DNA of 64,000 nucleotides, taken from contig NC_017668.1 of the NCBI RefSeq assembly GCF_000284515.1, positions 3,906,001 through 3,970,000 of the forward strand, given 5' to 3'. The DNA comes from Halobacillus halophilus DSM 2266 (GTDB lineage: Bacteria > Bacillota > Bacilli > Bacillales > Halobacillaceae). This document shows, piece after piece, positions 1-64,000 of the stretch (within the stretch, counting starts at the first letter, position 1; the number at the start of each line of letters is the position of its first letter). The notes under the pieces were generated by a model. It was not told the origin of the DNA. It was given only the letters and a program-made list of their open reading frames with translations, and made no database searches. Position numbers and translations under genes: made by a program.

Positions 1-30
1 ATGGATGCCTGAATTGGAATTTATGGAATG

Positions 31-65
31 AAAGAAGCGGAAAGCTCCCGGCTTTCCGCTTCTTT
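31..65. terminator. Bidirectional terminator after the ba3 oxidase operon
   Basis: A perfect 15-bp stem (31-45 with 51-65) encloses a 5-nt loop. The stem ends in A and T runs, so it can stop transcription on either strand. It lies directly downstream of the oxidase operon on the minus strand. Confidence 0.8.
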
Positions 66-70
66 CTATT

Positions 71-163
71 TCAATCTTCCTCTGTCTGCAGATCTACAAT
101 AATACTGCTCAAAACGAGCGTGAGGATAATGGATGCGATTGTAAAAGCGAATGAAAAGGTCAT
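71..163 (-). CDS. 30-residue membrane peptide after cytochrome oxidase subunit I
   Basis: This small frame has a strong ribosome binding site (GGAGGG, about 6 nt before the ATG) and begins 15 bp after the stop codon of oxidase subunit I. It encodes a short N-terminus, one hydrophobic segment (about residues 5-23) and an acidic tail ending DLQTEED. The terminator at 31-65 follows directly, so it is the last gene of the oxidase operon. Its size and single helix suggest a tiny accessory subunit or assembly peptide of the oxidase. This is inferred from position only; I do not recognise a family. Confidence 0.55.
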   Translation of the reverse strand: MTFSFAFTIASIILTLVLSSIIVDLQTEED

Positions 164-178
164 ATTATCCCTCCTTTC

Positions 179-1837
179 TTACCACGTCTGGAATCGCCCG
201 GATCCTGGTGGGGCGTGCTGGATAATCTCAGCTAACGGGATCGTATAAGCAAGCGCAATTAATAGAAATGCAATGCCGATCCATATTTTCCAATTTTCCA
301 AGAAACGCGGTGTCATACTAGAATCGCTTTCTGCAATTGGAAACGCCTCGTAGGTTTGTTCATCTGCTTTTGGAGCAAGCCACCATAGTTGGATTACAAT
401 GAAAACGAGTAAAGCAGCGGACAAGAACAAGATGGAACCACCGACAGCCATCGTCACATGGTTGGTTAGTAAGCCATCAAACCAGGCTAGTGCATCATCG
501 TGAGCATATCCGGTGTAAGCTGTACGCCTTGGTGCCCCAAGTAGTCCCAGCAAATGCTGAGCTGTACTCATAAGCAGCATACCAATGGACCAGGTAGCAA
601 TTTGCAGGAAGGCTAACTTCTGCAGGGACTTCGTAAACCGCCGGCCCGTTAAGTTAGGAATAAGCCAGAAGGTTAAACCAAAGAATGTCATTGCGACCGG
701 GGTTCCTACGGTTATGTGAAAGTGTCCCACTACCCATAGCGTATTATGAATAACTTCGTTCATTTGAAAACTCGCATTGATGATACCTCCGGCGCCACCC
801 GGGATAAAAAAGGCCATAGCTATGAAGATGGATGTAAAACGAACATCTCTCCACGGAAGCTTGCGAACCCACCCAAAGAGACCTCTGCCGCCAAGCTCCC
901 TGCCTCTTATTTCAAACGTAGCAAACATGGAGAAGGCTGTAATTAAAGATGGGATAATAACCATAAACGTCAAAACCGTCTGCAAAAATTTCCAGAAGCT
1001 GGAGATTCCAGGTTCCGTTAACTGATGGTGAAACCCGACCGGAATAGAGAATAAAATAAAAAGTACAAAGGATAACCGGGCCAGAGAATCACTGAATACT
1101 CTTCCTCCAATAATTTTCGGAACAATGACATACCATGCCATATAAGCCGGAAGCAGCCAGAAATAAACAAGTGGATGGCCGAAATACCAGAATAAGGAAC
1201 GACTTAATTCGACATTAATCCCACTCGTCCAGCCAAAAGCCCACGGAATGAATTGAAACAGAACGGTGGCTACAACTCCAAGACAGGCAATCACCCAGAG
1301 GATAATTGTTGCAATCGCCATAAAAGCAAATAGCGGACTGAGTTCCCCTTTATGATTCCTTCTCCAGACGGCATAATGCCCGACCAGACTGAACCCCTGA
1401 ATCCATGTACCAATTACGAACAAGGCAAGACCAACGTAAAACAACCCATGAGCCTGAAGGGGAGCGTAGAATGTATAAAGTACGGACGCTTGCCCCGCTA
1501 CTACCATGACCACGACTAGAAGGGTTCCTAAGGCGGTCACAGCGAATCCAATCCAGTTCCACAACCTGACCTTTGGGCCAAATGCTCCGAGGGTTCGGCT
1601 CATGCCTGCCTGAAAAAAGGCAAAAATAAAGAAAGTTGTAAATACAATAGCTAGTAAAAGGCCGTGAGCGGTGAGAATCTGATAGTAATCCAGCCAGGCT
1701 GGCAAATTAAGAGCATCATTTCGGATAAACACTTGCAGGAGCCCGCACAGCGTTCCTATAAGAAAGGCTGAGTAAGCAAATCCTAAATTGAATAACGCTA
1801 CTTTTCGATCTTTGACTGCAATCTCTCCGGGATTCAT
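179..1837 (-). CDS. cbaA: ba3-type cytochrome c oxidase subunit I
   Basis: Catalytic subunit of a B-family (ba3-type) heme-copper oxidase that reduces O2 to water and pumps protons in the cytoplasmic membrane. The 552-residue protein has about 13 hydrophobic segments. Visible signatures are an early heme-ligand His in LTAHGLLLA, the CuB ligand and cross-linked Tyr region GHPLVYFWLLPAY, the HHQLTEPG pair, and VVGHFHITVG carrying the heme His ligands. These forms match the ba3 class rather than the aa3 class. The start codon overlaps the subunit II stop by 4 bp (ATGA), so the two are translationally coupled. Gene naming follows Thermus cbaA; the family call is secure. Confidence 0.95.
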   Translation of the reverse strand: MNPGEIAVKDRKVALFNLGFAYSAFLIGTLCGLLQVFIRNDALNLPAWLDYYQILTAHGLLLAIVFTTFFIFAFFQAGMSRTLGAFGPKVRLWNWIGFAVTALGTLLVVVMVVAGQASVLYTFYAPLQAHGLFYVGLALFVIGTWIQGFSLVGHYAVWRRNHKGELSPLFAFMAIATIILWVIACLGVVATVLFQFIPWAFGWTSGINVELSRSLFWYFGHPLVYFWLLPAYMAWYVIVPKIIGGRVFSDSLARLSFVLFILFSIPVGFHHQLTEPGISSFWKFLQTVLTFMVIIPSLITAFSMFATFEIRGRELGGRGLFGWVRKLPWRDVRFTSIFIAMAFFIPGGAGGIINASFQMNEVIHNTLWVVGHFHITVGTPVAMTFFGLTFWLIPNLTGRRFTKSLQKLAFLQIATWSIGMLLMSTAQHLLGLLGAPRRTAYTGYAHDDALAWFDGLLTNHVTMAVGGSILFLSAALLVFIVIQLWWLAPKADEQTYEAFPIAESDSSMTPRFLENWKIWIGIAFLLIALAYTIPLAEIIQHAPPGSGRFQTW

Positions 1838-2307
1838 TGTTCCACCACCTCAATTTCTGTACTCATAAAATGGTGGCCTGAGCCACAATACTCGTTACAA
1901 ATGACCAGATAAGATCCCGGTTCTTTGAATGTATGTTTTCGATGATTAATCTGACCTGGAACGGCCATCATATTAACGTTCGTACCGACAATAGAGAAAC
2001 TGTGAACAACATCTTCACTCGTTAACGTAAACATAACTTCTTCCCCTGCAGGTACTTGCAGCTTGCTTGGTTCATAACCAAATGTAAGTGCGATCATAGC
2101 GACTTCATAAGTTCCATCCTCTTTTTTATGAAGTCCAGGCTGATCAAACGGAGTCGTTTCACGCACCTTTTCCGGATCAATGGTCATATGCCCGCTGGAA
2201 GGTGCATGTCCCTGTGCAAAAGCACTTACTCCTACTACGGATAGAAAAACGACAAGTGCAATAACTCCAAATCCCAGCCATATTTTTTCATATTTGTGTA
2301 AATGCAT
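1834..2307 (-). CDS. cbaB: ba3-type cytochrome c oxidase subunit II (CuA)
   Basis: Subunit II of the oxidase, which takes electrons from cytochrome c through its binuclear CuA centre on the outer face of the membrane. The 157-residue protein has an N-terminal membrane anchor (about residues 10-30) and a cupredoxin domain. CuA ligands are visible: the His of DVVHSFSI and the C-x3-C-x3-H-x2-M pattern in CNEYCGSGHHFM. The short length with a single membrane helix is normal for ba3-type subunit II. The gene lies 12 bp after the subunit IIa frame and overlaps subunit I by 4 bp. Confidence 0.94.
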   Translation of the reverse strand: MHLHKYEKIWLGFGVIALVVFLSVVGVSAFAQGHAPSSGHMTIDPEKVRETTPFDQPGLHKKEDGTYEVAMIALTFGYEPSKLQVPAGEEVMFTLTSEDVVHSFSIVGTNVNMMAVPGQINHRKHTFKEPGSYLVICNEYCGSGHHFMSTEIEVVEQ

Positions 2308-2319
2308 CCTTTCTCCCCC

Positions 2320-2442
2320 CTACATACGAACGATATATAATAAATAAATACAAACCCACATCACGACAATAACGGCTCCAACGGCCATTACACTGATTAA
2401 AGTCCCTTTCAAGTTTGGTTGAGATGGGCCATTTTTTTTCAT
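2320..2442 (-). CDS. cbaD: Cytochrome c oxidase subunit IIa (single-helix subunit)
   Basis: A 40-residue protein with a strong AGGAGG ribosome site, placed just before subunit II as cbaD is in Thermus. It has a polar N-terminus followed by LKGTL and one membrane helix (about residues 14-38). The arrangement resembles the family pattern of a basic KG motif followed by a helix with an internal Trp (here VVMWVCIYLL). In ba3 oxidases this helix packs against subunits I and II and replaces one helix missing from subunit II. The call rests on operon position, size and motif resemblance. Confidence 0.8.
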   Translation of the reverse strand: MKKNGPSQPNLKGTLISVMAVGAVIVVMWVCIYLLYIVRM

Positions 2443-2511
2443 GGGCCAGGCCTCCTTTTATGTATTTGATCTATTTCTATTGTATTAGTGGAGAGGGTCA
2501 TAATAGAATCG

Positions 2512-2546
2512 GGGAATCCCCCCATTTGTGATGGTGAAATCCCCCA
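2512..2546. promoter_or_regulatory. Direct repeats upstream of the oxidase operon (candidate operator)
   Basis: Two similar boxes, GAATCCCCCCA (from 2514) and GAAATCCCCCA (from 2535), lie about 21 bp apart, two helical turns, in the gap between the sensor-kinase gene and the oxidase operon. They could bind the NarL-type regulator encoded upstream. No promoter hexamers are clear enough to call. Confidence 0.35.
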
Positions 2547-2550
2547 ATTC

Positions 2551-2579
2551 AAAAAAAAGAAACCTTTTCATCAGGTTCC
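2551..2579 (-). terminator. Terminator at the end of the sensor operon
   Basis: A 7-bp stem (GGAACCT with AGGTTTC on the minus strand, one G-T pair) begins at the kinase stop codon and is followed by eight T residues. It separates the signalling operon from the oxidase genes. Confidence 0.6.
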
Positions 2580-3914
2580 CAGTGGTATATATAATTCAAT
2601 TCTCGTACCCTTATTCAGCTCGGAAGTTATTTCAAGTTCTCCTCCTGCCGCGCGTGCCCTTTCCTCCATGCTGAAAAGCCCTACTCCTTTTTGTGCACGG
2701 TTATTCATAAAGCCTTTGCCTTGATCAGTAATAGAAGCGAAAACCCCACCCTCTGCTTCTTCCAACACGATAGAGGCTTCATCTACACAGGCATATTTTC
2801 TTATATTGGTTAGTGCTTCCTGAATGATGCGGTAAATCGTTGTTTCGATTTGAGGCGATAAACGACAGGAAATGTTGGAGGTAAAGTGTACCTTCAATCC
2901 ATACGAATGGTTAAGACGATTTAAGAAGGAACGAACAGCCGGCATCAAACCCAGTTCATCCAATGCAGACGGCCGGAGCTCCCACGACATGTCCCGCACG
3001 TTTTGAATTAAATTTCGTATTTCATCTGTCATCTGGTCTAAAAGGGAATGCTCCACTTCCTGCTGGATACGATGCATGCTAATAAGCAGGCTATACAGTT
3101 CTTGGCCAATTCCATCATGAAGCTCTCTGGATACCTGCTTTCTTTCTTCTTCCTGCACGTGGATCAGACGCGTCATCATGTGCTGCAGCTCCTGCTGAAC
3201 CCTTTTCCTCTCCGTAATCTCATTACGGATGGCCAGATATTGGTAGGGTTTTCCTTTATCATTTAAGAAAGGAACAATGGTCGTATCCACCCAATAGAAG
3301 CTTCCATCTTTGGCCTTATTTTTAATTTCTCCCTTCCACACATACCCGGTACCAATCGTACGCCACAGATCCTTAAAAAAATCTTTAGAATGATGTCCTG
3401 AATTCAGAAGTCTATGATCGTTGCCAATCAGTTCTTCCACTCCAAATTTAGATATCTCACAAAATTTATTATTTACATAACGAATTCTTCCACGTTGATC
3501 CGTAACAGCAACAATCGAAGACTCGTCAAGCGCATATTTAATATCCACGAGTTCTTTCAACGGTTCGTAGGATTCACTATCAAGCAGACTTCTCTCATTC
3601 AGGTTATGAATGGTCATAAAATAATTGGCTCTAGTTCCATCCATCCATTCATGAACGACTAAAAAGACAGGAAACGGATTTCCAATCATAGGCTTTGCGT
3701 AATACTGCAGCAATACTCCCTTTTCACAGTGAATAAGCTCTTCTACAGAAAAATGAAGAAACAGATCTTCCACACACACCTCAGTCGAAGAAATCTGGAA
3801 AAGAAGTTTCGCTCTTTCATTGAAACTTTGTACCATTCCGTTTTCTTGTAAAACGAGAAATCCTTCTTCCTTAGAGGAGATTAGAGCGGGAGGGAAGGGA
3901 CTGTGTTTTGTCAT
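2571..3914 (-). CDS. PAS-domain sensor histidine kinase (NarX/NreB class)
   Basis: A 447-residue soluble sensor kinase. Residues about 10-105 form a divergent PAS-like domain and about 120-236 a clear PAS domain (VNNKFCEISKFG, then the PAC end NEITERK). The dimerisation domain follows with phospho-acceptor His266 in SRELHDGIGQ, the mark of the HisKA_3 class that pairs with NarL-type regulators. The ATPase domain shows IIQEALTNIRKYA, TDQGKGF and GVGLFSMEERA. There are no membrane segments, so the signal is cytoplasmic (oxygen, redox or a small ligand). The ATG overlaps the GAF gene by 4 bp and follows AAGGAGG. The arrangement resembles staphylococcal NreABC, but I do not see the NreB cysteine cluster. 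Confidence 0.88.
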   Translation of the reverse strand: MTKHSPFPPALISSKEEGFLVLQENGMVQSFNERAKLLFQISSTEVCVEDLFLHFSVEELIHCEKGVLLQYYAKPMIGNPFPVFLVVHEWMDGTRANYFMTIHNLNERSLLDSESYEPLKELVDIKYALDESSIVAVTDQRGRIRYVNNKFCEISKFGVEELIGNDHRLLNSGHHSKDFFKDLWRTIGTGYVWKGEIKNKAKDGSFYWVDTTIVPFLNDKGKPYQYLAIRNEITERKRVQQELQHMMTRLIHVQEEERKQVSRELHDGIGQELYSLLISMHRIQQEVEHSLLDQMTDEIRNLIQNVRDMSWELRPSALDELGLMPAVRSFLNRLNHSYGLKVHFTSNISCRLSPQIETTIYRIIQEALTNIRKYACVDEASIVLEEAEGGVFASITDQGKGFMNNRAQKGVGLFSMEERARAAGGELEITSELNKGTRIELYIPLGT

Positions 3915-4339
3915 GATAAACCTCCTTGCTTCAAATAATTACTTATGCGAGCGGCATAAGGATGCCATTGCTGTTCTGACGGTAAGTCATGCTCATTTCG
4001 ATAGCCGATCAGCAGCACTGCGTCAAATAAATGACCCGTTTGAAGAGGGATAGCAGCAAAGGATTGAAGCTTTTCCGCTAACACTATGGGGTATTTCGAC
4101 AAAACTAAAGGAAGATCCTTCCTCGAACGGCAGAGAAAAGTTCTTCCTGTCTGCATGACGGTTCCCGCCACACCCGAACCATAGGAAATAACCATGCGTT
4201 TATATTTATCATTCAAAGGGTGACTCACATACTTCCACTGTATTTGCTTTGAATGATAATCAAACTTTGCGATAGCGATGACGCAGGCCTCTACTTCCTC
4301 TTCCAGTTCGTTGCATATTTCTTCTAATGGGGTGACCAC
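3911..4339 (-). CDS. GAF-domain protein (possible NreA-like ligand sensor)
   Basis: A small single-domain GAF protein of 142 residues if started at the GTG at 4339. That start has AAAGGAGAG upstream and lies 20 bp after the regulator stop. The ATG at 4396, inside the regulator gene, has no ribosome site. The body (KYVSHPLNDKYKRMVISYGSGVAG, in parts) and the run SFAAIPLQTG are typical of GAF folds. It sits between a NarL-type regulator and a PAS kinase, like NreA, the nitrate receptor that modulates NreB in Staphylococcus. Ligand identity cannot be read from the sequence. Confidence 0.7.
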   Translation of the reverse strand: MVTPLEEICNELEEEVEACVIAIAKFDYHSKQIQWKYVSHPLNDKYKRMVISYGSGVAGTVMQTGRTFLCRSRKDLPLVLSKYPIVLAEKLQSFAAIPLQTGHLFDAVLLIGYRNEHDLPSEQQWHPYAARISNYLKQGGLS

Positions 4340-4358
4340 TTTTTCCCTCTCTCCTTTG

Positions 4359-5015
4359 CTACAATGAATAACCCAGCAGACCTTTCTTCCAGGCATATTC
4401 CACTAATTCAGGACGCGTTTTCAGCTGCAGTTTCTCCATCACCCTTGCCTTGTGAGCTTCGACTGTTTTCACAGAGATCACAAGTTGAGCGGCAATGTCT
4501 TTATTCGCAAACCCTTTAGCGACCAAGGCCAGTACTTCTCTCTCTCGATCACTTAGCAATCGGTAAGAGTCAGTCGTAGCGCCGTTTTTCAGCTTGCTCA
4601 TATAATCCTCCATCAATCGTTTCGTTGCAGATGGATACAAATAGGCATCTCCCCCGGCTACTTGCCTGATGGCTTTTACTAATTCTTCATGCGGTGCATT
4701 TTTCAAAATACACCCGGATGCGCCTAATTCAATGGCACGGAATAAGTATTCTTCATCATCATGCATCGTCAGAATCAGAATCTGGGTCTCAGGGAATTGT
4801 TTTTTTATTTCGGAAGTAGCTGATAATCCGTCCTTTCCATGGGGCATAGAAAGATCCATCAAAACCACACCCGGATTCTTCTCCTCTACTTGCTGGTAAG
4901 CTTCGTTTCCTTCTGAAGCTTCTCCAATTACACTAAAATCTTCGACAGCGTCTAACAGCATCATAAGCCCTGAGCGTACGACGGCGTGATCGTCAACAAT
5001 GACAATCGAAATCAT
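4359..5015 (-). CDS. NarL/LuxR-family response regulator
   Basis: A 218-residue two-component regulator. The receiver domain (residues 1-120) has the acidic pair DD8-9, phospho-acceptor Asp54 in VLMDLSMP and a conserved Lys near residue 105 (ILKNAP). The C-terminal LuxR-type helix-turn-helix (about 150-210) carries LSDREREVLALVAKG and ISVKTVEAHKARV. The partner kinase is very probably the PAS kinase two genes downstream. Given the neighbouring oxidase operon, respiratory genes are the likely targets; this is inference. A good ribosome site (GAGGAG) precedes the ATG. Confidence 0.92.
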   Translation of the reverse strand: MISIVIVDDHAVVRSGLMMLLDAVEDFSVIGEASEGNEAYQQVEEKNPGVVLMDLSMPHGKDGLSATSEIKKQFPETQILILTMHDDEEYLFRAIELGASGCILKNAPHEELVKAIRQVAGGDAYLYPSATKRLMEDYMSKLKNGATTDSYRLLSDREREVLALVAKGFANKDIAAQLVISVKTVEAHKARVMEKLQLKTRPELVEYAWKKGLLGYSL

Positions 5016-5034
5016 GTTATCTACTCCTCTTTAT

Positions 5035-5616
5035 TCAGCCTTTAAACCAGCGCCATTCCACCACGTCTTTATTGCGTTGCCACTGCATTTCCATCGTGGT
5101 ATCTTTCTTTATGACTTCAAGCAAATCCTCTTGTTCAGGGGGGAATTCATCCAAAAAAGAATGATAGCGGAAAACAATCCCTTTCCGGTCGACTTCAATG
5201 AATACTTCATCAGTATCGGCGTACTCCACAATCATTCGTATGGTAAGCTGAAGCGCGCGAAACGCCAGAACATCCTTTGTAGAAAATACCTCCGTGAGTT
5301 TATAGGAGGTGGGGAATTCAACCCTTATACCATAGCGTCTTTCCACTTCTTTTATATATCGTTTAAAGGCCACCGCCAGTCCATATTCATGAAAAGATAA
5401 AGGGTAAATTTCATTCGAGCGGCTTCTCATTTCTTCAATCAAATGTGAAAGGAGGACTTGAGTTTCTTTACAAGAATCTTGTGCCGAATCAATACGGTGT
5501 AACGCGCTAGTTAACAACTGAGCATAGCGCTCATGTAAATCATAGGACATTTCATAAAGCAGCGATTCGTACATGTGAGAGACTACATATAATGGGGAAC
5601 GAGTGGTATCATTCAT
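5035..5616 (-). CDS. Degenerate histidine-kinase-like protein
   Basis: The first gene of the signalling operon, 193 residues from the ATG at 5616, which has GGGAG upstream (an ATG 30 bp earlier has no well-placed site). The N-terminal part (YEMSYDLHERYAQLLTSALH) resembles a HisKA_3 dimerisation helix, including a His where the phospho-acceptor would be. The C-terminal half looks like an ATPase domain that has lost the N, G1 and G2 boxes. It may therefore be a catalytically dead kinase acting as a phosphotransfer or docking partner. Function is unknown; the kinase ancestry is an inference from pattern. Confidence 0.6.
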   Translation of the reverse strand: MNDTTRSPLYVVSHMYESLLYEMSYDLHERYAQLLTSALHRIDSAQDSCKETQVLLSHLIEEMRSRSNEIYPLSFHEYGLAVAFKRYIKEVERRYGIRVEFPTSYKLTEVFSTKDVLAFRALQLTIRMIVEYADTDEVFIEVDRKGIVFRYHSFLDEFPPEQEDLLEVIKKDTTMEMQWQRNKDVVEWRWFKG

Positions 5617-5737
5617 CACTTTAACTCTCCCTTCTTTATTCTTCATACCCTCTATATTACACGCTACTTTATCATGTTCCTATTAGGGCATTCCCTTATT
5701 TTAATGCTCTGTAAAATTTCCTTATTGATTTTAAGGT

Positions 5738-6280
5738 AAAGCTCCCGTTACTTGAAGACTCAGTTTCGAGATAAATGGGTTATAAGGAAGGTCCTCCGGG
5801 GGACGATTTCGCTTTCCGTGGGCATGTGGTAAGCTTCCTCAGGCTTCGCCTTCCGGGATCTTACCGATCATGTTCATCCCACAGGAGTCTTCATCGTCCC
5901 CCTCCCGACCTGGCCGAATCAGAAACTCGAAATCCACCAAAAATGCCTACTAAAATTAACGGGAGAGCAAAAGAGTATCTAGCTTATTTAAGTGTACAAC
6001 CCCTGATATATAAGGGGTTAAGGCTGATCCAGAACGATTACTTCTATTATTGAAGGGTCCGTTCACTCCTCAATCATAGGATGGCGGAGGAAACGGCGAG
6101 ACTCCCGCGGGAGAAGGAGCTAGGCGAGACCCCACAGGGAGTGAAACGAGCGAGGAGGCTTGCCAGTTCCCCCGCAGGAAAGCGAGTTGTTTCTGCAGCC
6201 ACCCCCTCTCTTTATTAGCAACGGACGCAGAATATCTCGAAACTGAGTCTTCCACAATCCGGCCCTATTGCGTAATAAGC
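5738..6280 (+). repeat. Interspersed repeat element, copy A (core orientation 1)
   Basis: A non-coding element. The left end AAGCTCCCGTTACTTGAAGA runs into GAAGACTCAGTTTCGAGAT; the right end has the inverse, ATCTCGAAACTGAGTCTTCC, then CGGCCCTATTGCGTAATAAG. The core holds an inverted Y module (about 5800-5930), an AT-rich linker and a forward X module (about 6070-6220). X and Y are related: both contain GACTCC(C/T)GCGGGA-like and GGAAAGCGAG boxes. Similarity with copy D may begin about 13 bp further left and continue to about 6325. No credible gene lies inside. Confidence 0.85.
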
Positions 6281-6429
6281 ATCTTATGAAAAATCAACAA
6301 CACACTATAACAAAGCCCAATTTAATAACAGATCAGCTAATTCTATACTGTAAGATTTATTTTGGCCTTGGCAGACGCAGAGCCTCAGTAATGCGAACCC
6401 TTCTCCAACGACCATAAACACCTGCAAAC

Positions 6430-6455
6430 ATCTCGTAATCGAGTCTTATAGTATG
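6430..6455 (+). repeat. Remnant of a repeat-element right end
   Basis: The text ATCTCGTAATCGAGTCTTATA resembles the element right end ATCTCGAAACCGAGTCTTACA of copy C. It lies about 150 bp past copy A, so another copy may once have stood here. The rest of 6290-6500 shows nothing recognisable. Confidence 0.4.
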
Positions 6456-6502
6456 CTCAGATTAAAAATCTGCTTTTCAAGAAAAGACATAAATAGAATC
6501 TA

Positions 6503-6535
6503 TAAAAAATCCTGCATGAACTAGCATGCAGGATT
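6503..6535 (-). terminator. Terminator of the AbrB-CHAD gene
   Basis: An 11-bp perfect stem (6508-6518 with 6525-6535) with a 6-nt loop is followed on the minus strand by a T-rich run. It lies about 40 bp after the stop codon. Confidence 0.75.
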
Positions 6536-6577
6536 ACTTGATTATTTAGCGGCTTTACAAAGGTAGAGGGTATAAAA

Positions 6578-7798
6578 TTACTGTCTCGAGTATTGTAGGC
6601 TTTCTTGGAGATTCAATTCTTCTACCAGGCTGGAGAGTTCATCCAGCAACGCTTGATTAATGGCTTTTATATGCTTTTTCTTACTGTCGATCTCGTTTCG
6701 GTATTTATTGAACATCTCGAGCCAGTCTTTTAAATCATTTATTTCACCCAGCTGCCTTTGGAAAGACTTAAAGTATTTTGCTTCTTCCTTATAGTCAGAT
6801 GCATAAATTTCATGGAGTGCATTATGAATGTACCTTGTTTTTTTCGAGATAATCCTAACGGAGTGTAAGGCATCGAGCGTTTCTTCATCGACACGACCCT
6901 GTTGGGAAGAAACTTCTAAATATTTCTCCACGGCTTCAGCAAATCCGTTTTCGAATTCCTGAAGCCTCTCGTCTACTTGAAGCGGCAGGACATAATTTCG
7001 AAGCTCCTTATCTTTAAAATGCTCCCACTGCTCCGCAAAAGTATCGTCGATGATTTCAGGCAGTTTATTTTTAAGTTTCTTTTGATGCTTCAGCCTTTTC
7101 TTACCGACCTGATCGCTGAGCTGACGATACACTTCTTCATGCTGCTCCTTAGAAGATTGCTCCGCACGTTCTTCAAACTCCGTAATAAACACATCACGTT
7201 CTCTCACTTTTCCTAAACGTTTATGGGCATCATTTAAACGATCCACTAGTGGATGGCTGTTGACGTGGATAAACTCCAGAATGGCACGGATTTTCCGCCC
7301 ATGGACACGAGCCTGGTGAACACTTTCCTCGTCTTCCTGCTCAAGCGAAAGTTTGCAGTACTCCAGATAGGAGTCAACTAATCCCTGAAGATATTCCCTC
7401 CAGCGGCCTACTACTTGCTCATTTCCATCTCCTAGACAATCCTCACAGATTAATTTCTTCTTAACAGACACCAGCGAATCGGCTGATCCGCAAATTTCAC
7501 AAACCTGAACCTGATCTTGCAATACAGCATAATCATGGTCGAATGTAACATCAATCTTTTTTCCCTGATTCCAGTCAAGCTCGTTTCTATAGTCAGCAGG
7601 AATAAGCAAGCGGCCATAGCTGTCCAATGTCTTAACGGAGTCGCCTTCCTCGCCTGTTACGGAAAGCTTTAATCCTTTTTTATGACTCAAAGGCTTCAGC
7701 ATAAGGTTTTGATTCGATAATTCCAGCTGGTCTCTGATTTCCTTGGGAATCACCAGCCTGCCCATTTTGTCGATTTGCCTTGTGAAAGCTCCACTCAT
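6578..7798 (-). CDS. AbrB-AbrB-zinc ribbon-CHAD domain protein
   Basis: A 406-residue protein with an unusual domain chain. Two SpoVT/AbrB-type swapped-hairpin units come first (TRQIDKMGRLVIPKEIR, residues 6-22, and VKTLDSYGRLLIPADYR, 55-71). A four-cysteine zinc ribbon follows (C100, C103, C118, C121), then a helical CHAD domain (about 135-400) with conserved basic and His positions in VHQARVHGRKIRAI and LHSVRIISKKTRYIH. CHAD domains are known to bind inorganic polyphosphate; AbrB units bind DNA. The fusion therefore suggests a transcription factor or DNA-binding protein that senses or docks polyphosphate; this is inference. It is monocistronic with its own terminator. Domain calls are good, function unknown. 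Confidence 0.85.
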   Translation of the reverse strand: MSGAFTRQIDKMGRLVIPKEIRDQLELSNQNLMLKPLSHKKGLKLSVTGEEGDSVKTLDSYGRLLIPADYRNELDWNQGKKIDVTFDHDYAVLQDQVQVCEICGSADSLVSVKKKLICEDCLGDGNEQVVGRWREYLQGLVDSYLEYCKLSLEQEDEESVHQARVHGRKIRAILEFIHVNSHPLVDRLNDAHKRLGKVRERDVFITEFEERAEQSSKEQHEEVYRQLSDQVGKKRLKHQKKLKNKLPEIIDDTFAEQWEHFKDKELRNYVLPLQVDERLQEFENGFAEAVEKYLEVSSQQGRVDEETLDALHSVRIISKKTRYIHNALHEIYASDYKEEAKYFKSFQRQLGEINDLKDWLEMFNKYRNEIDSKKKHIKAINQALLDELSSLVEELNLQESLQYSRQ

Positions 7799-7951
7799 AA
7801 CCTAACGCCCACCTTTTGAAAGCTTTTATATATGTCATTTCCCAGACTCCAGCACTTCCTAACTAATTTCTAAACATTTTTACAATTTCTTTATAAACCT
7901 GACTCTTACATATATTCCCACAGTACGTGCATCCTATGAATGGAGGTGTTA

Positions 7952-8200
7952 ATGATGCAGCCATACTTATGTCCCAACTGTAAAACCAATCGATCCAGGT
8001 TCAATATCATCGAACAAAAAGCAACATCCGTAAAAATAGATCCAGGGTCAGGTGAAGTGATTAGTGAATATACGTCTGAGAATCTGGATCCTTTTCATGC
8101 CGCTTACCAGGGGCCAGACAAAAAAATCCAATGTGGAGCATGCGGTTTGATCGAAGACGAGAAAACATTTGCCGCTTTCGCCAACTCAAAACCTCTTTAA
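7952..8200 (+). CDS. Small zinc-ribbon protein, unknown function
   Basis: An 82-residue protein transcribed divergently from the CHAD gene. The ATG at 7952 is chosen because GGAGGTG lies 5 nt upstream; an ATG 12 bp earlier would overlap that site. Two C-x2-C knuckles (CPNC near the N-terminus and CGAC near residue 60) should bind one zinc ion. The middle is acidic and lacks membrane or enzyme motifs. I do not recognise a named family. It could be a small adaptor or nucleic-acid-binding protein. Confidence 0.65.
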
Positions 8201-8246
8201 TTGCCCTCAGCGTTCGTTAAAGGGCCCGTGGCATCGTTTTGGCGAA

Positions 8247-9644
8247 TCAATAGATAAATCTCTTTCTTTTGATTGCTGAATAGCTTAGAAGAGCTGCGAG
8301 AGCCAATAGCAGAGGAGTAAAATAAATTCCTCCACCTAAAATGATATAACCTGCTGCTCTAAAAGTATCTGATACTTGAAAGTTTTCTTTGTGCAGAAGA
8401 CGCATGCGATTCGTGAGCTGAGTTCTCATGTCATACAGAGACCAGCTCATTACGCCTGCCAGCTGGACGAATACGACCGAGAAGGAACTGCCAAGTATAA
8501 TGTTGACCGTAAGGAAAGACAGTAGAAGAGGGACTAATCCTGCTATTCCCCAGCTCACATAAGTCGATGTCCACCCCTTTTCATCAATCGGCAGACTATA
8601 GAATATAGGATTCTCTGTAAAATGCGAGCTGAAAATTCCTGCGGCAACTTCTATATACACAAATAACACCACAGGAACACTTACATACATGACCCACTCC
8701 GCTCGTAATGATGGGGCGATGATTACAATGACACCGATTAAGAGCGTTTTCCATGCATACCCTGACGATTCTTTCAAATGGCTTCTCCACAACATATGAT
8801 ATAAGGATTTCACCTTAGTAATTTGGCGTATTGCCCTTCGTTCTCTAAGGTAATTACTTACCAGCCCATACCGTTTAGGAGGTTTGATTGTTATATTCGT
8901 CATCTGACTGACAAACGTGACATTCCATACCTTGGCATCATTGCGCTCCACCACTTTCATCCAGTTAATGTTTTGAGTGCACGCCGGAATAAAGTAAAAC
9001 CGCGCGAGTATCAATAAAAAAGTCAGAATTATGGCTGTTGAATATTGGGCTAAGTTCAACTGATGAATCCATATGCCTGAAGCCCCTAGCAAAACGATCA
9101 CAACTGCCAACAGTCCTGTCTTAACTCTTTTTCTAGCAGAATATAACTTCCACTGGATCGGCGTTAAAAGGGCTATGAAGACGGAATAGATAAAAGCAGC
9201 AGAGAGCAACATGTATAAAGACAAGGGAGTTAATCCACCTAATAATGCTGCCAGGGCGAACGCAACCAATAAGTGAAGCGCGAATTTCTCAGCTGCTAAT
9301 AATAAAAGTATTTTACTTCTGGAGTGGGGGAGCAGACTTAGCTTGAGCTCTGCTGAAGTAAATGGAAGCCCAGGATCTATAAATGACCGCCCAAGCGTAC
9401 GAATTACCAGGATGGACGGAAGCAGCCATAACCACTCTAGTAGAGAGTTTTCCCAGGTATTCATCAGGGGAATGAACCTTTTCATCCAATCCTGAAGCAG
9501 TAACAGAAATACAACAACCATTATTCCTACATAAAAGGCTAACGTTTTGTCGAACGCTAGCTGAAAGGCACGCTGATAAATATCTTTCTTCTTTTTCCAG
9601 CGTTTTTTTCGAATCCAATAAAATACCTGCGTAGTAGAACTCAT
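8247..9644 (-). CDS. ecsB: ABC transporter permease, EcsB-like
   Basis: A 465-residue polytopic membrane protein with some ten hydrophobic segments and a basic N-terminus (IRKKRWKKKKD). Its size, topology and 4-bp overlap with an upstream ABC ATPase of the Ecs type point to an EcsB-like permease. In Bacillus subtilis EcsAB affects protein secretion, the protease RasP pathway and sporulation. The permease is intact, but its ATPase partner carries a premature stop codon, so the transporter may be inactive or use another ATPase. The symbol is by family resemblance. Confidence 0.7.
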   Translation of the reverse strand: MSSTTQVFYWIRKKRWKKKKDIYQRAFQLAFDKTLAFYVGIMVVVFLLLLQDWMKRFIPLMNTWENSLLEWLWLLPSILVIRTLGRSFIDPGLPFTSAELKLSLLPHSRSKILLLLAAEKFALHLLVAFALAALLGGLTPLSLYMLLSAAFIYSVFIALLTPIQWKLYSARKRVKTGLLAVVIVLLGASGIWIHQLNLAQYSTAIILTFLLILARFYFIPACTQNINWMKVVERNDAKVWNVTFVSQMTNITIKPPKRYGLVSNYLRERRAIRQITKVKSLYHMLWRSHLKESSGYAWKTLLIGVIVIIAPSLRAEWVMYVSVPVVLFVYIEVAAGIFSSHFTENPIFYSLPIDEKGWTSTYVSWGIAGLVPLLLSFLTVNIILGSSFSVVFVQLAGVMSWSLYDMRTQLTNRMRLLHKENFQVSDTFRAAGYIILGGGIYFTPLLLALAALLSYSAIKRKRFIY

Positions 9645-10339
9645 TCATGGTTCCCACTTCGGTCTAACGTATGAAATTCATTAACTTCTCCCTCACCCGA
9701 TACCCTGCCATCTTTAAGCATCACATAGACATTGGCCAGCTCTTTTACTTTTTCCAGCTGATGCGTCGTCAGCAGAATACTGTCGCCTTTGTCCCGTCGT
9801 TCTTTTAACAGCTTCTCAAAATAGGCTCCCGCATAGACATCAAGACCCATAAAAGGTTCATCTATTAACAGTACTGAAACGTCCGGCAATAAAGCGCATA
9901 TCGTTTGAACTTTCTGCCTCATCCCTTTAGACAATGATTCCGGATATTCATTCAATTTGTCGGTTAGTTCAAAACCTTTGGTATAGGCAGCTACTTTTTC
10001 TTCAAAACGTTTCTCTGGAATTTGATAGCTCTTTTGGTATAACTGGAAATGTTGATATACGGTCAGCTCACTGAGTAGTAGAGGTTCTTCGGGTATGTAG
10101 CTTAGCTGTCTTTTGTAAGCGGCATAATGCTGATCCTGATCTAAATTATGTATAGAAATTCTGCCCTTTGACTTTTCCCGTGAGCCTAATATGGTTTTAA
10201 TTAGCGTAGATTTGCCAGCTCCGTTATGTCCGACAAGAGCTAATATTTGTCCTTAATGGATAGAAAAAGATACACCTTCAAGGATCGTATTATTTCTGAT
10301 CGTCACTTTACAATCTTCCACGACTAAATTTCTTTCCAT
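9641..10339 (-). pseudogene. ecsA: EcsA-like ABC transporter ATPase with in-frame stop
   Basis: Reading from the ATG at 10339 (ribosome site AGAGGTGA), the frame meets a TAA at 10255-10253 after 28 codons, then continues uninterrupted and in the same frame to 9641. The downstream part has a full ABC ATPase: Walker A GHNGAGKST, signature LSKGMRQK, Walker B VLLIDEP and the H-loop TTHQ. A single A-to-T change (AAA to TAA, turning IHKGQ into IH-stop-GQ) would explain the break. No good restart codon lies before the Walker A motif. Either a recent pseudogene or a sequencing error; the permease overlaps its 3' end. Confidence 0.8.
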
Positions 10340-10402
10340 CCTCTCACCTCTCTTTGCTACCTTTGCGTACGGAACAATTACTGGGAACGTTTCAATTTTT
10401 AT

Positions 10403-10439
10403 GTAAAAATACCCCCTGCCACAACATGGCAGGGGGTAT
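10403..10439 (-). terminator. Terminator of the parMR operon
   Basis: A 12-bp stem ATACCCCCTGCC / GGCAGGGGGTAT (10409-10420 and 10428-10439) with a 7-nt loop is followed on the minus strand by TTTTTACAT. It lies immediately after the parR-like gene. Confidence 0.85.
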
Positions 10440-10442
10440 GGG

Positions 10443-11045
10443 CTAATCATTCATTCGGGAAAGAAAGTCTCCCAGCAGATCATCATCATCTTCATCTTCT
10501 GTTGTTTCTTCGTCCTGTGAATGAATCTCACCTTGTAAGCTATCAAGATTCAGACCATCCAGTTCATCATCGATACTCTTCCATTCTGTTTCAGAATCAG
10601 CATTTGTTTCGTCCTCAGCATGGGCTTCTTGAGTATAATCTCCTAAGGAAGCTTCAGAAGCAGCTGTTTCTTCTTGTAAATAAAGGGCTTCATCTATATC
10701 AAATGCATTGCTGTTGAGCGAAGCCAGTAGAGTGGTAGCACGCACGGGATCCATCATTAGCTGATACAGGATACTTCCTATAAGAGCCTCCGAATGTTCG
10801 TGCTTAATCCAGTTTCTCTGTTCTTTATTTAAAGCCTTAGGCAGTGGGATGGTAACCGTTTCCTTATTCTTAGCGTAAGTCTCGTTCACTCCATCCAGGA
10901 CGAATTGTGCAATCCTGCTTGAAAAATTTCGCCTCTCTGTCTCCTTCAGTTGAGTTAATTGTCTCAATAGATGATCAGGAGTATCCGAGGGGATCCGGAA
11001 CGTAATCGATTGTCCCCTCTCTATCTTTTTCTTTGATTGACTCAT
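10443..11045 (-). CDS. parR: ParR-like ribbon-helix-helix partner of the actin-like protein
   Basis: A 200-residue protein 9 bp after the ParM-like gene. Residues about 10-55 (GQSITFRIPSDTPDHLLRQL onwards) fit a ribbon-helix-helix DNA-binding unit: a beta strand followed by two helices. The C-terminal 80 residues are extremely acidic and end in DDDLLGDFLSRMND. This matches ParR adaptors, which bind centromere repeats through the N-terminus and cap actin filaments through the C-terminal tail. Family identity is inferred from architecture and operon position rather than close sequence recognition. Confidence 0.72.
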   Translation of the reverse strand: MSQSKKKIERGQSITFRIPSDTPDHLLRQLTQLKETERRNFSSRIAQFVLDGVNETYAKNKETVTIPLPKALNKEQRNWIKHEHSEALIGSILYQLMMDPVRATTLLASLNSNAFDIDEALYLQEETAASEASLGDYTQEAHAEDETNADSETEWKSIDDELDGLNLDSLQGEIHSQDEETTEDEDDDDLLGDFLSRMND

Positions 11046-11054
11046 AACATCACC

Positions 11055-12254
11055 TTATTTGGATGAGCCGGTTTTTTGTTCTACTTTTTTACCTTGTTCT
11101 TGATTTTTGCCGTGGTTCTTTTTCTCGTTTTTACGGATGAAATCAGAAATCAATTTGTAGTAAGCATTCGCCATCATCCAGATGCTCTCTTCTTCATCTT
11201 CAAAGAATTCAATATTGAAACCATCCAGTTTGTTGTTAAGTGACTTGATGTAATCCTTCAGAACCGCGGAGCCTCCGCCCACAAAGTAACAGATCTCTGA
11301 TTGAGAGTTTCTCTGCCACACATTTCTTAGGAAACGATACTGCTTCTTAGCAAGTTCAAGAAGAATACGGTCCGTAATATCATGTACGTTAGTACGGCTT
11401 CCTTTAACCATGATGTGATGTCGATCATTTTTCCTTGTAATGATATCCACGACATCACGGCGGCTGTCTAATTCAACTCCATGTTTTCTAAGAATCTCTT
11501 CACGGATCATTTCTAATGATTCAGCTACACCTAGATTGAAGCCCTGCGCTTTATCATCATCAACGTTACGATTTTTAATAACGGCGATATCTGTAGAAAG
11601 ACCGCCGATATCCTGGATTAGAATTTGTTTGTCGATCAATTCTTTGTTAATGATATTCAAATCATTATCCATCACTAAGTTAACGTAGGCAGCAAACCCT
11701 TCCGGATAAACTTTAACCTCATCAAACTTAAGATTTACTTTCATTCCCTGATATTTTGGTGTGACAAGGAATTCAATCTGGTGAACAGACCCAAGAAGGG
11801 AAGAACGGTACCCTACGTCTTTGCCTTCTTTTACTTCACGAAGCGGCAGTCCTGTTCCCAATGTGTAGTTAGCTTCTACCACATTATTCTTCGCCGATTG
11901 TGCATTCTTCTCTCTAACTGCATCCAAAGCAAGCGATGCAAAAAGCATAATAAGTGTCTGATCTTCCTCAGATTTATAGCTGCCTGGATCTAATTCAGTA
12001 GAGTTAGTGGTTTTCGTAGCCAGATTCCCCACACGATAGATAGCATTATTCTCTCTTAAGGCTGGAGAATGCACTCGAATATGTAGATTATCGAGTGGAT
12101 CCTTTTCATCCAGGTCCTCTATACCGATAACAGGACGATCTTCTAAGTCTCTAGCGACCACGTTAGGAATATATAAAGATGAATCTAGTTTTCCAAAGTT
12201 TGCTTTAACTGCATCATTACCAACATCCACAGCTGCAATTCTTGAGTTTGTCAT
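11055..12254 (-). CDS. parM: ParM/StbA-family actin-like ATPase
   Basis: A 399-residue bacterial actin homologue that should polymerise with ATP and push DNA copies apart. Actin signatures are in order: phosphate-1 AAVDVGNDAVKA (residues 7-18), phosphate-2 LIQDIGGLSTDIAVI (212-226) and adenosine loop FVGGGSAVLKDYI (324-336). The C-terminal 25 residues are basic and rich in Lys, Asn and Gln. The ATG has AAAGGAGAG upstream. It heads a two-gene operon with a ParR-like protein, and an iteron array lies upstream at 12355-12523, so all three parts of a type II partition cassette are present, here in a chromosomal-looking setting. Confidence 0.88.
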   Translation of the reverse strand: MTNSRIAAVDVGNDAVKANFGKLDSSLYIPNVVARDLEDRPVIGIEDLDEKDPLDNLHIRVHSPALRENNAIYRVGNLATKTTNSTELDPGSYKSEEDQTLIMLFASLALDAVREKNAQSAKNNVVEANYTLGTGLPLREVKEGKDVGYRSSLLGSVHQIEFLVTPKYQGMKVNLKFDEVKVYPEGFAAYVNLVMDNDLNIINKELIDKQILIQDIGGLSTDIAVIKNRNVDDDKAQGFNLGVAESLEMIREEILRKHGVELDSRRDVVDIITRKNDRHHIMVKGSRTNVHDITDRILLELAKKQYRFLRNVWQRNSQSEICYFVGGGSAVLKDYIKSLNNKLDGFNIEFFEDEEESIWMMANAYYKLISDFIRKNEKKNHGKNQEQGKKVEQKTGSSK

Positions 12255-12354
12255 TAATCAGCTCTCCTTTTAATTACTATAATTTACCTTGCCCTTCTAT
12301 TAATCTATTAGACTCTGCCTTAATAGTCAATGTGCCTTTCGGAGTATTCAATCA

Positions 12355-12523
12355 TGTGTACATGTATACTTTTAATGTACACACGTTTACGTTAAACGTT
12401 TACTTGTATTCAATTATGCGTACATGCTTTCATACCAGTATGTGTACGCTTTTGTAATCTTGCATTCATTCACGTGTACGTTTGTCTTACAAATTGTGTA
12501 CTTGAAAACATTAATGTGTACAC
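12355..12523. repeat. parC: Iteron array upstream of parM (candidate parC centromere)
   Basis: Seven clear copies of a (A/T)TGTGTAC(A/G) type box have GTAC cores at 12358, 12377, 12420, 12444, 12476, 12498 and 12518. Degenerate copies (ACGTTTAC twice) fill the gap near 12384-12402. Spacing is mostly 19-24 bp, about two helical turns, so the boxes would face one side of the DNA. Some are inverted, since GTAC is self-complementary. The array lies 100-270 bp before the parM start, where type II plasmid partition systems carry parC and the operon promoter. Confidence 0.75.
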
Positions 12524-12565
12524 TAGTAGATGTGCAGTAATTAGACATAATATTACACAAAAACA

Positions 12566-12608
12566 CGGACTTAGTTTTGAGTGTGAATTCAAAACTGCGG
12601 ACTTAGTT
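12566..12608. other. Hairpin flanked by an 11-bp direct repeat
   Basis: CGGACTTAGTT occurs at 12566-12576 and 12598-12608. Between and over the copies is an inverted repeat AGTTTTGA / TCAAAACT (12573-12596). Its role is unknown; it lies between the iteron array and the terminator. Confidence 0.4.
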
Positions 12609-12631
12609 GGAGGTGGTGAAGAAATCATAAA

Positions 12632-12668
12632 AAATACCTGTCAGAAAAATGATTTCTGACAGGTATTT
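12632..12668. terminator. Bidirectional terminator after the intracellular protease gene
   Basis: A perfect 16-bp stem (12632-12647 with 12653-12668) has a 5-nt loop and A or T runs at both ends. It follows the minus-strand protease gene by about 25 bp. Confidence 0.8.
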
Positions 12669-12691
12669 CTATAAAAGGGTGTAGGATATTT

Positions 12692-13663
12692 TTAATTTAT
12701 AGCGGTAGTGTAGGTAGAAAAAAGTTCTTCTAGTTTATCTGTAAGAGAGAGCATTAATAATCCATTACCTTCAGCAGCTTTAGAGTAGCCGAGAGGTAGA
12801 GTCCGTTTGATTAACTGCGAAAATATTTCCGGCTCGGACATGGAGCGTTGAAATTGAGATTCTACAAGAGGAATAATGAGGGCCAATCCACCAGCCACAT
12901 GTGGTGTAGACATGGAGGTTCCGGAAAGACGAGCGTATTTTCCTCCTATATAGGTAGAGAGAACATCAACTCCCGGGGCTACCAGATCAATCTCATCATT
13001 GGTGTTAGTAAAGTCAGCAATGGCCCTCTGATTATCAATTGCGCCCACTTGTATGACTTCATTATAGCAGCCTGGATAGGCATATTCATAAGTGTTTTCG
13101 CGTCCATCTCCCTCATTTCCTGCAGCACATACGACAGAAATACCCTGATTAACAGCTTTTTGGACAACCTCATGCATTTCTTTAGCATCATCAGGTCCGC
13201 CAAGAGACATAGAAATGACTCTAACACGTTCCCCTTGAGGTCCTTCCCAGTTAATTGCGTATTCAATAGCATTTATAATCCAATCGTACTGTCCACTCCC
13301 CTCTCCAGAGAGTACTTTAAGGATTAATAAATCAGCCTGCGGAGCCACTCCAATTACACCTTTCTTGTTATCTATGGCAGCGATTGTTCCGGCCACATGA
13401 GTGCCGTGGCCATTATTGTCATCGTAATTCGTCTCATCACCTTCATAGTCATCTGTAAAGTTATAACCACCTAGAATGCGGTTCTCAAGGTCTGGATGGT
13501 CCATTTGACAGCCTGTGTCGATGACAGCTACGACGCTCCCTTTTCCCTGACTGGTTCTTTCCCATAAACTCTCTGCCTCCACCAACTTCACACCTTTTGG
13601 AAACTCTTCTGCTTCCTGCAGGATCTGTTCGGTACGGTATGGGATTAACTTCATTTCACTCAT
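12692..13663 (-). CDS. ispA: Intracellular subtilisin-type serine protease
   Basis: A 323-residue subtilase of the intracellular (ISP) class. There is no signal peptide. The N-terminus carries KLIPYR (residues 5-10), the LIPY/F inhibitory motif that blocks the active site in ISP precursors until removed. Catalytic residues are Asp49 (AVIDTG), His86 (NNGHGTHVAGT) and Ser250 (SGTSMSTPHVAGG), with oxyanion Asn183. Length fits IspA (about 320 residues). The enzyme degrades cytoplasmic proteins in stationary phase. Single-gene unit with its own promoter-like sequence and terminator. Confidence 0.95.
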   Translation of the reverse strand: MSEMKLIPYRTEQILQEAEEFPKGVKLVEAESLWERTSQGKGSVVAVIDTGCQMDHPDLENRILGGYNFTDDYEGDETNYDDNNGHGTHVAGTIAAIDNKKGVIGVAPQADLLILKVLSGEGSGQYDWIINAIEYAINWEGPQGERVRVISMSLGGPDDAKEMHEVVQKAVNQGISVVCAAGNEGDGRENTYEYAYPGCYNEVIQVGAIDNQRAIADFTNTNDEIDLVAPGVDVLSTYIGGKYARLSGTSMSTPHVAGGLALIIPLVESQFQRSMSEPEIFSQLIKRTLPLGYSKAAEGNGLLMLSLTDKLEELFSTYTTAIN

Positions 13664-13744
13664 TTAACTTCCTCCCCTATTTTGAGTCATGCAAGAGCAA
13701 AGTGATAGACTGATAACTCATGGTGATAGGTAAAGCTTTCCATT

Positions 13745-13772
13745 ATTATATCATTTTTTGTAAGTATCTGAA
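13745..13772 (-). promoter_or_regulatory. Possible sigma-A promoter of ispA
   Basis: On the minus strand TTCAGA, a 16-bp spacer and TATAAT lie about 80 bp before the ispA start. The -10 box is perfect; the -35 box matches 4 of 6 positions. Confidence 0.45.
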
Positions 13773-13800
13773 TATACAGTCAACTATTATTAGACAAGAA

Positions 13801-13849
13801 TTAAAGAAAGCAGGAGAGACTGTTAGGACAGCCATCCTGCTTTCTTTAA
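13801..13849. other. Isolated long hairpin
   Basis: TTAAAGAAAGCAGGA (13801-13815) pairs perfectly with 13835-13849; the 19-nt loop can form a smaller GACTGT/ACAGCC stem. No gene ends next to it on either strand. It could end a small unannotated RNA. Apart from this and the ispA promoter, 13664-14128 shows nothing else. Confidence 0.45.
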
Positions 13850-14128
13850 CGTTTCTTCAGCTAATAGGAATACAAGATATAAATTATAATTAAAATAATC
13901 CTTGAATCAATGTAAATCTGATTGTAGTTAATGAAGTAGAATAAAAATACTTTCAAAGATTCCCTAACTTATATACTCTAGGGAAATATAGCCATAGTTC
14001 TTAAGATTTCAAACTCATTAAGTGAAGCCATATATTTAAATAAATCTACACAGTCCTTAAGCCTTATATTTTTAAAATGGCTATAAAAGGGTAAATAAAA
14101 AAAGACTACGAGAAGTGGAGGGAAAACT

Positions 14129-14320
14129 ATGTACAAAAAACAATGCCAACGCTGTAACCGTCCCTCATATAGCAGCAGCGAAGGCACCTGGATGTGCCCC
14201 ATATGTCATGAAGATTTAACGTCATTCTCTTTCCTTCCTATTCACAACAAAAAATCAAAATCGGAAGTCGTTAGTATGTATGACCAAACCATGAACGGAA
14301 CTCCATTCCGGGAAATATAA
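14129..14320 (+). CDS. Small zinc-knuckle protein, unknown function
   Basis: A 63-residue protein with a strong ribosome site (GTGGAGGG, 8 nt before the ATG) and a terminator 50 bp after its stop. Two C-x2-C pairs (CQRC at residues 6-9 and CPIC at about 23-26) predict one zinc site. The rest is polar, with no other motif. I do not recognise a named family. The good translation signals and own terminator support it as a real gene. Confidence 0.6.
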   Translation: MYKKQCQRCNRPSYSSSEGTWMCPICHEDLTSFSFLPIHNKKSKSEVVSMYDQTMNGTPFREI

Positions 14321-14368
14321 ACATATTAGCTCTTACATCCCTTGAATTCATTCAGTCGTATAGCTGTA

Positions 14369-14404
14369 AAAAAAGGATTGCACCCAACGTGCAATCCTTT
14401 TTTA
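14369..14404. terminator. Bidirectional terminator between convergent genes
   Basis: GGATTGCAC / GTGCAATCC with flanking A and T runs forms a 15-bp stem and 5-nt loop. It serves the plus-strand zinc protein and the minus-strand peptidoglycan hydrolase. Confidence 0.88.
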
Positions 14405-14419
14405 CTAGTATTATAGAAT

Positions 14420-15901
14420 TTATGGCAGGAAACGGCGTGGATCCACTGAATTAGACCGGCTTGGATTCCAGGAACCGATATGAATCTCAAAGTGTAGATG
14501 CTGCCCTGTTGAGTTCCCTGTGCTTCCCATATTACCCAGGAAATCGCCTTGCGATACAGACTCTCCTGCCGACACAGCCGGAGTGGATCTCAGATGGGCA
14601 TATACAGTCGTGTACGTCTTGCCATCGATACGGTGAGTAATAAATACATTATTCCCGTAACTGGATGAATAACCGGCACGTATGACTGTTCCATCGGCTG
14701 CAGCCCTTATAGGTACAGTTCCGCTCTTAGCTAGATCAATACCGGAGTGTAGGCGGCTTTCGTTATGAATCGGATGGAACCTCATTCCGTATTCGGATGT
14801 TGTTCCGGCGGATGCAGGCCAGGCGAACTTGGCACTGCTGCCTGAAGAGCTGGAAGTTGCTTTTTTATCTTCTTCTGCTTCTTTTTCAGCTTCCTCTTCT
14901 GCTTTCTTCTCTTCTTCTTCGGCTTTTCGTTCAGCTTCTTCTGCTTCTTCAGCAGCTTTTTCATCGGCACGATCCTGGGCAGCTTTTCTGGCGGCTTCCT
15001 CAGCTTCTTTTCTTGCTTTTTCAGCTGCGGCTTTTCTAGCTGCTTCTTTACGTGCTTTTTCTTCCGCTGCTTTTTGTTCAGCTTCTTCGGCTGCCTTCTC
15101 GGCACGTTCGATTTCTTTCTTGATCGCTGCTTCCTGTGCGGCAAGTGTTTCATTCTCTTCTTCTAAGTCCATCACATAAGCGTGAAGTTCTTCTTCTTCC
15201 AATTCAAGTGACTTCATCAGCTCATTTTTATCTTCCTTCTGGCTGTCCAGGTCACGCTTTAATGATTCCAGTTCAGAAAGTTTTTCTTCAAGAGAGGTTA
15301 ATTCTTCTTCCACCTCTGCCTTTTTGCTTTCAACAGCTTCTTTATCGGCTTTATGCTGTTCAAGTATTTCCCTATCCTGTTCGGCAATGGTATTTAAGCT
15401 CATGATTCTTTCGAGGAAGTTACCGAAGCTTTCTGCTCCCATAAGTACGTCTAAGTAATCAATGGCTCCTCCATTCTGGTACATGGACTTCACACGATCT
15501 TTTAGAAGCTCGTCCCGTTCAGCGATTCGCTTTTCCAGTTCAGTAATATCTTCTTTCAACTGTTCGATGTTCTCTCTTGTTTGCTCTACTTCTTCTTCTT
15601 TTTTATCTATTTTCTCAGTCGTCTCCATCATCTGTTTGTCCAGGCGCTCAATTTCCTGGTTCAATTGTTCCTGGTCTTCTTTAAGTTTGTCAATTTGTTC
15701 CTGTTTTTCCTGTTTCTCAGATTCATTGTCTGATTGGCTGTCTTTGTTTTCTTCTAGCTGATCCTCATTTTCCTCTACTTGCTCTTTACTTTTTTCGATT
15801 TGTTCTTCATACGATTCTGCGAAAACTGGGCTCGTTCCGGACGATAAGCCGGCAAGTACAAGCGTGGCGATCAGGAGTGCAACTGTAAACTTAAACTTCA
15901 A
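14420..15901 (-). CDS. Secreted M23 peptidoglycan hydrolase with coiled-coil domain
   Basis: A cell-wall endopeptidase of the EnvC/CwlO-like architecture, 493 residues from the TTG at 15901, which follows GGAGG by 8 nt and opens directly into a signal peptide (cut near PVFA-ESY); an ATG 24 bp upstream would overlap that site. A long coiled coil (about residues 30-255) is followed by an Ala/Glu/Lys-rich linker (about 260-355) and a C-terminal M23 domain with zinc ligands in HSGIDLA and HLHFEIH. The gene follows ftsX by about 40 bp. In firmicutes FtsEX controls such coiled-coil hydrolases, so FtsX is the likely activator. Confidence 0.9.
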   Translation of the reverse strand: MKFKFTVALLIATLVLAGLSSGTSPVFAESYEEQIEKSKEQVEENEDQLEENKDSQSDNESEKQEKQEQIDKLKEDQEQLNQEIERLDKQMMETTEKIDKKEEEVEQTRENIEQLKEDITELEKRIAERDELLKDRVKSMYQNGGAIDYLDVLMGAESFGNFLERIMSLNTIAEQDREILEQHKADKEAVESKKAEVEEELTSLEEKLSELESLKRDLDSQKEDKNELMKSLELEEEELHAYVMDLEEENETLAAQEAAIKKEIERAEKAAEEAEQKAAEEKARKEAARKAAAEKARKEAEEAARKAAQDRADEKAAEEAEEAERKAEEEEKKAEEEAEKEAEEDKKATSSSSGSSAKFAWPASAGTTSEYGMRFHPIHNESRLHSGIDLAKSGTVPIRAAADGTVIRAGYSSSYGNNVFITHRIDGKTYTTVYAHLRSTPAVSAGESVSQGDFLGNMGSTGNSTGQHLHFEIHIGSWNPSRSNSVDPRRFLP

Positions 15902-15938
15902 TCCCTCTTCCTCCCCAAAACACATGTATATGTTTATA

Positions 15939-16832
15939 TTAAACTTTCAGATATTTTCTAATAGACGTAAAGCTTCCCCATAATCCGATAATGACACCCA
16001 TTAAAATGAGCAAAATGGATACTTTCCATATAAACGGGTAGACAGGGAGTAATTCAACGAATAGTGTCGGATATCGGGTCGTAACTTCCTGGAACAAGTA
16101 TCTATATCCAAAGACTACGACAGCGATTGGAATAGCAGATCCTAGCATACCAATTAAGATGCCTTCTACTAAAAATGGCCAGCGAATAAACCAGTTGGTT
16201 GCTCCTACCATTTTCATAATTCCGATTTCTTTTCTTCGTGCCACAATGGTAATACGGATGGTATTCGCAATGAGGAACATGGCTGTGAACAACAGACCTG
16301 CGATTATGGCAAGCCCAATATTACGAGCTAAATCCATCACATTAAAAAGCCGTTGAACGGTTTCTTTGGCATATTCCACCTTCTCAACGTTTTCGAATGA
16401 CTTAATAGACTGAGCCACTTGAATGGTGTCTTCAGGATTTTTTGTTTTGACGATGTACACATCATTTAGCGGGTTCTCATCTTTAAGGGATTCAAATACT
16501 TCTCCTTCTTCTCCCAGACTGTCGATTAACTTTTCCAGTCCTTCTTCCTTGGATTGAAAGGTAACGGTGTCCACTTCGGGGATGTTTTGCAGTTTATCTT
16601 TTAGTTCATTTTGACCCGGCTCTTCAAGTGTTAAGTCCATAAAGACACGGACTTCTACGTTTTCTTCGATTTGAGAGCCTATATGGTTCAAATTAAGGAG
16701 TAATGCAGCGAAGACTCCTACCAGCAGCAGCGTAACCGTTACAGCTGATATAGAAGCTAAGGACATCCAGCGGTTTCTCGTAATATTCTTTACGCCCTCT
16801 TTACCATGTCGTCCAAATGTCTTAAGTTTCAT
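15939..16832 (-). CDS. ftsX: Cell-division ABC permease FtsX
   Basis: A 297-residue FtsX: a basic N-terminus (MKLKTFGRHGKEG), TM1, an extracellular loop (about residues 45-165) that should contact the wall hydrolase, then three C-terminal membrane segments with the MacB/FtsX fold (ARRKEIGIMKMVGATNWFIR). The ATG at 16832 is preferred: RBS AGAGGTGG lies 8 nt upstream and the family normally starts MK-x-R/K. Its usual partner ftsE is not upstream; instead there is a 400-bp non-coding gap and a promoter. FtsE must be encoded elsewhere, or this is a second FtsX copy. Confidence 0.92.
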   Translation of the reverse strand: MKLKTFGRHGKEGVKNITRNRWMSLASISAVTVTLLLVGVFAALLLNLNHIGSQIEENVEVRVFMDLTLEEPGQNELKDKLQNIPEVDTVTFQSKEEGLEKLIDSLGEEGEVFESLKDENPLNDVYIVKTKNPEDTIQVAQSIKSFENVEKVEYAKETVQRLFNVMDLARNIGLAIIAGLLFTAMFLIANTIRITIVARRKEIGIMKMVGATNWFIRWPFLVEGILIGMLGSAIPIAVVVFGYRYLFQEVTTRYPTLFVELLPVYPFIWKVSILLILMGVIIGLWGSFTSIRKYLKV

Positions 16833-17031
16833 CTTTGATGCCACCTCTTACTTCCGAATTGCCGATTTTCTCTCTTTTTTTAAATCGGATGGCTTTCAGG
16901 ACACCGAAAGATAAACGATTGCGATGCTGCTTATCATACAATTTATATCACTTCCTGATTTAAACTCATGATGTAAATCTTCGATGTCTGAAATATGTAG
17001 TCTTACATTTCCGGCTTCTTTTACCTTTCTA

Positions 17032-17040
17032 ATTATAACA
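17032..17040 (-). promoter_or_regulatory. Extended -10 promoter of ftsX
   Basis: On the minus strand TGTTATAAT is a perfect extended -10 element, about 200 bp before ftsX; the -35 region is weak. The 16845-17188 gap otherwise holds only a short hairpin (16862-16888). No ftsE remnant is seen in it. Confidence 0.5.
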
Positions 17041-17188
17041 AACAAGTTCGATAAAAAAAGACAATTTATTATTACATTTGTGTTTCATGCTTTTACATAA
17101 ACGTGACAAAACCAGGGTATTTATGGTCTGTTGCCCAATATTTTGTCGAATGACACATGTATATACATACAAGGTTCAAACCATAACA

Positions 17189-17218
17189 AAAAAGACAACT
17201 CCTTTTGGAATTGTCTTT
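17189..17218 (-). terminator. Terminator after the 93-residue protein gene
   Basis: An imperfect 12-bp stem (AAAGACAA and TTGTCTTT arms) is followed on the minus strand by TTTTTTG. It separates the wall cluster from ftsX. Confidence 0.7.
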
Positions 17219-17240
17219 AATAACTGTATGAAATTCATCA

Positions 17241-17522
17241 TTAATTTTTAAATTGCTTTAATGCTTCAAGTTCACGTTTCAAGCGCGTGTTTTCATTTCG
17301 AATGGCTTCCACATTTTCTGTTTGGCCTTCTACCGGCAAAAGGTTGATTTCATACCAGGCTTTACTCTGCACATCGTTCCCTTCACTCGTTCGTTTGATG
17401 AGAGCTGTTGGGTACATCGTTTTTACTGCATCGATCTCTTTCTGAGATAGCCGAAGCTCTCTAAAATAAACACCTTCACTAAAGGATTCTGACAAAAACT
17501 TGTTGAAGTCATCAGCTGCCAT
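17241..17522 (-). CDS. 93-residue protein with C-terminal coiled coil, unknown function
   Basis: A small soluble protein with a good ribosome site (AAAGGAG, 8 nt before ATG), 57 bp after the racemase gene and before a terminator, so probably the last gene of the wall cluster. Residues about 65-90 (NVEAIRNENTRLKRELEAL) form a short coiled coil. The N-terminal part (FNKFLSESFSEGVYFREL) has no motif I recognise. A link to wall synthesis rests only on position. Confidence 0.6.
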   Translation of the reverse strand: MAADDFNKFLSESFSEGVYFRELRLSQKEIDAVKTMYPTALIKRTSEGNDVQSKAWYEINLLPVEGQTENVEAIRNENTRLKRELEALKQFKN

Positions 17523-17579
17523 GTGCTTCGCTCCTTTATATATTGGTCTTTAAAAACGAGTTCTCCATCTTTCACCGGC

Positions 17580-18290
17580 TTAAGATTGTTGATACACAGA
17601 TTCTTTTACAACGACATTAGCTACTACTTCCATCGGATCCACGAGCGGTACGGGGAGGTGATAAGGTCTCAGTACCAGACCAATCTCCGTACACCCTGAT
17701 ATGATTAATTGGGCGCCGTTATCCAGAAGTTCCTGAGAAGCGTCTTTCAGAAGCTGGAGTGGCTCTCCATCCGTATTCCCGCTCTTTATGCCATTTTCAC
17801 CATAAATGGACTTCATGACCTTTTCATTTTGCGTCACGGGTGTTGGATAGACAATATCCAGGTGATCGAGATACTTTTCAAAAAGACCGGTCTCTAATGT
17901 ACCCGTCGTAGCAAGAACTCCAATTTTAGAAATATCCGGATAGAAACTGCGAATAAACTTTTTCAACTCTAAAAAAGCATTCAGTAATGGATACGAAACC
18001 TCTTTTTGTACGTCTTCTATGAAATAATGGGCGGTCATACACGGAATACAGGCTACCTCAACGTCCAGCTTTTCTAAATTCTTAGCTGCGTGGATCATTT
18101 CGGGTACCGGGTTCTCGCCTCTTCCGGAAATGGCTTCTGTGCGGTCAGGGATCTTTGCATTGCTGTCGATAATGACGCGGAAATGTTCCTGATCCTTTCT
18201 GGCACTGGTTGCTCGGATGATTTTCAGATAACATTCAGCCGTGGCCTCAGGCCCCATGCCTCCAAGTATACCGATTAGTTTGTCGTTCAT
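17580..18290 (-). CDS. racD: Aspartate/glutamate racemase family protein (probable aspartate racemase)
   Basis: A cofactor-independent racemase of 236 residues. Both catalytic cysteines are visible: Cys84 in IPCMTAHYF and Cys200 in SGCTEIGLVL, with the N-terminal GILGGMGPEAT. The position-86 Asn usual in IPCNTAH is Met here, a mild oddity. The aspartate-racemase branch has this GGMGP start. Together with the Mur ligase and ATP-grasp gene upstream, it probably supplies D-aspartate for a peptidoglycan cross-bridge, as RacD does with the D-Asp ligase of Enterococcus faecium. Substrate is inferred from context. AAGGAGG precedes the ATG. Confidence 0.85.
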   Translation of the reverse strand: MNDKLIGILGGMGPEATAECYLKIIRATSARKDQEHFRVIIDSNAKIPDRTEAISGRGENPVPEMIHAAKNLEKLDVEVACIPCMTAHYFIEDVQKEVSYPLLNAFLELKKFIRSFYPDISKIGVLATTGTLETGLFEKYLDHLDIVYPTPVTQNEKVMKSIYGENGIKSGNTDGEPLQLLKDASQELLDNGAQLIISGCTEIGLVLRPYHLPVPLVDPMEVVANVVVKESVYQQS

Positions 18291-18331
18291 GAAATGCCTC
18301 CTTGCGTAAGACCCGAACCTTCCTTTGATGA

Positions 18332-19879
18332 CTATAAGATTCCTGCCACTCTGTTTTTCAGCGGCTTGAATAATTCTTCTTCATCTATTTCTGGTCTCGC
18401 TTTGTTTAGTTGCTCAAGCGCGATTTTTGCTCCTGGGTCCATGCCCTGACATCCAGCTAAGAGTACAACATCGTCTGTTCCTGCTTCTGATAAAGCGTGG
18501 CGGACAGCGTCGTCCAACTCTTTATATAAATGCACCTGGATACCTGCATCATTCATCATTTCCTGGAAGACCCGCAGTTCCTCATTGGTGACCTGGTCTT
18601 TTTCTGTGACATGGGACTCGCTGAGTGTCGCGATTACTTCCTTAATTCCGAGCTTTGGAGCCCATTCCACAATCGCTTTTGCATTCTCACGGTTTACCGT
18701 TACACCACGGCTGCCGCGGATCGCATAAACGAGCTTCAATTGGTTATACTCCATCTGCTGCAATGTGCTTAAGGTAACGTTAATATTGCCGTAGTTAGCA
18801 AAATGGTCATCTAAAATTTTAAAGTCATCTTCAAATACCATTTCAAAACGGCGTTCCACGCCTCCAAAGGACTTCAGCCCTTTTTGAATCGTTGGAATCG
18901 GTACCTCACTCAGTAATCCTGCTGCAATAGCCACCATTGAGTTATAAACGGAATGGTAACCAGGAGTCGATAATTCAATATCAAATTCCTGAGGCTCAAT
19001 TGGTGCCTCTCCTACATATATCGGCTTTCTGACTTCAACTGTAAATTTCGCACGCCCGGTAGACAAGTCAAGGTTCTTACAAATAAGATCCCCATCACCC
19101 GTTTCCACACTAAGCGTGAGCAATTGTGCTTTCGTTTCATCTACAAGAGAAGCCGAATATGGATCATCCAGGTTCAGGATGGCCCATTTATCAGCGCCAG
19201 CTTCTCTGATAAGACTTGCTTTAGCATTAAAGTACTCCTCAAAGGAGCCGTGCAGATCGATATGCTCGCGGCTGATATTATTCAGCGTTACAATATCGAA
19301 ATCCACGCTCCCTACCCTTTTTAAATCGAGGGCGGAAGAAGAAACTTCCATCGTTACGTGAGAGACGTCCTGGTCCCTCATTTGGGCAAAGTAGTGATGG
19401 AGATCCAGCGATTCCGGTGTCGTCAGTTTCGTCGGCTCGGAGTAGTCACCGAATTTAACGACTACTGTTCCTATGAGCCCTGTTTTGACTCCATGCTCTT
19501 CCAGGATCGCATCGGTCATAAAGGATGTAGAGGTTTTCCCATTGGTTGCGGTAATGCCGATCGTTTTCATCGATTGGGACGGATGATGATAGAAAGCGTC
19601 GCTCAGCGCGGCAAGCGCCTGACGGCTATCCTCTACGCGAAACTGAGGAATGTCATTCCATCCTTCTTGATAATCCTCGACCACAATGGCTGTCGCTCCA
19701 TTAGATATAGCTTCTAATATATACGCATGCCCATCCGTTTTAAACCCTTTAATACATACAAAAATGTCTCCCTGCTTCACTTTTCTGGAGTTATAAGCCA
19801 GTCCATGAATATCCAGCTCCTGCTCATTCCAAGCATCTAAAACTTGAATGGATTTCAGCAATTCATATAGTTTAGCCAT
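18332..19879 (-). CDS. murE: Divergent MurE-type Mur ligase
   Basis: A 515-residue Mur ligase with N-terminal UDP-binding domain, P-loop GITATNGKTSTS (about 108-119), the carbamylated-Lys region FNAKASLI (Lys220) and a C-terminal domain. MurE adds the third residue of the stem peptide. The specificity motif DNPR, which selects meso-diaminopimelate, is absent: the equivalent stretch reads LSESHVTEKD (about 419-428). The usual DYAHTPD is also changed (DDHFANYGN). Such changes agree with a diamine other than meso-DAP (L-Orn or L-Lys), or with a second, specialised Mur ligase. Neighbours are the racemase and an ATP-grasp ligase. Confidence 0.8.
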   Translation of the reverse strand: MAKLYELLKSIQVLDAWNEQELDIHGLAYNSRKVKQGDIFVCIKGFKTDGHAYILEAISNGATAIVVEDYQEGWNDIPQFRVEDSRQALAALSDAFYHHPSQSMKTIGITATNGKTSTSFMTDAILEEHGVKTGLIGTVVVKFGDYSEPTKLTTPESLDLHHYFAQMRDQDVSHVTMEVSSSALDLKRVGSVDFDIVTLNNISREHIDLHGSFEEYFNAKASLIREAGADKWAILNLDDPYSASLVDETKAQLLTLSVETGDGDLICKNLDLSTGRAKFTVEVRKPIYVGEAPIEPQEFDIELSTPGYHSVYNSMVAIAAGLLSEVPIPTIQKGLKSFGGVERRFEMVFEDDFKILDDHFANYGNINVTLSTLQQMEYNQLKLVYAIRGSRGVTVNRENAKAIVEWAPKLGIKEVIATLSESHVTEKDQVTNEELRVFQEMMNDAGIQVHLYKELDDAVRHALSEAGTDDVVLLAGCQGMDPGAKIALEQLNKARPEIDEEELFKPLKNRVAGIL

Positions 19880-19981
19880 TCTAATCTACCTTCCCTGCAA
19901 TGTTTTAACCTTATCCGATTATTGCGATCCTTATTTTGTATATGGGTAAGCTTTTTGATGTTTTTTCACAATCTTACTGAA

Positions 19982-21169
19982 TCAGCTTGTTTTCCGTACT
20001 TTTCCAGCCACTAGACCTGCCATTTTCTTTCCGAATGCAAAAGCGGGTTTTGGATCTTTTGCATCCCATATCGCATGGGCCTTTGGACGGAAATAAGATG
20101 CCAGTACTTTTTGAATGGAGAGCTGTCCCGTTTTAACGTATTCACGTACGGCCAGTAAATCTTCGTAAGCATACCAGAAGACCAGATTCATGTCTTTCTC
20201 AACGGCTTTTGGCTCGACCGGGTTCCCGGTAAGCTCCCTGTAAGTAATATAAGGCATGTTGATTCCCGTTTTATATAACAGGCTGTTTAAGTTCGTAATT
20301 CGGACATTAATTTCAATTAAATAGAATTGTCCAGTTTGTTCATCTTTTTTAAATTCAATTTCTGCAAATCCTTTATATTGGATGCCTTCAAGAAACTTCT
20401 TCCCAAGGTCATACAGTTCCGGGACATATTTCTGCTGGGTGTAAACCGAGGCCCCGTAGTTCACAGGGAATTGACGAAGTTTTTGGCAAGTGACCCAGTG
20501 TGTAACCTCTGAATACTGATTTAAGTAGGCGTCGAAGGTGTACATATGATCATCGAAGCCAGGAATAATCCGCTGTACAATCACTTCGATATTTTCTTCT
20601 TTAGCCATATTGACCTTTTCCAGAAGCTCTTCTTCCGTAAAGACTTTAAACAGCTTCCTTCTAAACTTGGACACAAAAGCAGGAGAATCGACCGGTTTAA
20701 CGAGACACGGAAATTGAATCTTTTCCTCTACTTTTTGTAAAAAGTTCTCTTCATCAATATGAACGGTTTCAGGAACCGCTACCCCGTGCTCGGAAGCGAG
20801 CGTATGCAACGTACCTTTGTCCATTATTTTAGTATATAGTCCTTGTTCTTTTTGGGGAATAAGGAAATGTTCCCGTAATTCCATTAAATGCTCGTCTACA
20901 AACTCTACGTAAGGATCAGCTGTAGGAATAAGAACAGGAGTCTTGCTCTGCTGTTTGGAGTAATCAATCAAAAAGGAAAGAAGTCCTTCTGGATCCTTTT
21001 TATAATGAGGAGCGATTAACGCTTCAGAGACATACTTGGACTCAAGTCCATAAGCCCCTTCCCACGAATAATCGACAGCCGCTACGTGCACATCGTGAAT
21101 GCCTAAGCAGCGGATTGTACTCAATCCTATATAATAATTCGCACCTAAAACAACCGCTTTATTATCCAT
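19982..21169 (-). CDS. ATP-grasp ligase, probable D-aspartate-peptidoglycan ligase
   Basis: A 395-residue ATP-grasp carboxylate-amine ligase. The N-terminal pre-ATP domain (AVVLGANYYIGLSTIRCLG) is followed by the ATP-grasp core, with KPVDSP, VQRIIPGFDDHMYTF and the metal-ligand strand FYLIEINVRITNLNS. The architecture is that of Asl, the ligase that attaches D-Asp to the side-chain amine of L-Lys in Enterococcus faecium, whose gene is linked with an aspartate racemase. Here the racemase and a non-DAP-like MurE lie just downstream. I infer that it builds a D-Asp bridge; substrate is not proven. RBS AAGGGGA precedes the ATG. Confidence 0.75.
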   Translation of the reverse strand: MDNKAVVLGANYYIGLSTIRCLGIHDVHVAAVDYSWEGAYGLESKYVSEALIAPHYKKDPEGLLSFLIDYSKQQSKTPVLIPTADPYVEFVDEHLMELREHFLIPQKEQGLYTKIMDKGTLHTLASEHGVAVPETVHIDEENFLQKVEEKIQFPCLVKPVDSPAFVSKFRRKLFKVFTEEELLEKVNMAKEENIEVIVQRIIPGFDDHMYTFDAYLNQYSEVTHWVTCQKLRQFPVNYGASVYTQQKYVPELYDLGKKFLEGIQYKGFAEIEFKKDEQTGQFYLIEINVRITNLNSLLYKTGINMPYITYRELTGNPVEPKAVEKDMNLVFWYAYEDLLAVREYVKTGQLSIQKVLASYFRPKAHAIWDAKDPKPAFAFGKKMAGLVAGKVRKTS

Positions 21170-21410
21170 GAATAATCCCCTTTTTTCAAACGTGACATAA
21201 CATTTATTTCATTAAACTCATTCATAGTTGAGCAAACCCTATTCGCCGAATATCTAAACATATCTATTCTACCATATTATCCAGGCTAACAAAACGAGCA
21301 GCCCTTGATTATGGAAGAAGACCCACCGTTTACCGGAAAGAACATTTGGGAATATATGTATGACCTGGTCCGGTAATATTTGTAAGACATTCAGAATTCC
21401 TTCCTCATGT

Positions 21411-21444
21411 AAAAAAGCGGCCTTTCCCTTTAGGGAGGCCGCTT
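21411..21444 (-). terminator. Terminator of the small membrane-protein gene
   Basis: AAGCGGCC / GGCCGCTT (21415-21422 and 21437-21444) plus an inner TCCC/GGGA stem is followed on the minus strand by six T residues. The gap 21170-21410 shows nothing else definite. Confidence 0.85.
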
Positions 21445-21456
21445 GGACGTAAGCAT

Positions 21457-21618
21457 TTATTTATAGGAATGACTGAAATCAATTTCTGACGGGACTTCTT
21501 CAGCTTGAGCCGGCTCTTTTTGGATCTTCTTAAAGCGATTCGCCACTTTATCCACGGCATATAACACTAGAAACGTAAGAAGGACAGTAAGGGACAGCAT
21601 ATAAAGAGATGTAAGCAT
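21457..21618 (-). CDS. 53-residue membrane protein, unknown function
   Basis: A short frame with AAAGGGGAT as ribosome site (about 9 nt before ATG) and its own terminator 12 bp after the stop. It encodes one N-terminal membrane helix (MLTSLYMLSLTVLLTFLVLY) followed by a soluble, charged tail (DKVANRFKKIQKE, then acidic). Such bitopic peptides are common and rarely assigned. Not recognised as a family. Confidence 0.55.
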   Translation of the reverse strand: MLTSLYMLSLTVLLTFLVLYAVDKVANRFKKIQKEPAQAEEVPSEIDFSHSYK

Positions 21619-21871
21619 AAGCTAATATCCCCTTTCAAATAGTATTTATCAGGATTTATCACTAAATCCTTGTATATAATACCAGAAATCAGGGTCTTGT
21701 AAACCTATATCCGCAAATTCTTACACATACATCTTTTTCCTAGCGTATTTTAAGTCTTCCTATTAATTCCTCTAAATAATATACCCCTCTGCTATACTGA
21801 ATGTACCTCCGTATTATGCAGGCGTTTCCATCCCTGAATAATGACACTTTACTATTAAAGGAGAGATCCTG

Positions 21872-22507
21872 ATGAGAGAGCCAGCAGGCAAGTGCCGCAA
21901 CTGTGATACGTTAATTTATTGTTCAGGTGGATTTTTGGAAGGAGTGGTGAACAATGATCAGACCCTTTGCTGTTTTACTTGTGCAAACCAGACATCCACA
22001 GAAAAACCAACGGTCTCATTACGTTCCTATCATCCAGAATGGCCCGTATTATTCGAACAGGAACAAGAGTTGATAGCAGAATCTTTGGGTGAAAATGCTC
22101 TTGGAATTGAACATATAGGCAGCACTGCCATCCCCGGGTTACAAGCTAAGCCTATTATTGACATTATGGCAGGGATCAGGTCTCTGGCCTCTTACGATTC
22201 ATACATACCGCATTTATCAGCCATTGGATATATGTACGTCCCTAAGCCGGAACTTGTGGAGCGTCGTTTTTTCAAGAAGAAAAAGGAAACGCAGACATTT
22301 CATTTACACCTTTGTGAATTTGGCGGGAAGGAATGGGAAGAAAAACTTCTGTTTCGGGATTACCTGCGCCAGCATCCGGAAGCGATGGAAGAATATAATT
22401 CCCTTAAACAGACACTAGCCATTCGCTATCAAAAAGACCGGCCTTCCTATACGAAAAGTAAGGAACCCTTTATTTCATCCATCATTCAGAAAGCTAAAAA
22501 AAAATAA
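21872..22507 (+). CDS. GrpB-family nucleotidyltransferase-like protein with N-terminal zinc motif
   Basis: A 211-residue protein. The C-terminal 160 residues are a GrpB (UPF0157) domain, a nucleotidyltransferase-like fold, with YHPEWPVLFEQE, GIEHIGSTAIPGL and KPIIDIMAGI. The first 48 residues form an extra unit with cysteines spaced CRNC ... CSGG ... CCFTC, which should bind zinc. GrpB proteins lack a known activity and occur next to CoaE or alone. The zinc-plus-GrpB arrangement is less usual. The ATG follows AAAGGAG by about 9 nt. Single-gene unit. Confidence 0.8.
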   Translation: MREPAGKCRNCDTLIYCSGGFLEGVVNNDQTLCCFTCANQTSTEKPTVSLRSYHPEWPVLFEQEQELIAESLGENALGIEHIGSTAIPGLQAKPIIDIMAGIRSLASYDSYIPHLSAIGYMYVPKPELVERRFFKKKKETQTFHLHLCEFGGKEWEEKLLFRDYLRQHPEAMEEYNSLKQTLAIRYQKDRPSYTKSKEPFISSIIQKAKKK

Positions 22508-22547
22508 AGCACCCAAACCCTGGACGGATATGGATGCTCGTTATCAT

Positions 22548-23906
22548 TTACTGGTTTCCTAAACGGGTATAATAATTAGCAGCAGTTTCGATCCCTTTGG
22601 TAAAGTTCTCCAAGTGAAAATGTTCATTCGGAGCATGAAGATTTTCAGAAGGAAGTCCAAAGCCCATGAGTACAACAGGAGCCTTTAAGACGCTTGCAAA
22701 CACTTCAACAATGGGAATCGATCCTCCTTCTTTAGGGAAAAGCGGACGAACGCCGTACACTTCTTCATATGCATCCGCTGCCGTTTGGATATAGGCATCT
22801 TTAGAATCAATAGCCACCGGATCTGCCTGAATCAATTGCTCCGTTTCGATTCGGGCTCCAGCAGGCTTATGAGTCTGAAGATGACTCTGAATAGCTTCAT
22901 AAACCGCCTGAGGATTCTGGTCGCCTACTAAGCGGCAGCTGATTTTGGCACTGGCCTGATTGGGCACAATAGTTTTTAACCCTTCTCCCTGAAAACCGCC
23001 TGTAATCCCGTTGATCTCAAGCGTCGGACGTATACCTACACGCTCCTGGAAAGTAAACCCTTCTTCACCAAAAAAGGTTTCTAGTCCAAGTTCTCTTTTT
23101 ATTTTTTCATTATTAAATGGAACTTGCGCAACTTCTTCTCTTAAATCCTCAGTAGCTTCAGGAACACCCTCATAAAAACCTTCTACAGCGATTTTTCCTG
23201 TGTCATCATGAAGGCTGTCCATTAGAGAAACAAGGGCGTGAATCGAGTTGGGTACAGCTCCCCCGTAGGAGCCGGAATGTAAGTCAGTATTTGCTGTGTT
23301 TACTTTTACTTCCATCGCAAGGGCTCCGCGAAGCGAAGTGCAGATGGCCGGCTGTCCTTTTTCAATAAAAGTTGTATCGCTGATGACGACAGCATCTGCA
23401 GTCAGCTTTTCTTCATGATCCCTTATAAAAGGAGAAAGGTTAGGGCTCGCAACTTCCTCTTCTCCCTCGATACAAAACTTGACATTAACCGGGAGCGTGC
23501 CGTTTTCTTTCATGAGAAGCTCCATCGCTTTAATATGAAGGAACAATTGCCCCTTATCATCCGTTGCTCCGCGGGCATAAATTTTCCCATCACGGACCAC
23601 TGGCTCAAATGGAGGCGTTTCCCACAATTCAAGAGGGTCTTCGGGCTGGACATCGTAATGACCGTAAATAAGGACCGTAGGCTTGTTCTCCGCCTGGAGC
23701 CAATCCCCATATACAATAGGATGACCTTTCGTCTGAATGACCTCTACATTTTCCATACCGGCTTTCTTTAGAGCTTCAGCTACCCAATCGGCTCCCCTAT
23801 TTACATCTTCTTTACGGTCAGGTAAGGAAGATATGCTCGGGATCTTTAAGAAATCTTTTAGTTCCTCTATAAATGAATCCTTATGTAATTCCACCTGTTC
23901 TTTCAC
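22548..23906 (-). CDS. M20-family metallo-dipeptidase
   Basis: A 452-residue zinc peptidase of the M20 family (CPG2/DapE-like, dipeptidase subgroup). Metal-binding residues appear in order: His in GHYDVQPE, bridging Asp in GATDDKG, Glu pair in EGEEEVAS, Asp in VISDTT and the final His in LHAPNEHF. The large lid domain between about residues 190 and 330 contains DLHSGSYGG. Likely role is cytoplasmic cleavage of dipeptides or N-acyl amino acids. The closest named group cannot be set from sequence alone. Its upstream region contains a good ribosome site (AAGGAGG). Confidence 0.88.
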   Translation of the reverse strand: MKEQVELHKDSFIEELKDFLKIPSISSLPDRKEDVNRGADWVAEALKKAGMENVEVIQTKGHPIVYGDWLQAENKPTVLIYGHYDVQPEDPLELWETPPFEPVVRDGKIYARGATDDKGQLFLHIKAMELLMKENGTLPVNVKFCIEGEEEVASPNLSPFIRDHEEKLTADAVVISDTTFIEKGQPAICTSLRGALAMEVKVNTANTDLHSGSYGGAVPNSIHALVSLMDSLHDDTGKIAVEGFYEGVPEATEDLREEVAQVPFNNEKIKRELGLETFFGEEGFTFQERVGIRPTLEINGITGGFQGEGLKTIVPNQASAKISCRLVGDQNPQAVYEAIQSHLQTHKPAGARIETEQLIQADPVAIDSKDAYIQTAADAYEEVYGVRPLFPKEGGSIPIVEVFASVLKAPVVLMGFGLPSENLHAPNEHFHLENFTKGIETAANYYTRLGNQ

Positions 23907-23943
23907 GATAAAAACCCTCCTTAAGATTATACGTATTAGTATA

Positions 23944-23974
23944 ACGAAAAACTCACCTTAAGAAAGGTGAGTTT
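23944..23974 (-). terminator. Terminator of the 22-residue peptide gene
   Basis: AAACTCACCTT / AAGGTGAGTTT forms an 11-bp stem with a 4-nt loop; on the minus strand it runs on into TTTTCG. It lies about 20 bp after the peptide stop. Confidence 0.72.
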
Positions 23975-23992
23975 GATGAATAAATAATTAAA

Positions 23993-24061
23993 TTATAGCA
24001 ATGAAATGATAAAACCAATAACCACAATAAGACCAATAATCATTAGAATCGTACGTAACAT
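23993..24061 (-). CDS. 22-residue hydrophobic peptide
   Basis: MLRTI followed by a single hydrophobic stretch to the end (LIVVIGFIISLL). It has a clear ribosome site (AAGAGGTG, 5 nt before ATG) and its own terminator directly downstream, so it is a self-contained expressed unit in about 120 bp. It resembles tiny membrane peptides that regulate transporters or respiration, or a type I toxin-like peptide; neither is shown. I did not find an antisense RNA promoter. Confidence 0.5.
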   Translation of the reverse strand: MLRTILMIIGLIVVIGFIISLL

Positions 24062-24152
24062 AAAAACACCTCTTCACTTTAGGATTATGTATATGACTAT
24101 TCCTTATTTTGGACAAGTTAAAACAATCCATTCTGCTTATTTTTATTATAGT

Positions 24153-24187
24153 AAAAAAAGACTGGCCCATCGGGGTCAGTCTTTTTT
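24153..24187. terminator. Terminator of the catalase gene
   Basis: A 15-bp stem (AAAAAAGACTGGCCC with GGGTCAGTCTTTTTT, one G-T pair) lies 10 bp after the catalase stop, with A and T runs at both ends. Confidence 0.85.
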
Positions 24188-24196
24188 ATCTCCTTC

Positions 24197-26245
24197 TTAT
24201 ATCACCTGGCGGTCCCAGTGACGATGGGCCGCTACTGCTTCGGTGAATTTACTTACAAATTCAACACCATTTTCTTCTGCCACCACGCCTGGTTCCTCCA
24301 ACAATTCATTATCTTGCAATAGCTGGATTCCTTCATGCGTAGCACCAATTGGCTTGAAGTGTGTGAAGGCTTCGTTTAGATAATAAGATACTTTCTTCCT
24401 GAATGCCTTACTCTGCTCGCCGCCTCCTGCAACGTAAACAGCATCCAACAGTACAGGATCAACCGTTGTAAACGTATGATCAACGGTAAGTTCCGTACCA
24501 TCTGCGCCCTTCAGAGTGCCCTGACGGGTGCTGATCACTACAGGAGACATTCCTTTATCGGCCAAGCCTTCCAGTACATTCGTCACCTCACTGCCAGCAA
24601 AATTGTCAGCCACAATGACGCCAACTACTCGAGTATCCGGTTTGAATACTGTATTTTGCTGACTTAGCGCTGGAGAAGATTTAGTTACATCGGATCCGCC
24701 ATGTTCTGGTGGGGTAATTCCGATATTTTTGGCAACTCCTTGAACCAGATCAAGACTGACGTTTGAGAACATTTCAATCACTTGCTTTCTAACGGAGTCA
24801 CTTTCTAGTTTACCCAGTTCGAAACTGAAGGCTTGAATCAAGTGATCTTTCTCCGGTTCGCTCATACTGTTCCAGAAAAGAGTTGCTTGAGAAAAGTGAT
24901 CTTTAAAGCTGACACTTCTTGCGCGAATTTTGCGCCCTTCTACCTTCTCGTGATAATGCTCATAGCCGCCTTCTTCTGGAGCTGCAGGCTCTGGCGTATT
25001 CTGAGCCAGAGAGTTCTTGTGATAGCTGACCTGTCCTGTATTAATCGTCTGGCGGCCATATCCATCTCTCTGATTGTTAAAGAATGGGCAGACTGGACGG
25101 TTAATTGGAAGCTCGTGGAAGTTTGGTCCTCCGAGTCGAATTAACTGAGTATCCGTATAGGAGAATAAACGACCTTGCAGCAGTGGATCATTCGTGAAGT
25201 CAATGCCCGGTACGACATGACCCGGATGGAAAGCCACCTGCTCCGTTTCAGCAAAAACATTATCCACATTACGGTTTAATGTTAATTTACCGACGATTTC
25301 TACCGGTACATCTTCTTCCGGCCAAAGCTTCGTCGGATCGAGAACATCAAATTCGAATTTATCCTCGTCTTCTTCTGGAATGACCTGTATTCCTAGTTCA
25401 TATTCCGGGTAATCTCCATTTTCGATCGAGCTGTAAAGGTCACCACGGTGGAAGTCTGCGTCCTTACCGGAAATCTTTTGAGCTTCATCCCATACTAAGG
25501 AGTGAGTACCCAGCACCGGTTTCCAGTGGAATTTCACGAAATGAGACTTACCTTCCGCGTTAACCAACCGGAACGTATGTACTCCGAATCCTTCCATCAT
25601 ACGGAAGCTTCTAGGAATGGCACGATCAGACATGGCCCACATTACCATATGAGCGGATTCCTGATTGTTCGCTATGAAATCCCAGAATGTGTCATGAGCC
25701 GATGCTGCCTGAGGCATTTCATTATGAGGCTCAGGTTTTAAAGCGTGAACTAGATCAGGGAATTTAATAGCGTCCTGAATGAAAAATACAGGGATATTGT
25801 TACCCACTAGATCGTAGTTTCCTTCTTCCGTATAGAATTTAGTAGCGAAACCGCGAGCATCGCGTACCGTTTCAGAAGAACCGCGATTACCAGCTACTGT
25901 AGAAAATCTGGTGAATACAGGGGTTTTCTTAGATGTATCCGTTAGGAAATCTGCTTTTGTATATTTTTCAAGAGATTTATAGAGTTCAAATTCACCATGG
26001 GCGGCGAATCCTCTTGCGTGCACAACACGTTCTGGAATACGCTCGTGGTCAAAGTGCGTCATCTTTTCACGGAAGTGGAAATCTTCCATCAATGTTGGAC
26101 CACGTTCTCCAGCTTTCAAAGAGAACTCGTCCTCTGACATTTTGAGACCCTGGTTTGTCGTAAGGTGCTTACCTGAGTCTTCTCTGCGATAGTGCTCCAG
26201 CTGTTCGTCTTTACTCTGCTTATCTACCTTTTTCTTATCACTCAT
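24197..26245 (-). CDS. katE: Large-subunit monofunctional catalase (HPII/KatE type)
   Basis: A 682-residue clade-2 catalase that decomposes H2O2. The core shows the active-site His in [12 protein letters not shown], the Asn region [14 protein letters not shown] and the proximal heme Tyr motif RLFSYTDTQ. Residues after about 530 form the extra flavodoxin/DJ-1-like domain ([10 protein letters not shown] ... [13 protein letters not shown]) typical of the large-subunit class. It is cytoplasmic and, in Bacillus, a sigma-B general-stress protein. A sigma-B-like promoter lies about 60 bp upstream. RBS TAAGGAGG. Monocistronic. Confidence 0.96.
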
Positions 26246-26303
26246 TAAGGTTCCTCCTTAAAATGATTATAAAAAAACATTTCTTATAAACTCCACATAA
26301 CTA

Positions 26304-26329
26304 TTACCCCACCATCCGTCTGTTAAAAC
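26304..26329 (-). promoter_or_regulatory. Sigma-B-type promoter of katE
   Basis: On the minus strand GTTTTA, a 14-bp spacer and GGGTAA fit the sigma-B consensus GTTTAA-N12-14-GGGTAT, about 60 bp before the katE start. katE is a known sigma-B gene in Bacillus. Confidence 0.7.
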
Positions 26330-26397
26330 TTTCAAACTGAGATATTTTCTTCAATAGAATTAGTACACACAATGGAAGCGTTGTTATAAAAGGGTTA

Positions 26398-27067
26398 TAG
26401 TATAGGGCCCGATTGTGGAAGACTCGAGTTCGAGATATTGTGTGGAGAAAGAGCTCCAGGGAACGGCTCGCTTTCCGCGGCCCTGCACGATGCAGGGTCG
26501 TTCGATGTTGCCACAGGACGTGGCGATCTTAGTCGAACATCCCTTGTGGTGAGCTTCCTCGGGCTTAACAGCCCTGCGGGATCTCACCGATCATGTTCAT
26601 CCCGCAGGAGTCTTCGCCGTTCCCTTCCGCCCCTTTGGCGATCATGGAGCGCTCAAAATCCTGTACGTAAATGTCTTCATATGAGGAAGGATAACCTATG
26701 TGATCAACGCTTCATACTAAGTCTATACAGGGGGTAAAAACCGCTGTAGAAGCATTTAAGATGATTTAAATTTTTCACTTTTTCTAATGGCAGAGTCCGT
26801 TCGCAAATTTATAGTTGAGTTGGTGGGGAAATGGTGAGACTCCCGTGGGAGAAGGATCTAGGGGAGACCCCACAGGGAGTGAAACGACTGAGGAGGCTCA
26901 TGGTAAAAAGGAGGATCGACTAAAGTCGCCACGTCCTGTGGCAACGTCGATCGACCCTACGTCGTGCAGGGCCACAGGAAAGCGAATTATTTCCCCACCA
27001 ATCCTTATTCATCTAACGTAACGGACCCATTTATCTCGAAATCAAGTCTTCAGCAATCGGGAGCTTA
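26398..27067 (-). repeat. Interspersed repeat element, copy B (core orientation 2, longest copy)
   Basis: The whole element is inverted relative to copies A, C, D and E: the CGGCCC-type end lies at the left and the AAGCTCCC-type end (as GGGAGCTTA) at the right. Read on the minus strand the order is X-inverted, linker, Y, as in copies C and E. Both modules carry an extra cassette of about 65 bp (about 26490-26555 and 26910-26975) with CCCTGC(A/G)(T/C)CGTGCAGGG-type and GCCACGTCCTGTGGC hairpins. The linker has AATGCTTCTA. No credible gene lies inside. Confidence 0.85.
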
Positions 27068-27103
27068 TCTGTGGAATACATATTTTGATTTATTAGATCC
27101 TTC

Positions 27104-27142
27104 TAAAAAAAAGAGATGCCTCTATGGTATAGAGACATCTCT
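27104..27142. terminator. Terminator of the gltBD operon
   Basis: AGAGATG, then CTCTAT pairs with ATAGAG and CATCTCT with one mismatch, forming a 14-bp hairpin. On the minus strand it is followed by TTTTTTTTAG. It lies 14 bp after the gltD stop. Confidence 0.8.
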
Positions 27143-27155
27143 GATCATTTTAAAG

Positions 27156-28643
27156 TTATGGCAGTTGAGTGGAGCCCATCATAAATCGATCGCACTCACG
27201 CGCAACCTCGCGTCCTTCATTAATGGCCCATACGATTAGACTCTGTCCGCGACGCATGTCACCAGCGGCGAATACACCTTCCACGTTGGTCGTGTACTTC
27301 CCATACTGGGCAGCTACGTTCGTTCTAACCGTCGTTTCAATTCCAAGCTTCTCAATTAAGTCCTGTTCTGGACCACTGAATCCAATGGCAAGCAAAACAA
27401 GATCGGCTGGCCAGACTTTTTCTGTACCAGGTATTTCTGTCCTTACTTTATTGCCTTCGTCGTCAAAGGACAAAGCCACATCGATGGTGTGAACCTCTTT
27501 TATTCTATTATTCTCATCCCCGACGAATTTCTTTGTCATTACGGCATAAGCACGCGGGTCGTCACCGAATTTGGCTTCCGCTTCTTTTTGTCCATAACCT
27601 ACTGTATGAATAATCGGATATTGAGGCCATGGGTTTACTTCGTTATCACGTTCTGACCCTTTTTTATCATAAATATCAAATTGGGTCAGCGTCTTGCATT
27701 CATGTCTGACGGAAGTAGAGATACAGTCTGTCCCTGTATCACCGCCGCCGATAACGATCACATTTTTATCTTTCGCACTAATGTAATTTTTATCTTCGTG
27801 GTTTGAATCCAGCAGACTCTTTGTATTTGCATAAAGGAAGTCCATAGCATAATGGATGCCCTTCAATCCGCGGCCATCCACTTCCAGGTTCCTGGGAGTA
27901 GTTGCTCCTCCACAAAGAATTACAGAATCATACTCTTCATTAAGACGGGAAACCGGGTAGTCTCTTCCTACTTCGGTGTTCGTTTGAAAACGAATCCCTT
28001 CCTCTTTCAGGATATTCACTCTTCGCTCTACAATTTCATAAGGAAGCTTCATTTCTGGAATACCGTACGTTAGTAATCCGCCTACGCGGTCACTTCGTTC
28101 AAATACGGTAACCCAGTGTCCAGCTTTGTTAAGCTGGGCAGCTGCGGCCAGTCCTGCAGGTCCAGATCCTACTACAGCAACGCTTCTTCCAGTTCGCTTT
28201 TCCGGCGGCTCAGGTACGACCCAGCCTTCAGCAAACCCTTTCTCAATAATCGAACGCTCGACGGATCGAATAGCTACAGGTGGTTCATTTATACCCAGCA
28301 CACAGGCCCCTTCACATGGAGCCGGGCAGGCAAACCCCGTAAATTCAGGGAAGTTGTTCATTTCGTGTTCTTTCTTTAAAGCTTCTTTCCACTGACCTCT
28401 GTAGACGAGATCGTTCCATTCAGGAATTAAATGATAAACCGGACAACCGGTGGTCATGCCTTTAACTTCCATCCCTGAATGACAAGTAGGTACGCCACAA
28501 TCCATGCAGCGTGCCCCTTGTTTTTGTGCTTCCTCGTCTGACATGGGTAAAGTATAATCTTCCCAATCTTTCGTTCTAGTTGCCGGATCACGCTCAGGTA
28601 TCGACTGACGCTCATATTCCATGAATCCAGTAGACTTTCCCAT
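27156..28643 (-). CDS. gltD: Glutamate synthase small subunit
   Basis: The 495-residue beta subunit of NADPH glutamate synthase, which feeds electrons to GltB for making two glutamates from glutamine and 2-oxoglutarate. N-terminal cysteines for iron-sulfur clusters are visible (CMDCGVPTCHS and CPAPCEGACVLG). FAD binding is at VAVVGSGPAGLAAAAQL and NADPH binding at VIVIGGGDTGTDC. The last part carries GVFAAGDMRRGQSLIVWAI. It follows gltB by 19 bp and ends at a terminator, so gltBD is one operon. Confidence 0.96.
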   Translation of the reverse strand: MGKSTGFMEYERQSIPERDPATRTKDWEDYTLPMSDEEAQKQGARCMDCGVPTCHSGMEVKGMTTGCPVYHLIPEWNDLVYRGQWKEALKKEHEMNNFPEFTGFACPAPCEGACVLGINEPPVAIRSVERSIIEKGFAEGWVVPEPPEKRTGRSVAVVGSGPAGLAAAAQLNKAGHWVTVFERSDRVGGLLTYGIPEMKLPYEIVERRVNILKEEGIRFQTNTEVGRDYPVSRLNEEYDSVILCGGATTPRNLEVDGRGLKGIHYAMDFLYANTKSLLDSNHEDKNYISAKDKNVIVIGGGDTGTDCISTSVRHECKTLTQFDIYDKKGSERDNEVNPWPQYPIIHTVGYGQKEAEAKFGDDPRAYAVMTKKFVGDENNRIKEVHTIDVALSFDDEGNKVRTEIPGTEKVWPADLVLLAIGFSGPEQDLIEKLGIETTVRTNVAAQYGKYTTNVEGVFAAGDMRRGQSLIVWAINEGREVARECDRFMMGSTQLP

Positions 28644-28662
28644 CAGATCTCCCCCTCTGTTG

Positions 28663-31600
28663 TTATTTTACTGTTTCTACTGGCTTATTACTTTCTTCAA
28701 ATGCTGTCATTTCAGCATCAAATTTCTCCATGCCTTCTTCTCTTAAACTCTGGATACGTTCCTGCATAGCAAGATAATCCGCCGGTATGACACGCACAAA
28801 CTTGGAAACGAAGGCATCCCAATTATTCAGAATCCGCTGGGCATTTGTGCTATTGGTATAAGTCATATGCTTCTCGATCATTTCATAGAGTTCTTGAATT
28901 TCCTTAGAGTCCGTCAGTTTTTGAGTATGAACGAGTTCATGGTTGCATTTTGTCTCAAAAACTTCTTCGGTTTCGTCCAGCACGTAAGCGACTCCGCCAG
29001 ACATTCCGGCGGCGAAGTTGCGGCCCGTTCCCCCAAGAACGACCACTTTCCCACCTGTCATGTACTCACATGCATGGTCTCCTACTCCTTCAACGACTAC
29101 TTCTGCTCCACTATTACGCACGCAGAAACGCTCACCTGCAAGTCCATTTATATAGGCTTCTCCACCAGAAGCTCCATAGAATGAAACGTTCCCGATAATC
29201 GTGTTTTCTTCTGGAACGAAAGTAGATCTAGGAGATGGATGTACAATGATTTTACCTCCGGACAATCCTTTTCCGACGTAATCATTGGCGTCCCCGACGA
29301 GTCTAAGCGTCATTCCTTTCGGGATAAAAGCGCCGAAGCTCTGGCCTGCTGAGCCCTTAAAGGTCAGACGGATGGTGTCTTCTGGAAGACCTTCCGCTCC
29401 ATATTTGCGAGTGATTTCACTTCCCAATATGGTTCCGGTAACCCGGTGAATATTTCGAATGGAACCTGTTCCTTCAACAGGCTCACCTGTTTCAATCGCT
29501 TTTTTACAAAGTGGAATCAGTTCTTCCACGTCGAGTGTTTTCTCAAGACCGTGGTCCTGTTTTCTAATCGCATAGCGTCCATAGTTATCAGGTACAACAG
29601 GCTGATAAAGAAGGGCTGATAAGTCGACACCTTTAGCTTTCCAGTGGTCAATTGCTTCGTTCGCCTGCAGCACATCGGTACGACCGATCATTTCATTAAT
29701 CGTACGGAAACCAAGCTCCGCCATTAATTCTCTTGCTTCTTGCGCGATAAAACGCATGAAATTCTCCAGGTGATCCGCTTCACCAGTGAATTTCTTCCGG
29801 AGCTCAGGATCCTGTGTCGCTACTCCTACTGGACAAGTGTTCAGATGGCATACACGCATCATGACACAGCCTAATACAACAAGCGGGGCTGTAGAGAATC
29901 CATATTCTTCAGCTCCAAGCAAGGTTGCCACGACTACATCGCGCCCTGTCATCATTTTTCCGTCCGTTTCCACGACAATCCGGTCACGAAGACGGTCGAG
30001 TACAAGGGTCTGGTGCGTTTCAGCAAGACCGATTTCCCACGGGAGACCCGTATGCTTAATACTGGTCCTTGGAGCCGCTCCCGTTCCCCCGTCATAGCCG
30101 CTGATTAAGACTAGATCTGCTCGTCCTTTAGCTACACCGGCTGCGATCGTACCAACTCCGACGGCTGATACTAGTTTCACACTTACGCGTGCTCTAGGAT
30201 TCGCATTCTTTAAATTGTAGATCAATTCTGCAAGGTCTTCGATTGAATAAATATCATGGTGCGGCGGAGGTGAGATCAACTCAACACCAGGTGTAGATCC
30301 GCGTACTTCTGCAATCCACGGATACACTTTTTTACCAGGAAGGTGTCCGCCTTCTCCGGGTTTTGCACCTTGAGCTATTTTTATTTGAATTTCATCTGCG
30401 TTGACTAAATAGTGACTCGTTACCCCGAAGCGTCCGGAAGCTACCTGCTTAATGGAGCTTCGGCGGGTATCGCCGTTGTCATCAGGAGTAAAACGATCCG
30501 GATCTTCTCCGCCCTCTCCCGTGTTACTGCTTCCGCCGACACGGTTCATAGCAATCGCTAACGCCTCATGCGCCTCCTGGCTGATCGAACCATAAGACAT
30601 GGCACCTGTTTTAAAACGGCTGCAAATATCTTCGACCGATTCAACTTCTTCAATTGGCACCGAAGGACGACTCTTAAAGGACAACAAGCCGCGCAGCGAC
30701 TGCAGATTATTATTCTCATCTGTCAGCATGTTGGAATATTGCTTGAAAAGATCATAGTCATTGCTTCGGCATGCGTGCTGAAGTGTAGCAATCGTTTGCG
30801 GGTTATACTGATGATCCTCTCCGTTCTCACGGTACTGGAATTCATCTCCCGCTTCTAACTTACGGTTGCCTCCACGGTTTTCTGTATAAGCTTTCTCATG
30901 TCTCATTAATACTTCTTTTTCAATAATATCCAGTCCAATTCCGCCAAGACGGGACGCTGTACGCGTAAAGTATTTATCAACGACATCCTTCTGGATACCG
31001 ACGGCTTCGAAAATTTGGGCACCGCGGTAACTTTGAATCGTGGATATGCCCATTTTCGAAAGCACTTTAATAATTCCGTCTGTTGCGGATTTAACGTATG
31101 TGTGTACCGCAGCTTCATAGGAGTCTACCTGTATATCACCGCGGTCTACAAGGTCGCGGATCGTGTCATAGGCCAAATAAGGATTGATCCCTTCAGCTCC
31201 ATAGCCTAATAAAGCGGCATGGTGGTGAACTTCTCTAGGTTCTCCGGATTCGATCAACAGACTGACTTTCGTCCTCGTTCCTTGACGGATTAAGTGATGG
31301 TGAAGACCGGACACAGCTAAAAGAGCAGGTATAGCGGCTTCCCCTTCATTAACGCCCCTGTCAGACAGGATGAGAAGAGTCGTCCCTTCTTCTACAGCTT
31401 GATCAGCCTCTTCAAACAAACGATCCAGGGCCTGCTCCATCTTGTTTTCTTTTGCTTCAAATAAGATGGATAAAGTGCGGGCTTCAAATCCTTTTAATGA
31501 CTGCTGACGCAGCTGTTCCAGTTGACGGTTCGTTAACACGGGAGTTTCCAGCCTGATCTGGCGGCAGCTGTCCGGTTTCGGCTCTACTAAATTCCCTTCA

Positions 31601-33243
31601 GCTCCGATCGTGGTTTCTACCATTGTAATTAATTTTTCACGAATGGCGTCAATCGGCGGGTTCGTCACCTGTGCAAACAACTGTTTAAAATAGCTGTATA
31701 AAAGCTGTGGTTTTTTAGATAGAACAGCAAGCGGTGAGTCATATCCCATAGAACCTACAGGATCCTTCTGACTGGATACTAAAGGAACAATAATTTTATT
31801 TAGTTCTTCTGTTGTATATCCAAAAGCGAGCTGCTGATCGATCAATGGGTTTACTGGACGGTGTTCTTCCGTTGGTTCCGGTAAATCTTCCAAATCATAC
31901 TTATGGTTGTCAATCCATTCCTGATAAGGATGTTCTCTAGCAGTTTGGAGTTTGATTTCTTCATCCGGAATAATTTTGCCTTCTTCTAAGTCCACGAGAA
32001 GCATCTTCCCTGGGTGGAGACGATCTTTATACAAAATATCGTCCGCAAAGATATCCAGAGCCCCTACCTCTGAACCAAGCACAATCATTCCGTCTTTTGT
32101 GACGTAGTACCTTGCCGGTCTTAAACCATTCCGGTCCAAACAAGCACCAATTTGCTTTCCATTGGTGTAAGCAAGGGCTGCAGGGCCGTCCCATGGCTCC
32201 ATTAACGTACTATGGTATTCATAAAAGCTCTTTTTATCTTCATGGATGGTATCGTCATTTGCCCATGGCTCAGGAACCATCATCATGGCTGTATGAGCAA
32301 GGGAGCGTCCTGATAAATAAAGAAATTCAAAAGCATTATCAAACATAGAAGAGTCACTGCCCTCTGAGTCAATGATCGGCAGAATCTTCTGGAGGTCCTC
32401 TTCACTGAAATACTCAGAACTGCAAAGCTTCTGACGTGCTCTCATCCAGTTAACGTTACCTCTTAATGTATTAAATTCCCCGTTGTGAATCGTAAATCGG
32501 TTCGGGTGTGAACGTTTCCAACTCGGGAATGTATTCGTACTAAAACGGGAATGGACTAAAGCCAGAGCCGTTTTAAAGTCGGGGTGGTTTAAATCTATAT
32601 AGAAGGAATCCAACTGTTCTGGAATCAGCATCCCTTTATAAACAATCGTATTGGAAGACAGACTGCTCATATAGAAATCGTCGTAGCCTTCTTTACCAGC
32701 TATCTCAATTTCCGCACGCTTTCTAATAATGTACAAGCGGCGCTCCAGGTCCATTTGCGTCTTGATATTTTCTGAAGGCGCAACAAACCCCTGGCGGATG
32801 AATGGTTTCGTCTTCTTAGCATCGTCCCCCACAAATGAATCATTGATTGGTACAGTACGCCAGCCTAAGAAGGTTTGTCCTTCCTCTTCCACAATTCTTT
32901 CGAAGATGCGCTTGCATTCCATTCGAGTATCGTGATCTTCTGGAAGGAAGAACATCCCAATTCCATACTCTCCCGGTTCCGGTAGTTCAATATCTTCTTT
33001 CTCACACTGTTTTTTAAAGAAGTAATGAGGGATCTGGGTTAGAATTCCAGCTCCATCACCAGTACTGATATCAGCGGATTGTCCTCCGCGGTGTTCCAGG
33101 TTACAAAGTATAGTAATCGCATTTTCAACAATGCTGTGACTTTTCGTTCCATCAATATTCGCAATCATGCCTATGCCACAAGCTTCATGTTCATTCTCAG
33201 GATGATAAAGGCCCTGCGGTACAGGGTAGCCGTTTTTTTGCAT
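28663..33243 (-). CDS. gltB: Glutamate synthase large subunit
   Basis: The 1526-residue alpha subunit. A short propeptide precedes the catalytic Cys22 (EHEACGIGM) of the class II amidotransferase domain, which releases ammonia from glutamine. The FMN-binding synthase domain carries the [3Fe-4S] motif [15 protein letters not shown], and the end is the beta-helix GXGXG domain ([14 protein letters not shown]). The ATG at 33243 is preferred since AGGGGG lies 7 nt upstream; an ATG two codons earlier abuts that site. A gltC-type regulator is not adjacent, unlike in Bacillus subtilis. Confidence 0.95.
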
Positions 33244-33428
33244 ATTCATTCCCCCTAGCGGACTTATTCTTGTAGGTCAAAAGTAGAAATTAAAAAATTC
33301 TGTCTTTTTAGTTTCTTACAAGTATATCATGAAAAATTAGATGATTCACGCTTTCGTGACAGTATTTGCGTATATTTTCACAAAAATGAAACCTTTTAAA
33401 ATATGCTTGAACACATTCATTTAGATAG

Positions 33429-33442
33429 TGTAAGCGCAATCA
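33429..33442. promoter_or_regulatory. cre-like box between gltB and the P1 peptidase gene
   Basis: TGTAAGCGCAATCA matches the CcpA cre pattern TGWNANCGNTNWCA with one mismatch. It lies about 190 bp from either gene in an otherwise featureless 380-bp divergent region. Confidence 0.35.
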
Positions 33443-33582
33443 TAAACCTTTGTATTTCTTGAAAAATTTTCTTAATTTTTTTACGATCATCACCCTTTTT
33501 ATTGCCTTATTGAACAAGAATTTTGTATATATACACCTCTCACCGGATGAATATACACTTTAAAAAATAAAGGAGTTTCACG

Positions 33583-33603
33583 ATGTTTTTTCGAAAGCAG
33601 TAA
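33583..33603 (+). other. Possible 6-residue leader frame before the P1 peptidase gene
   Basis: AAAGGAG followed 7 nt later by ATG and a stop after six codons (MFFRKQ) lies 21 bp before the peptidase start, which has its own ribosome site. It may be a leader peptide or a chance frame. Confidence 0.25.
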
Positions 33604-33624
33604 AAAGAGAAAGGAGACGTTACA

Positions 33625-34683
33625 ATGAGCCAGCTGAGAATCAGAGACTTTGGAATTGATATAGGAACACTAAGTACGGGAAGACGTAACGCCATCACGG
33701 ATGTAGAAGGAGTCCGGGTAGGACATTGCACATTAAGTGAAAGAAGTACTCAAACAGGAGTTACAGCCATCCTGCCGCATGAGGGGAATATTTTTAAAGA
33801 AAAATTAATAGCATCCAACCACATTATCAACGGGTTCGGAAAAACGATGGGAACGGTTCAAATGAATGAATTGGGGACCCTGGAAACTCCGATTCTTCTG
33901 ACTAATACATTGGGTATCGGGACGGCTTCAGAGGCATTGATTGAATACATGCTCGAACGAACCCCCGAGATTGGGCGATCGACGGGCAGTGTGAATCCTG
34001 TGGTGGGAGAATGCAATGACATGATCTTAAATGATATTAGAGACCTATCCATAGAAAAGGAGCATGTGGTCCAGGCACTGGAAGATGCATCCTCCGAATT
34101 TCCAGAAGGAAGCGTGGGAGCAGGAAGAGGCATGGTTTGTTATTCGTTAAAAGGAGGTGTGGGTTCTTCTTCCCGCCTGGTTGAACTCCATCACGGCACC
34201 TATACGATCGGGGTCCTCGTTCTCACTAATTTTGGACGTATGGGTGATCTGCTAGTGAATGGCAGGCCTGTAGGGGAACAGTTGAGCCGGCATGTCGAAG
34301 TTTCAAATGAGGCTGACAAAGGCTCGGTGATGGTGGTGGTGGCTACGGATCTTCCTGTTTCTGAAAGGCAATTAAATCGTATTATTAAACGTTCGGTCAC
34401 CGGTCTCTCCCGCACAGGATCCCTGATTACGACTGGAAGCGGCGATGTCGTTATAGGTTTCTCGACCGCTGCTAAAATCCCATATAAAGCAGACACACCT
34501 CTCCTTTCTTTTCAGACCATTCACGAAGAGGACATAGATGAAGCCTTTCGTGCTGTAAGTGAAGCTACTGAGGAAGCCGTCCTGAACTCACTGATTACAG
34601 CAGATTCCGTCACAGGCAGGGACGGTAACAAGGCCCAGGCTCTTAGGTCCTTACTCGAAAAGTATCCAGTCACACTATTATAA
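33625..34683 (+). CDS. P1-family (DmpA-like) aminopeptidase
   Basis: A 352-residue self-processing peptidase of the DmpA/BapA family, N-terminal nucleophile fold. The N-terminal block NAITDVEGVRVGHCTL and the region GVLVLTNFGRM are typical. Autocleavage is expected before the Ser of KGSVMVVVATDLPV (Gly-Ser at about 232-233), making a new N-terminal Ser nucleophile. Family members remove N-terminal residues from peptides or D-amino-acid and beta-peptide amides. Substrate here is unknown. RBS AAAGGAG with ATG 8 nt later. The next 650 bp downstream is repeat copy C. Confidence 0.9.
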   Translation: MSQLRIRDFGIDIGTLSTGRRNAITDVEGVRVGHCTLSERSTQTGVTAILPHEGNIFKEKLIASNHIINGFGKTMGTVQMNELGTLETPILLTNTLGIGTASEALIEYMLERTPEIGRSTGSVNPVVGECNDMILNDIRDLSIEKEHVVQALEDASSEFPEGSVGAGRGMVCYSLKGGVGSSSRLVELHHGTYTIGVLVLTNFGRMGDLLVNGRPVGEQLSRHVEVSNEADKGSVMVVVATDLPVSERQLNRIIKRSVTGLSRTGSLITTGSGDVVIGFSTAAKIPYKADTPLLSFQTIHEEDIDEAFRAVSEATEEAVLNSLITADSVTGRDGNKAQALRSLLEKYPVTLL

Positions 34684-34703
34684 AACCGTGCAGTACTAAA
34701 CAT

Positions 34704-35256
34704 AAGCTCCCATTACTTGAAGACTCAGTTTCGAGATAGTTGGGGTCCGTTGCAAACAATAGATGAGGGCGGCTACGGAAACAACTCGCTTTCCTGCGGG
34801 GAACTGGCAAGCCTCCTCAGTCGTTAACACTCCTTGTGGGGTCTCGTCTAGCTCCTTCTCCCGCGGGAGTCTCGTCGTTTCCTCCGCCACCCCAACGATA
34901 TCTAGTGAACGGACCCTGCTATAGGAAACAGGAGCCATACTGCATCAGCCTCAAATGCTTCTATAACAGGGTTCATACACGTAAACAAACATTAAAACTC
35001 AAGGTGGATTATAGATGATCCTGGTTCATTGGAAGGTGTTTATTCAGAGAATTTCGAGCGCTCCATGATCGCAAAGGGGCGGAAGGGAACGGCGAAGACT
35101 CCTGTGGGATGAACATGATCGGTGAGATCCCGGAAGGCGTAGCCTGAGGAAGCTCACCACATGCCCACGGAAAGCGAGTCGTTCCCTGGAGCCCCCTTCT
35201 CCACTCCATATCTCGAAACCGAGTCTTACAGTAACCGGCCCTATTGTTTAATAAAC
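34704..35256 (+). repeat. Interspersed repeat element, copy C (core orientation 2)
   Basis: Left end AAGCTCCCATTACTTGAAGA plus GAAGACTCAGTTTCGAGAT; right end ATCTCGAAACCGAGTCTTAC plus CGGCCCTATTG. Between them lie an inverted X module (about 34770-34905), a linker with AATGCTTCTATAAC, and a forward Y module (about 35070-35200). Relative to the outer ends this core is the reverse complement of that in copies A and D. No cassette insertion. Confidence 0.85.
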
Positions 35257-35295
35257 TTCTTACGTACTATCAACATTAAATTTAACAAGACCAGC

Positions 35296-35332
35296 AAAAA
35301 AGACCAGTTCCTATGGCGGACTGGTCTTTTTT
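35296..35332. terminator. Bidirectional terminator after the YihY gene
   Basis: AAAAAAGACCAGT / ACTGGTCTTTTTT, a perfect 13-bp stem with an 11-nt loop, lies 2 bp after the minus-strand stop codon. Confidence 0.88.
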
Positions 35333-35334
35333 GT

Positions 35335-36171
35335 TTATGCAGCTTTGTGGTTGCGATCATCACGACGACGGTGATAAATCACATTAATTTCAGCACCCAC
35401 CATTAAGATAATACCGGTTAAGAAGAACCACAGCATTAAAATAATGATACCTCCGAGACTTCCATACGTAGCTGAATAGTTGGCAAAATTACTAACATAG
35501 AAAGAAAACGCAAGAGAGATGATCTGCCATAAAGCAGCCGTAATAATGGCTCCAGGAAGAATATGCTTAAATGGTATGTTTTTGTTCGGGGCGAAATGAT
35601 ATAAAGCCATTAAAATTGCTCCAATAACTAATACACTAATCACCCATCTCAATAATTGAAAGATAATAACCGTCTGGCTTGGCAGGTTAAATGTATTATT
35701 CATAAAGTTGATTAACACATCGCCAAAAACAGGAAGAACGAGCGCCACTACAATGGCTAAAATCATACCAAGCGTTAATACGATGGATAACAACCTTACT
35801 TTAATAAAAGAACGAGTTTCTTCTACATTGTAAGCCTGGTTAGCCGACTGGATAAACGCATTTACTCCATTGGAAGCCGACCACAACGTACCGAGAATAC
35901 CAACCGTTAAGAGCCCGCCTTTAGGCTGCTCGACAATACTGATAATATTTTCACGAAATACTTCTGCCGTGTCACTAGGAATAACCTTACCAAGAGCATT
36001 AATGGCGGTTTCTGCTTCTATGTTCATATAAGGAAGAATCGAGAGCAGTAAAATAATCATAGGAACTATAGCGAGTAAGTAATAGTAGGCCTGGGCAGCA
36101 CCCAATATCGGAATATTATCTTTTTGAAACTCATGGACGAGCTCTTTTACGTAACTGACTAACTTTTTCAT
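35335..36171 (-). CDS. YihY/BrkB-family inner-membrane protein
   Basis: A 278-residue polytopic protein of the YihY family (formerly mislabelled RNase BN). About six membrane helices are visible, with the family signature AAQAYYYLLAIVPMI near the N-terminus and GALGG-like LGGIIILMLWFFLTGIILMVG near the end, followed by a charged tail. The ATG at 36171 is used because AGGAGG lies 11 nt upstream; an ATG 27 bp earlier has a poor site. Function of the family is unclear (transport or envelope roles proposed). Confidence 0.88.
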   Translation of the reverse strand: MKKLVSYVKELVHEFQKDNIPILGAAQAYYYLLAIVPMIILLLSILPYMNIEAETAINALGKVIPSDTAEVFRENIISIVEQPKGGLLTVGILGTLWSASNGVNAFIQSANQAYNVEETRSFIKVRLLSIVLTLGMILAIVVALVLPVFGDVLINFMNNTFNLPSQTVIIFQLLRWVISVLVIGAILMALYHFAPNKNIPFKHILPGAIITAALWQIISLAFSFYVSNFANYSATYGSLGGIIILMLWFFLTGIILMVGAEINVIYHRRRDDRNHKAA

Positions 36172-36284
36172 AAAAAAATAATCCTCCTGTCTAACCATCC
36201 TTTTAGTATCCTTTCCCCTTTCTGGAAGATTATTAACCTTATAAATTCAGGGTAAGGGTAAAAATGGAAGATTAGAAGAAGGAT

Positions 36285-37571
36285 TTACTCTTTCCTTTTG
36301 GAAGAAGACAGAATTCCCATCGCTTCTCGGTATTTAGCTACGGTTCGCCTGGAAATCATAATCTCGCTGTCGTTTTTAAGTTGATCTGCCAATTTCTGAT
36401 CAGACACCGGCCGTTTTTTATCTTCTTCATCAATAAGACCTTTTATAAGTGATTTAACGTGACTTGCCGATACCGTATCTTCTTGATCTTTGCTAAGCGC
36501 AGAACTAAAGAAAAATTTAAGCTCGTACACGCCTAGTGGTGTTTGAATCGCTTTATTAGCTACGGCACGGCTCACGGTTGACTCGTGCATGTTAATTTTC
36601 TCTGCGACTTCCTTAAGTGTCATGGGCCTTAGAGATCCGCCCTCTAAAAAAGTGGTCTGTTTTTCAATGATGACTTCGGCCACTTTCAGGATGGTTTCCT
36701 TTCTTTGCTCCAAACTTCTGATCAGCCAGGATGCTTGTTTATAACAATTATCTACATAAGGTTGAGCCTGGGGGGAGCCAACAGATAAATCCGCAATGGA
36801 AGGATCCATTCTGACCGAAGAGGCAATTGATGGGATGTAGGTCAGTTTAAACGCCCCCTGCTCTTTCTTTACCATTAAATCCGGAGTTAAATAGGAGGTT
36901 GTCTCTCCATAAATTCCGGTTAATGGATGGGGCTGCAGCGTTTTTAATACAGCAAAAACACTCTGGATCCGGCCGGTAGAAACACCGGCTTGTTTCGCGA
37001 CCTTGCTCCACCGCCTCTCAGCCAGGTCGTTCAGATAATTGGAAACGACGTCATACATCCACTGGTCTTCCGGGTAATTCTTGTTTAATTGGTAGAGGAG
37101 ATATTCCTGCATCGTAAAGCATCCTAAACCACAGGGTTCTAACTCCTTGATAAGCTGAAGAGCCTGCCCTATTTTCTCCTTCGAAAAGGATAGATGGCCT
37201 GCAATTTCTTCAATTGATATTCGAAGATAGCCCTGTTCATCTAAATTGAGCAGTAAGAAACGGCTGATTTCTTTTAAATTTTCTTCTATCTCCAGCCAGT
37301 TAACTTGATCTACCAGTTTTTCTCTCCACCCTTTTTCGTAGGCAGCAAAGTATTCCACCGGATTAGAAGGCATCGTTTTATTGATTTTACCACCTGTGCT
37401 GTTAGGGGCTGCCGGTACTTCATCTATAGTAAGAACGGGGTTTTCTAAAGCCTGCTCCTCTAAATATTCCCACAAATCGGTGGTAGAGTACTGCAGTAAG
37501 GAAATGGCTTGACGTATCTCGGGGGTCATTACTAATCCAACGGTCTGAGTCTGGGTCAAATTAAGGTTCAC
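36285..37571 (-). CDS. sigL: RNA polymerase sigma-54 factor
   Basis: The 428-residue sigma-54 (RpoN/SigL). Region I is Gln/Leu-rich (LNLTQTQTVGLVMTPEIRQA), followed by the core-binding region and the helix-turn-helix (STVSRAVANK). The RpoN box reads SRRTVAKYREAM near the C-terminus, matching the ARRTVAKYRE consensus except for the first residue. It directs transcription of sets such as amino-acid or sugar use that need enhancer-binding activators. It starts at GTG with AGGAGG 8 nt upstream. No sigma-54 promoter or activator gene was noticed in this window. Confidence 0.95.
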   Translation of the reverse strand: MNLNLTQTQTVGLVMTPEIRQAISLLQYSTTDLWEYLEEQALENPVLTIDEVPAAPNSTGGKINKTMPSNPVEYFAAYEKGWREKLVDQVNWLEIEENLKEISRFLLLNLDEQGYLRISIEEIAGHLSFSKEKIGQALQLIKELEPCGLGCFTMQEYLLYQLNKNYPEDQWMYDVVSNYLNDLAERRWSKVAKQAGVSTGRIQSVFAVLKTLQPHPLTGIYGETTSYLTPDLMVKKEQGAFKLTYIPSIASSVRMDPSIADLSVGSPQAQPYVDNCYKQASWLIRSLEQRKETILKVAEVIIEKQTTFLEGGSLRPMTLKEVAEKINMHESTVSRAVANKAIQTPLGVYELKFFFSSALSKDQEDTVSASHVKSLIKGLIDEEDKKRPVSDQKLADQLKNDSEIMISRRTVAKYREAMGILSSSKRKE

Positions 37572-37743
37572 ACCAATATCCTCCTCGATATGATAACGCT
37601 TTCAAGTTTATAAGTCTTTCTTTTTATATTGCAGGAAATTACAAGAATTTTCAAGAAGGGACAAGACAAATAAAGATCGATAGTCTGTAAAATGCCAGTT
37701 TGATTATTTAATAAACACTTGCGATTGTGTAAGGATCGGTTTC

Positions 37744-37806
37744 GGCCATGCACGAATGCAGGGTCGTTCTGCATTACCACAGGACATGGTATTACTAGTT
37801 GAATTT
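37744..37806 (+). repeat. Remnant of the repeat family (cassette part)
   Basis: GGCCATGCACGAATGCAGGG and the following ACCACAGGACATGG resemble the inserted cassette of copies B and E, without complete modules or ends. It lies in the 37572-37870 gap between sigL and the PH-domain gene. Confidence 0.5.
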
Positions 37807-37867
37807 CCATCTCTCAGAGCTTTCCCCTTCTTTAGTAACATCAGCAACGACGGTTTACATAGCCAAA

Positions 37868-37901
37868 TAAAAAAGCCGGTACATGGGTACCGGCCAAAAA
37901 A
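37868..37901. terminator. Terminator of the GH13-PH gene unit
   Basis: GCCGGTAC / GTACCGGC (37875-37882 and 37887-37894) with A and T runs outside gives a strong hairpin. The plus strand lacks an upstream gene, so its job is the minus-strand PH-domain gene. Confidence 0.8.
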
Positions 37902-37915
37902 TAATTCTTTACAAA

Positions 37916-37931
37916 TGTTCCACGTGAAACA
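37916..37931. promoter_or_regulatory. parS: parS site (ParB/Spo0J binding sequence)
   Basis: TGTTCCACGTGAAACA is an exact match to the Bacillus parS consensus TGTTNCACGTGAAACA. It lies between the terminator at 37868-37901 and the stop codon of the PH-domain gene. parS sites load the ParB clamp for chromosome segregation and cluster around the replication origin. Confidence 0.9.
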
Positions 37932-37936
37932 ATTCC

Positions 37937-38311
37937 TTAAAGTACGTGAGAAGCTAACGTTTTCTGTACATCTTCAATCGGGCTGTTCTTTTTGAAAAGC
38001 TTCCCGATCGGTTCACTGGATCCTGAAATCCAGATTTTCAATTCAGAATCTAAGTCAAAACTTCCAGCCGTTTCTACGCTGAAGTGCGTAATACTTTTAT
38101 AAGGGATGGAGTGGTATTCTACTTTCTTTCCTGTCATCCCCTGTTTATCTACGAGCAGTAAGCGTCTATCGGTAAAAACAAATAAGTCCCGAAGTACTTT
38201 AAAGCCGCTTTCAATTTCTTCATAGTCTACTAAAATATCATCCAGCTGTTCTTCCAGCTTTTCAATATTCGCTTCACTCGCATTTCCCATTAATTCATCG
38301 AAAAAACCCAC
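37937..38311 (-). CDS. Bacterial PH-domain protein
   Basis: A 124-residue protein. After an N-terminal helix (EANIEKLEEQLDDIL) it has a bacterial PH-like fold of the YvbH type (VLRDLFVFTDRRLLLVDK, then SIPYKSITHFSVET and SELKIWISG). There is no signal peptide or membrane helix. Such proteins are small cytoplasmic factors of unknown role. It starts 16 bp after the GH13 gene and ends at a terminator, so it is the last gene of the glgA-glgP-GH13 unit. Confidence 0.8.
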   Translation of the reverse strand: MGFFDELMGNASEANIEKLEEQLDDILVDYEEIESGFKVLRDLFVFTDRRLLLVDKQGMTGKKVEYHSIPYKSITHFSVETAGSFDLDSELKIWISGSSEPIGKLFKKNSPIEDVQKTLASHVL

Positions 38312-38327
38312 TGTTTACTCTCCTCTC

Positions 38328-40247
38328 TTACTGCATAAATCTCAGCAGAATACATTCGCTGGGATTTAATTCAATAGAAAGATTTCCTTTCTTTGAACTG
38401 AAGATGCGCTTTTTATTTTGCAGAGCCTGCCATTTTCCTTTGCGGATCGGAATATGGGCGGTTCGCTTCTCTGTAATATTCCGGTTAAATAGATAGACCA
38501 TATGTTCATCATGCGCCTCATGCCCAAAGGCATCTACTCCATTGTCAATCCATCTTTCAAAGCCGAATAGATCTTCATGCAGATCATGCGGTTTCCAGTG
38601 ACCGGTCCGCAGTACAGGGTGTTCTTTGCGCCATTTTCCAATTTGTTTATACCATTTCAGCAAATCCTGCTCCTCGTTGCCCCATGGATAGGGCTTACGG
38701 TTGTCCGGGTCAGCTCCCCCGTCAACTCCAGCTTCATCTCCGTAATAGAGGGAAGGAATTCCGGGAAATGAATACAGCCATAAGCTCAGGCCTTTTACCT
38801 GCGCCCGGTTAATGTTTACCCGGTGCTCCTCATCCATATAGCCCGGCAGGTAGTCGTGCAGCATCGTGATAATCCGCTCCACATCATGACTCGAGAGCAT
38901 GTTCATTAACGCGTAAAAATATTGCTGTGGATAGTGTTCATTGAGTGTGGTCAGCCGACGGTTCACAAAGAACGCATCTACATCGCCTTTCATAAAGTCG
39001 AGCATAATTCTTCGAAGTGGGTAGTTCATCACCGAGTCAAGTACGCCACCAAGAAAATAATCTCTGCGGTTTCCATACGAACTTTTATTCGAAGCGTCTT
39101 CCCATACTTCTCCTAGAAGAACGCTTGATTTGTCCTCTTTTTTCAATTGCTGGTAAAGCTTCTTAATCAGATCGTCCGTCAGCTCATCGGCGACGTCCAG
39201 ACGCCAGTGCTTTACCCCTGACCTTTGCCACGACTGGATGACACTGTTTTCATCATCGACTAAAAAGCTTTGGTAGTCTTCATTTTCTTTATTAAGCGTT
39301 GGAAGTGTTCCTACTCCCCACCAGGCGTCATAGTCATCTGGATAGTGATGGAACGTGTACCAGGTATAATACGGAGATTCCTTCGATTGATAGGCTCCTA
39401 AAGAGTCATATTGATTTTCCCTATTAAAATAAATACTGTTACTGCCTGTATGGCTGAAAACACCGTCGAGCATGATTTCGATGCCACGGTCAGCGGCTTC
39501 CTTAATTAACTGCTCAAATTCCTCTTTGGTTCCGAGCAGGCGATCAATTTTATGATAATCACCGGTGTCATACCGGTGGTTACTTTCAGCTTCAAAGATC
39601 GGATTTAAATAGATAACGGTAACTCCAAGAGAAGCAATATAGTCTAACTTTTCCTGAATTCCCTGCAAGTTGCCTCCGAAAAAGTCCCAGCGTACAACCT
39701 CTCCTCGTTCATTTCGAATATAGAAAGGATCATTTTCCCAATGAGCATGAATTAAGCTTGTTTTGGGAGCCTTTTTGGAATCTATTTCTCCTCCCGCAAA
39801 GAATCGGTCCGGGAAGATTTGATACATCGTGGCGTTTTTCCACCAGTCAGGTGTCTCGTACTCGGGATTGTAAACCGTGATCTGCCAGGAAGGCGGAACA
39901 TGGTCATATATGGTTCCTTCTCCGCTTTCAAAGATATTCTCACGACCGTAAAACAAGGTATGATCCGTCAGTATAATTTCGAAAAAGTACCAGATTAACT
40001 GAGGTTCATCCGGCATCGTAATCGACGTTTCATACGAATCGAACTGATGCTCCTCGCTGTACAGATCCATCTTTTTCGTTTTTTCTGTATCGGTTTTATC
40101 AAGAATGTAATGAAGAATAACATGAGAGACCTCAAACCGATTATGAATATCAATGGATAATGATACCTTTGAACCTTTTGGTGCTGCACCAAAAGGTTCT
40201 CTATAGGTTAAGTCAAAACTATTATGATAAATGTCCCTGTGTTTCAC
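38328..40247 (-). CDS. GH13 alpha-glycosidase (neopullulanase/cyclomaltodextrinase-like)
   Basis: A 639-residue glycoside hydrolase of family 13 that acts on alpha-glucans. An N-terminal beta-sandwich domain (about 1-130) precedes the barrel. Catalytic residues are the Asp of WRLDVADEL, the Glu of LLGEVWED and the Asp of LSSHDVER; YQIFPDRFF opens the barrel. No signal peptide, so it is cytoplasmic. Placed after glgP, it should trim or open branched maltodextrins left by the phosphorylase, a job done by GlgX or AmyX elsewhere. Exact bond specificity is not readable. Confidence 0.9.
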   Translation of the reverse strand: MKHRDIYHNSFDLTYREPFGAAPKGSKVSLSIDIHNRFEVSHVILHYILDKTDTEKTKKMDLYSEEHQFDSYETSITMPDEPQLIWYFFEIILTDHTLFYGRENIFESGEGTIYDHVPPSWQITVYNPEYETPDWWKNATMYQIFPDRFFAGGEIDSKKAPKTSLIHAHWENDPFYIRNERGEVVRWDFFGGNLQGIQEKLDYIASLGVTVIYLNPIFEAESNHRYDTGDYHKIDRLLGTKEEFEQLIKEAADRGIEIMLDGVFSHTGSNSIYFNRENQYDSLGAYQSKESPYYTWYTFHHYPDDYDAWWGVGTLPTLNKENEDYQSFLVDDENSVIQSWQRSGVKHWRLDVADELTDDLIKKLYQQLKKEDKSSVLLGEVWEDASNKSSYGNRRDYFLGGVLDSVMNYPLRRIMLDFMKGDVDAFFVNRRLTTLNEHYPQQYFYALMNMLSSHDVERIITMLHDYLPGYMDEEHRVNINRAQVKGLSLWLYSFPGIPSLYYGDEAGVDGGADPDNRKPYPWGNEEQDLLKWYKQIGKWRKEHPVLRTGHWKPHDLHEDLFGFERWIDNGVDAFGHEAHDEHMVYLFNRNITEKRTAHIPIRKGKWQALQNKKRIFSSKKGNLSIELNPSECILLRFMQ

Positions 40248-40266
40248 TTAAACTCCCCCTAAGACC

Positions 40267-42714
40267 TCACTTTAACATTCGCGTGCGCTGAATCTGCCAA
40301 ATATCAGTTGCATACTCCTGGATCGTCCGATCACTGGAGAACTTTCCGGATTTTGCAATGTTGATTAGACTCTTCTTGTTCCATTCCCGCTGATTCAGAT
40401 AATCCCTGCTCACTTTTTGTTGAGTAAAGAGATAGCTGGCAAAATCTTTTAGTACAAAGAACTCATCGTTGTAGGTAAGCAGTGCGTCATAGATTTCCTG
40501 GAAGTCGGTTTCTCCCTTTGAAAAAGGACTATAGTGCACCAGCTGGTCTAAGGTGTGTCTTACTCTTGAGTCATTTTCATAAATTTCTCTAGAGGAATAG
40601 CTTCCATTACGGTAATACTCTAATACCTCTTCTGAACTCATTCCGAACGTATAGATGTTATCGTCTCCGACCAGATCATGGATTTCCACATTCGCTCCAT
40701 CCATGGTTCCAACCGTTAACGCTCCGTTCATCATGAACTTCATGTTTCCTGTTCCGGAAGCTTCCTTACTGGCCGTTGAAATTTGTTCACTCACATTACT
40801 GGCTGGAATGACGCGCTCAGCAATCGATACGGAATAGTTAGGTAAAAAGACTACTTTAATTTTATCTTTCACGTCACGGTCATTGTTGACGACATGCGCG
40901 ATTCGATTAATCAGCTGAATCACCTTTTTAGCAAAATGGTAGCTCGAGGCTGCCTTAGCGCCAAAGAAAAAGGTTCTAGGTACAATATCCAAAGTAGGAT
41001 CAGATTTAATCTCATTGTACAAATGCATAATGTGGAGTGCGTTCAGCAGCTGGCGTTTGTAGCCATGAAGCCTTTTAATGTGGACGTCAAATATCGAGGC
41101 GGGATCAACGGCGATCCCCTGAGTCTCTTGAACCCAGTCAACTAGTTTTTGTTTATTTTCCTGTTTAATATCATGTAAACGATCTAAGAATGGGTGATCT
41201 TCCTGTTTATTCAACAGATCTTCTAATCGTTTAGGCTGCTCCATCCAGCTGTCGCCAATGGCTTCCGTGATGGCAGAACTCAAAGGTTTATTGGCGTGCA
41301 TCAGCCATCTTCTGTGAGTGATGCCGTTCGTCTTATTATTGAAGCGTTCAGGAAAGGTGTCATAAAACCGCTTCATTTCCCGTTTCTTTAAAATTTCTGT
41401 GTGGAGTTTCGCTACTCCGTTGACACTATGACTGCCCACGATAGATAAATGAGCCATTTTCACCTGACCGTCAGCCACGATGGCAAGATCAGCAATCCTG
41501 TCAAAATCTCCAGGGTACGTACGCCATAGATCCTGGCAGAAACGCTCATTAATCTCATCAATAATCATAAAGATGCGGGGAAGGAGAGAGCGGACCATAT
41601 CTACTGGCCATGCCTCCAGGGCTTCACTGAGTGTTGTATGGTTCGTATAAGAAACTGATGATTGCGTAAGATCCCAGGCTTCTTCCCATCCTAAACCTTT
41701 TTCATCCATTAAGATGCGCATTAATTCAGGAATAACAAGGGCAGGGTGTGTATCGTTGATATGAAGAGCAGCTTTATCAGGGAAAGATGTCCAAGGCAGA
41801 TCCAGACGTTCAAACGAGCGTATGACAGACTGAACCCCTGCAGAGACCAGGAAGTATTCCTGCTTCAGTCGCAGTCTCTTTCCTTCATCCGTCGAATCGT
41901 CCGGGTACAGGAAGGAAGAAATAGACTCAAGCTCCCGTTTATAGTCTAAAAAGGAAGCAGAATTATTTTCGATTTCGGCTTTTCTTAACGTGTTCTCTAC
42001 GATTGGCTCGGCCGACCATAGTCGCAGCGTATTGACTGTATCATTGTTATAGCCTGCGATCGGAACATCATAAGGTACCGCCTGAACCTGTTCATAATTT
42101 TTATATTCAAAGTGAAGAGGACCCGATTCATTTTTTACCGCTTCCACGTTACCGCCAAACCGGACTTCCACCGCTTCTTCAGGGCGACGGACTTCCCATA
42201 TAAAATCCTGGGACAGCCAGTGATCTGGAAGTTCAACCTGCTGGCCGTCAATAATATGCTGCTCGAACATTCCATATCTGTACCGGATCCCATATCCATG
42301 ACCAGCTAATTCCAGGGAGGCCAGTGAATCTAAGAAGCAAGCTGCCAACCGGCCTAATCCGCCATTTCCAAGCCCCGCATCATGTTCCTTCTCCTCAAGA
42401 CTGGTCAAATTCAGGCCTAAGTCGTCGAGCCCTTCTTCTACGAGAGATAACATCTTCAGATTAAGTAAATTATTTCCGAGCAGACGCCCCATTAAAAACT
42501 CCATGGAAAAGTAATAGACCTGCTTATTCTTATTGGTCCTGTAATCCTGATTCGTTTTAACCCAATTTCTGCTGATTCTTTCCTGAACTAATGCTCCTAA
42601 GGCTTTGTAAGCATCGCGCTCTGTGGCTTCTTCTGCTTTTTTCCCAAGTTTTGTCTCAAGCTTAGCTTTAAACGCTTCCTTAAACTCTTCTTTATCGCTG
42701 AACATTAAAGTCAC
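40267..42714 (-). CDS. glgP: Glycogen phosphorylase
   Basis: An 815-residue phosphorylase that releases glucose-1-phosphate from glycogen using PLP. The PLP-Lys site is visible in EASGTGNMKFMMNGAL, and the N-terminal glucan-binding part in AACFLDSLASL. The GTG at 42714 is preferred as start: GAGGAG lies 8 nt upstream, whereas an ATG 18 bp earlier lies on that site. It follows glgA by 26 bp and precedes the GH13 gene by 19 bp. Confidence 0.96.
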   Translation of the reverse strand: MTLMFSDKEEFKEAFKAKLETKLGKKAEEATERDAYKALGALVQERISRNWVKTNQDYRTNKNKQVYYFSMEFLMGRLLGNNLLNLKMLSLVEEGLDDLGLNLTSLEEKEHDAGLGNGGLGRLAACFLDSLASLELAGHGYGIRYRYGMFEQHIIDGQQVELPDHWLSQDFIWEVRRPEEAVEVRFGGNVEAVKNESGPLHFEYKNYEQVQAVPYDVPIAGYNNDTVNTLRLWSAEPIVENTLRKAEIENNSASFLDYKRELESISSFLYPDDSTDEGKRLRLKQEYFLVSAGVQSVIRSFERLDLPWTSFPDKAALHINDTHPALVIPELMRILMDEKGLGWEEAWDLTQSSVSYTNHTTLSEALEAWPVDMVRSLLPRIFMIIDEINERFCQDLWRTYPGDFDRIADLAIVADGQVKMAHLSIVGSHSVNGVAKLHTEILKKREMKRFYDTFPERFNNKTNGITHRRWLMHANKPLSSAITEAIGDSWMEQPKRLEDLLNKQEDHPFLDRLHDIKQENKQKLVDWVQETQGIAVDPASIFDVHIKRLHGYKRQLLNALHIMHLYNEIKSDPTLDIVPRTFFFGAKAASSYHFAKKVIQLINRIAHVVNNDRDVKDKIKVVFLPNYSVSIAERVIPASNVSEQISTASKEASGTGNMKFMMNGALTVGTMDGANVEIHDLVGDDNIYTFGMSSEEVLEYYRNGSYSSREIYENDSRVRHTLDQLVHYSPFSKGETDFQEIYDALLTYNDEFFVLKDFASYLFTQQKVSRDYLNQREWNKKSLINIAKSGKFSSDRTIQEYATDIWQIQRTRMLK

Positions 42715-42740
42715 CTTATCGTCTCCTCTCATCCCGCCTG

Positions 42741-44171
42741 CTACTGGATCATAGCTTTATACAAATCCATGTACTCATTAGCAGAGGTCTCCCATGTGAA
42801 CTTGCTCTTGCTAATATTATTGACTAATTTCTCCCAAGCAACAGGATCATGATAGATTTCGATGGCTCTTCTGATCGTATAGAGCATGTCGTGGGCATTG
42901 TAATTCTCAAAGGTAAAGCCGTTCCCTTCTCCCGTACCCTCTACAAAAGGATGTACCGTATCCGCTAAACCGCCTGTCTCCCGGACAATAGGGGCAGTCA
43001 GATAACGTAATGCAATTAATTGCCCGATACCGCACGGCTCAAATCTCGACGGCATTAAGAACATGTCGCTTGCCGCATAAATCTGACGGGAAAGAGGTTC
43101 CGAAAATGTAATGTTGGCAGACATTTTGTTAGGGTGCCGGTCCTGCGCCCATTGAAACATCTCCTCATATTCATGTTCTCCTGTACCCAGTAATACGATT
43201 TGTACATCCTCTTCGGACAGTAGATCGTCAATCACGTGACCGATGAGATCGAATCCTTTTTGTTCAACCAATCTGGAAACGATGCCAATCATAGGTACCT
43301 CCTGCCTGATTGGTAAACCTAACTGCTCCTGAAGCCATAACTTGTTCTGATTTTTTTGAATCAGTGAACTGCGAAAAGGAAAAGCAAGAGCTTCGTCATT
43401 CATAGGATTATAATTTTCTTCATTAATTCCATTGACTATACCGACTAATTCATTGGAACGCTTTCTTAATACTCCGTCTAGGTTTTCCCCGAAATAGGGC
43501 GTTTGAATCTCTTTTGCATAAGTTTCACTAACGGTTGTAATAAAATCTGCGAAATTCAGGGCACCTTTCATAAAATTGACGTCACCGTAAAATTCGAACG
43601 TGTCTTCTGTCATCATATTCTCATCATAATCCATTAAGTCATGGGCAACTGAACGGGCAAAAACCCCCTGGTATTTCAGATTATGGATGGTAAAGACCGT
43701 TTTCATTCCCTGAAACTTTTCCACATCCTTATAGTGGGTATGTAACAAGGCAGGAATCAGCCCGCTTTGCCAGTCGTGGCAGTGCAGAACGTCAGGACGC
43801 CAGTCCAGCGCGTTTACCATTTCCATGATCGCGCGATTGAAAAAGACAAATCGTTCGGCCTCGTCATCATATCCATACAAGTTCGAACGTTTAAAATAGT
43901 ATTCATTATCAATAAAATATACAGGTACACCTTCGTATTCTATATATTCAACGCCTGCATATTGGTTCCGCCAGCCCATTTGAACATTTAATTCATCCAA
44001 ATGAGTCAGCTGCATTTTCCAATGGTCATCCATATTCTCATACTTCGGCAGCACAACTCTTACATCTGTCCCTTGTTCTCTCAAGGATTGAGGCAGAGAT
44101 CCTAATACATCCGCCAGTCCCCCTGTTTTTATAAATGGTGTGCATTCAGACCCAATCATCAATATGTTCAT
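42741..44171 (-). CDS. glgA: Glycogen synthase (ADP-glucose dependent)
   Basis: The 476-residue GT5 glycogen synthase. The ADP-glucose-binding motif KTGGLADV is at residues about 15-22, and the C-terminal retaining-GT motif is in PSRFEPCGIGQL with GGLADTV later. It elongates glucan chains from ADP-glucose made by GlgC/GlgD. It starts 116 bp after glgD, beyond a terminator hairpin at 44238-44279, so it may have extra transcription control. Confidence 0.96.
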   Translation of the reverse strand: MNILMIGSECTPFIKTGGLADVLGSLPQSLREQGTDVRVVLPKYENMDDHWKMQLTHLDELNVQMGWRNQYAGVEYIEYEGVPVYFIDNEYYFKRSNLYGYDDEAERFVFFNRAIMEMVNALDWRPDVLHCHDWQSGLIPALLHTHYKDVEKFQGMKTVFTIHNLKYQGVFARSVAHDLMDYDENMMTEDTFEFYGDVNFMKGALNFADFITTVSETYAKEIQTPYFGENLDGVLRKRSNELVGIVNGINEENYNPMNDEALAFPFRSSLIQKNQNKLWLQEQLGLPIRQEVPMIGIVSRLVEQKGFDLIGHVIDDLLSEEDVQIVLLGTGEHEYEEMFQWAQDRHPNKMSANITFSEPLSRQIYAASDMFLMPSRFEPCGIGQLIALRYLTAPIVRETGGLADTVHPFVEGTGEGNGFTFENYNAHDMLYTIRRAIEIYHDPVAWEKLVNNISKSKFTWETSANEYMDLYKAMIQ

Positions 44172-44237
44172 TGTGGTTCACTCCTTTATGTGTTCACTAC
44201 CTCACTTATTATGACCGATAAACTTGCAATGATGATG

Positions 44238-44279
44238 AAAAAGGGCTGTCAGAATGAATTGGTTCAGACAGCCCTTTTT
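44238..44279. terminator. Terminator hairpin inside the glycogen cluster
   Basis: AAAAAGGGCTGTC / GACAGCCCTTTTT, a perfect 13-bp stem with a 16-nt loop that can pair further (TGAA/TTCA), lies between glgD and glgA. It should limit readthrough from glgBCD into glgAP. Confidence 0.85.
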
Positions 44280-44287
44280 ATAAAATT

Positions 44288-45394
44288 TTACATGGTTTTT
44301 CGTTTAGGTAAAACAAATGGTTTTTCAGGGGCACCAATTAGTGTGCGGCTCTCGGAAATGCTGCAATCTTTATCCAGAATGACGTTTTCCAGGACTGCAT
44401 TACTTTCAATTTCACAACGCTGCATAATGATCGAGTTTTTAATGACGGCACCTTCGCCCACCTTAACGCCACGGAACAGAATACTATCTTCCACATGGCC
44501 TTCTATAATACAACCATTGGCTACTAAAGTATTATTAACATTAGAAGAAGCAGCATACTTAGCAGGTGCTTCATTCTTAACCTTCGTTAAGACAGGGGCT
44601 TCATCTCTAAATAATTCGTCACGCTTTTCTACGTCAAGCAGCTTCGTGCTGGCTCTGTAATAGCTTTCCACAGAATTTACCAGAGCATGAACACCCTCGT
44701 ATTCATAAGCATGAACATGAAGATCTGGAATCTTGGCTTTAATGCCATCCAGGAAGAAGTGCGAGCACCCATGGGCAATACACTCTTCCACCAATTCATA
44801 CAAATAATCTTTTTTAATAAGATACATATCCATATAAACATTTTTATTCCCATGATCATTGTTAATGGAAGTTACCCGGCCTTCTTCATCCACATCCAGT
44901 TTATGGGCCATTTGATGCTCGGGATAAAGCTCATCCACTTTTTTATAAATAACGGTAACATCAGCGTTTACATCTTTATGCTCTTTAAGCACATCCTGGA
45001 AATTGATGTTGCAAATGTGCTGGGAACCCGAGACTAGAATATAGTCAGCAAGTGTACGCCTTAGGAAATCTATATTGTTATGAAAATGCTGCAGATCTCC
45101 CCTGGAAATATCAGTTGGATCATTCCAGTCCGGCGGAAGGATGAAAAGACCTCCCCGCTTACGGTCCAGATCCCAGGCTTTGCCCTGTTCAAGGTGGTCC
45201 ATCAGTGATCTGTATTTGCGACGGGCGAATACAGCGACTGATTCAATGCGCGAATTCGTCATATTGGAAATCGTAAAATCAATCATTCGGTAACGTCCGG
45301 CAAATGGAACCGCAGCCCCGCACCGGAAGTAAGTTAGTTCATCCAATAAATCCTGTTCATGATCCAAGTTTATAATTCCTGCTATTTGATCCAT
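44288..45394 (-). CDS. glgD: Glucose-1-phosphate adenylyltransferase-like subunit GlgD
   Basis: A 368-residue GlgC paralogue. It keeps the nucleotidyltransferase and left-handed beta-helix regions (FAGRYRMIDFTISNMTNS; IIEGHVEDSILFRGV) but lacks the GGQGTRL nucleotide-binding start of GlgC (LDHEQDLLDEL here), so it is probably a non-catalytic regulatory partner forming GlgC-GlgD heteromers, as in Bacillus and Geobacillus. It follows glgC by 12 bp. Confidence 0.93.
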   Translation of the reverse strand: MDQIAGIINLDHEQDLLDELTYFRCGAAVPFAGRYRMIDFTISNMTNSRIESVAVFARRKYRSLMDHLEQGKAWDLDRKRGGLFILPPDWNDPTDISRGDLQHFHNNIDFLRRTLADYILVSGSQHICNINFQDVLKEHKDVNADVTVIYKKVDELYPEHQMAHKLDVDEEGRVTSINNDHGNKNVYMDMYLIKKDYLYELVEECIAHGCSHFFLDGIKAKIPDLHVHAYEYEGVHALVNSVESYYRASTKLLDVEKRDELFRDEAPVLTKVKNEAPAKYAASSNVNNTLVANGCIIEGHVEDSILFRGVKVGEGAVIKNSIIMQRCEIESNAVLENVILDKDCSISESRTLIGAPEKPFVLPKRKTM

Positions 45395-45406
45395 AGAATC
45401 CTCCTC

Positions 45407-46567
45407 TTAACTATTAGCTGCATAGCTTGATGCCAAGACGCTGCCTTCTTCTGCTACAAGTGTAATCTCACTGTCCGGGGCAGGGTCGCCAATCACTGCT
45501 CCATCCTCAATAACGCTTCCTTTTGCTATGATAGCGCGATTAATTTTCACATTTTTACCTATCTTCACATTAGGCATGACTACGGAATCCTTAACAACGG
45601 AGGATTCGCCCACATGTACCCCATAAAAGATAACCGAAGTATCAATCGTTCCATAAATGCGGCAGCCTTCATTAATCAATGCATTCCGGACTGTGGCAGA
45701 AGGCGCAATATATTGGGGAGGCTGATTTGGATTTTTGGAATAGATTCTCCATGTATGATCATTCAAGTTAAGTCCTGGTTTAGGCTGAAGCAAATCCATA
45801 TTGGCTTCCCACAAACTGTCAACTGTACCAACATCCTTCCAGTAACCGTCAAAGGTATAAGCCATTAACTTCTTCTCATCTTTAAGAAAAGCCGGTATAA
45901 TATCTTTTCCGAAGTCATGAGAAGAACCTTCTTTATCCGCATCGTCGATCAAGTACTGCTTCAACACGTCCCAGCGGAAAATGTACACGCCCATAGAGGC
46001 GAGGTTACTCTTCGGAAATTCAGGTTTTTCATCAAATTCATCAATTCGGCCATTTTCTTCTGTGTTCATAATGCCGAAGCGGCTGGCATCTTCCCACGGC
46101 ACTTCCAGGACGGAAATGGTGGCGTCAGCACCGGAAGATTTGTGATACTCGAGCATATCGCTGTAATCCATTTTATAAATGTGGTCACCGGAAAGAATGA
46201 GCACATGCTCCGGATCGTATTGATTCAGGAATTCCAGGTTCCTGTAAATGGCGTTGGCTGTTCCTTCATACCAGCCTCCGCCTTCTGCCTGCATAAACGG
46301 AGGAAGAACGGATACTCCGCCAAATTTTCTGTCTAGATCCCAGGGGGCTCCGATACCGATATAGTCATTTAAAATCAGGGGTTCATATTGAGTAAGCACC
46401 CCGACTGTATCAATCCCTGAATTGGTACAGTTACTTAAAGGAAAATCGATGATTCTGTATTTCCCACCAAAATACACCGCAGGCTTGGCAATCTTTTTGG
46501 TAAGTGATTTTAATCTTGTTCCTTGTCCTCCAGCTAACAGCATAGCTACACATTCTTTATTTTTCAT
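45407..46567 (-). CDS. glgC: Glucose-1-phosphate adenylyltransferase
   Basis: The 386-residue ADP-glucose pyrophosphorylase, the committed step of glycogen synthesis from glucose-1-phosphate and ATP. The N-terminus has the nucleotide loop [33 protein letters not shown] binds the sugar phosphate; and the C-terminal half is a left-handed beta-helix ([20 protein letters not shown]). It overlaps the glgB end by 11 bp. Confidence 0.97.
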
Positions 46568-48476
46568 GATTTTCCTCCTTGGATACTGAAGTTCTCTTCA
46601 AGAAGCTCACACCGAGCGGTGGAATGGTCATGGTGATATGCTGATCCTGGCCTTGCCAGGGTTCAGGAATTGTTCCGAGCGGCCCTCCATTGACCTGCCC
46701 TGAACCTCCGAAGCGTTCCGCATCACTCGAGAAGATTTCTTTGTATGAGCCATGTTTCGGTACTCCTACTTTGTAATCGTGATAAACCTGAGGAGTGAAA
46801 TTGCATACCACGATTAATTGATCGTTTGATGTACGGCTGTTCCTTGCGAATGATACAATGCTTTGATCGTAATTCTGGGCATCAATCCATGAAAACCCTT
46901 CTTCTTTGTGATCAAGTTCCCATAAAGGAGCCGAGTCCAGATAGAGTTGGTGAAGCTCTTTCATGTAATTCTTGGTGGCAGCATGGGAGTCATACTCCAG
47001 GAGCTCCCAATCAAGATCTTCAAGGTCTTTCCATTCATCGAACTGACCAAACTCACCTCCCATGAATAATAACTTCTTACCAGGGTGGGCATACATGTAC
47101 CCTAAAAAGGCTCTTAAGTTTGCGAATTTCTGCCAATAGTCGCCCGGCATCTTATTTAGTAACGATTTCTTTCCATGGACAACTTCATCATGGGAAATCG
47201 GAAGTACGAAGTTTTCTGAGAAAGCATAGAACAATGAGAATGTAATGAGATTATGGTTGTACTTACGATGGATGGGATCCGTCTCCATGTATTTTAGCAT
47301 GTCATTCATCCAGCCCATATTCCATTTATAGTTAAAGCCGAGTCCCCCGATATAAGTGGGAGAACTGACTAATGGCCATGAAGTCGACTCTTCTGCCATC
47401 ATGAGTGTATCTGGAACTTCTTCAAATACAGCCTCATTCATCTTCTTAATGAAAGAAACCGCTTCGATATTTTCACGGCCTCCATATTCATTCAGCTCCC
47501 ATTCCCCTTCGTTCTTGCCAAAGTCTAAATACAGCATGCTTGCTACAGCATCGACACGCAGACCATCCAGATGGTATTCCTTCAGCCAGTAAATCGCATT
47601 GGATATTAAGAAGCTGTGTACTTCACTTCTTCCAAAATCAAAGGTTAACGTACCCCACTGCGTCTTCTCCGCTTTGCTCGGGTTCTGATATTCATAGAGG
47701 GCTTCCCCGTCAAAACGTCTTAACCCGTGTTCGTCTTTACAAAAGTGGCCGGGTACCCAGTCCAGAATGACTCCGAGCCCATGCTGGTGACATTGATCGA
47801 CGAAATATTTGAAGTCATCGGGTGATCCGTAGCGTGATGTCACACCAAAGTAACCAGTGGTCTGATAGCCCCAGGAACGGTCAAAAGGGTGTTCCATAAT
47901 TGGAAGGAGTTCGATATGTGTATAGCCGAGATCCTTAACATAAGGAATAACCATATCTGCATATTCACGATAATTGTAGTAAACTTCAGGTTCAATATAC
48001 TTCCATGAACCTAAATGAAGCTCATAGATGGATACAGGAGATTCATAGATATTTTGAGCTTTTCGTTCCTTCATCCATTCATCATCATTCCATGTATAGT
48101 TATCAAGAGGATAAACAACGGAAGCCGTATCGGGGCGCAATTCGCTGGAAAAAGCGTAAGGGTCAGCTTTTAAACGAAGATGTCCATGAGCCGTCAAAAT
48201 TTCATATTTATAGATGGTGCCTTTTTCAAGGTTCGGAATAAAGGCCATCCATATCCCATTATCGTTCACTTTCTCCATAGGATTCTGTCTTCCGTCCCAT
48301 TCATTAAATATACCTACCACACTTACTTGTACAGCATTGGGCGCCCAGACTGCAAAACGAATACCTTCTACTCCGTCCTGAACATCCGGGTGAGCCCCAA
48401 GAAGCCGGTAACTATACCGGAGATTTCCTTCATGAAATAAGTAGATATCGTGTTCTAACGTTGATTCATTGGCCAC
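46557..48476 (-). CDS. glgB: 1,4-alpha-glucan branching enzyme
   Basis: A 639-residue GH13 branching enzyme, which makes alpha-1,6 branches in glycogen. An N-terminal CBM48 domain ([16 protein letters not shown]) precedes the barrel. Catalytic residues lie in [14 protein letters not shown] (Asp), [10 protein letters not shown] (Glu) and [12 protein letters not shown] (Asp). The gene opens the operon, with a promoter-like sequence about 70 bp upstream and a cre box 200 bp upstream. Confidence 0.96.
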
Positions 48477-48553
48477 ACCATCACTCCTCTATCGATTAGA
48501 AATATAGTTTGTTCGCTAAAGCAAGAATTCATGCTAATTTCCGCTATATTCTT

Positions 48554-48582
48554 ATCATAAAATCCAAGATTAGCTTTTACAA
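48554..48582 (-). promoter_or_regulatory. Sigma-A-like promoter of the glg operon
   Basis: On the minus strand TTGTAA, a 17-bp spacer and TATGAT lie about 75 bp before the glgB start. Confidence 0.55.
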
Positions 48583-48679
48583 TTGAATTTAATAAAAATT
48601 TTCTGAAAAGTTTTGTCGAATTTTGCCTGCTTCCGTAAATATTGCTCGAATTGGAGCCAAATGCTACATAAGCCTTTAC

Positions 48680-48693
48680 AGTAAGCGCTTACA
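48680..48693. promoter_or_regulatory. cre box (CcpA) upstream of glgB
   Basis: AGTAAGCGCTTACA, read on the minus strand as TGTAAGCGCTTACT, fits the cre pattern closely and has a palindromic centre (GTAAGCGCTTAC). It lies between the glg operon and the ytx-like genes, about 200 bp from both starts. Confidence 0.6.
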
Positions 48694-48837
48694 CCGAGTT
48701 ACTCCTCCTATTCCACTATAACCCCACCTAAAAACCTTATTTTATAATTTACAATAATTGGATGACCTGAGGTGGAGGATATTACCAGGATCCTTTTATG
48801 GTAACATTATTGTAATAAAGATTATGGTAATAAATTG

Positions 48838-48863
48838 GTTTCACCAAAATTATTTAGTGGTAA
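48838..48863 (+). promoter_or_regulatory. Possible sigma-B promoter of the ytx-like operon
   Basis: GTTTCA, a 14-bp spacer and TGGTAA resemble the sigma-B consensus (one -10 mismatch), 33 bp before the first gene. YtxG/YtxH in Bacillus are sigma-B and sigma-H dependent. Confidence 0.45.
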
Positions 48864-48896
48864 AGACAAAGTAAACGAATGAAGAGGTGAGTGGTT

Positions 48897-49310
48897 ATGT
48901 CATTAGCAGGGATCAGTTTACTGATTATCGCAATCTCCTTTGCTTTAATTGCCATATTTGTGGTGAAGACATTGAAAGCAGCATCCAGTACAATGTCGAG
49001 TGTCTCTACTACTCTTGAAAAAGTAGAGGGACAGATGCAGGGGATTACAACGGAATCAGAAAGCTTATTAAAGAAAACGAACAACATTGCAGCAGACTTT
49101 GAAAATAAGACCCAGTCATTGAACGGATTGGTAAGTTCCTTACAAAACGTCGGTTCAACAGTTGGGAATGTGAATCAATCCTTACAGGGAATGAGTGAAA
49201 GTGTCGCTCATGCATCCAATAAGAGAGATGACCAGGTGGCTCAAGCCATGCGATGGGGCGATGCAGCTCTCAATCTGTATATGAAATGGAAAAGAACTCA
49301 AAGAAAATAG
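48897..49310 (+). CDS. DUF948-type membrane-anchored coiled-coil protein (YtxG-like)
   Basis: A 137-residue protein: one N-terminal membrane helix (about residues 3-24), then a long amphipathic helix region rich in Ser, Thr, Gln and Asn that fits a coiled coil, like DUF948 (YtxG) proteins. The ATG at 48897 is chosen because GAGGTG lies 7 nt upstream; a GTG two codons earlier is too close. It heads a three-gene operon of general-stress type. Role unknown. Confidence 0.75.
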   Translation: MSLAGISLLIIAISFALIAIFVVKTLKAASSTMSSVSTTLEKVEGQMQGITTESESLLKKTNNIAADFENKTQSLNGLVSSLQNVGSTVGNVNQSLQGMSESVAHASNKRDDQVAQAMRWGDAALNLYMKWKRTQRK

Positions 49311-49328
49311 GAAAGCGAGGCTTACACA

Positions 49329-49775
49329 ATGGACTATTTAGGAATTGGCGTACTTATCATAGGGATAGCTTTTGCAATTGTCTCCATATTTTTAATTAAA
49401 GCATTGAATAATTTAGCCAATGTTCTTGGAGGAGTTCGCAAAACCGTCGATCAGCTTCCGGAACAATTGGACTCCGTTATGAAAGAAACATCGAATGTTC
49501 TTAATAACAGTAATGATACACTAGCAGATGTAAATGAGAAGATACGTGCCCTTAGCCCTCTTTTCTATATTGTCGGGGATATCGGGGAATCTTCCAGAAA
49601 GCTGACATCCTCACTCGTGGATATGACTCATTCCATGAAGGAAAGCACGCACGAGGGTGAACAGAAAATTAACGAAGAAGGCTGGCGCGGTATTTACGGC
49701 GCACTTGCTCTTACCTACTATTTAACACAAAAACGGAAAGAGTTAAAAACGGCTAGTACAGGAGGTCAATCATGA
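49329..49775 (+). CDS. Second DUF948-type membrane-anchored protein
   Basis: A 148-residue paralogue of the preceding gene (same layout: N-terminal helix about 5-25, then a heptad-like region LNNLANVLGGVRKTVDQLPEQ). It starts 18 bp after that gene and overlaps the next one by 4 bp. Such tandem copies imply a small family acting at the membrane. Role unknown. Confidence 0.72.
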   Translation: MDYLGIGVLIIGIAFAIVSIFLIKALNNLANVLGGVRKTVDQLPEQLDSVMKETSNVLNNSNDTLADVNEKIRALSPLFYIVGDIGESSRKLTSSLVDMTHSMKESTHEGEQKINEEGWRGIYGALALTYYLTQKRKELKTASTGGQS

Positions 49776-50494
49776 GTAAAAGAGACTGGCTAACTGGTTT
49801 ATCTGTAGGGGCCTTAAGTGGTATAAGTGCTCAATCACTTAAGAAAAGCCCCTCTGTTTATAAAATGAAGTTTGAACGCAAGAAAGACAATTTCGTAGAA
49901 ACGGGCAAAGAGAAGTACAGAAACATACAGTCAGCGAGACAAGAGCTGCAAAGAAAAGCTAAAACTAATACAAAGGGGAAATCAAACATGGAAAATAATC
50001 AAACGACTCAAACTCAAAATCAACCTAAACGCGGAAGCGGCAGAAAACTTCCACTTGCAATTATTACAGGTGCCGTAATCGGTGGAGCTTTTATTCTAAT
50101 TAAGGATCCTCAGGAAAGACAGCGTCTGAAAGAAGGTTCCCGCTCCACTAAAGATTCTGTAACCGGATTTGCTTCTGAAGTAAAAGAAGATCCATCAGGT
50201 AAAAAAGATGACATTATGACTCGCGTAAAACGTGTCGTAAACATTACAAACGAAGCGATTTCAACGATTCAAGAAGTGTTCAACAATCAGGGTAAAGAGA
50301 TTTCCGATAAAGTACAGGACATTAAAGAAGAATCCGAAGAAATCATCTCAACAGCGAAAGACGCTGGAGAGGATCTGCAGGAAGCAGGCACCAAGGCTAA
50401 AGAAGCAAAAGACGAATTAACTGAATCTGAAGAAGAAGCAGCTGCTTCTTCTGAGAAGGAAGATAATGTAGTAAGTGTAAATAAAACTCGATAA
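49772..50494 (+). CDS. YtxH-like protein with possible internal start
   Basis: A 240-residue protein. The C-terminal two-thirds is YtxH-like: a basic, polar N-end, a Gly/Ala/Ile membrane segment (LPLAIITGAVIGGAFILI, about 93-110) and a long charged helix region with Glu/Lys/Asp repeats. The first 70 residues are an extra unit. An internal ATG at 49988 has a good ribosome site (AAAGGGG, 9 nt upstream), so a 168-residue short form may also be made. A terminator follows the stop. Confidence 0.72.
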   Translation: MSKRDWLTGLSVGALSGISAQSLKKSPSVYKMKFERKKDNFVETGKEKYRNIQSARQELQRKAKTNTKGKSNMENNQTTQTQNQPKRGSGRKLPLAIITGAVIGGAFILIKDPQERQRLKEGSRSTKDSVTGFASEVKEDPSGKKDDIMTRVKRVVNITNEAISTIQEVFNNQGKEISDKVQDIKEESEEIISTAKDAGEDLQEAGTKAKEAKDELTESEEEAAASSEKEDNVVSVNKTR

Positions 50495-50503
50495 ACGGAC
50501 TAT

Positions 50504-50540
50504 AAAGACTCTACTAGTGAAATTCATTAGTAGAGTCTTT
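50504..50540 (+). terminator. Terminator of the ytx-like operon
   Basis: AAAGACTCTACTA / TAGTAGAGTCTTT forms a 13-bp stem, extendable by one GAA/TTC step, followed by ATTTATTT. It lies 10 bp after the last stop codon. Confidence 0.8.
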
Positions 50541-50634
50541 ATTTATTTACAACTACATACATTTATCAGGATCTACTCAGCTCTGATCATTCTTACTAAA
50601 AGGCTTTGCTAAACTTTCGTGATGATTTTAAGGT

Positions 50635-51188
50635 AAAGCTCCCGTTACTTGAAGACTTGATTTCGAGACTTTTGTAAGAATTTGGTCCTGCGGGGGACGA
50701 TTTCGCTTTTCGCAGGCATGTGCTGAGCTTCCTCGGGCTTAACAGCCCTGCGGGATCTCACCGATCATGTTCATCCCGCAGAAGTCTTCATCGTCCCCCT
50801 CCGGACCTGGCCAAATTAGAAACTCGAAACCATTTAAGACATCGACTGGTTAATGAGAAAAAAACATGTGATCACCAGGCTATTTTCATGTTATAACGAT
50901 GTGAAATAGACTGTCATAAAAGCATTTAGAACCAATTAAAAAGGAGAACATTCTCTCTTATAAAAGCGTCCGTTATACTCACGTGGCTGGGTTGGTGGGG
51001 AAATGGGGAGACTCCCATGGGAGAAGGGACTAGGTGAGATCCCGCAGGGAGTGAAACGACCGAGGAAGCTCACCGTTCCCCCATAGGAAAGCGAGTTATT
51101 TCCCCACCAGCCCCTTTCTCATATCGTAACGGATCCAAATTATCTCGAAACTGAGTCTTCCACAATACGGCCCTATTGCGTAATAAGC
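50635..51188 (+). repeat. Interspersed repeat element, copy D (core orientation 1)
   Basis: Left end AAAGCTCCCGTTACTTGAAG; right end ATCTCGAAACTGAGTCTTCC with CGGCCCTATTGCGTAATAAG. The core is inverted Y (about 50690-50815), linker, forward X (about 50990-51115), the same order as in copy A. Similarity to copy A reaches about 13 bp left of the stated start and about 25 bp right of the end. No cassette insertion. No gene inside. Confidence 0.85.
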
Positions 51189-51230
51189 TTCTTATGAAAG
51201 ATCAACAGTAAACTTTAAAAAAGCCTACTA

Positions 51231-51256
51231 AAAAAAAGAGGGCGTGCGCCCTCTTT
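51231..51256 (-). terminator. Terminator at the end of the 57-residue protein gene
   Basis: GAGGGC / GCCCTC stem with a 4-nt loop (51238-51253) overlaps the end of the coding region and is followed on the minus strand by TTTTTTTAG. Confidence 0.72.
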
Positions 51257-51428
51257 ACATGTCATCTGGATCTCGATCCGGTAATCGATCCTTATCGATA
51301 TATTCATTGTCAGACATACCAAATTCTGTGCTATGGTTTTTGAACTGAGCCAGCCGGCCGTTTCTTTTCTCGCCTTTGTTTTTGTTTTCTTTAAACTGAT
51401 TATCCGGTTTTTTGTCCTTCTTACTCAT
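51255..51428 (-). CDS. 57-residue hydrophilic protein, unknown function
   Basis: A small, very charged protein (MSKKDKKPDNQFKENKNKGE start, acidic end DPDDM) with a weak but adequate ribosome site (AAAGGGTGA) and its own terminator at the stop codon. Residues about 24-40 include RNGRLAQFKNHSTEFG. There is no cysteine and no hydrophobic stretch. It lies between repeat copy D and the SDR-type gene. Not recognised. Confidence 0.55.
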   Translation of the reverse strand: MSKKDKKPDNQFKENKNKGEKRNGRLAQFKNHSTEFGMSDNEYIDKDRLPDRDPDDM

Positions 51429-51514
51429 TTGATGATCACCCTTTCAAAATAAATGCCTCTTCGGTTTAGGCTTTGAAATTCAGGGTCTTTTATACATGAG
51501 ATTTGAAAGAAGGG

Positions 51515-52948
51515 CTATTCCGTAATAAAGTTCCTGTTCACTTCTTCCTGCGAACGATCTTCCATCCGCTCTAGATGTTTGCTGAACATGGCCATGACCA
51601 GCAAATGGACTTTGGCCTGCGTGTACTTATAGAAGAACCACGGAAGAGATGGCATGAAATCATGAATAGCCACAATGGCTTCGTGAGTCCCGGGGATCTG
51701 CCTGAACTCCATCCGCCCTCTCATATTCTTCTGGTTATCCGAGAGACCACCACCTGTAATGTAATAAAGCGCACGGTTCGATGTACTCCGCTCATGAGAG
51801 TAACTCATCTTCAGCAAGGACGATTCTGTAAAAGAAAAGCCGATGCGGCAATTTAAATTCTCATCTACGGTTGTGGTAATCCACGGATTCAATTTGTCTT
51901 CCAGCCATTTAACGTAATGCTGGGCCACCCAATTGGCATCTTTACCAACGGGAACAATAATTCGCTGAACGGAACGAACGTCATGCTGGATATCCAGGTT
52001 GGGTGTTTTTTTAGTGCTTTTTCCTTCACTTTGTCTTTCCTTTTCGAGCGCATCCCTTGCTGCTTCTTCAAATGTTATCGACCCCCGGCTGATTCCGGGA
52101 ACTTCATTCTCTGGATGAGTCGTCATCGGATGCGTAAGACTTTCAATCAGCGGATAAGCGATTTCCTTAGGTGCACCGGCAACTAAGGTTAACCATAAGC
52201 GTGATAATCTCACCGTCATAAACGGAAGATCAAACAGCTTCGGGTTTCTCCCCATCACTTGAGCGGTTTTCAGCATCATGGACCGGTACGTCATGACTTC
52301 AGGACCGCCTACATCAATCGACCGGTCTTTTAATTCCTCTTTGTTCACACTTTGATCAAGTGCATTCAATACATCTGGTAAAGCGACAGGATGCGTTTCT
52401 GTCTTGGTCCATTTCGGCAGAAGCATAACCGGCAGTCTCTTCACCAATTTTCTCAAAATTGGAAATGAGGAACCTTTTGGACCTACGATAAGTCCTGCTC
52501 TGATTGTGGTCACCGGAACACCATAAGAACGCAGGATCTGGTCGACTTCCTGCCTGCTTTTTAAATGCCTCGATAAAGATTTAGAACTCTTCGGGATGAT
52601 TCCACTTAAGTAAATGATCTGTTTAACCCCTTGCTTTTTAGCTGCCTGGGCAAAGTTATCCGCTAGAATAACGTCCATGTCCTGAAAAGATCCCTGAGTC
52701 AGCTTAGCTCCAGGCATCATGGAATGCACAAGGTACACGGCAATGTCCGCTCCCTCAAGCCCTTTCTCAGCATCTGCCATAGAGTAGAGGTCACAGGAAC
52801 GCCATGTGACGTTTTCACTGTCCTCTTTATTATCGCCGCTCCTTGATAAAGCAATGACATCCGCGTGATCCGTCAGCTTATCCATTAAATTATTTCCTAT
52901 ATACCCACTCGCTCCCGTAAGAGCAACTACAGGTCTTTGATTAGGCAA
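51515..52948 (-). CDS. Atypical SDR-type NAD(P)-binding protein with C-terminal domain
   Basis: A 477-residue protein with an N-terminal Rossmann fold (ALTGASGYIGNNLMDKL, residues about 9-25) of the atypical SDR/NmrA-like type, including YLSGIIPKSS and RSYGVPVTTIRAGLIVGP. A linker rich in charged residues (about 290-330) leads to a C-terminal domain resembling DUF2867-type or SRPBCC-like modules. It may bind NADPH and reduce or sense a hydrophobic substrate; function unproven. The start is TTG with AAAGGAGAGG 6 nt upstream. Confidence 0.75.
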   Translation of the reverse strand: MPNQRPVVALTGASGYIGNNLMDKLTDHADVIALSRSGDNKEDSENVTWRSCDLYSMADAEKGLEGADIAVYLVHSMMPGAKLTQGSFQDMDVILADNFAQAAKKQGVKQIIYLSGIIPKSSKSLSRHLKSRQEVDQILRSYGVPVTTIRAGLIVGPKGSSFPILRKLVKRLPVMLLPKWTKTETHPVALPDVLNALDQSVNKEELKDRSIDVGGPEVMTYRSMMLKTAQVMGRNPKLFDLPFMTVRLSRLWLTLVAGAPKEIAYPLIESLTHPMTTHPENEVPGISRGSITFEEAARDALEKERQSEGKSTKKTPNLDIQHDVRSVQRIIVPVGKDANWVAQHYVKWLEDKLNPWITTTVDENLNCRIGFSFTESSLLKMSYSHERSTSNRALYYITGGGLSDNQKNMRGRMEFRQIPGTHEAIVAIHDFMPSLPWFFYKYTQAKVHLLVMAMFSKHLERMEDRSQEEVNRNFITE

Positions 52949-53039
52949 AACGATCCTCTCCTTTTTAATTCCATATAAACTGAATTCCCTTTTTTTACCT
53001 GAAAGTAACTTTTGGATAGGCTGGTGTGGATACTCTTTC

Positions 53040-53190
53040 TTAGAGTTTCATTGAGGAGAGAATCAGTTTTGAGATCATTCGAATCCGTTATTAAAAAAGG
53101 GAGGAGTGAACTAAGGTAGCAACTCGCTTTCTTGAGGACATGCATCATGCAGGTCCGCAACTGAGCCTTACAGTATCGTGACCTTCTCTG
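53040..53190 (+). repeat. Degenerate remnant of the repeat family
   Basis: TTTTGAGATCATTCGAATCC, then AACTCGCTTTC, a CATGCATCATGCAGGTC palindrome and AACTGAGCCTTACAGTA resemble element boxes without full ends. Between this and the symporter promoter (53191-53318) nothing else is seen. Confidence 0.45.
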
Positions 53191-53318
53191 TTAAAAGAAC
53201 AAACAAATACACACAGGTGCTTGATTATTAACAGAGCAATTCATGTCGTAAACCCTTTATGGTTATACTCTTACAATAGCCTGTGGCAGCGATCGCAACG
53301 CAATAAGGAGCATTAGTT

Positions 53319-53347
53319 TTGACACATATGATGCGATGTCTTATTGT
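53319..53347 (+). promoter_or_regulatory. Sigma-A promoter of the symporter gene
   Basis: TTGACA, a 17-bp spacer and TATTGT give a strong -35 and a fair -10, about 70 bp before the gene start. Confidence 0.7.
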
Positions 53348-53418
53348 ATTCAGGTAATATGTAGTATTTTAGTCAGGATTAAAACAGGCAACAGCCTGCT
53401 GGATAAAGGAGGTACCCC

Positions 53419-54651
53419 ATGAAATCATTGTGGAACACATACGTGCAAACGTCTCTAATTAAAAAAATCACCGCCGCTCTTATTCTTGGTATTATAATCG
53501 GACTTATTTTTGGAGAGGAAGCTTCTGTTTTAGCTCCTTTTGGTGACCTACTGCTTCGTCTGCTTCGGTTTATCATTATTCCATTAATCTTACTGACCCT
53601 GATTGTCGGGGTAAACCAGACGAATATAGGCAACCTTGGACGAATGGGAGGAAAGGTATTTCTTTACTATTTAGGTACCTCTGCTTTTGCAATTATGGTC
53701 GGCGTGCTGGTCGCCAGTCTTTTCAACCCTGGTACAGGCACGACGCTCGATGGGAGCGAAAGTTTTGAAGTTCCTGAGAATCCAGGTGTTACGCAGGTTC
53801 TATTAAACATTGTACCGGATAATATATTTACAGCCTTCACAGAAATGAATTTGCTCGGGATTATTTTCACAGCGATTGTATTTGGAATTGCGATTTCTTA
53901 TTTACGATCCACTCAAACCTATGGGAATTTAGGCGACCACCTCTATAAAGTAATAGAGGCCCTCAACGAAGCAACGCTTACCGTTATGAAAGGGATCCTG
54001 CAGTATGTACCTATCGGTATTCTTGCTATTATTGCCGAAGTCGTAGGGACTCAGGGAGTCAACACATTGGGGTCTTTAGGAAACTTTATTTTAGTTCTAT
54101 ATATAGCTCTGCTTGTTCAGCTCGCGCTATACACCGTTCTACTTTTTGTTACGAAAAGAAATCCTGGAGGCTTCTTTAAAGAAGCGCGCACCCCTATGCT
54201 TACGGCGTTTGTAACGCAAAGCAGTTCGGGTACGCTGCCTGTAACCTTGAATGCGGCCCATAATCTCGGCATCTCCAAAAGCTTATACGGTTTCAGTCTG
54301 CCTTTAGGGGCAACGATAAATATGGACGGGGCAGCCATTCGGATTGCCGTTTCTGCTGTATTCGCTGCTAATGTCGTTGGAGATCCGCTAAGCATGGCGG
54401 CCATTATTCAGGTCGTTATTGTAGGGACTCTCGCTTCTGTTGGTACGGCTGGAGTACCTGGAGCAGGTATTATCATGATTGCTACGGTCTTTTCTCAAGT
54501 AGGCCTCCCTATGGAAGCCGTGGCGCTTCTAACAGCTGTGGATGTCCTTGTCGGTATGGGCGCAACCGCTCTGAACGTCACAGGAGATCTAGTAGGCTCT
54601 TCCGTGATCAATAAAACGGAGAAAAATCAAAATGCAGAATCAGCTTCATGA
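53419..54651 (+). CDS. Dicarboxylate/glutamate:cation symporter (GltP/DctA family)
   Basis: A 410-residue secondary transporter of the DAACS (SLC1-like) family, about eight membrane helices and two hairpins. Substrate signatures are the serine-rich QSSSGTLPVT and the NMDGAAIR motif in the later part. It should import glutamate, aspartate or C4-dicarboxylates with H+ or Na+. RBS AAAGGAGG with ATG 8 nt later. Its terminator has been split by an IS3 insertion, so readthrough toward the IS and beyond is possible. Confidence 0.93.
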   Translation: MKSLWNTYVQTSLIKKITAALILGIIIGLIFGEEASVLAPFGDLLLRLLRFIIIPLILLTLIVGVNQTNIGNLGRMGGKVFLYYLGTSAFAIMVGVLVASLFNPGTGTTLDGSESFEVPENPGVTQVLLNIVPDNIFTAFTEMNLLGIIFTAIVFGIAISYLRSTQTYGNLGDHLYKVIEALNEATLTVMKGILQYVPIGILAIIAEVVGTQGVNTLGSLGNFILVLYIALLVQLALYTVLLFVTKRNPGGFFKEARTPMLTAFVTQSSSGTLPVTLNAAHNLGISKSLYGFSLPLGATINMDGAAIRIAVSAVFAANVVGDPLSMAAIIQVVIVGTLASVGTAGVPGAGIIMIATVFSQVGLPMEAVALLTAVDVLVGMGATALNVTGDLVGSSVINKTEKNQNAESAS

Positions 54652-54761
54652 ATTTTAAAAAAAGCAGAAAACCCTCGTGTCAGCTCTAGAGTGACCTAGA
54701 AAAATGAGACGTAATAAAACACCTTCAAAGTTGTAATACTACACTTGGAGGTGTTTTTCTT

Positions 54762-55097
54762 ATGGGTAAAAAAGTTCACTATCCCGAAGAAGTAAAAAAG
54801 AAAGTAGTTCAATTAAAATTAGAAGGGAATCACACGAATCAAGAGTTGATGGACATGTTTGGAATTAAGAATAAGTCCCAGATTAAAACGTGGATGAAAT
54901 GGTTTAGAAATGGGGAAAACCACCGGTTTGCTCAGCCTATAGGGAAACAATATTCTCACGGGAAAGGGCCGGAAGACGAGGATGAAATGACCCAACTGAA
55001 GAAAAAGATTGCCTATTATGATATGAGAGAAGAACTGTTGGAAAAGTACCAGGAAATCGAAAGGAAGTGGTTCCAGAAGTATTCATCCAAATCGTAG
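54762..55097 (+). CDS. IS3-family transposase OrfA (helix-turn-helix)
   Basis: A 111-residue DNA-binding protein (VHYPEEVKKKVVQLKLEGNH, then NQELMDMFGIKNKSQIKTW) that should recognise the element ends. The later part is a Leu/Lys-rich helix. It overlaps orfB by 31 bp in the -1 frame, the usual arrangement for making an OrfAB fusion by programmed frameshifting. I did not find a textbook slippery heptamer; AAGAAAAAG near 55000 is the nearest A-run. Confidence 0.85.
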   Translation: MGKKVHYPEEVKKKVVQLKLEGNHTNQELMDMFGIKNKSQIKTWMKWFRNGENHRFAQPIGKQYSHGKGPEDEDEMTQLKKKIAYYDMREELLEKYQEIERKWFQKYSSKS

Positions 55098-55921
55098 AAA
55101 CATTTAAGCACAAGTATCCTGTGAAAGATATTTGTGAATGCTTTGGTATAGCTAAAGCCACCTATTATCGCTGGCGGGGAAAGTCATGGGGACCGTCGGT
55201 CCTGGAGAAGAAGATCATTGAGCTATGTGAAGATCTAAAATTTAGAGTGGGACACCGTATGGTCCGTGACCTCTTACGTAAGGAATACCAAATCAAACTC
55301 AATCGAAATACCGTTCAAAAAATCATGCAGAAATACCATATTCAATGTCGCGTAAAACCAAAGAGACAGTGTTATATCGCAGGGGAAAGTAAGATTGTGG
55401 TACCGAATTATTTAGAGAGAAACTTTACGTCTACGAGACCTAATGAAAAATGGGTAACAGATATTACCTATCTTCCTTACGGAGAGAAAATGTTATATTT
55501 ATCAACGATTATGGACTTATACAACAACGAAATCCTCGCGTACACGATCAGTGATAAACAAGATACGTCCTTCGTATTAGATACGTTGAGGAAAGCTTGC
55601 GAAGGACGTGACGTCTATGAAGTGATCCTTCATAGCGATCAAGGTTCGCAGTACACGTCCTATGAATTTCAAGAAGAGGCCAAAAAAAGAGGCATTATCA
55701 CAAGCATGTCCCGACGGGGGAACTGCTTTGATAATGCCGTCATCGAATCCTTCCACTCCACGATAAAATCGGAAGAATTCAGTCCTCTGGACCGAGGAAA
55801 AATAGATCATCATACCGTACGCTCAAAAATCGATACGTACATGTATTACTACAATTATTGTCGACCTTTTCAAAAACTAAACTGCCAAACTCCAATTGAA
55901 TTCAGAGTAATGGCAGCCTAG
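55067..55921 (+). CDS. IS3-family transposase OrfB (DDE integrase domain)
   Basis: A 284-residue catalytic part with an N-terminal helix region and the rve integrase core. The DDE residues are visible: Asp132 (KWVTDITYLP), Asp191 (LHSDQGSQYTS) and Glu227 (AVIESFHSTIKSE), a D-x35-E spacing as in IS3. No break is seen, so it could be active, if expressed as the OrfAB fusion. Confidence 0.92.
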   Translation: MVPEVFIQIVETFKHKYPVKDICECFGIAKATYYRWRGKSWGPSVLEKKIIELCEDLKFRVGHRMVRDLLRKEYQIKLNRNTVQKIMQKYHIQCRVKPKRQCYIAGESKIVVPNYLERNFTSTRPNEKWVTDITYLPYGEKMLYLSTIMDLYNNEILAYTISDKQDTSFVLDTLRKACEGRDVYEVILHSDQGSQYTSYEFQEEAKKRGIITSMSRRGNCFDNAVIESFHSTIKSEEFSPLDRGKIDHHTVRSKIDTYMYYYNYCRPFQKLNCQTPIEFRVMAA

Positions 55922-55998
55922 GTGTTTTATTGAGTCTTATTTTACTGTGGCACTCCAGCTCATGCACACGAGGGTTTTTACTATCAGTAAAGCGATTT

Positions 55999-57165
55999 TT
56001 ATTCGGATTTTCTTAGTACAGAACTATCCAGTTCTCCAGCTGCTGTTTCTCCCGCAAGGGCTATAGTTAAATCCAGGTCGGCCAGCATGTTTTGTAAAAC
56101 TTCCCGCACACCTCGTTCTCCCGCTACCGCCAGTCCGTACATGCACGGTCTTCCGACAAGTACAGCATCCGCTCCAAGAGACAGAGCTTTGACCACATCA
56201 GCCCCTCTGCGAATCCCGCTATCCATAAGTACAGGGATTTGGTCTCCTACTGCTTCACAAACCTCCGGCAGCGCGTCCAGCGCTCCAAGGGCGCCGTCCA
56301 CCTGCCTGCCTCCGTGATTGGATACAATAATTCCATCCACTCCGTGTTCCAAGGCAAGCTTCGCGTCTTCAGGGTGGAGAATTCCTTTTAACAGAATAGG
56401 AAGGTTCGTATGCTCCTTGATAAAAGTAAGATCCTCCCAGGTTAGTCCAGGGTTTCCGAAGGTCTGCGTCCAATGCATAATGGCTGAAGCCGGGTCCTCT
56501 TCAGGCGTTTTTTCAAGTCGAGAGCGGAATATAGGGTCCGATAAATAATTTCCTACGCCTTCCCCTGCCAGAAATGGAAGATAGACGTTTTTTAAATCCT
56601 TCTCACGCCACGCCATCATGGGTGTATCCAGGGTTACAACGATTGCGGAATACCCTGAATTCTCGGCTCGTTTCAAGAAGCTGGCCGTTACTTCAGGGTC
56701 TTTATTCCAATAGAGCTGAAACCATCGGGGTGCATCGCCCATTGCATCCGCAATTTCCTCTAGCGTTCTTGTGGAAGCAGAACTTGTAATATAGGGGACT
56801 TCCATTTCAGCCGAGGCTTTGGCGGCAGCCAGCTCTCCATCTGGATGGATGATAGACTGGACCCCAATAGGCGCAAGCATCAGGGGCGATGCATATGTAT
56901 GACCGAATAACTCGACTTTTAAATCGCGGCTTTCTACGTTTCTAAGCATTCTCGGCACAATCTTCCATTTCTTGAAGGCCTCAAGGTTGGCATCCATTGT
57001 ACTTTCTCCGCCTGCCCCTCCAGCAATGTAATCATAAGGGCCATCTTCCAGTACCTCTCTTGCGCGTTTTTCCCACTCTTCATAAACGACAGGCAGTCTG
57101 TCTGGATCCGGATCGGGCATCGTCTGGTAGACCTTGAACTGAATCTGATTACCGTAGTTCGACAT
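55999..57165 (-). CDS. FMN-dependent lactate oxidase / lactate 2-monooxygenase
   Basis: A 388-residue alpha-hydroxy-acid oxidase. The FMN barrel motifs are AGGAGGESTMD (N-terminal), APIGVQSI, FQLYW, VTLDTP and the active-site His in SNHGGRQVDGA with VLMDSGIRRG and ADAVLVGRP. Features such as MLRNVESRDL and the long insert FLAGEGVGNYLSD fit the lactate 2-monooxygenase branch. It should oxidise L-lactate with O2. The ATG at 57165 follows AAGGAGGAG by 7 nt. A cre-like box lies about 60 bp upstream. Confidence 0.88.
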   Translation of the reverse strand: MSNYGNQIQFKVYQTMPDPDPDRLPVVYEEWEKRAREVLEDGPYDYIAGGAGGESTMDANLEAFKKWKIVPRMLRNVESRDLKVELFGHTYASPLMLAPIGVQSIIHPDGELAAAKASAEMEVPYITSSASTRTLEEIADAMGDAPRWFQLYWNKDPEVTASFLKRAENSGYSAIVVTLDTPMMAWREKDLKNVYLPFLAGEGVGNYLSDPIFRSRLEKTPEEDPASAIMHWTQTFGNPGLTWEDLTFIKEHTNLPILLKGILHPEDAKLALEHGVDGIIVSNHGGRQVDGALGALDALPEVCEAVGDQIPVLMDSGIRRGADVVKALSLGADAVLVGRPCMYGLAVAGERGVREVLQNMLADLDLTIALAGETAAGELDSSVLRKSE

Positions 57166-57225
57166 CACGCTTCTCCTCCTTATAATTTACACAATATGGT
57201 TATAAACTCAGTTTACCACATCGTA

Positions 57226-57239
57226 TGAATACGCTTACA
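57226..57239 (-). promoter_or_regulatory. cre-like box before the lactate oxidase gene
   Basis: On the minus strand TGTAAGCGTATTCA matches the CcpA cre pattern except one position, 60 bp before the start. It could mediate catabolite repression of lactate use. Confidence 0.5.
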
Positions 57240-57264
57240 ATAGATAGGCTCTGGTAATTAGAGA

Positions 57265-57854
57265 AAAGCTCCCGTTTGTTGAAGACTTGATTTCGAGATA
57301 GTTATGTCCGTTACGTAAGGTGGATAAGGGTTGGTGGGGAAATAACTCGCTTTCCTATGGGGGAACGGTGAGCTTCCTCGCTCGTTTCACTCCCTGCGGG
57401 ATCTCACCTAGTCCCTTCTCCCATGGGAGTCTCGCCATTTCCCCCACCAACCCAGCGTTTTCTTGTGAACGGACCCTGCTAATACGAGAAACGGGAAACC
57501 TGAAATTGTCTAAAATGCTTCTATAACGGGGTTACCCTTTGGACAGACTCGGAAATTAACGTAGGTCGTTCTTCCTCAGATGGAGTATATACGTAAAGGA
57601 TTTCGAGCGCTACATGATCGCAAAGGGGCGGAAGGGAACGGCGAAGACTACTAGGTTAAAAGCGGAAGCACCTTGGTTAGCGGCGTATGAACTGGAGGTA
57701 CAAGGAAGTTCGACTAAGATCGCCACCTCGTGTGGCAACGTCGAACGACCCTGCGTCGTGCAGGGCCACGGAAAACGAGCCGTTCCCTGGAGCCCCTTCT
57801 CCATCCAATATCTCGAAATCGAGTCTTCCACAATCCGGCCCGTTCGTATTATAA
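57265..57854 (+). repeat. Interspersed repeat element, copy E (core orientation 2, cassette in Y)
   Basis: Left end AAAGCTCCCGTTTGTTGAAG; right end ATCTCGAAATCGAGTCTTCC with CGGCCC. The order is inverted X (about 57330-57450), linker with AATGCTTCTATAACGGGGTT, and Y (about 57620-57800). Y carries the extra cassette of about 65 bp (about 57705-57765), and part of Y has been replaced by unrelated sequence (about 57650-57700). Confidence 0.82.
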
Positions 57855-57886
57855 GGTTAACCAGAATTCTAGATATTTCTGGTTGA

Positions 57887-58097
57887 CCATTTTTAATATG
57901 GTCTTATTATTACAGTAGCCAGGGTAGAACGCCCCTGCCCGTGGGACTTAGATCCCGTCAGCTAAACCGTTCACCCCCTACTGGTAGAAACATGTTTGAG
58001 GCTGGTTGGGACAAGATCCCGTATAACAAGCGAAGCTATGATACTACTAGGAGGACTAGGGGTTACTGGCAAGATGAATCTGAGGAGGAGATATAGA
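57887..58097 (+). ncRNA. Possible bridge RNA region of the IS110 element
   Basis: IS110 elements are known to express a structured bridge RNA from a non-coding end beside the transposase. This region has stable small hairpins, including GGGACTTAGATCCC and GGGACAAGATCCC, both followed by CGT, plus a GGGTAG...CTGCCC fold. The two similar loops would fit target- and donor-binding loops. It is a candidate only; guides were not matched. Confidence 0.45.
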
Positions 58098-59333
58098 ATG
58101 AATCCAGTCGTGGGTCTGGATGTTTCAAAAGGAGAAAGTGAGGTTCAGGCCTTTTTAGATAAAGGAAAACCTTACGGTAAAAGTTTTAGCATCAAGCATG
58201 ACCTGGATGGACTAGGCTCACTACTTGAGTTTATGGAAGGTGTAAAAGATGCAACAGGCATTCAACCTTCGGTTGTACTAGAAGCTACTGGACACTATCA
58301 CGCACCAGTGGTGCAGTTTCTGGAGCAACATAACTATTTATTGATTATTGTTAACCCTTTGATCTCTCATAGAGCTAAAAGCTCAAGTTTACGAAAAGTT
58401 AAAACGGATGCCATTGATGCTTATCGTCTTTGTGAGCTTTACTACAAAGAAGATTTAGAACCTTATAAAAGACGCGGTACTCAGCTTTTAAACTTGCGTA
58501 ATCTTACAAGGCAACACGAGAATATTACGGGAATTTATGTGCAAACCAAATTACAATTTCAAGCAGTACTGGATCAAATATTCCCTGAATATAAAGGGGT
58601 TTTTGGTGACTTATACTCAGTGGTGTCTTTACTTGTGTTAAAGGAATTCCCTTCATCAGAAGACATTTTAGCTGTTAGCCAAGATGCGTTAGCTGATAAA
58701 ATCAAGGAATTCTGTAAGAGTCGGTCTAAGAGATGGGCAGCGGAAAAAGCTCAGGAACTTAAGAAAGCAGCTGCACGGAACCCATTCAAAAAGACACTTT
58801 ATCAGAGTCATTTACTGAGTCTTGGTATGTATATCAATATGCTTCTTCAATACAAAGAGCATCTATCCAGATTGGACTCAGAGATAGATGCTCTCGCAAA
58901 AGAAGTTGAAGAATATAAGATCATCCAATCTATCCCTGGTATTGGAGAAAAAATCGCTGCCACGATTATTTCTGAGATTGGGGAGATAGACCGGTTTAAT
59001 CACCCTAAAAAGCTAGTAGCATTCGCAGGAGTTGATCCAGAAGTACATGAATCAGGTAAGTTTAAGGCGACTTTAGTTCGGATTACAAAACGTGGTTCAA
59101 GCCGACTACGTCATGCCCTATATATGGCCGTTAGATCTGGTATTCGTGATTGTCGCAAACAAAAAACAACAGCCGAAATTATCCCTAGAAACAGAAAATT
59201 AAGAGCGTTTTACGACAAGAAGCGAAAGGAAGGCAAATTATATAAAGTAGCCGTCATTGCTTGTGTAAATAAGCTCTTACATTGGATTTATGCTTTATTA
59301 AAAAACAAAACCACTTTCCAAGATATAGCGTAA
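58098..59333 (+). CDS. IS110-family transposase
   Basis: A 411-residue DEDD transposase. N-terminal RuvC-like residues: Asp8 (VVGLDVSKG), Glu62 (VVLEATGHYH), Asp104 and Asp107 (KTDAIDAYRL). A coiled-coil middle leads to the C-terminal Tnp_20 part with PGIGEKIAATIISEIG, AFAGVDPEVHESGKF (Ser candidate) and RGSSRLRHALYMA. The ATG at 58098 is chosen because GAGGAGGAG lies 9 nt upstream; an open frame extends 102 bp further left but lies in the non-coding end. The gene looks intact. Confidence 0.93.
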   Translation: MNPVVGLDVSKGESEVQAFLDKGKPYGKSFSIKHDLDGLGSLLEFMEGVKDATGIQPSVVLEATGHYHAPVVQFLEQHNYLLIIVNPLISHRAKSSSLRKVKTDAIDAYRLCELYYKEDLEPYKRRGTQLLNLRNLTRQHENITGIYVQTKLQFQAVLDQIFPEYKGVFGDLYSVVSLLVLKEFPSSEDILAVSQDALADKIKEFCKSRSKRWAAEKAQELKKAAARNPFKKTLYQSHLLSLGMYINMLLQYKEHLSRLDSEIDALAKEVEEYKIIQSIPGIGEKIAATIISEIGEIDRFNHPKKLVAFAGVDPEVHESGKFKATLVRITKRGSSRLRHALYMAVRSGIRDCRKQKTTAEIIPRNRKLRAFYDKKRKEGKLYKVAVIACVNKLLHWIYALLKNKTTFQDIA

Positions 59334-59359
59334 TCACTATTTCCATCTAAATAATACAA

Positions 59360-59389
59360 AACCTTCCAATCAAACATTTGAGGAAGGTT
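59360..59389 (+). terminator. Terminator of the IS110 transposase gene
   Basis: AACCTTCC / GGAAGGTT with an inner TCAAA/TTTGA stem is followed by ATTT, 25 bp after the stop codon. The remaining gap to the MFS gene (59390-59630) shows nothing. Confidence 0.65.
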
Positions 59390-59631
59390 ATTTGCCATGC
59401 GCATTTTTAGTATAACATGGGTTACCTTAAGTTTTTATTGAAAAATGTTGACAAACTATTAGCTGGTTTGGTTGAATAAGTCTCCTCTCAAAATCAGCGC
59501 TGCTGTTTATCAAATCTCCAAAAGGTAATCTGGCAATTTCAGCCTCAAGGCGGAATTAAATTCCTTCTGCAGTTCATCGTGGCATTCCCTTATCCGCTAT
59601 ACAATAAATGTAATCCAATTATAAAGGCGTG

Positions 59632-60909
59632 ATGAAAATGTCATCAGTTAACGAAGCTACGGTTCGTGAGCGTACGGACGATCTCCAGGAAGAAAGTACA
59701 CCTTCCGTTTTTAAAAACCGCAACTTCCTATTATTATGGGGAGCTGCTCTTTTATCCAGTTTCGGTATTTCGTTCTTTTTATTTTCCCAAAGCTGGTATG
59801 TAGTCAATGTTTTGAATCTTGAAGCTTCCCTTGGGCTCATTTATATTGCAGCCAGCATCCCCCGCCTTCTGTTTATGATCATTAGCGGTACAGTGGCGGA
59901 CCGATACGATAAGACGAAGATTATGTTTCTTTCAGATTTTATTAGAGGACTTTTGTTAGCTGGGCTTGTGCTGTGGTTTCTGTTCGGTAGTATTACCCTC
60001 TGGACATTCGTCGGGTTTGCTTTTTTCTTCGGAATATTAGACGCCTTCTTCTGGGCAGCTGAGAGTGCCATTATTCCATCGATTGTTCAAAAAGAAAACC
60101 TGACGCGAGGGAACTCAATCATTCAGATGACCAACCAGACCTCCTTTATTCTGGCCCCTATGCTTGCAGGCTTGCTCATCGCCTATGGCAATTATGAAAT
60201 CGTATTTGCCGTGACGGCCGCTATGCTTCTTACAGCCAGTCTGTTGGTTATTTCTATGAAGCCGAAAAAAGACGCAGAGATGGAAGCCAATAAAAACAAG
60301 AAATTCTGGAAGACCTTCAGGGAAGGAGTCACCTATGTTAAAGACTCCCGCTTACTCACCCTTATCGTATTAGCCACTATATTTTTAAACCTCTTCATCG
60401 TTGGACCGATGACGATGGGTCTCCCTTTATTTGTTAAAAATATTCTGGAAGGTACGGCAGTGGATTTCAGCTTTCTTGAAGCTGGTTTAGCGGGTGGCAT
60501 GCTCATTGGCTCCATCGTTATCGGAAGTTTAAATGTGACCAAAAAACGAGGGAAACTCACCCTTTTGACGCTGGTCCTTTCAGGCATTGCCTTTATAGGG
60601 CTGAGCTTCACGACAGAATTGTGGCAAAGCATGGTCATGCTTGGGTTATTTGGAACCTTTCTCTCTATTTCCAATATCTCTTCCATCTCCGCTATTCAAA
60701 GTATGATCGAAGAAAAGGTACTGGGGCGCGTAATGGGGCTTATTTCCTTAGCATCGATGGGGCTCATTCCTGTCAGTTATGCCCTTACCTCTGCTGTACT
60801 CTCTTTAGGAATATCCATTCACCACATCATGGCTGCTGGGTCTATATTGGTTACTTTATTTGCCTCCTTTGTATTTCTGACCTTTAAAGAATTGAGAGAA
60901 CTTGATTGA
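59632..60909 (+). CDS. MFS transporter (MFS_3 / enterobactin-exporter-like)
   Basis: A 425-residue major facilitator with 12 expected helices; after a polar 30-residue N-terminus comes FKNRNFLLLWGAALLSSFG, typical of the MFS_3 drug or siderophore exporter group. The loop motif ISGTVADRYDKTKIM between helices 2 and 3 is the MFS A-motif. Substrate is unknown. The exact start is uncertain: GTG at 59629, ATG at 59632 and ATG at 59638 all follow AAAGG. The terminator at 60911 lies 2 bp after the stop. Confidence 0.85.
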   Translation: MKMSSVNEATVRERTDDLQEESTPSVFKNRNFLLLWGAALLSSFGISFFLFSQSWYVVNVLNLEASLGLIYIAASIPRLLFMIISGTVADRYDKTKIMFLSDFIRGLLLAGLVLWFLFGSITLWTFVGFAFFFGILDAFFWAAESAIIPSIVQKENLTRGNSIIQMTNQTSFILAPMLAGLLIAYGNYEIVFAVTAAMLLTASLLVISMKPKKDAEMEANKNKKFWKTFREGVTYVKDSRLLTLIVLATIFLNLFIVGPMTMGLPLFVKNILEGTAVDFSFLEAGLAGGMLIGSIVIGSLNVTKKRGKLTLLTLVLSGIAFIGLSFTTELWQSMVMLGLFGTFLSISNISSISAIQSMIEEKVLGRVMGLISLASMGLIPVSYALTSAVLSLGISIHHIMAAGSILVTLFASFVFLTFKELRELD

Positions 60910-60910
60910 A

Positions 60911-60951
60911 GAAGACGCCAGCTCCATAAAAGCCGGCGTCTTTGGTTTTTT
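60911..60951 (+). terminator. Terminator of the MFS gene
   Basis: GAAGACGCC / GGCGTCTTT (60911-60919 and 60935-60943) with an inner GC pair is followed by GGTTTTTT on the plus strand. Confidence 0.8.
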
Positions 60952-60965
60952 ACTCCTATCTCTAA

Positions 60966-60998
60966 AAAAAACGCCTTCCCGGAAATGGAAAGGCGTTA
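60966..60998 (-). terminator. Terminator of the uspA gene
   Basis: AACGCCTT / AAGGCGTT with a CC/GG inner pair forms a hairpin followed on the minus strand by a T-run, about 10 bp after the uspA stop. Confidence 0.75.
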
Positions 60999-61005
60999 TC
61001 GTATA

Positions 61006-61440
61006 TTATTTCATTACTAAAACTGGACATGTTGCATGCTGCACGATGTTATTACTTACACTTCCAAGGAAAATCCGCTTCACATTGCCAAGCCCTCTGC
61101 TTCCGACAATAATCATATCAATTCCCTCTTTTTCCGCGTAGGCGCATACATCCTCCCCAGGGTTATTCTCAAGCTCCCCTACAAGCACATGTGTGACAAT
61201 CGTAATGTTTTCATCTTCATTTTCTTCTTTAATCGCTACTAGTTCTTTCTCATACTTCTTAGCCATTTCATCTCCTATACTTTTGGAGATGGCGGCATTG
61301 GTAAATGGACCAGTTGGCTTGACGACAGATACGACATGAATTTCTCTGTCTACTGATTCAAGAGCATGGCTTTTGGCTTCCATCACTGCCTGTTTGCTAG
61401 GTTCACTGCCATCATAAGCAACGAGGATTTTCTTAGTCAT
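61006..61440 (-). CDS. Universal stress protein, UspA family
   Basis: A 144-residue UspA protein. It starts MTKKILVAYDGSEPS and ends with the ATP-binding pattern GSRGLGNVKRIFLGSVS (G-x2-G-x9-GS), so it belongs to the ATP-binding class. Cytoplasmic stress protein, widespread in Bacillaceae. The ATG at 61440 follows GGAGG by about 7 nt; an ATG 39 bp earlier has no suitable site. A cre-like palindrome lies upstream. Convergent with the MFS gene. Confidence 0.92.
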   Translation of the reverse strand: MTKKILVAYDGSEPSKQAVMEAKSHALESVDREIHVVSVVKPTGPFTNAAISKSIGDEMAKKYEKELVAIKEENEDENITIVTHVLVGELENNPGEDVCAYAEKEGIDMIIVGSRGLGNVKRIFLGSVSNNIVQHATCPVLVMK

Positions 61441-61496
61441 AGGAAAACCTCCATTCATATATATGCATTTCTTTCTCACTATTATTTTACCATGTT

Positions 61497-61510
61497 TGAA
61501 AACGTTTTCC
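61497..61510. promoter_or_regulatory. cre-like palindrome upstream of uspA
   Basis: TGAAAACGTTTTCC contains the palindrome GAAAACGTTTTC and fits the cre pattern except the last base. It lies 57 bp before the uspA start and 165 bp before the CoA-disulfide reductase gene. Confidence 0.4.
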
Positions 61511-61622
61511 TAATGTCTAGACAAAGATTCATATAAATTCCATCAAACCGTCACAAAATATACACCAAGGGGTATATTGTTTTTTCTGCTGAATAGGAGT
61601 AAAATGAAATTATCATTCACAT

Positions 61623-61638
61623 TGTGAAATAAATCACA
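61623..61638. promoter_or_regulatory. FNR/CRP- or Rex-type palindrome before the CoA-disulfide reductase gene
   Basis: TGTGAAATAAATCACA is a perfect TGTGA-N6-TCACA box, the Fnr/Crp-type consensus, and also close to the Rex pattern TTGTGAA-N4-TTCACAA. It lies about 40 bp before the gene start, where a regulator could act on its promoter. Confidence 0.6.
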
Positions 61639-61675
61639 TAATAATGTGTAAGGTGAACATAAAGGAGAGATGATG

Positions 61676-63349
61676 ATGGGCAGAAAAATTATTATTGTAG
61701 GCGGGGTAGCAGGCGGGGCTACAGCAGCAGCGAGACTTCGCCGTTTAAGCGAAGAAGATGAAATTATTGTACTCGAAAAAGGAGAATACATTTCATATGC
61801 CAACTGCGGGCTGCCTTACTATATTGGCGGCGTAATTACAGATCGTGATGCCTTGCTGGTACAGACTGTAGAAGGCATGTCCAAAAAGTTCAAATTAGAT
61901 ATTCGGAATTTAAGTGAAGCCGTTGAAATCGATCGTGAATTACAAACCTTGACCATCAAAAACCTAAAAACCGGCACCGTATATAAAGAAAGCTATGATA
62001 AATTGATTCTTTCTCCCGGAGCTAGACCCATTATTCCGAATTTGGAAGGATACAAGGAAGCAGCTAATATCTTCACCTTACGATCTGTCCCCGATACGGA
62101 TCAAATCAAGCATTGGATCGACGAACGAAAAGCTCAGGAAGCCGTCATTATTGGCGGAGGCTTCATTGGTCTTGAGATGGCTGAGAATTTAATGCACCGC
62201 GGGATTAAGGTCAGCCTTGTAGAGTTAGGAAATCAAGTCATGTCTTCACTGGATTATGAAATGTCAGCCATCGTTTACCAGGAACTTCTGGATCAAGGGG
62301 TAAATGTAATCATGGAAGATGGAGTTAAAGCTTTCCGAGATCAGGGAAGCACAGTGGAACTGCAAAGCGGACGGCTCCTCTCAAGCGATCTGACTATTCT
62401 ATCTATAGGTGTTCGGGCTGAAAACGAACTCGCTAAGACTGCCGGGCTTTCTACTGGCAAGCGCGGCGGGATTATCGTCAATGAACATCTTCAAACGGAT
62501 GATAAGAACATTTATGCGATTGGCGATGCTATCGAAGTGAAAGATTATATTCAGCAGACTCAAACCATGGTGCCTCTTGCCTGGCCCGCCAACCGCCAGG
62601 GAAGACTCGTAGCGGACCATATTCATGGAAAGGCGGTGTCTTATAACGGCACACTCGGAACCTCTGTTGCCAAAGTGTTCAATCTAACTGTGGCCGCTAC
62701 TGGTAACAATGAAAAATTACTAGACCAACTCGGAATCCCGTTTGAAGCTGTCCATGTTCATCCTTCTTCAAACGCTTCCTATTATCCTGGAGGACGTCCC
62801 CTTTCCCTCAAATTACTCTTTGATCCAAATACAGGAAAAATATTTGGAGCCCAGGCTGTGGGAGTCAAAGGAGTCGAAAAACGGATCGATGTTATTGCTA
62901 CAGCAATTAAAGGAAACTTAACGGTTGAAGATTTAGCCGATCTGGAACTTTCCTATGCTCCTCCTTATTCATCTGCGAAGGATCCGGTAAACATGGCAGG
63001 ATATGTAGCCGCGAATATAGTAGATAAGGAACTGAGCGTGGTTCATTACGACGAAATCGATGAAATTGTAGCCTGGGGCGGAGTTCTGCTGGATGTACGA
63101 GAGCCGGAAGAAAGAGAACGCGGCTTTATCCAAGGATCCATTAACATCCCATTAGGGCAACTGAGAGAAAGACGGCATGAATTACCTAAGAACCACCCTA
63201 TTTACGTGACGTGCCAGGTTGGAATGCGTGGATATTTAGCCGTTAAAACATTGATGAATTATGGGTATCAGGCTGTTAATCTAAGTGGTGGATATAAAAC
63301 ATATGAAATGGTTCAAAGGATTAAAAATAAAGAAGCAGCTCCGCTCTAA
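61676..63349 (+). CDS. cdr: CoA-disulfide reductase-rhodanese fusion
   Basis: A 557-residue flavoenzyme: FAD/NADPH Rossmann domains (IIIVGGVAGGATAAARLRRL; AVIIGGGFIGLEMAENL) with the single active Cys in SYANCGLPYYIGG (Cys44), which forms a mixed disulfide with CoA. The C-terminal 100 residues are a rhodanese (LLDVREPEERERGF, active loop CQVGMRGY), which may handle persulfides. The class (CoADR-RHD) reduces CoA disulfide or CoA persulfide. An ATG at 61676 sits 8 nt after AAGGAG; ATG codons at 61670 and 61673 are alternatives. Confidence 0.93.
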   Translation: MGRKIIIVGGVAGGATAAARLRRLSEEDEIIVLEKGEYISYANCGLPYYIGGVITDRDALLVQTVEGMSKKFKLDIRNLSEAVEIDRELQTLTIKNLKTGTVYKESYDKLILSPGARPIIPNLEGYKEAANIFTLRSVPDTDQIKHWIDERKAQEAVIIGGGFIGLEMAENLMHRGIKVSLVELGNQVMSSLDYEMSAIVYQELLDQGVNVIMEDGVKAFRDQGSTVELQSGRLLSSDLTILSIGVRAENELAKTAGLSTGKRGGIIVNEHLQTDDKNIYAIGDAIEVKDYIQQTQTMVPLAWPANRQGRLVADHIHGKAVSYNGTLGTSVAKVFNLTVAATGNNEKLLDQLGIPFEAVHVHPSSNASYYPGGRPLSLKLLFDPNTGKIFGAQAVGVKGVEKRIDVIATAIKGNLTVEDLADLELSYAPPYSSAKDPVNMAGYVAANIVDKELSVVHYDEIDEIVAWGGVLLDVREPEERERGFIQGSINIPLGQLRERRHELPKNHPIYVTCQVGMRGYLAVKTLMNYGYQAVNLSGGYKTYEMVQRIKNKEAAPL

Positions 63350-63354
63350 AAGGT

Positions 63355-63385
63355 AAAGGCAGCCCATGGCAGGCTGCCTTTTCTT
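63355..63385 (+). terminator. Terminator of the CoA-disulfide reductase gene
   Basis: AAAGGCAGCC / GGCTGCCTTT (63355-63364 and 63372-63381) is followed by TCTTATG. The following gap to 63590 shows only AT-rich promoter-like text. Confidence 0.85.
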
Positions 63386-63590
63386 ATGTTGCTTTCACTC
63401 TCCTTGTCCTTTTCGCTCTTACAGTAAGTGCGCAATTGCGTAAGCTCTAGATGAGAGTCTGGAAAATAGTTCCCATGATACCGTCAATCCCCTCCGCTTT
63501 GATTCAAAAGAATCAGGAAAAACTATTAAAAACATAGTGGATATATAGTAATGTTATAAAACGGATCTATAATAATAGGAGGATTATATC

Positions 63591-64000
63591 ATGGGTAAAC
63601 TATTTAAAGGGTGTTTAACATTAATCGGTGCATTCGTTGTGATTGGTGTTATTATTGCGATGATCTCCGGAGACGGCGATGATACCACAAGCGAAAGCAA
63701 TTCAAGCGACCAGGAACAAACTGAAACAGAAGAAACCGAAACAAACCAAACCAATGAAAGCTCCGGCGATGAGAGTGCCAATGCCGATACAGAAGAAACG
63801 ACAGAAGAACCAAATGAAGAATCAACCGATGAGTCGAAAGAAGAACCAAAAGAACAAGAGCCGGAAATGACAACGGCCCAGGAAAATGCCGTACAGAGTG
63901 CAAAAAGTTATTTAGATTTCTCCGCCTTCAGTAAAGATGGATTAATCGAGCAATTAAAAATCGGGGATGGCTATACACAAGATCAAGCTGAATTCGCAGT
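63591..64000 (+). CDS. Ltp-type protein, N-terminal part (runs past the window end)
   Basis: Starts at 63591 with AGGAGG about 7 nt upstream and stays open to the window end (about 136 codons seen). It has an N-terminal membrane helix (LTLIGAFVVIGVIIAMI), then a long Glu/Thr/Ser/Asn-rich linker (about 28-95) without structure, then the start of an Ltp domain (AVQSAKSYLDFSAFSKDGL). Ltp proteins include the phage TP-J34 superinfection-exclusion lipoprotein. No lipobox cysteine is seen (the only Cys is residue 8), so it is likely a membrane-anchored surface protein. Confidence 0.82.
   Translation, partial: MGKLFKGCLTLIGAFVVIGVIIAMISGDGDDTTSESNSSDQEQTETEETETNQTNESSGDESANADTEETTEEPNEESTDESKEEPKEQEPEMTTAQENAVQSAKSYLDFSAFSKDGLIEQLKIGDGYTQDQAEFA

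Follow-up and report, generated by a model that had tools for sequence, protein, structure and literature searches.

Intergenic hairpin elements of Halobacillus halophilus as probable non-coding cassettes of an integron-like system with split recombination sites

The window, a stretch of 64,000 nucleotides from Halobacillus halophilus DSM 2266, contains five elements of a common build (Table 1). Each element consists of END1 (AAGCTCCC plus 7 nt), the arm GAAGACTNNNTTTCGAGAT, a core, the inverted arm and END2 (7 nt plus CGGCCC). The core is composed of two hairpin modules, X and Y. Double compensatory changes affect 12 of 42 pairs in X and 10 of 40 pairs in Y, with 32 of 66 X modules and 29 of 56 Y modules as input. 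The initial annotation had reported five copies in 64 kb with two distinct outer ends and inverted arms, and it had placed Y next to the AAGCTCCC end in A and D and X next to it in B, C and E. All five copies are present where they were reported, the ends and arms are as described, and the placement of the modules is confirmed. Rfam recognizes the Bacillaceae-1 RNA (RF01690) in B and E, as well as in the stretches L190 and L206 outside the window, and finds none in elements A, C and D. The RNA is only an optional sub-hairpin of the X and Y modules.

Table 1. Elements of the window, their parts and Rfam matches (positions in the window).
Feature	Position	Strand	Remark
Element A	5739..6265	+	order Y-X
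A, END1 tip	5739..5753		
A, arm	5754..5772		
A, Y hairpin	5788..5912		
A, X hairpin	6058..6225		
A, arm'	6234..6252		far end
A, END2 tip	6253..6265		far end
Element B	26405..27066	-	END1 at 27066; order from END1 X-Y
B, Y module	about 26443..26650		
B, X module	about 26816..27000		
Bacillaceae-1 RNA RF01690 in B, Y side	26482..26548	-	Rfam, 65.2 bits
Bacillaceae-1 RNA RF01690 in B, X side	26904..26970	+	Rfam, 66.1 bits
Element C	34704..35241	+	order X-Y
C, X module	34744..34912		
C, Y module	35055..35206		
Element D	50636..51173	+	order Y-X
D, Y module	50683..50812		
D, X module	50975..51130		
Element E	57266..57841	+	order X-Y
E, X module	57328..57456		
E, Y module	57604..57652 and 57700..57803		in pieces
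Bacillaceae-1 RNA RF01690 in E, Y side	57698..57764	+	Rfam, 63.9 bits

The genome of the window carries about 200 copies of such elements; the initial annotation had extrapolated hundreds per genome from the five copies. The units are intergenic and mostly non-coding. The arm pattern (up to two mismatches) has 228 + 264 matches in this genome compared to 6 + 6 for the reversed pattern, and END1 and END2 have 201 and 149 matches, respectively, with 0 for the reversed controls. Because the matches far exceed the reversed-pattern controls, the abundance of arms and ends is not due to chance. Elements were parsed from 121 sequences of this genome, namely the window and 120 stretches chosen for holding an end, and the parsing of the ends tolerated up to four mismatches. 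All 100 elements shorter than 1.6 kb with both ends parsed have one END1 and one END2, and their median length is 538 bp. The triplet is CCC at each end in 91 of these 100 elements, a count to be read with the fact that the parsing favoured CCC. Among 41 genomes scanned with up to one mismatch, arms are frequent only within the same bacterial family. In 22 genomes of the genus, the number of arms lies between 1 and about 400, and the 16 genomes outside the family hold 11 arm matches in total compared to 9 in the controls. A literature search limited to open PMC papers brought up no entry on this element family.

Arms also occur back to back. In a stretch of the same genome (L156), two arms are arranged as arm'-AAGTAAAGGGCAGGATTGTG-arm, and the site nearly equals what a fusion of an END1 tip and an END2 tip through a single GGG would give. 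Two-arm sites have the form arm'-7-GGGCAG-7-arm, where the 6 bp between the halves of arm plus 7 nt are GGGCAG in most. The two-arm pattern (up to three mismatches) is found in 23 of the 25 genomes of the family and in none of the 16 others, with the reversed control found in 0 of 41. Some of these matches are looser, and three of the seven places in the genome of the window are END1 overlaps without the GGGCAG centre. A genome from another genus of the family (G023; L252-L266) has the pattern at 20 places, and at the two loci read, L258 and L261, back-to-back arms are found where a dispersed element ends on one side, beside the outer repeat. A site outside the family of the pattern (L268:2016-2057 in G040, from another family) has a lone arm after CTTC and a 20-base stretch with GGGCAA, and resembles a two-arm site with the left arm lost.

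Two-arm sites head arrays of simpler sites. A total of 25 two-arm sites at 24 loci in 12 genomes were inspected, with 20 of the loci picked among the matches listed. On the GGGCAG side, 23 of the 25 are followed by one or more one-arm sites (arm'-7-GGG), and 19 of them by at least two. This array side holds 71 one-arm sites across the 25 two-arm sites, and the opposite side holds none of mirror polarity. A looser count on both strands gave 101 + 89 one-arm sites, with 15 of wrong polarity compared to these 190, and takes in two spurious sites. The one-arm sites are separated mostly by single ORFs, and in 52 of 62 cassettes the longest ORF is directed away from the two-arm site. Of ten cassette proteins picked by hand, nine have a Pfam match, and the types include GNAT, methyltransferase, Nudix, hydrolase, peptidases, RDD and dehydrogenase. 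Four arrays that were compared have two short stretches in common. A 140-aa cassette protein is 99% identical between arrays of G000 and G001, and another of about 91 aa is 84% identical between arrays of G000 and G010. Such recurrence of single cassettes across the arrays of different genomes fits mobile cassettes, and the cassettes may thus move between arrays. Rfam searches of six sources matched only a group II intron and the Bacillaceae-1 RNA. The intron contains a reverse-transcriptase-like ORF (L302:16907-19570, L306:12656-15322) and is no more than about 0.1 kb away from a one-arm site in arrays of two genomes. Its flank also occurs beside END1 of the element in L132.

We suggest that the dispersed elements are probably non-coding cassettes bounded by split att sites, in a tyrosine-recombinase system that resembles an integron without being a canonical IntI integron. 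Each element would be bounded by the halves of a single site, with END2 as flank-GGG-CCG-7 nt-arm and END1, read outward, as arm'-7 nt-GGG-flank. Joined in a circle, the halves would form arm'-7-GGGCCG-7-arm, which is one base off the two-arm centre GGGCAG. Excision would join both ends into a circular two-arm site, and insertion at the GGG of an AT-rich socket, roughly CTTATTAAACTAAA-GGGAGC-TTTACTTTAA, would create END2 and END1. The first cassette of an array and every dispersed element are built alike, with a GGG half site and its arm on one side and arm'-7-GGG on the other. The model would involve a circular intermediate with strand exchange in the GGG triplet, and a 280-aa recombinase might serve as the enzyme.

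The gene for this XerD-like tyrosine recombinase lies in the genome of the window, and the two-arm site of L156 follows 103 bp after it. In G000, G002 and G008, the recombinase is located 80-103 bp from a two-arm site. The initial annotation had envisaged a recombinase gene linked to the copies; such a gene was found beside arrays of the same sites, but not beside the copies in the window. The best families for the protein are XerA, XerD and XerC. The best models, NF040815 (218, cut-off 220), XerD and XerC, all score under their cut-offs, and the IntI model TIGR02249 reaches 95.6 bits compared to a cut-off of 265. The best match in PDB is XerD, and IntI4 was aligned over residues 209-267 only. 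The position of the gene next to two-arm sites in the three genomes would make the protein the natural candidate enzyme. A recombinase at least 84% identical is present in just 3 of 41 genomes though 23 match the two-arm pattern, and tblastn detected no relative within about 6 kb at 18 of 20 two-arm loci. More distant relatives at 54% (G002) and 53% (G021) identity have no arm at up to two mismatches and no inverted repeat in the 600 bases downstream. Among 28 viral loci with relatives, the 25 that were scanned all lack an arm at up to two mismatches. Because few of the genomes with the pattern have a close copy, the enzyme behind the same att-site system could instead be a host recombinase of the Xer type or a different integrase, with the 280-aa protein being incidental. 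Another possible enzyme is a 406-aa integrase-like ORF about 0.9 kb from a second two-arm site of the same genome, which is 24% identical by tblastn to the recombinase. In contrast, each of the three genomes having the 280-aa gene at 84% identity or more carries it next to a two-arm site, and an incidental role seems somewhat unlikely. The 406-aa ORF is accompanied beyond this two-arm site (L435:6379-8135) by a 167-aa ORF, which is metalloprotease-like by eye.

Orthologous loci indicate which parts change between species. The flanks of 100 elements were compared to 182 foreign loci, and 20 pairs match on both sides. The foreign loci were mostly chosen for an exact END1, which biases the set to occupied loci. 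An X/Y element is present in both genomes in 14 of the 20 pairs, and the other six were dropped due to a relative without an X/Y element or a gap that was too long. Core order is reversed at eight and the same at six of these 14 loci. Locus 19 was left out of further comparison because END2 was unparsed in the relative, leaving 13 loci. At these, the END1 flank is identical at 456/585 positions (0.78) compared to 2912/7020 (0.415) in non-orthologous pairs, and the END2 flank at 374/611 (0.61) compared to 0.44. Inside the element, orthologous identity is no higher than non-orthologous identity, with 53/91 (0.58) compared to 0.63 at the END1 tip, 14/39 (0.36) compared to 0.43 at the arm centre, 0.41 compared to 0.46 in the adjacent core, and 57/91 (0.63) compared to 0.65 at the END2 tip. 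All 13 cores score higher against another locus of their own genome than against the orthologous locus. Because the flanks keep locus identity and the tips, arms and core do not, the change point lies within AAGCTCCC (8 bases) on one side and GGGCCG (6 bases) on the other, outside the arms. Both sequences are nearly invariant everywhere, have GGG/CCC in common and contain the central GGG of the two-arm site. Between species, a unit is usually replaced by a different one at or beside the joining site. The crossover would be bounded to the invariant 8 + 6 bases, with GGG itself as the putative point of exchange.

A less biased check traced the gene beside each of A to E in 22 genomes. Both ends are retained in five comparisons, all of them with G001 or G019, which are close relatives. 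Four of the five have the same order and one, D in G001, has the opposite order. Four differ in the END1 tip, and in all five the core scores higher elsewhere in its own genome. At loci B and C, the flanks are 0.85-0.90 identical and the cores 0.55 and 0.71, as expected of replacement. Loci D and E are indecisive, with adjacent flanks at 0.52-0.78, cores at 0.63-0.76 and flanks no better kept. The rare tip GATTGCT is retained at locus B in G001. At B and E in G019, the likeness is 89-91% over stretches of 170 and 187 bases, hence the units there may be partly retained. The remaining cases comprise relics, a tandem containing masked bases and loci cut off by a contig end. Among more distant relatives, only G002 has a two-armed element of the usual size, at B and in opposite orientation. 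In the vicinity of some loci, for example B in G007 and G004, there are arms without a partner or isolated X/Y modules. In G021, two closely spaced arms form a pair near C. A search for empty sockets in 22 genomes yielded no convincing case. Three hits in the genome of the window were set aside, with L247 and L251 being END2 variants and L250 doubtful. In another Halobacillus, the locus orthologous to L192 (L009, about 5763-6391) contains a degenerate END1 and GGGCCGTGCTC tandem repeats, with no element.

Homologous recombination or gene conversion among the repeats could likewise replace cores, without any site-specific enzyme. The likeness among copies, the resemblance of cores to other copies of the same genome and the swap of one tip in some near-identical cores are all consistent with such exchange. 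However, conversion tracts should end anywhere in the homologous stretch of about 500 bp, whereas the tips and arm centres at the 13 loci, pooled, have no locus memory on either side. Conversion also leaves the two-arm sites and arrays unexplained, and we regard it as improbable.

The initial annotation had proposed that the core inverts between the arms while the ends stay fixed. Both core orders relative to the ends indeed occur, with 53 X-Y, 44 Y-X and 3 mixed among the 100 elements (six calls depend on a single module). Flanks adjoining the ends are alike between copies, as that proposal implied. Order is independent of the tip allele, with ATTACTT split 12:12 and GTTTGTT found with 11 X-Y and 8 Y-X cores. 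A tree of 76 cores, excluding 24 of the 100 as beyond its length and order limits, needs six order switches, three of them forced by well supported branches, compared to 25 for shuffled labels. Core order relative to the tips has thus switched, but rarely, between three and six times. Neither these switches nor the presence of both orders with the same tip fits one ancient split into separate families. Phase-variable inversion, where a recombinase would use the inverted 19-bp arms to turn the core around locus by locus, would account for the nearly equal orders regardless of tip, the switches on the tree and the reversals at 8 of 14 orthologous loci. Near-identical cores should then occur in both orders, yet 14 of 15 such pairs share one order and the last is mixed in both members, while the best opposite-order pair reaches just 90% identity. 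Orthologous tips and cores differ even where the order is the same, and whole units including tips and arms are replaced with a change point outside the arms. In-place inversion was therefore rejected as the main event, and phase variation of this kind is quite improbable. One tip differs between some near-identical cores (pairs 32/72, 0/88 and 56/85), indicating that exchange happens inside the unit too. Under the split-site model, the order switch would be a second and rarer process, probably by recombination or template switching between the inverted arms.

Some elements are enclosed by a longer outer repeat starting with GGCTCTGTTAAA on both sides, such as A and D (flanks at 5695-5738 and 50592-50635). 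Around other elements this repeat is decayed or missing, and it was rejected as the mobile ends since it is present in some copies only. A further alternative is that the elements are MITE or REP-like units moved by a transposase of the DDE or Y1 type, in which case CCC would be a 3-bp target duplication and GGCTCTGTTAAA would mark the outer terminal repeats. This would suit the hairpin nature of X and Y and the copies with such flanks on both sides, but is highly improbable given that a target duplication should vary where CCC dominates both ends, that the outer repeat is missing in many copies among the 60 of 100 viewed and that the same tips and arms recur in two-arm sites.

The split-site system shares key features with integrons, which combine the IntI recombinase, a primary attI site and arrays of attC cassettes. 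A recombinase gene lies beside the primary site in three genomes, followed by an array of cassettes that mostly contain a single ORF and each have one direct-repeated site, and the ORFs are mostly directed away from the primary site. Differences include a recombinase under the cut-off of IntI models that matches only part-length, sites with a 19-bp arm and GGG centre, the lack of a nearby recombinase relative in most inspected arrays, and about 200 non-coding two-arm units dispersed outside arrays. Canonical attC sites carry the R boxes RYYYAAC/GTTRRRY. The consensus of 30 one-arm sites reads ...CGCCCCC-7 nt-GAAGACT..., and by eye no attC R boxes are present at the crossover. The system would appear to work like an integron, with sites that, judged by eye, look unlike canonical attC. 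We do not file it as an integron because the recombinase fails the IntI models. Complete integrons are described as very rare in Firmicutes, where a single one, in Limnochorda pilosa, is reported along with a few clusters that lack an integrase (PMC9024848). Firmicutes are also named among the phyla with integrons (PMC8618304). The comparison suggests that the system is a relative of the integron not yet described, from a group with hardly any known integrons. On the sequence features at hand, arguments are about evenly balanced for an undescribed integron class in Bacillota. In such a class, a XerD-like integrase would be combined with two-arm primary sites, which head several arrays in each genome, and with one-arm sites for the cassettes. 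About 200 dispersed non-coding units would each carry a split primary site and act as portable landing pads, turning over and holding their core in either order. An arm/GGG system across a Bacillota family, if true, would suggest that a different recombinase is able to build cassette arrays. As a natural system with hundreds of copies, it would make site choice, cassette exchange and hairpin cargo measurable from genomes.

SE elements reportedly nest in Gammaproteobacteria. They have imperfect 19-bp inverted end repeats, a 6-bp spacer at the junction, tyrosine recombinases and several chromosomal insertion sites (PMC9345347). The inverted 19-bp repeats around a 6-bp centre in two-arm sites resemble this junction, but SE elements carry their own recombinases (SE-6945 is about 7 kb). 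The units here hold no recombinase pair of their own because a median of 538 bp is too short for two.

BIME/REP sequences are intergenic, multi-copy palindromic repeats, and IS1397 inserts in BIMEs. The elements here likewise have intergenic multi-copy hairpin modules with nested insertion sequences, but are bounded by split att sites. Nested insertion sequences were found in eight elements of the genome (L129, L131, L136, L181, L200, L203, L206 and L226). Five are 1437-bp copies that are IS3-like by eye and lie inside X or Y, and three are 1554-bp copies with a DDE_Tnp_1 transposase. The hairpins look as if they were insertion hot spots. Autonomous versions among the long elements were dismissed, as all eight longer ones are explained by nested insertion sequences with no other large ORF. 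X/Y-like hairpin modules without arms occur in arm-poor genomes (L348, L369, L372, L379 and L400), hence the hairpins may belong to a wider repeat family than the att-bounded units.
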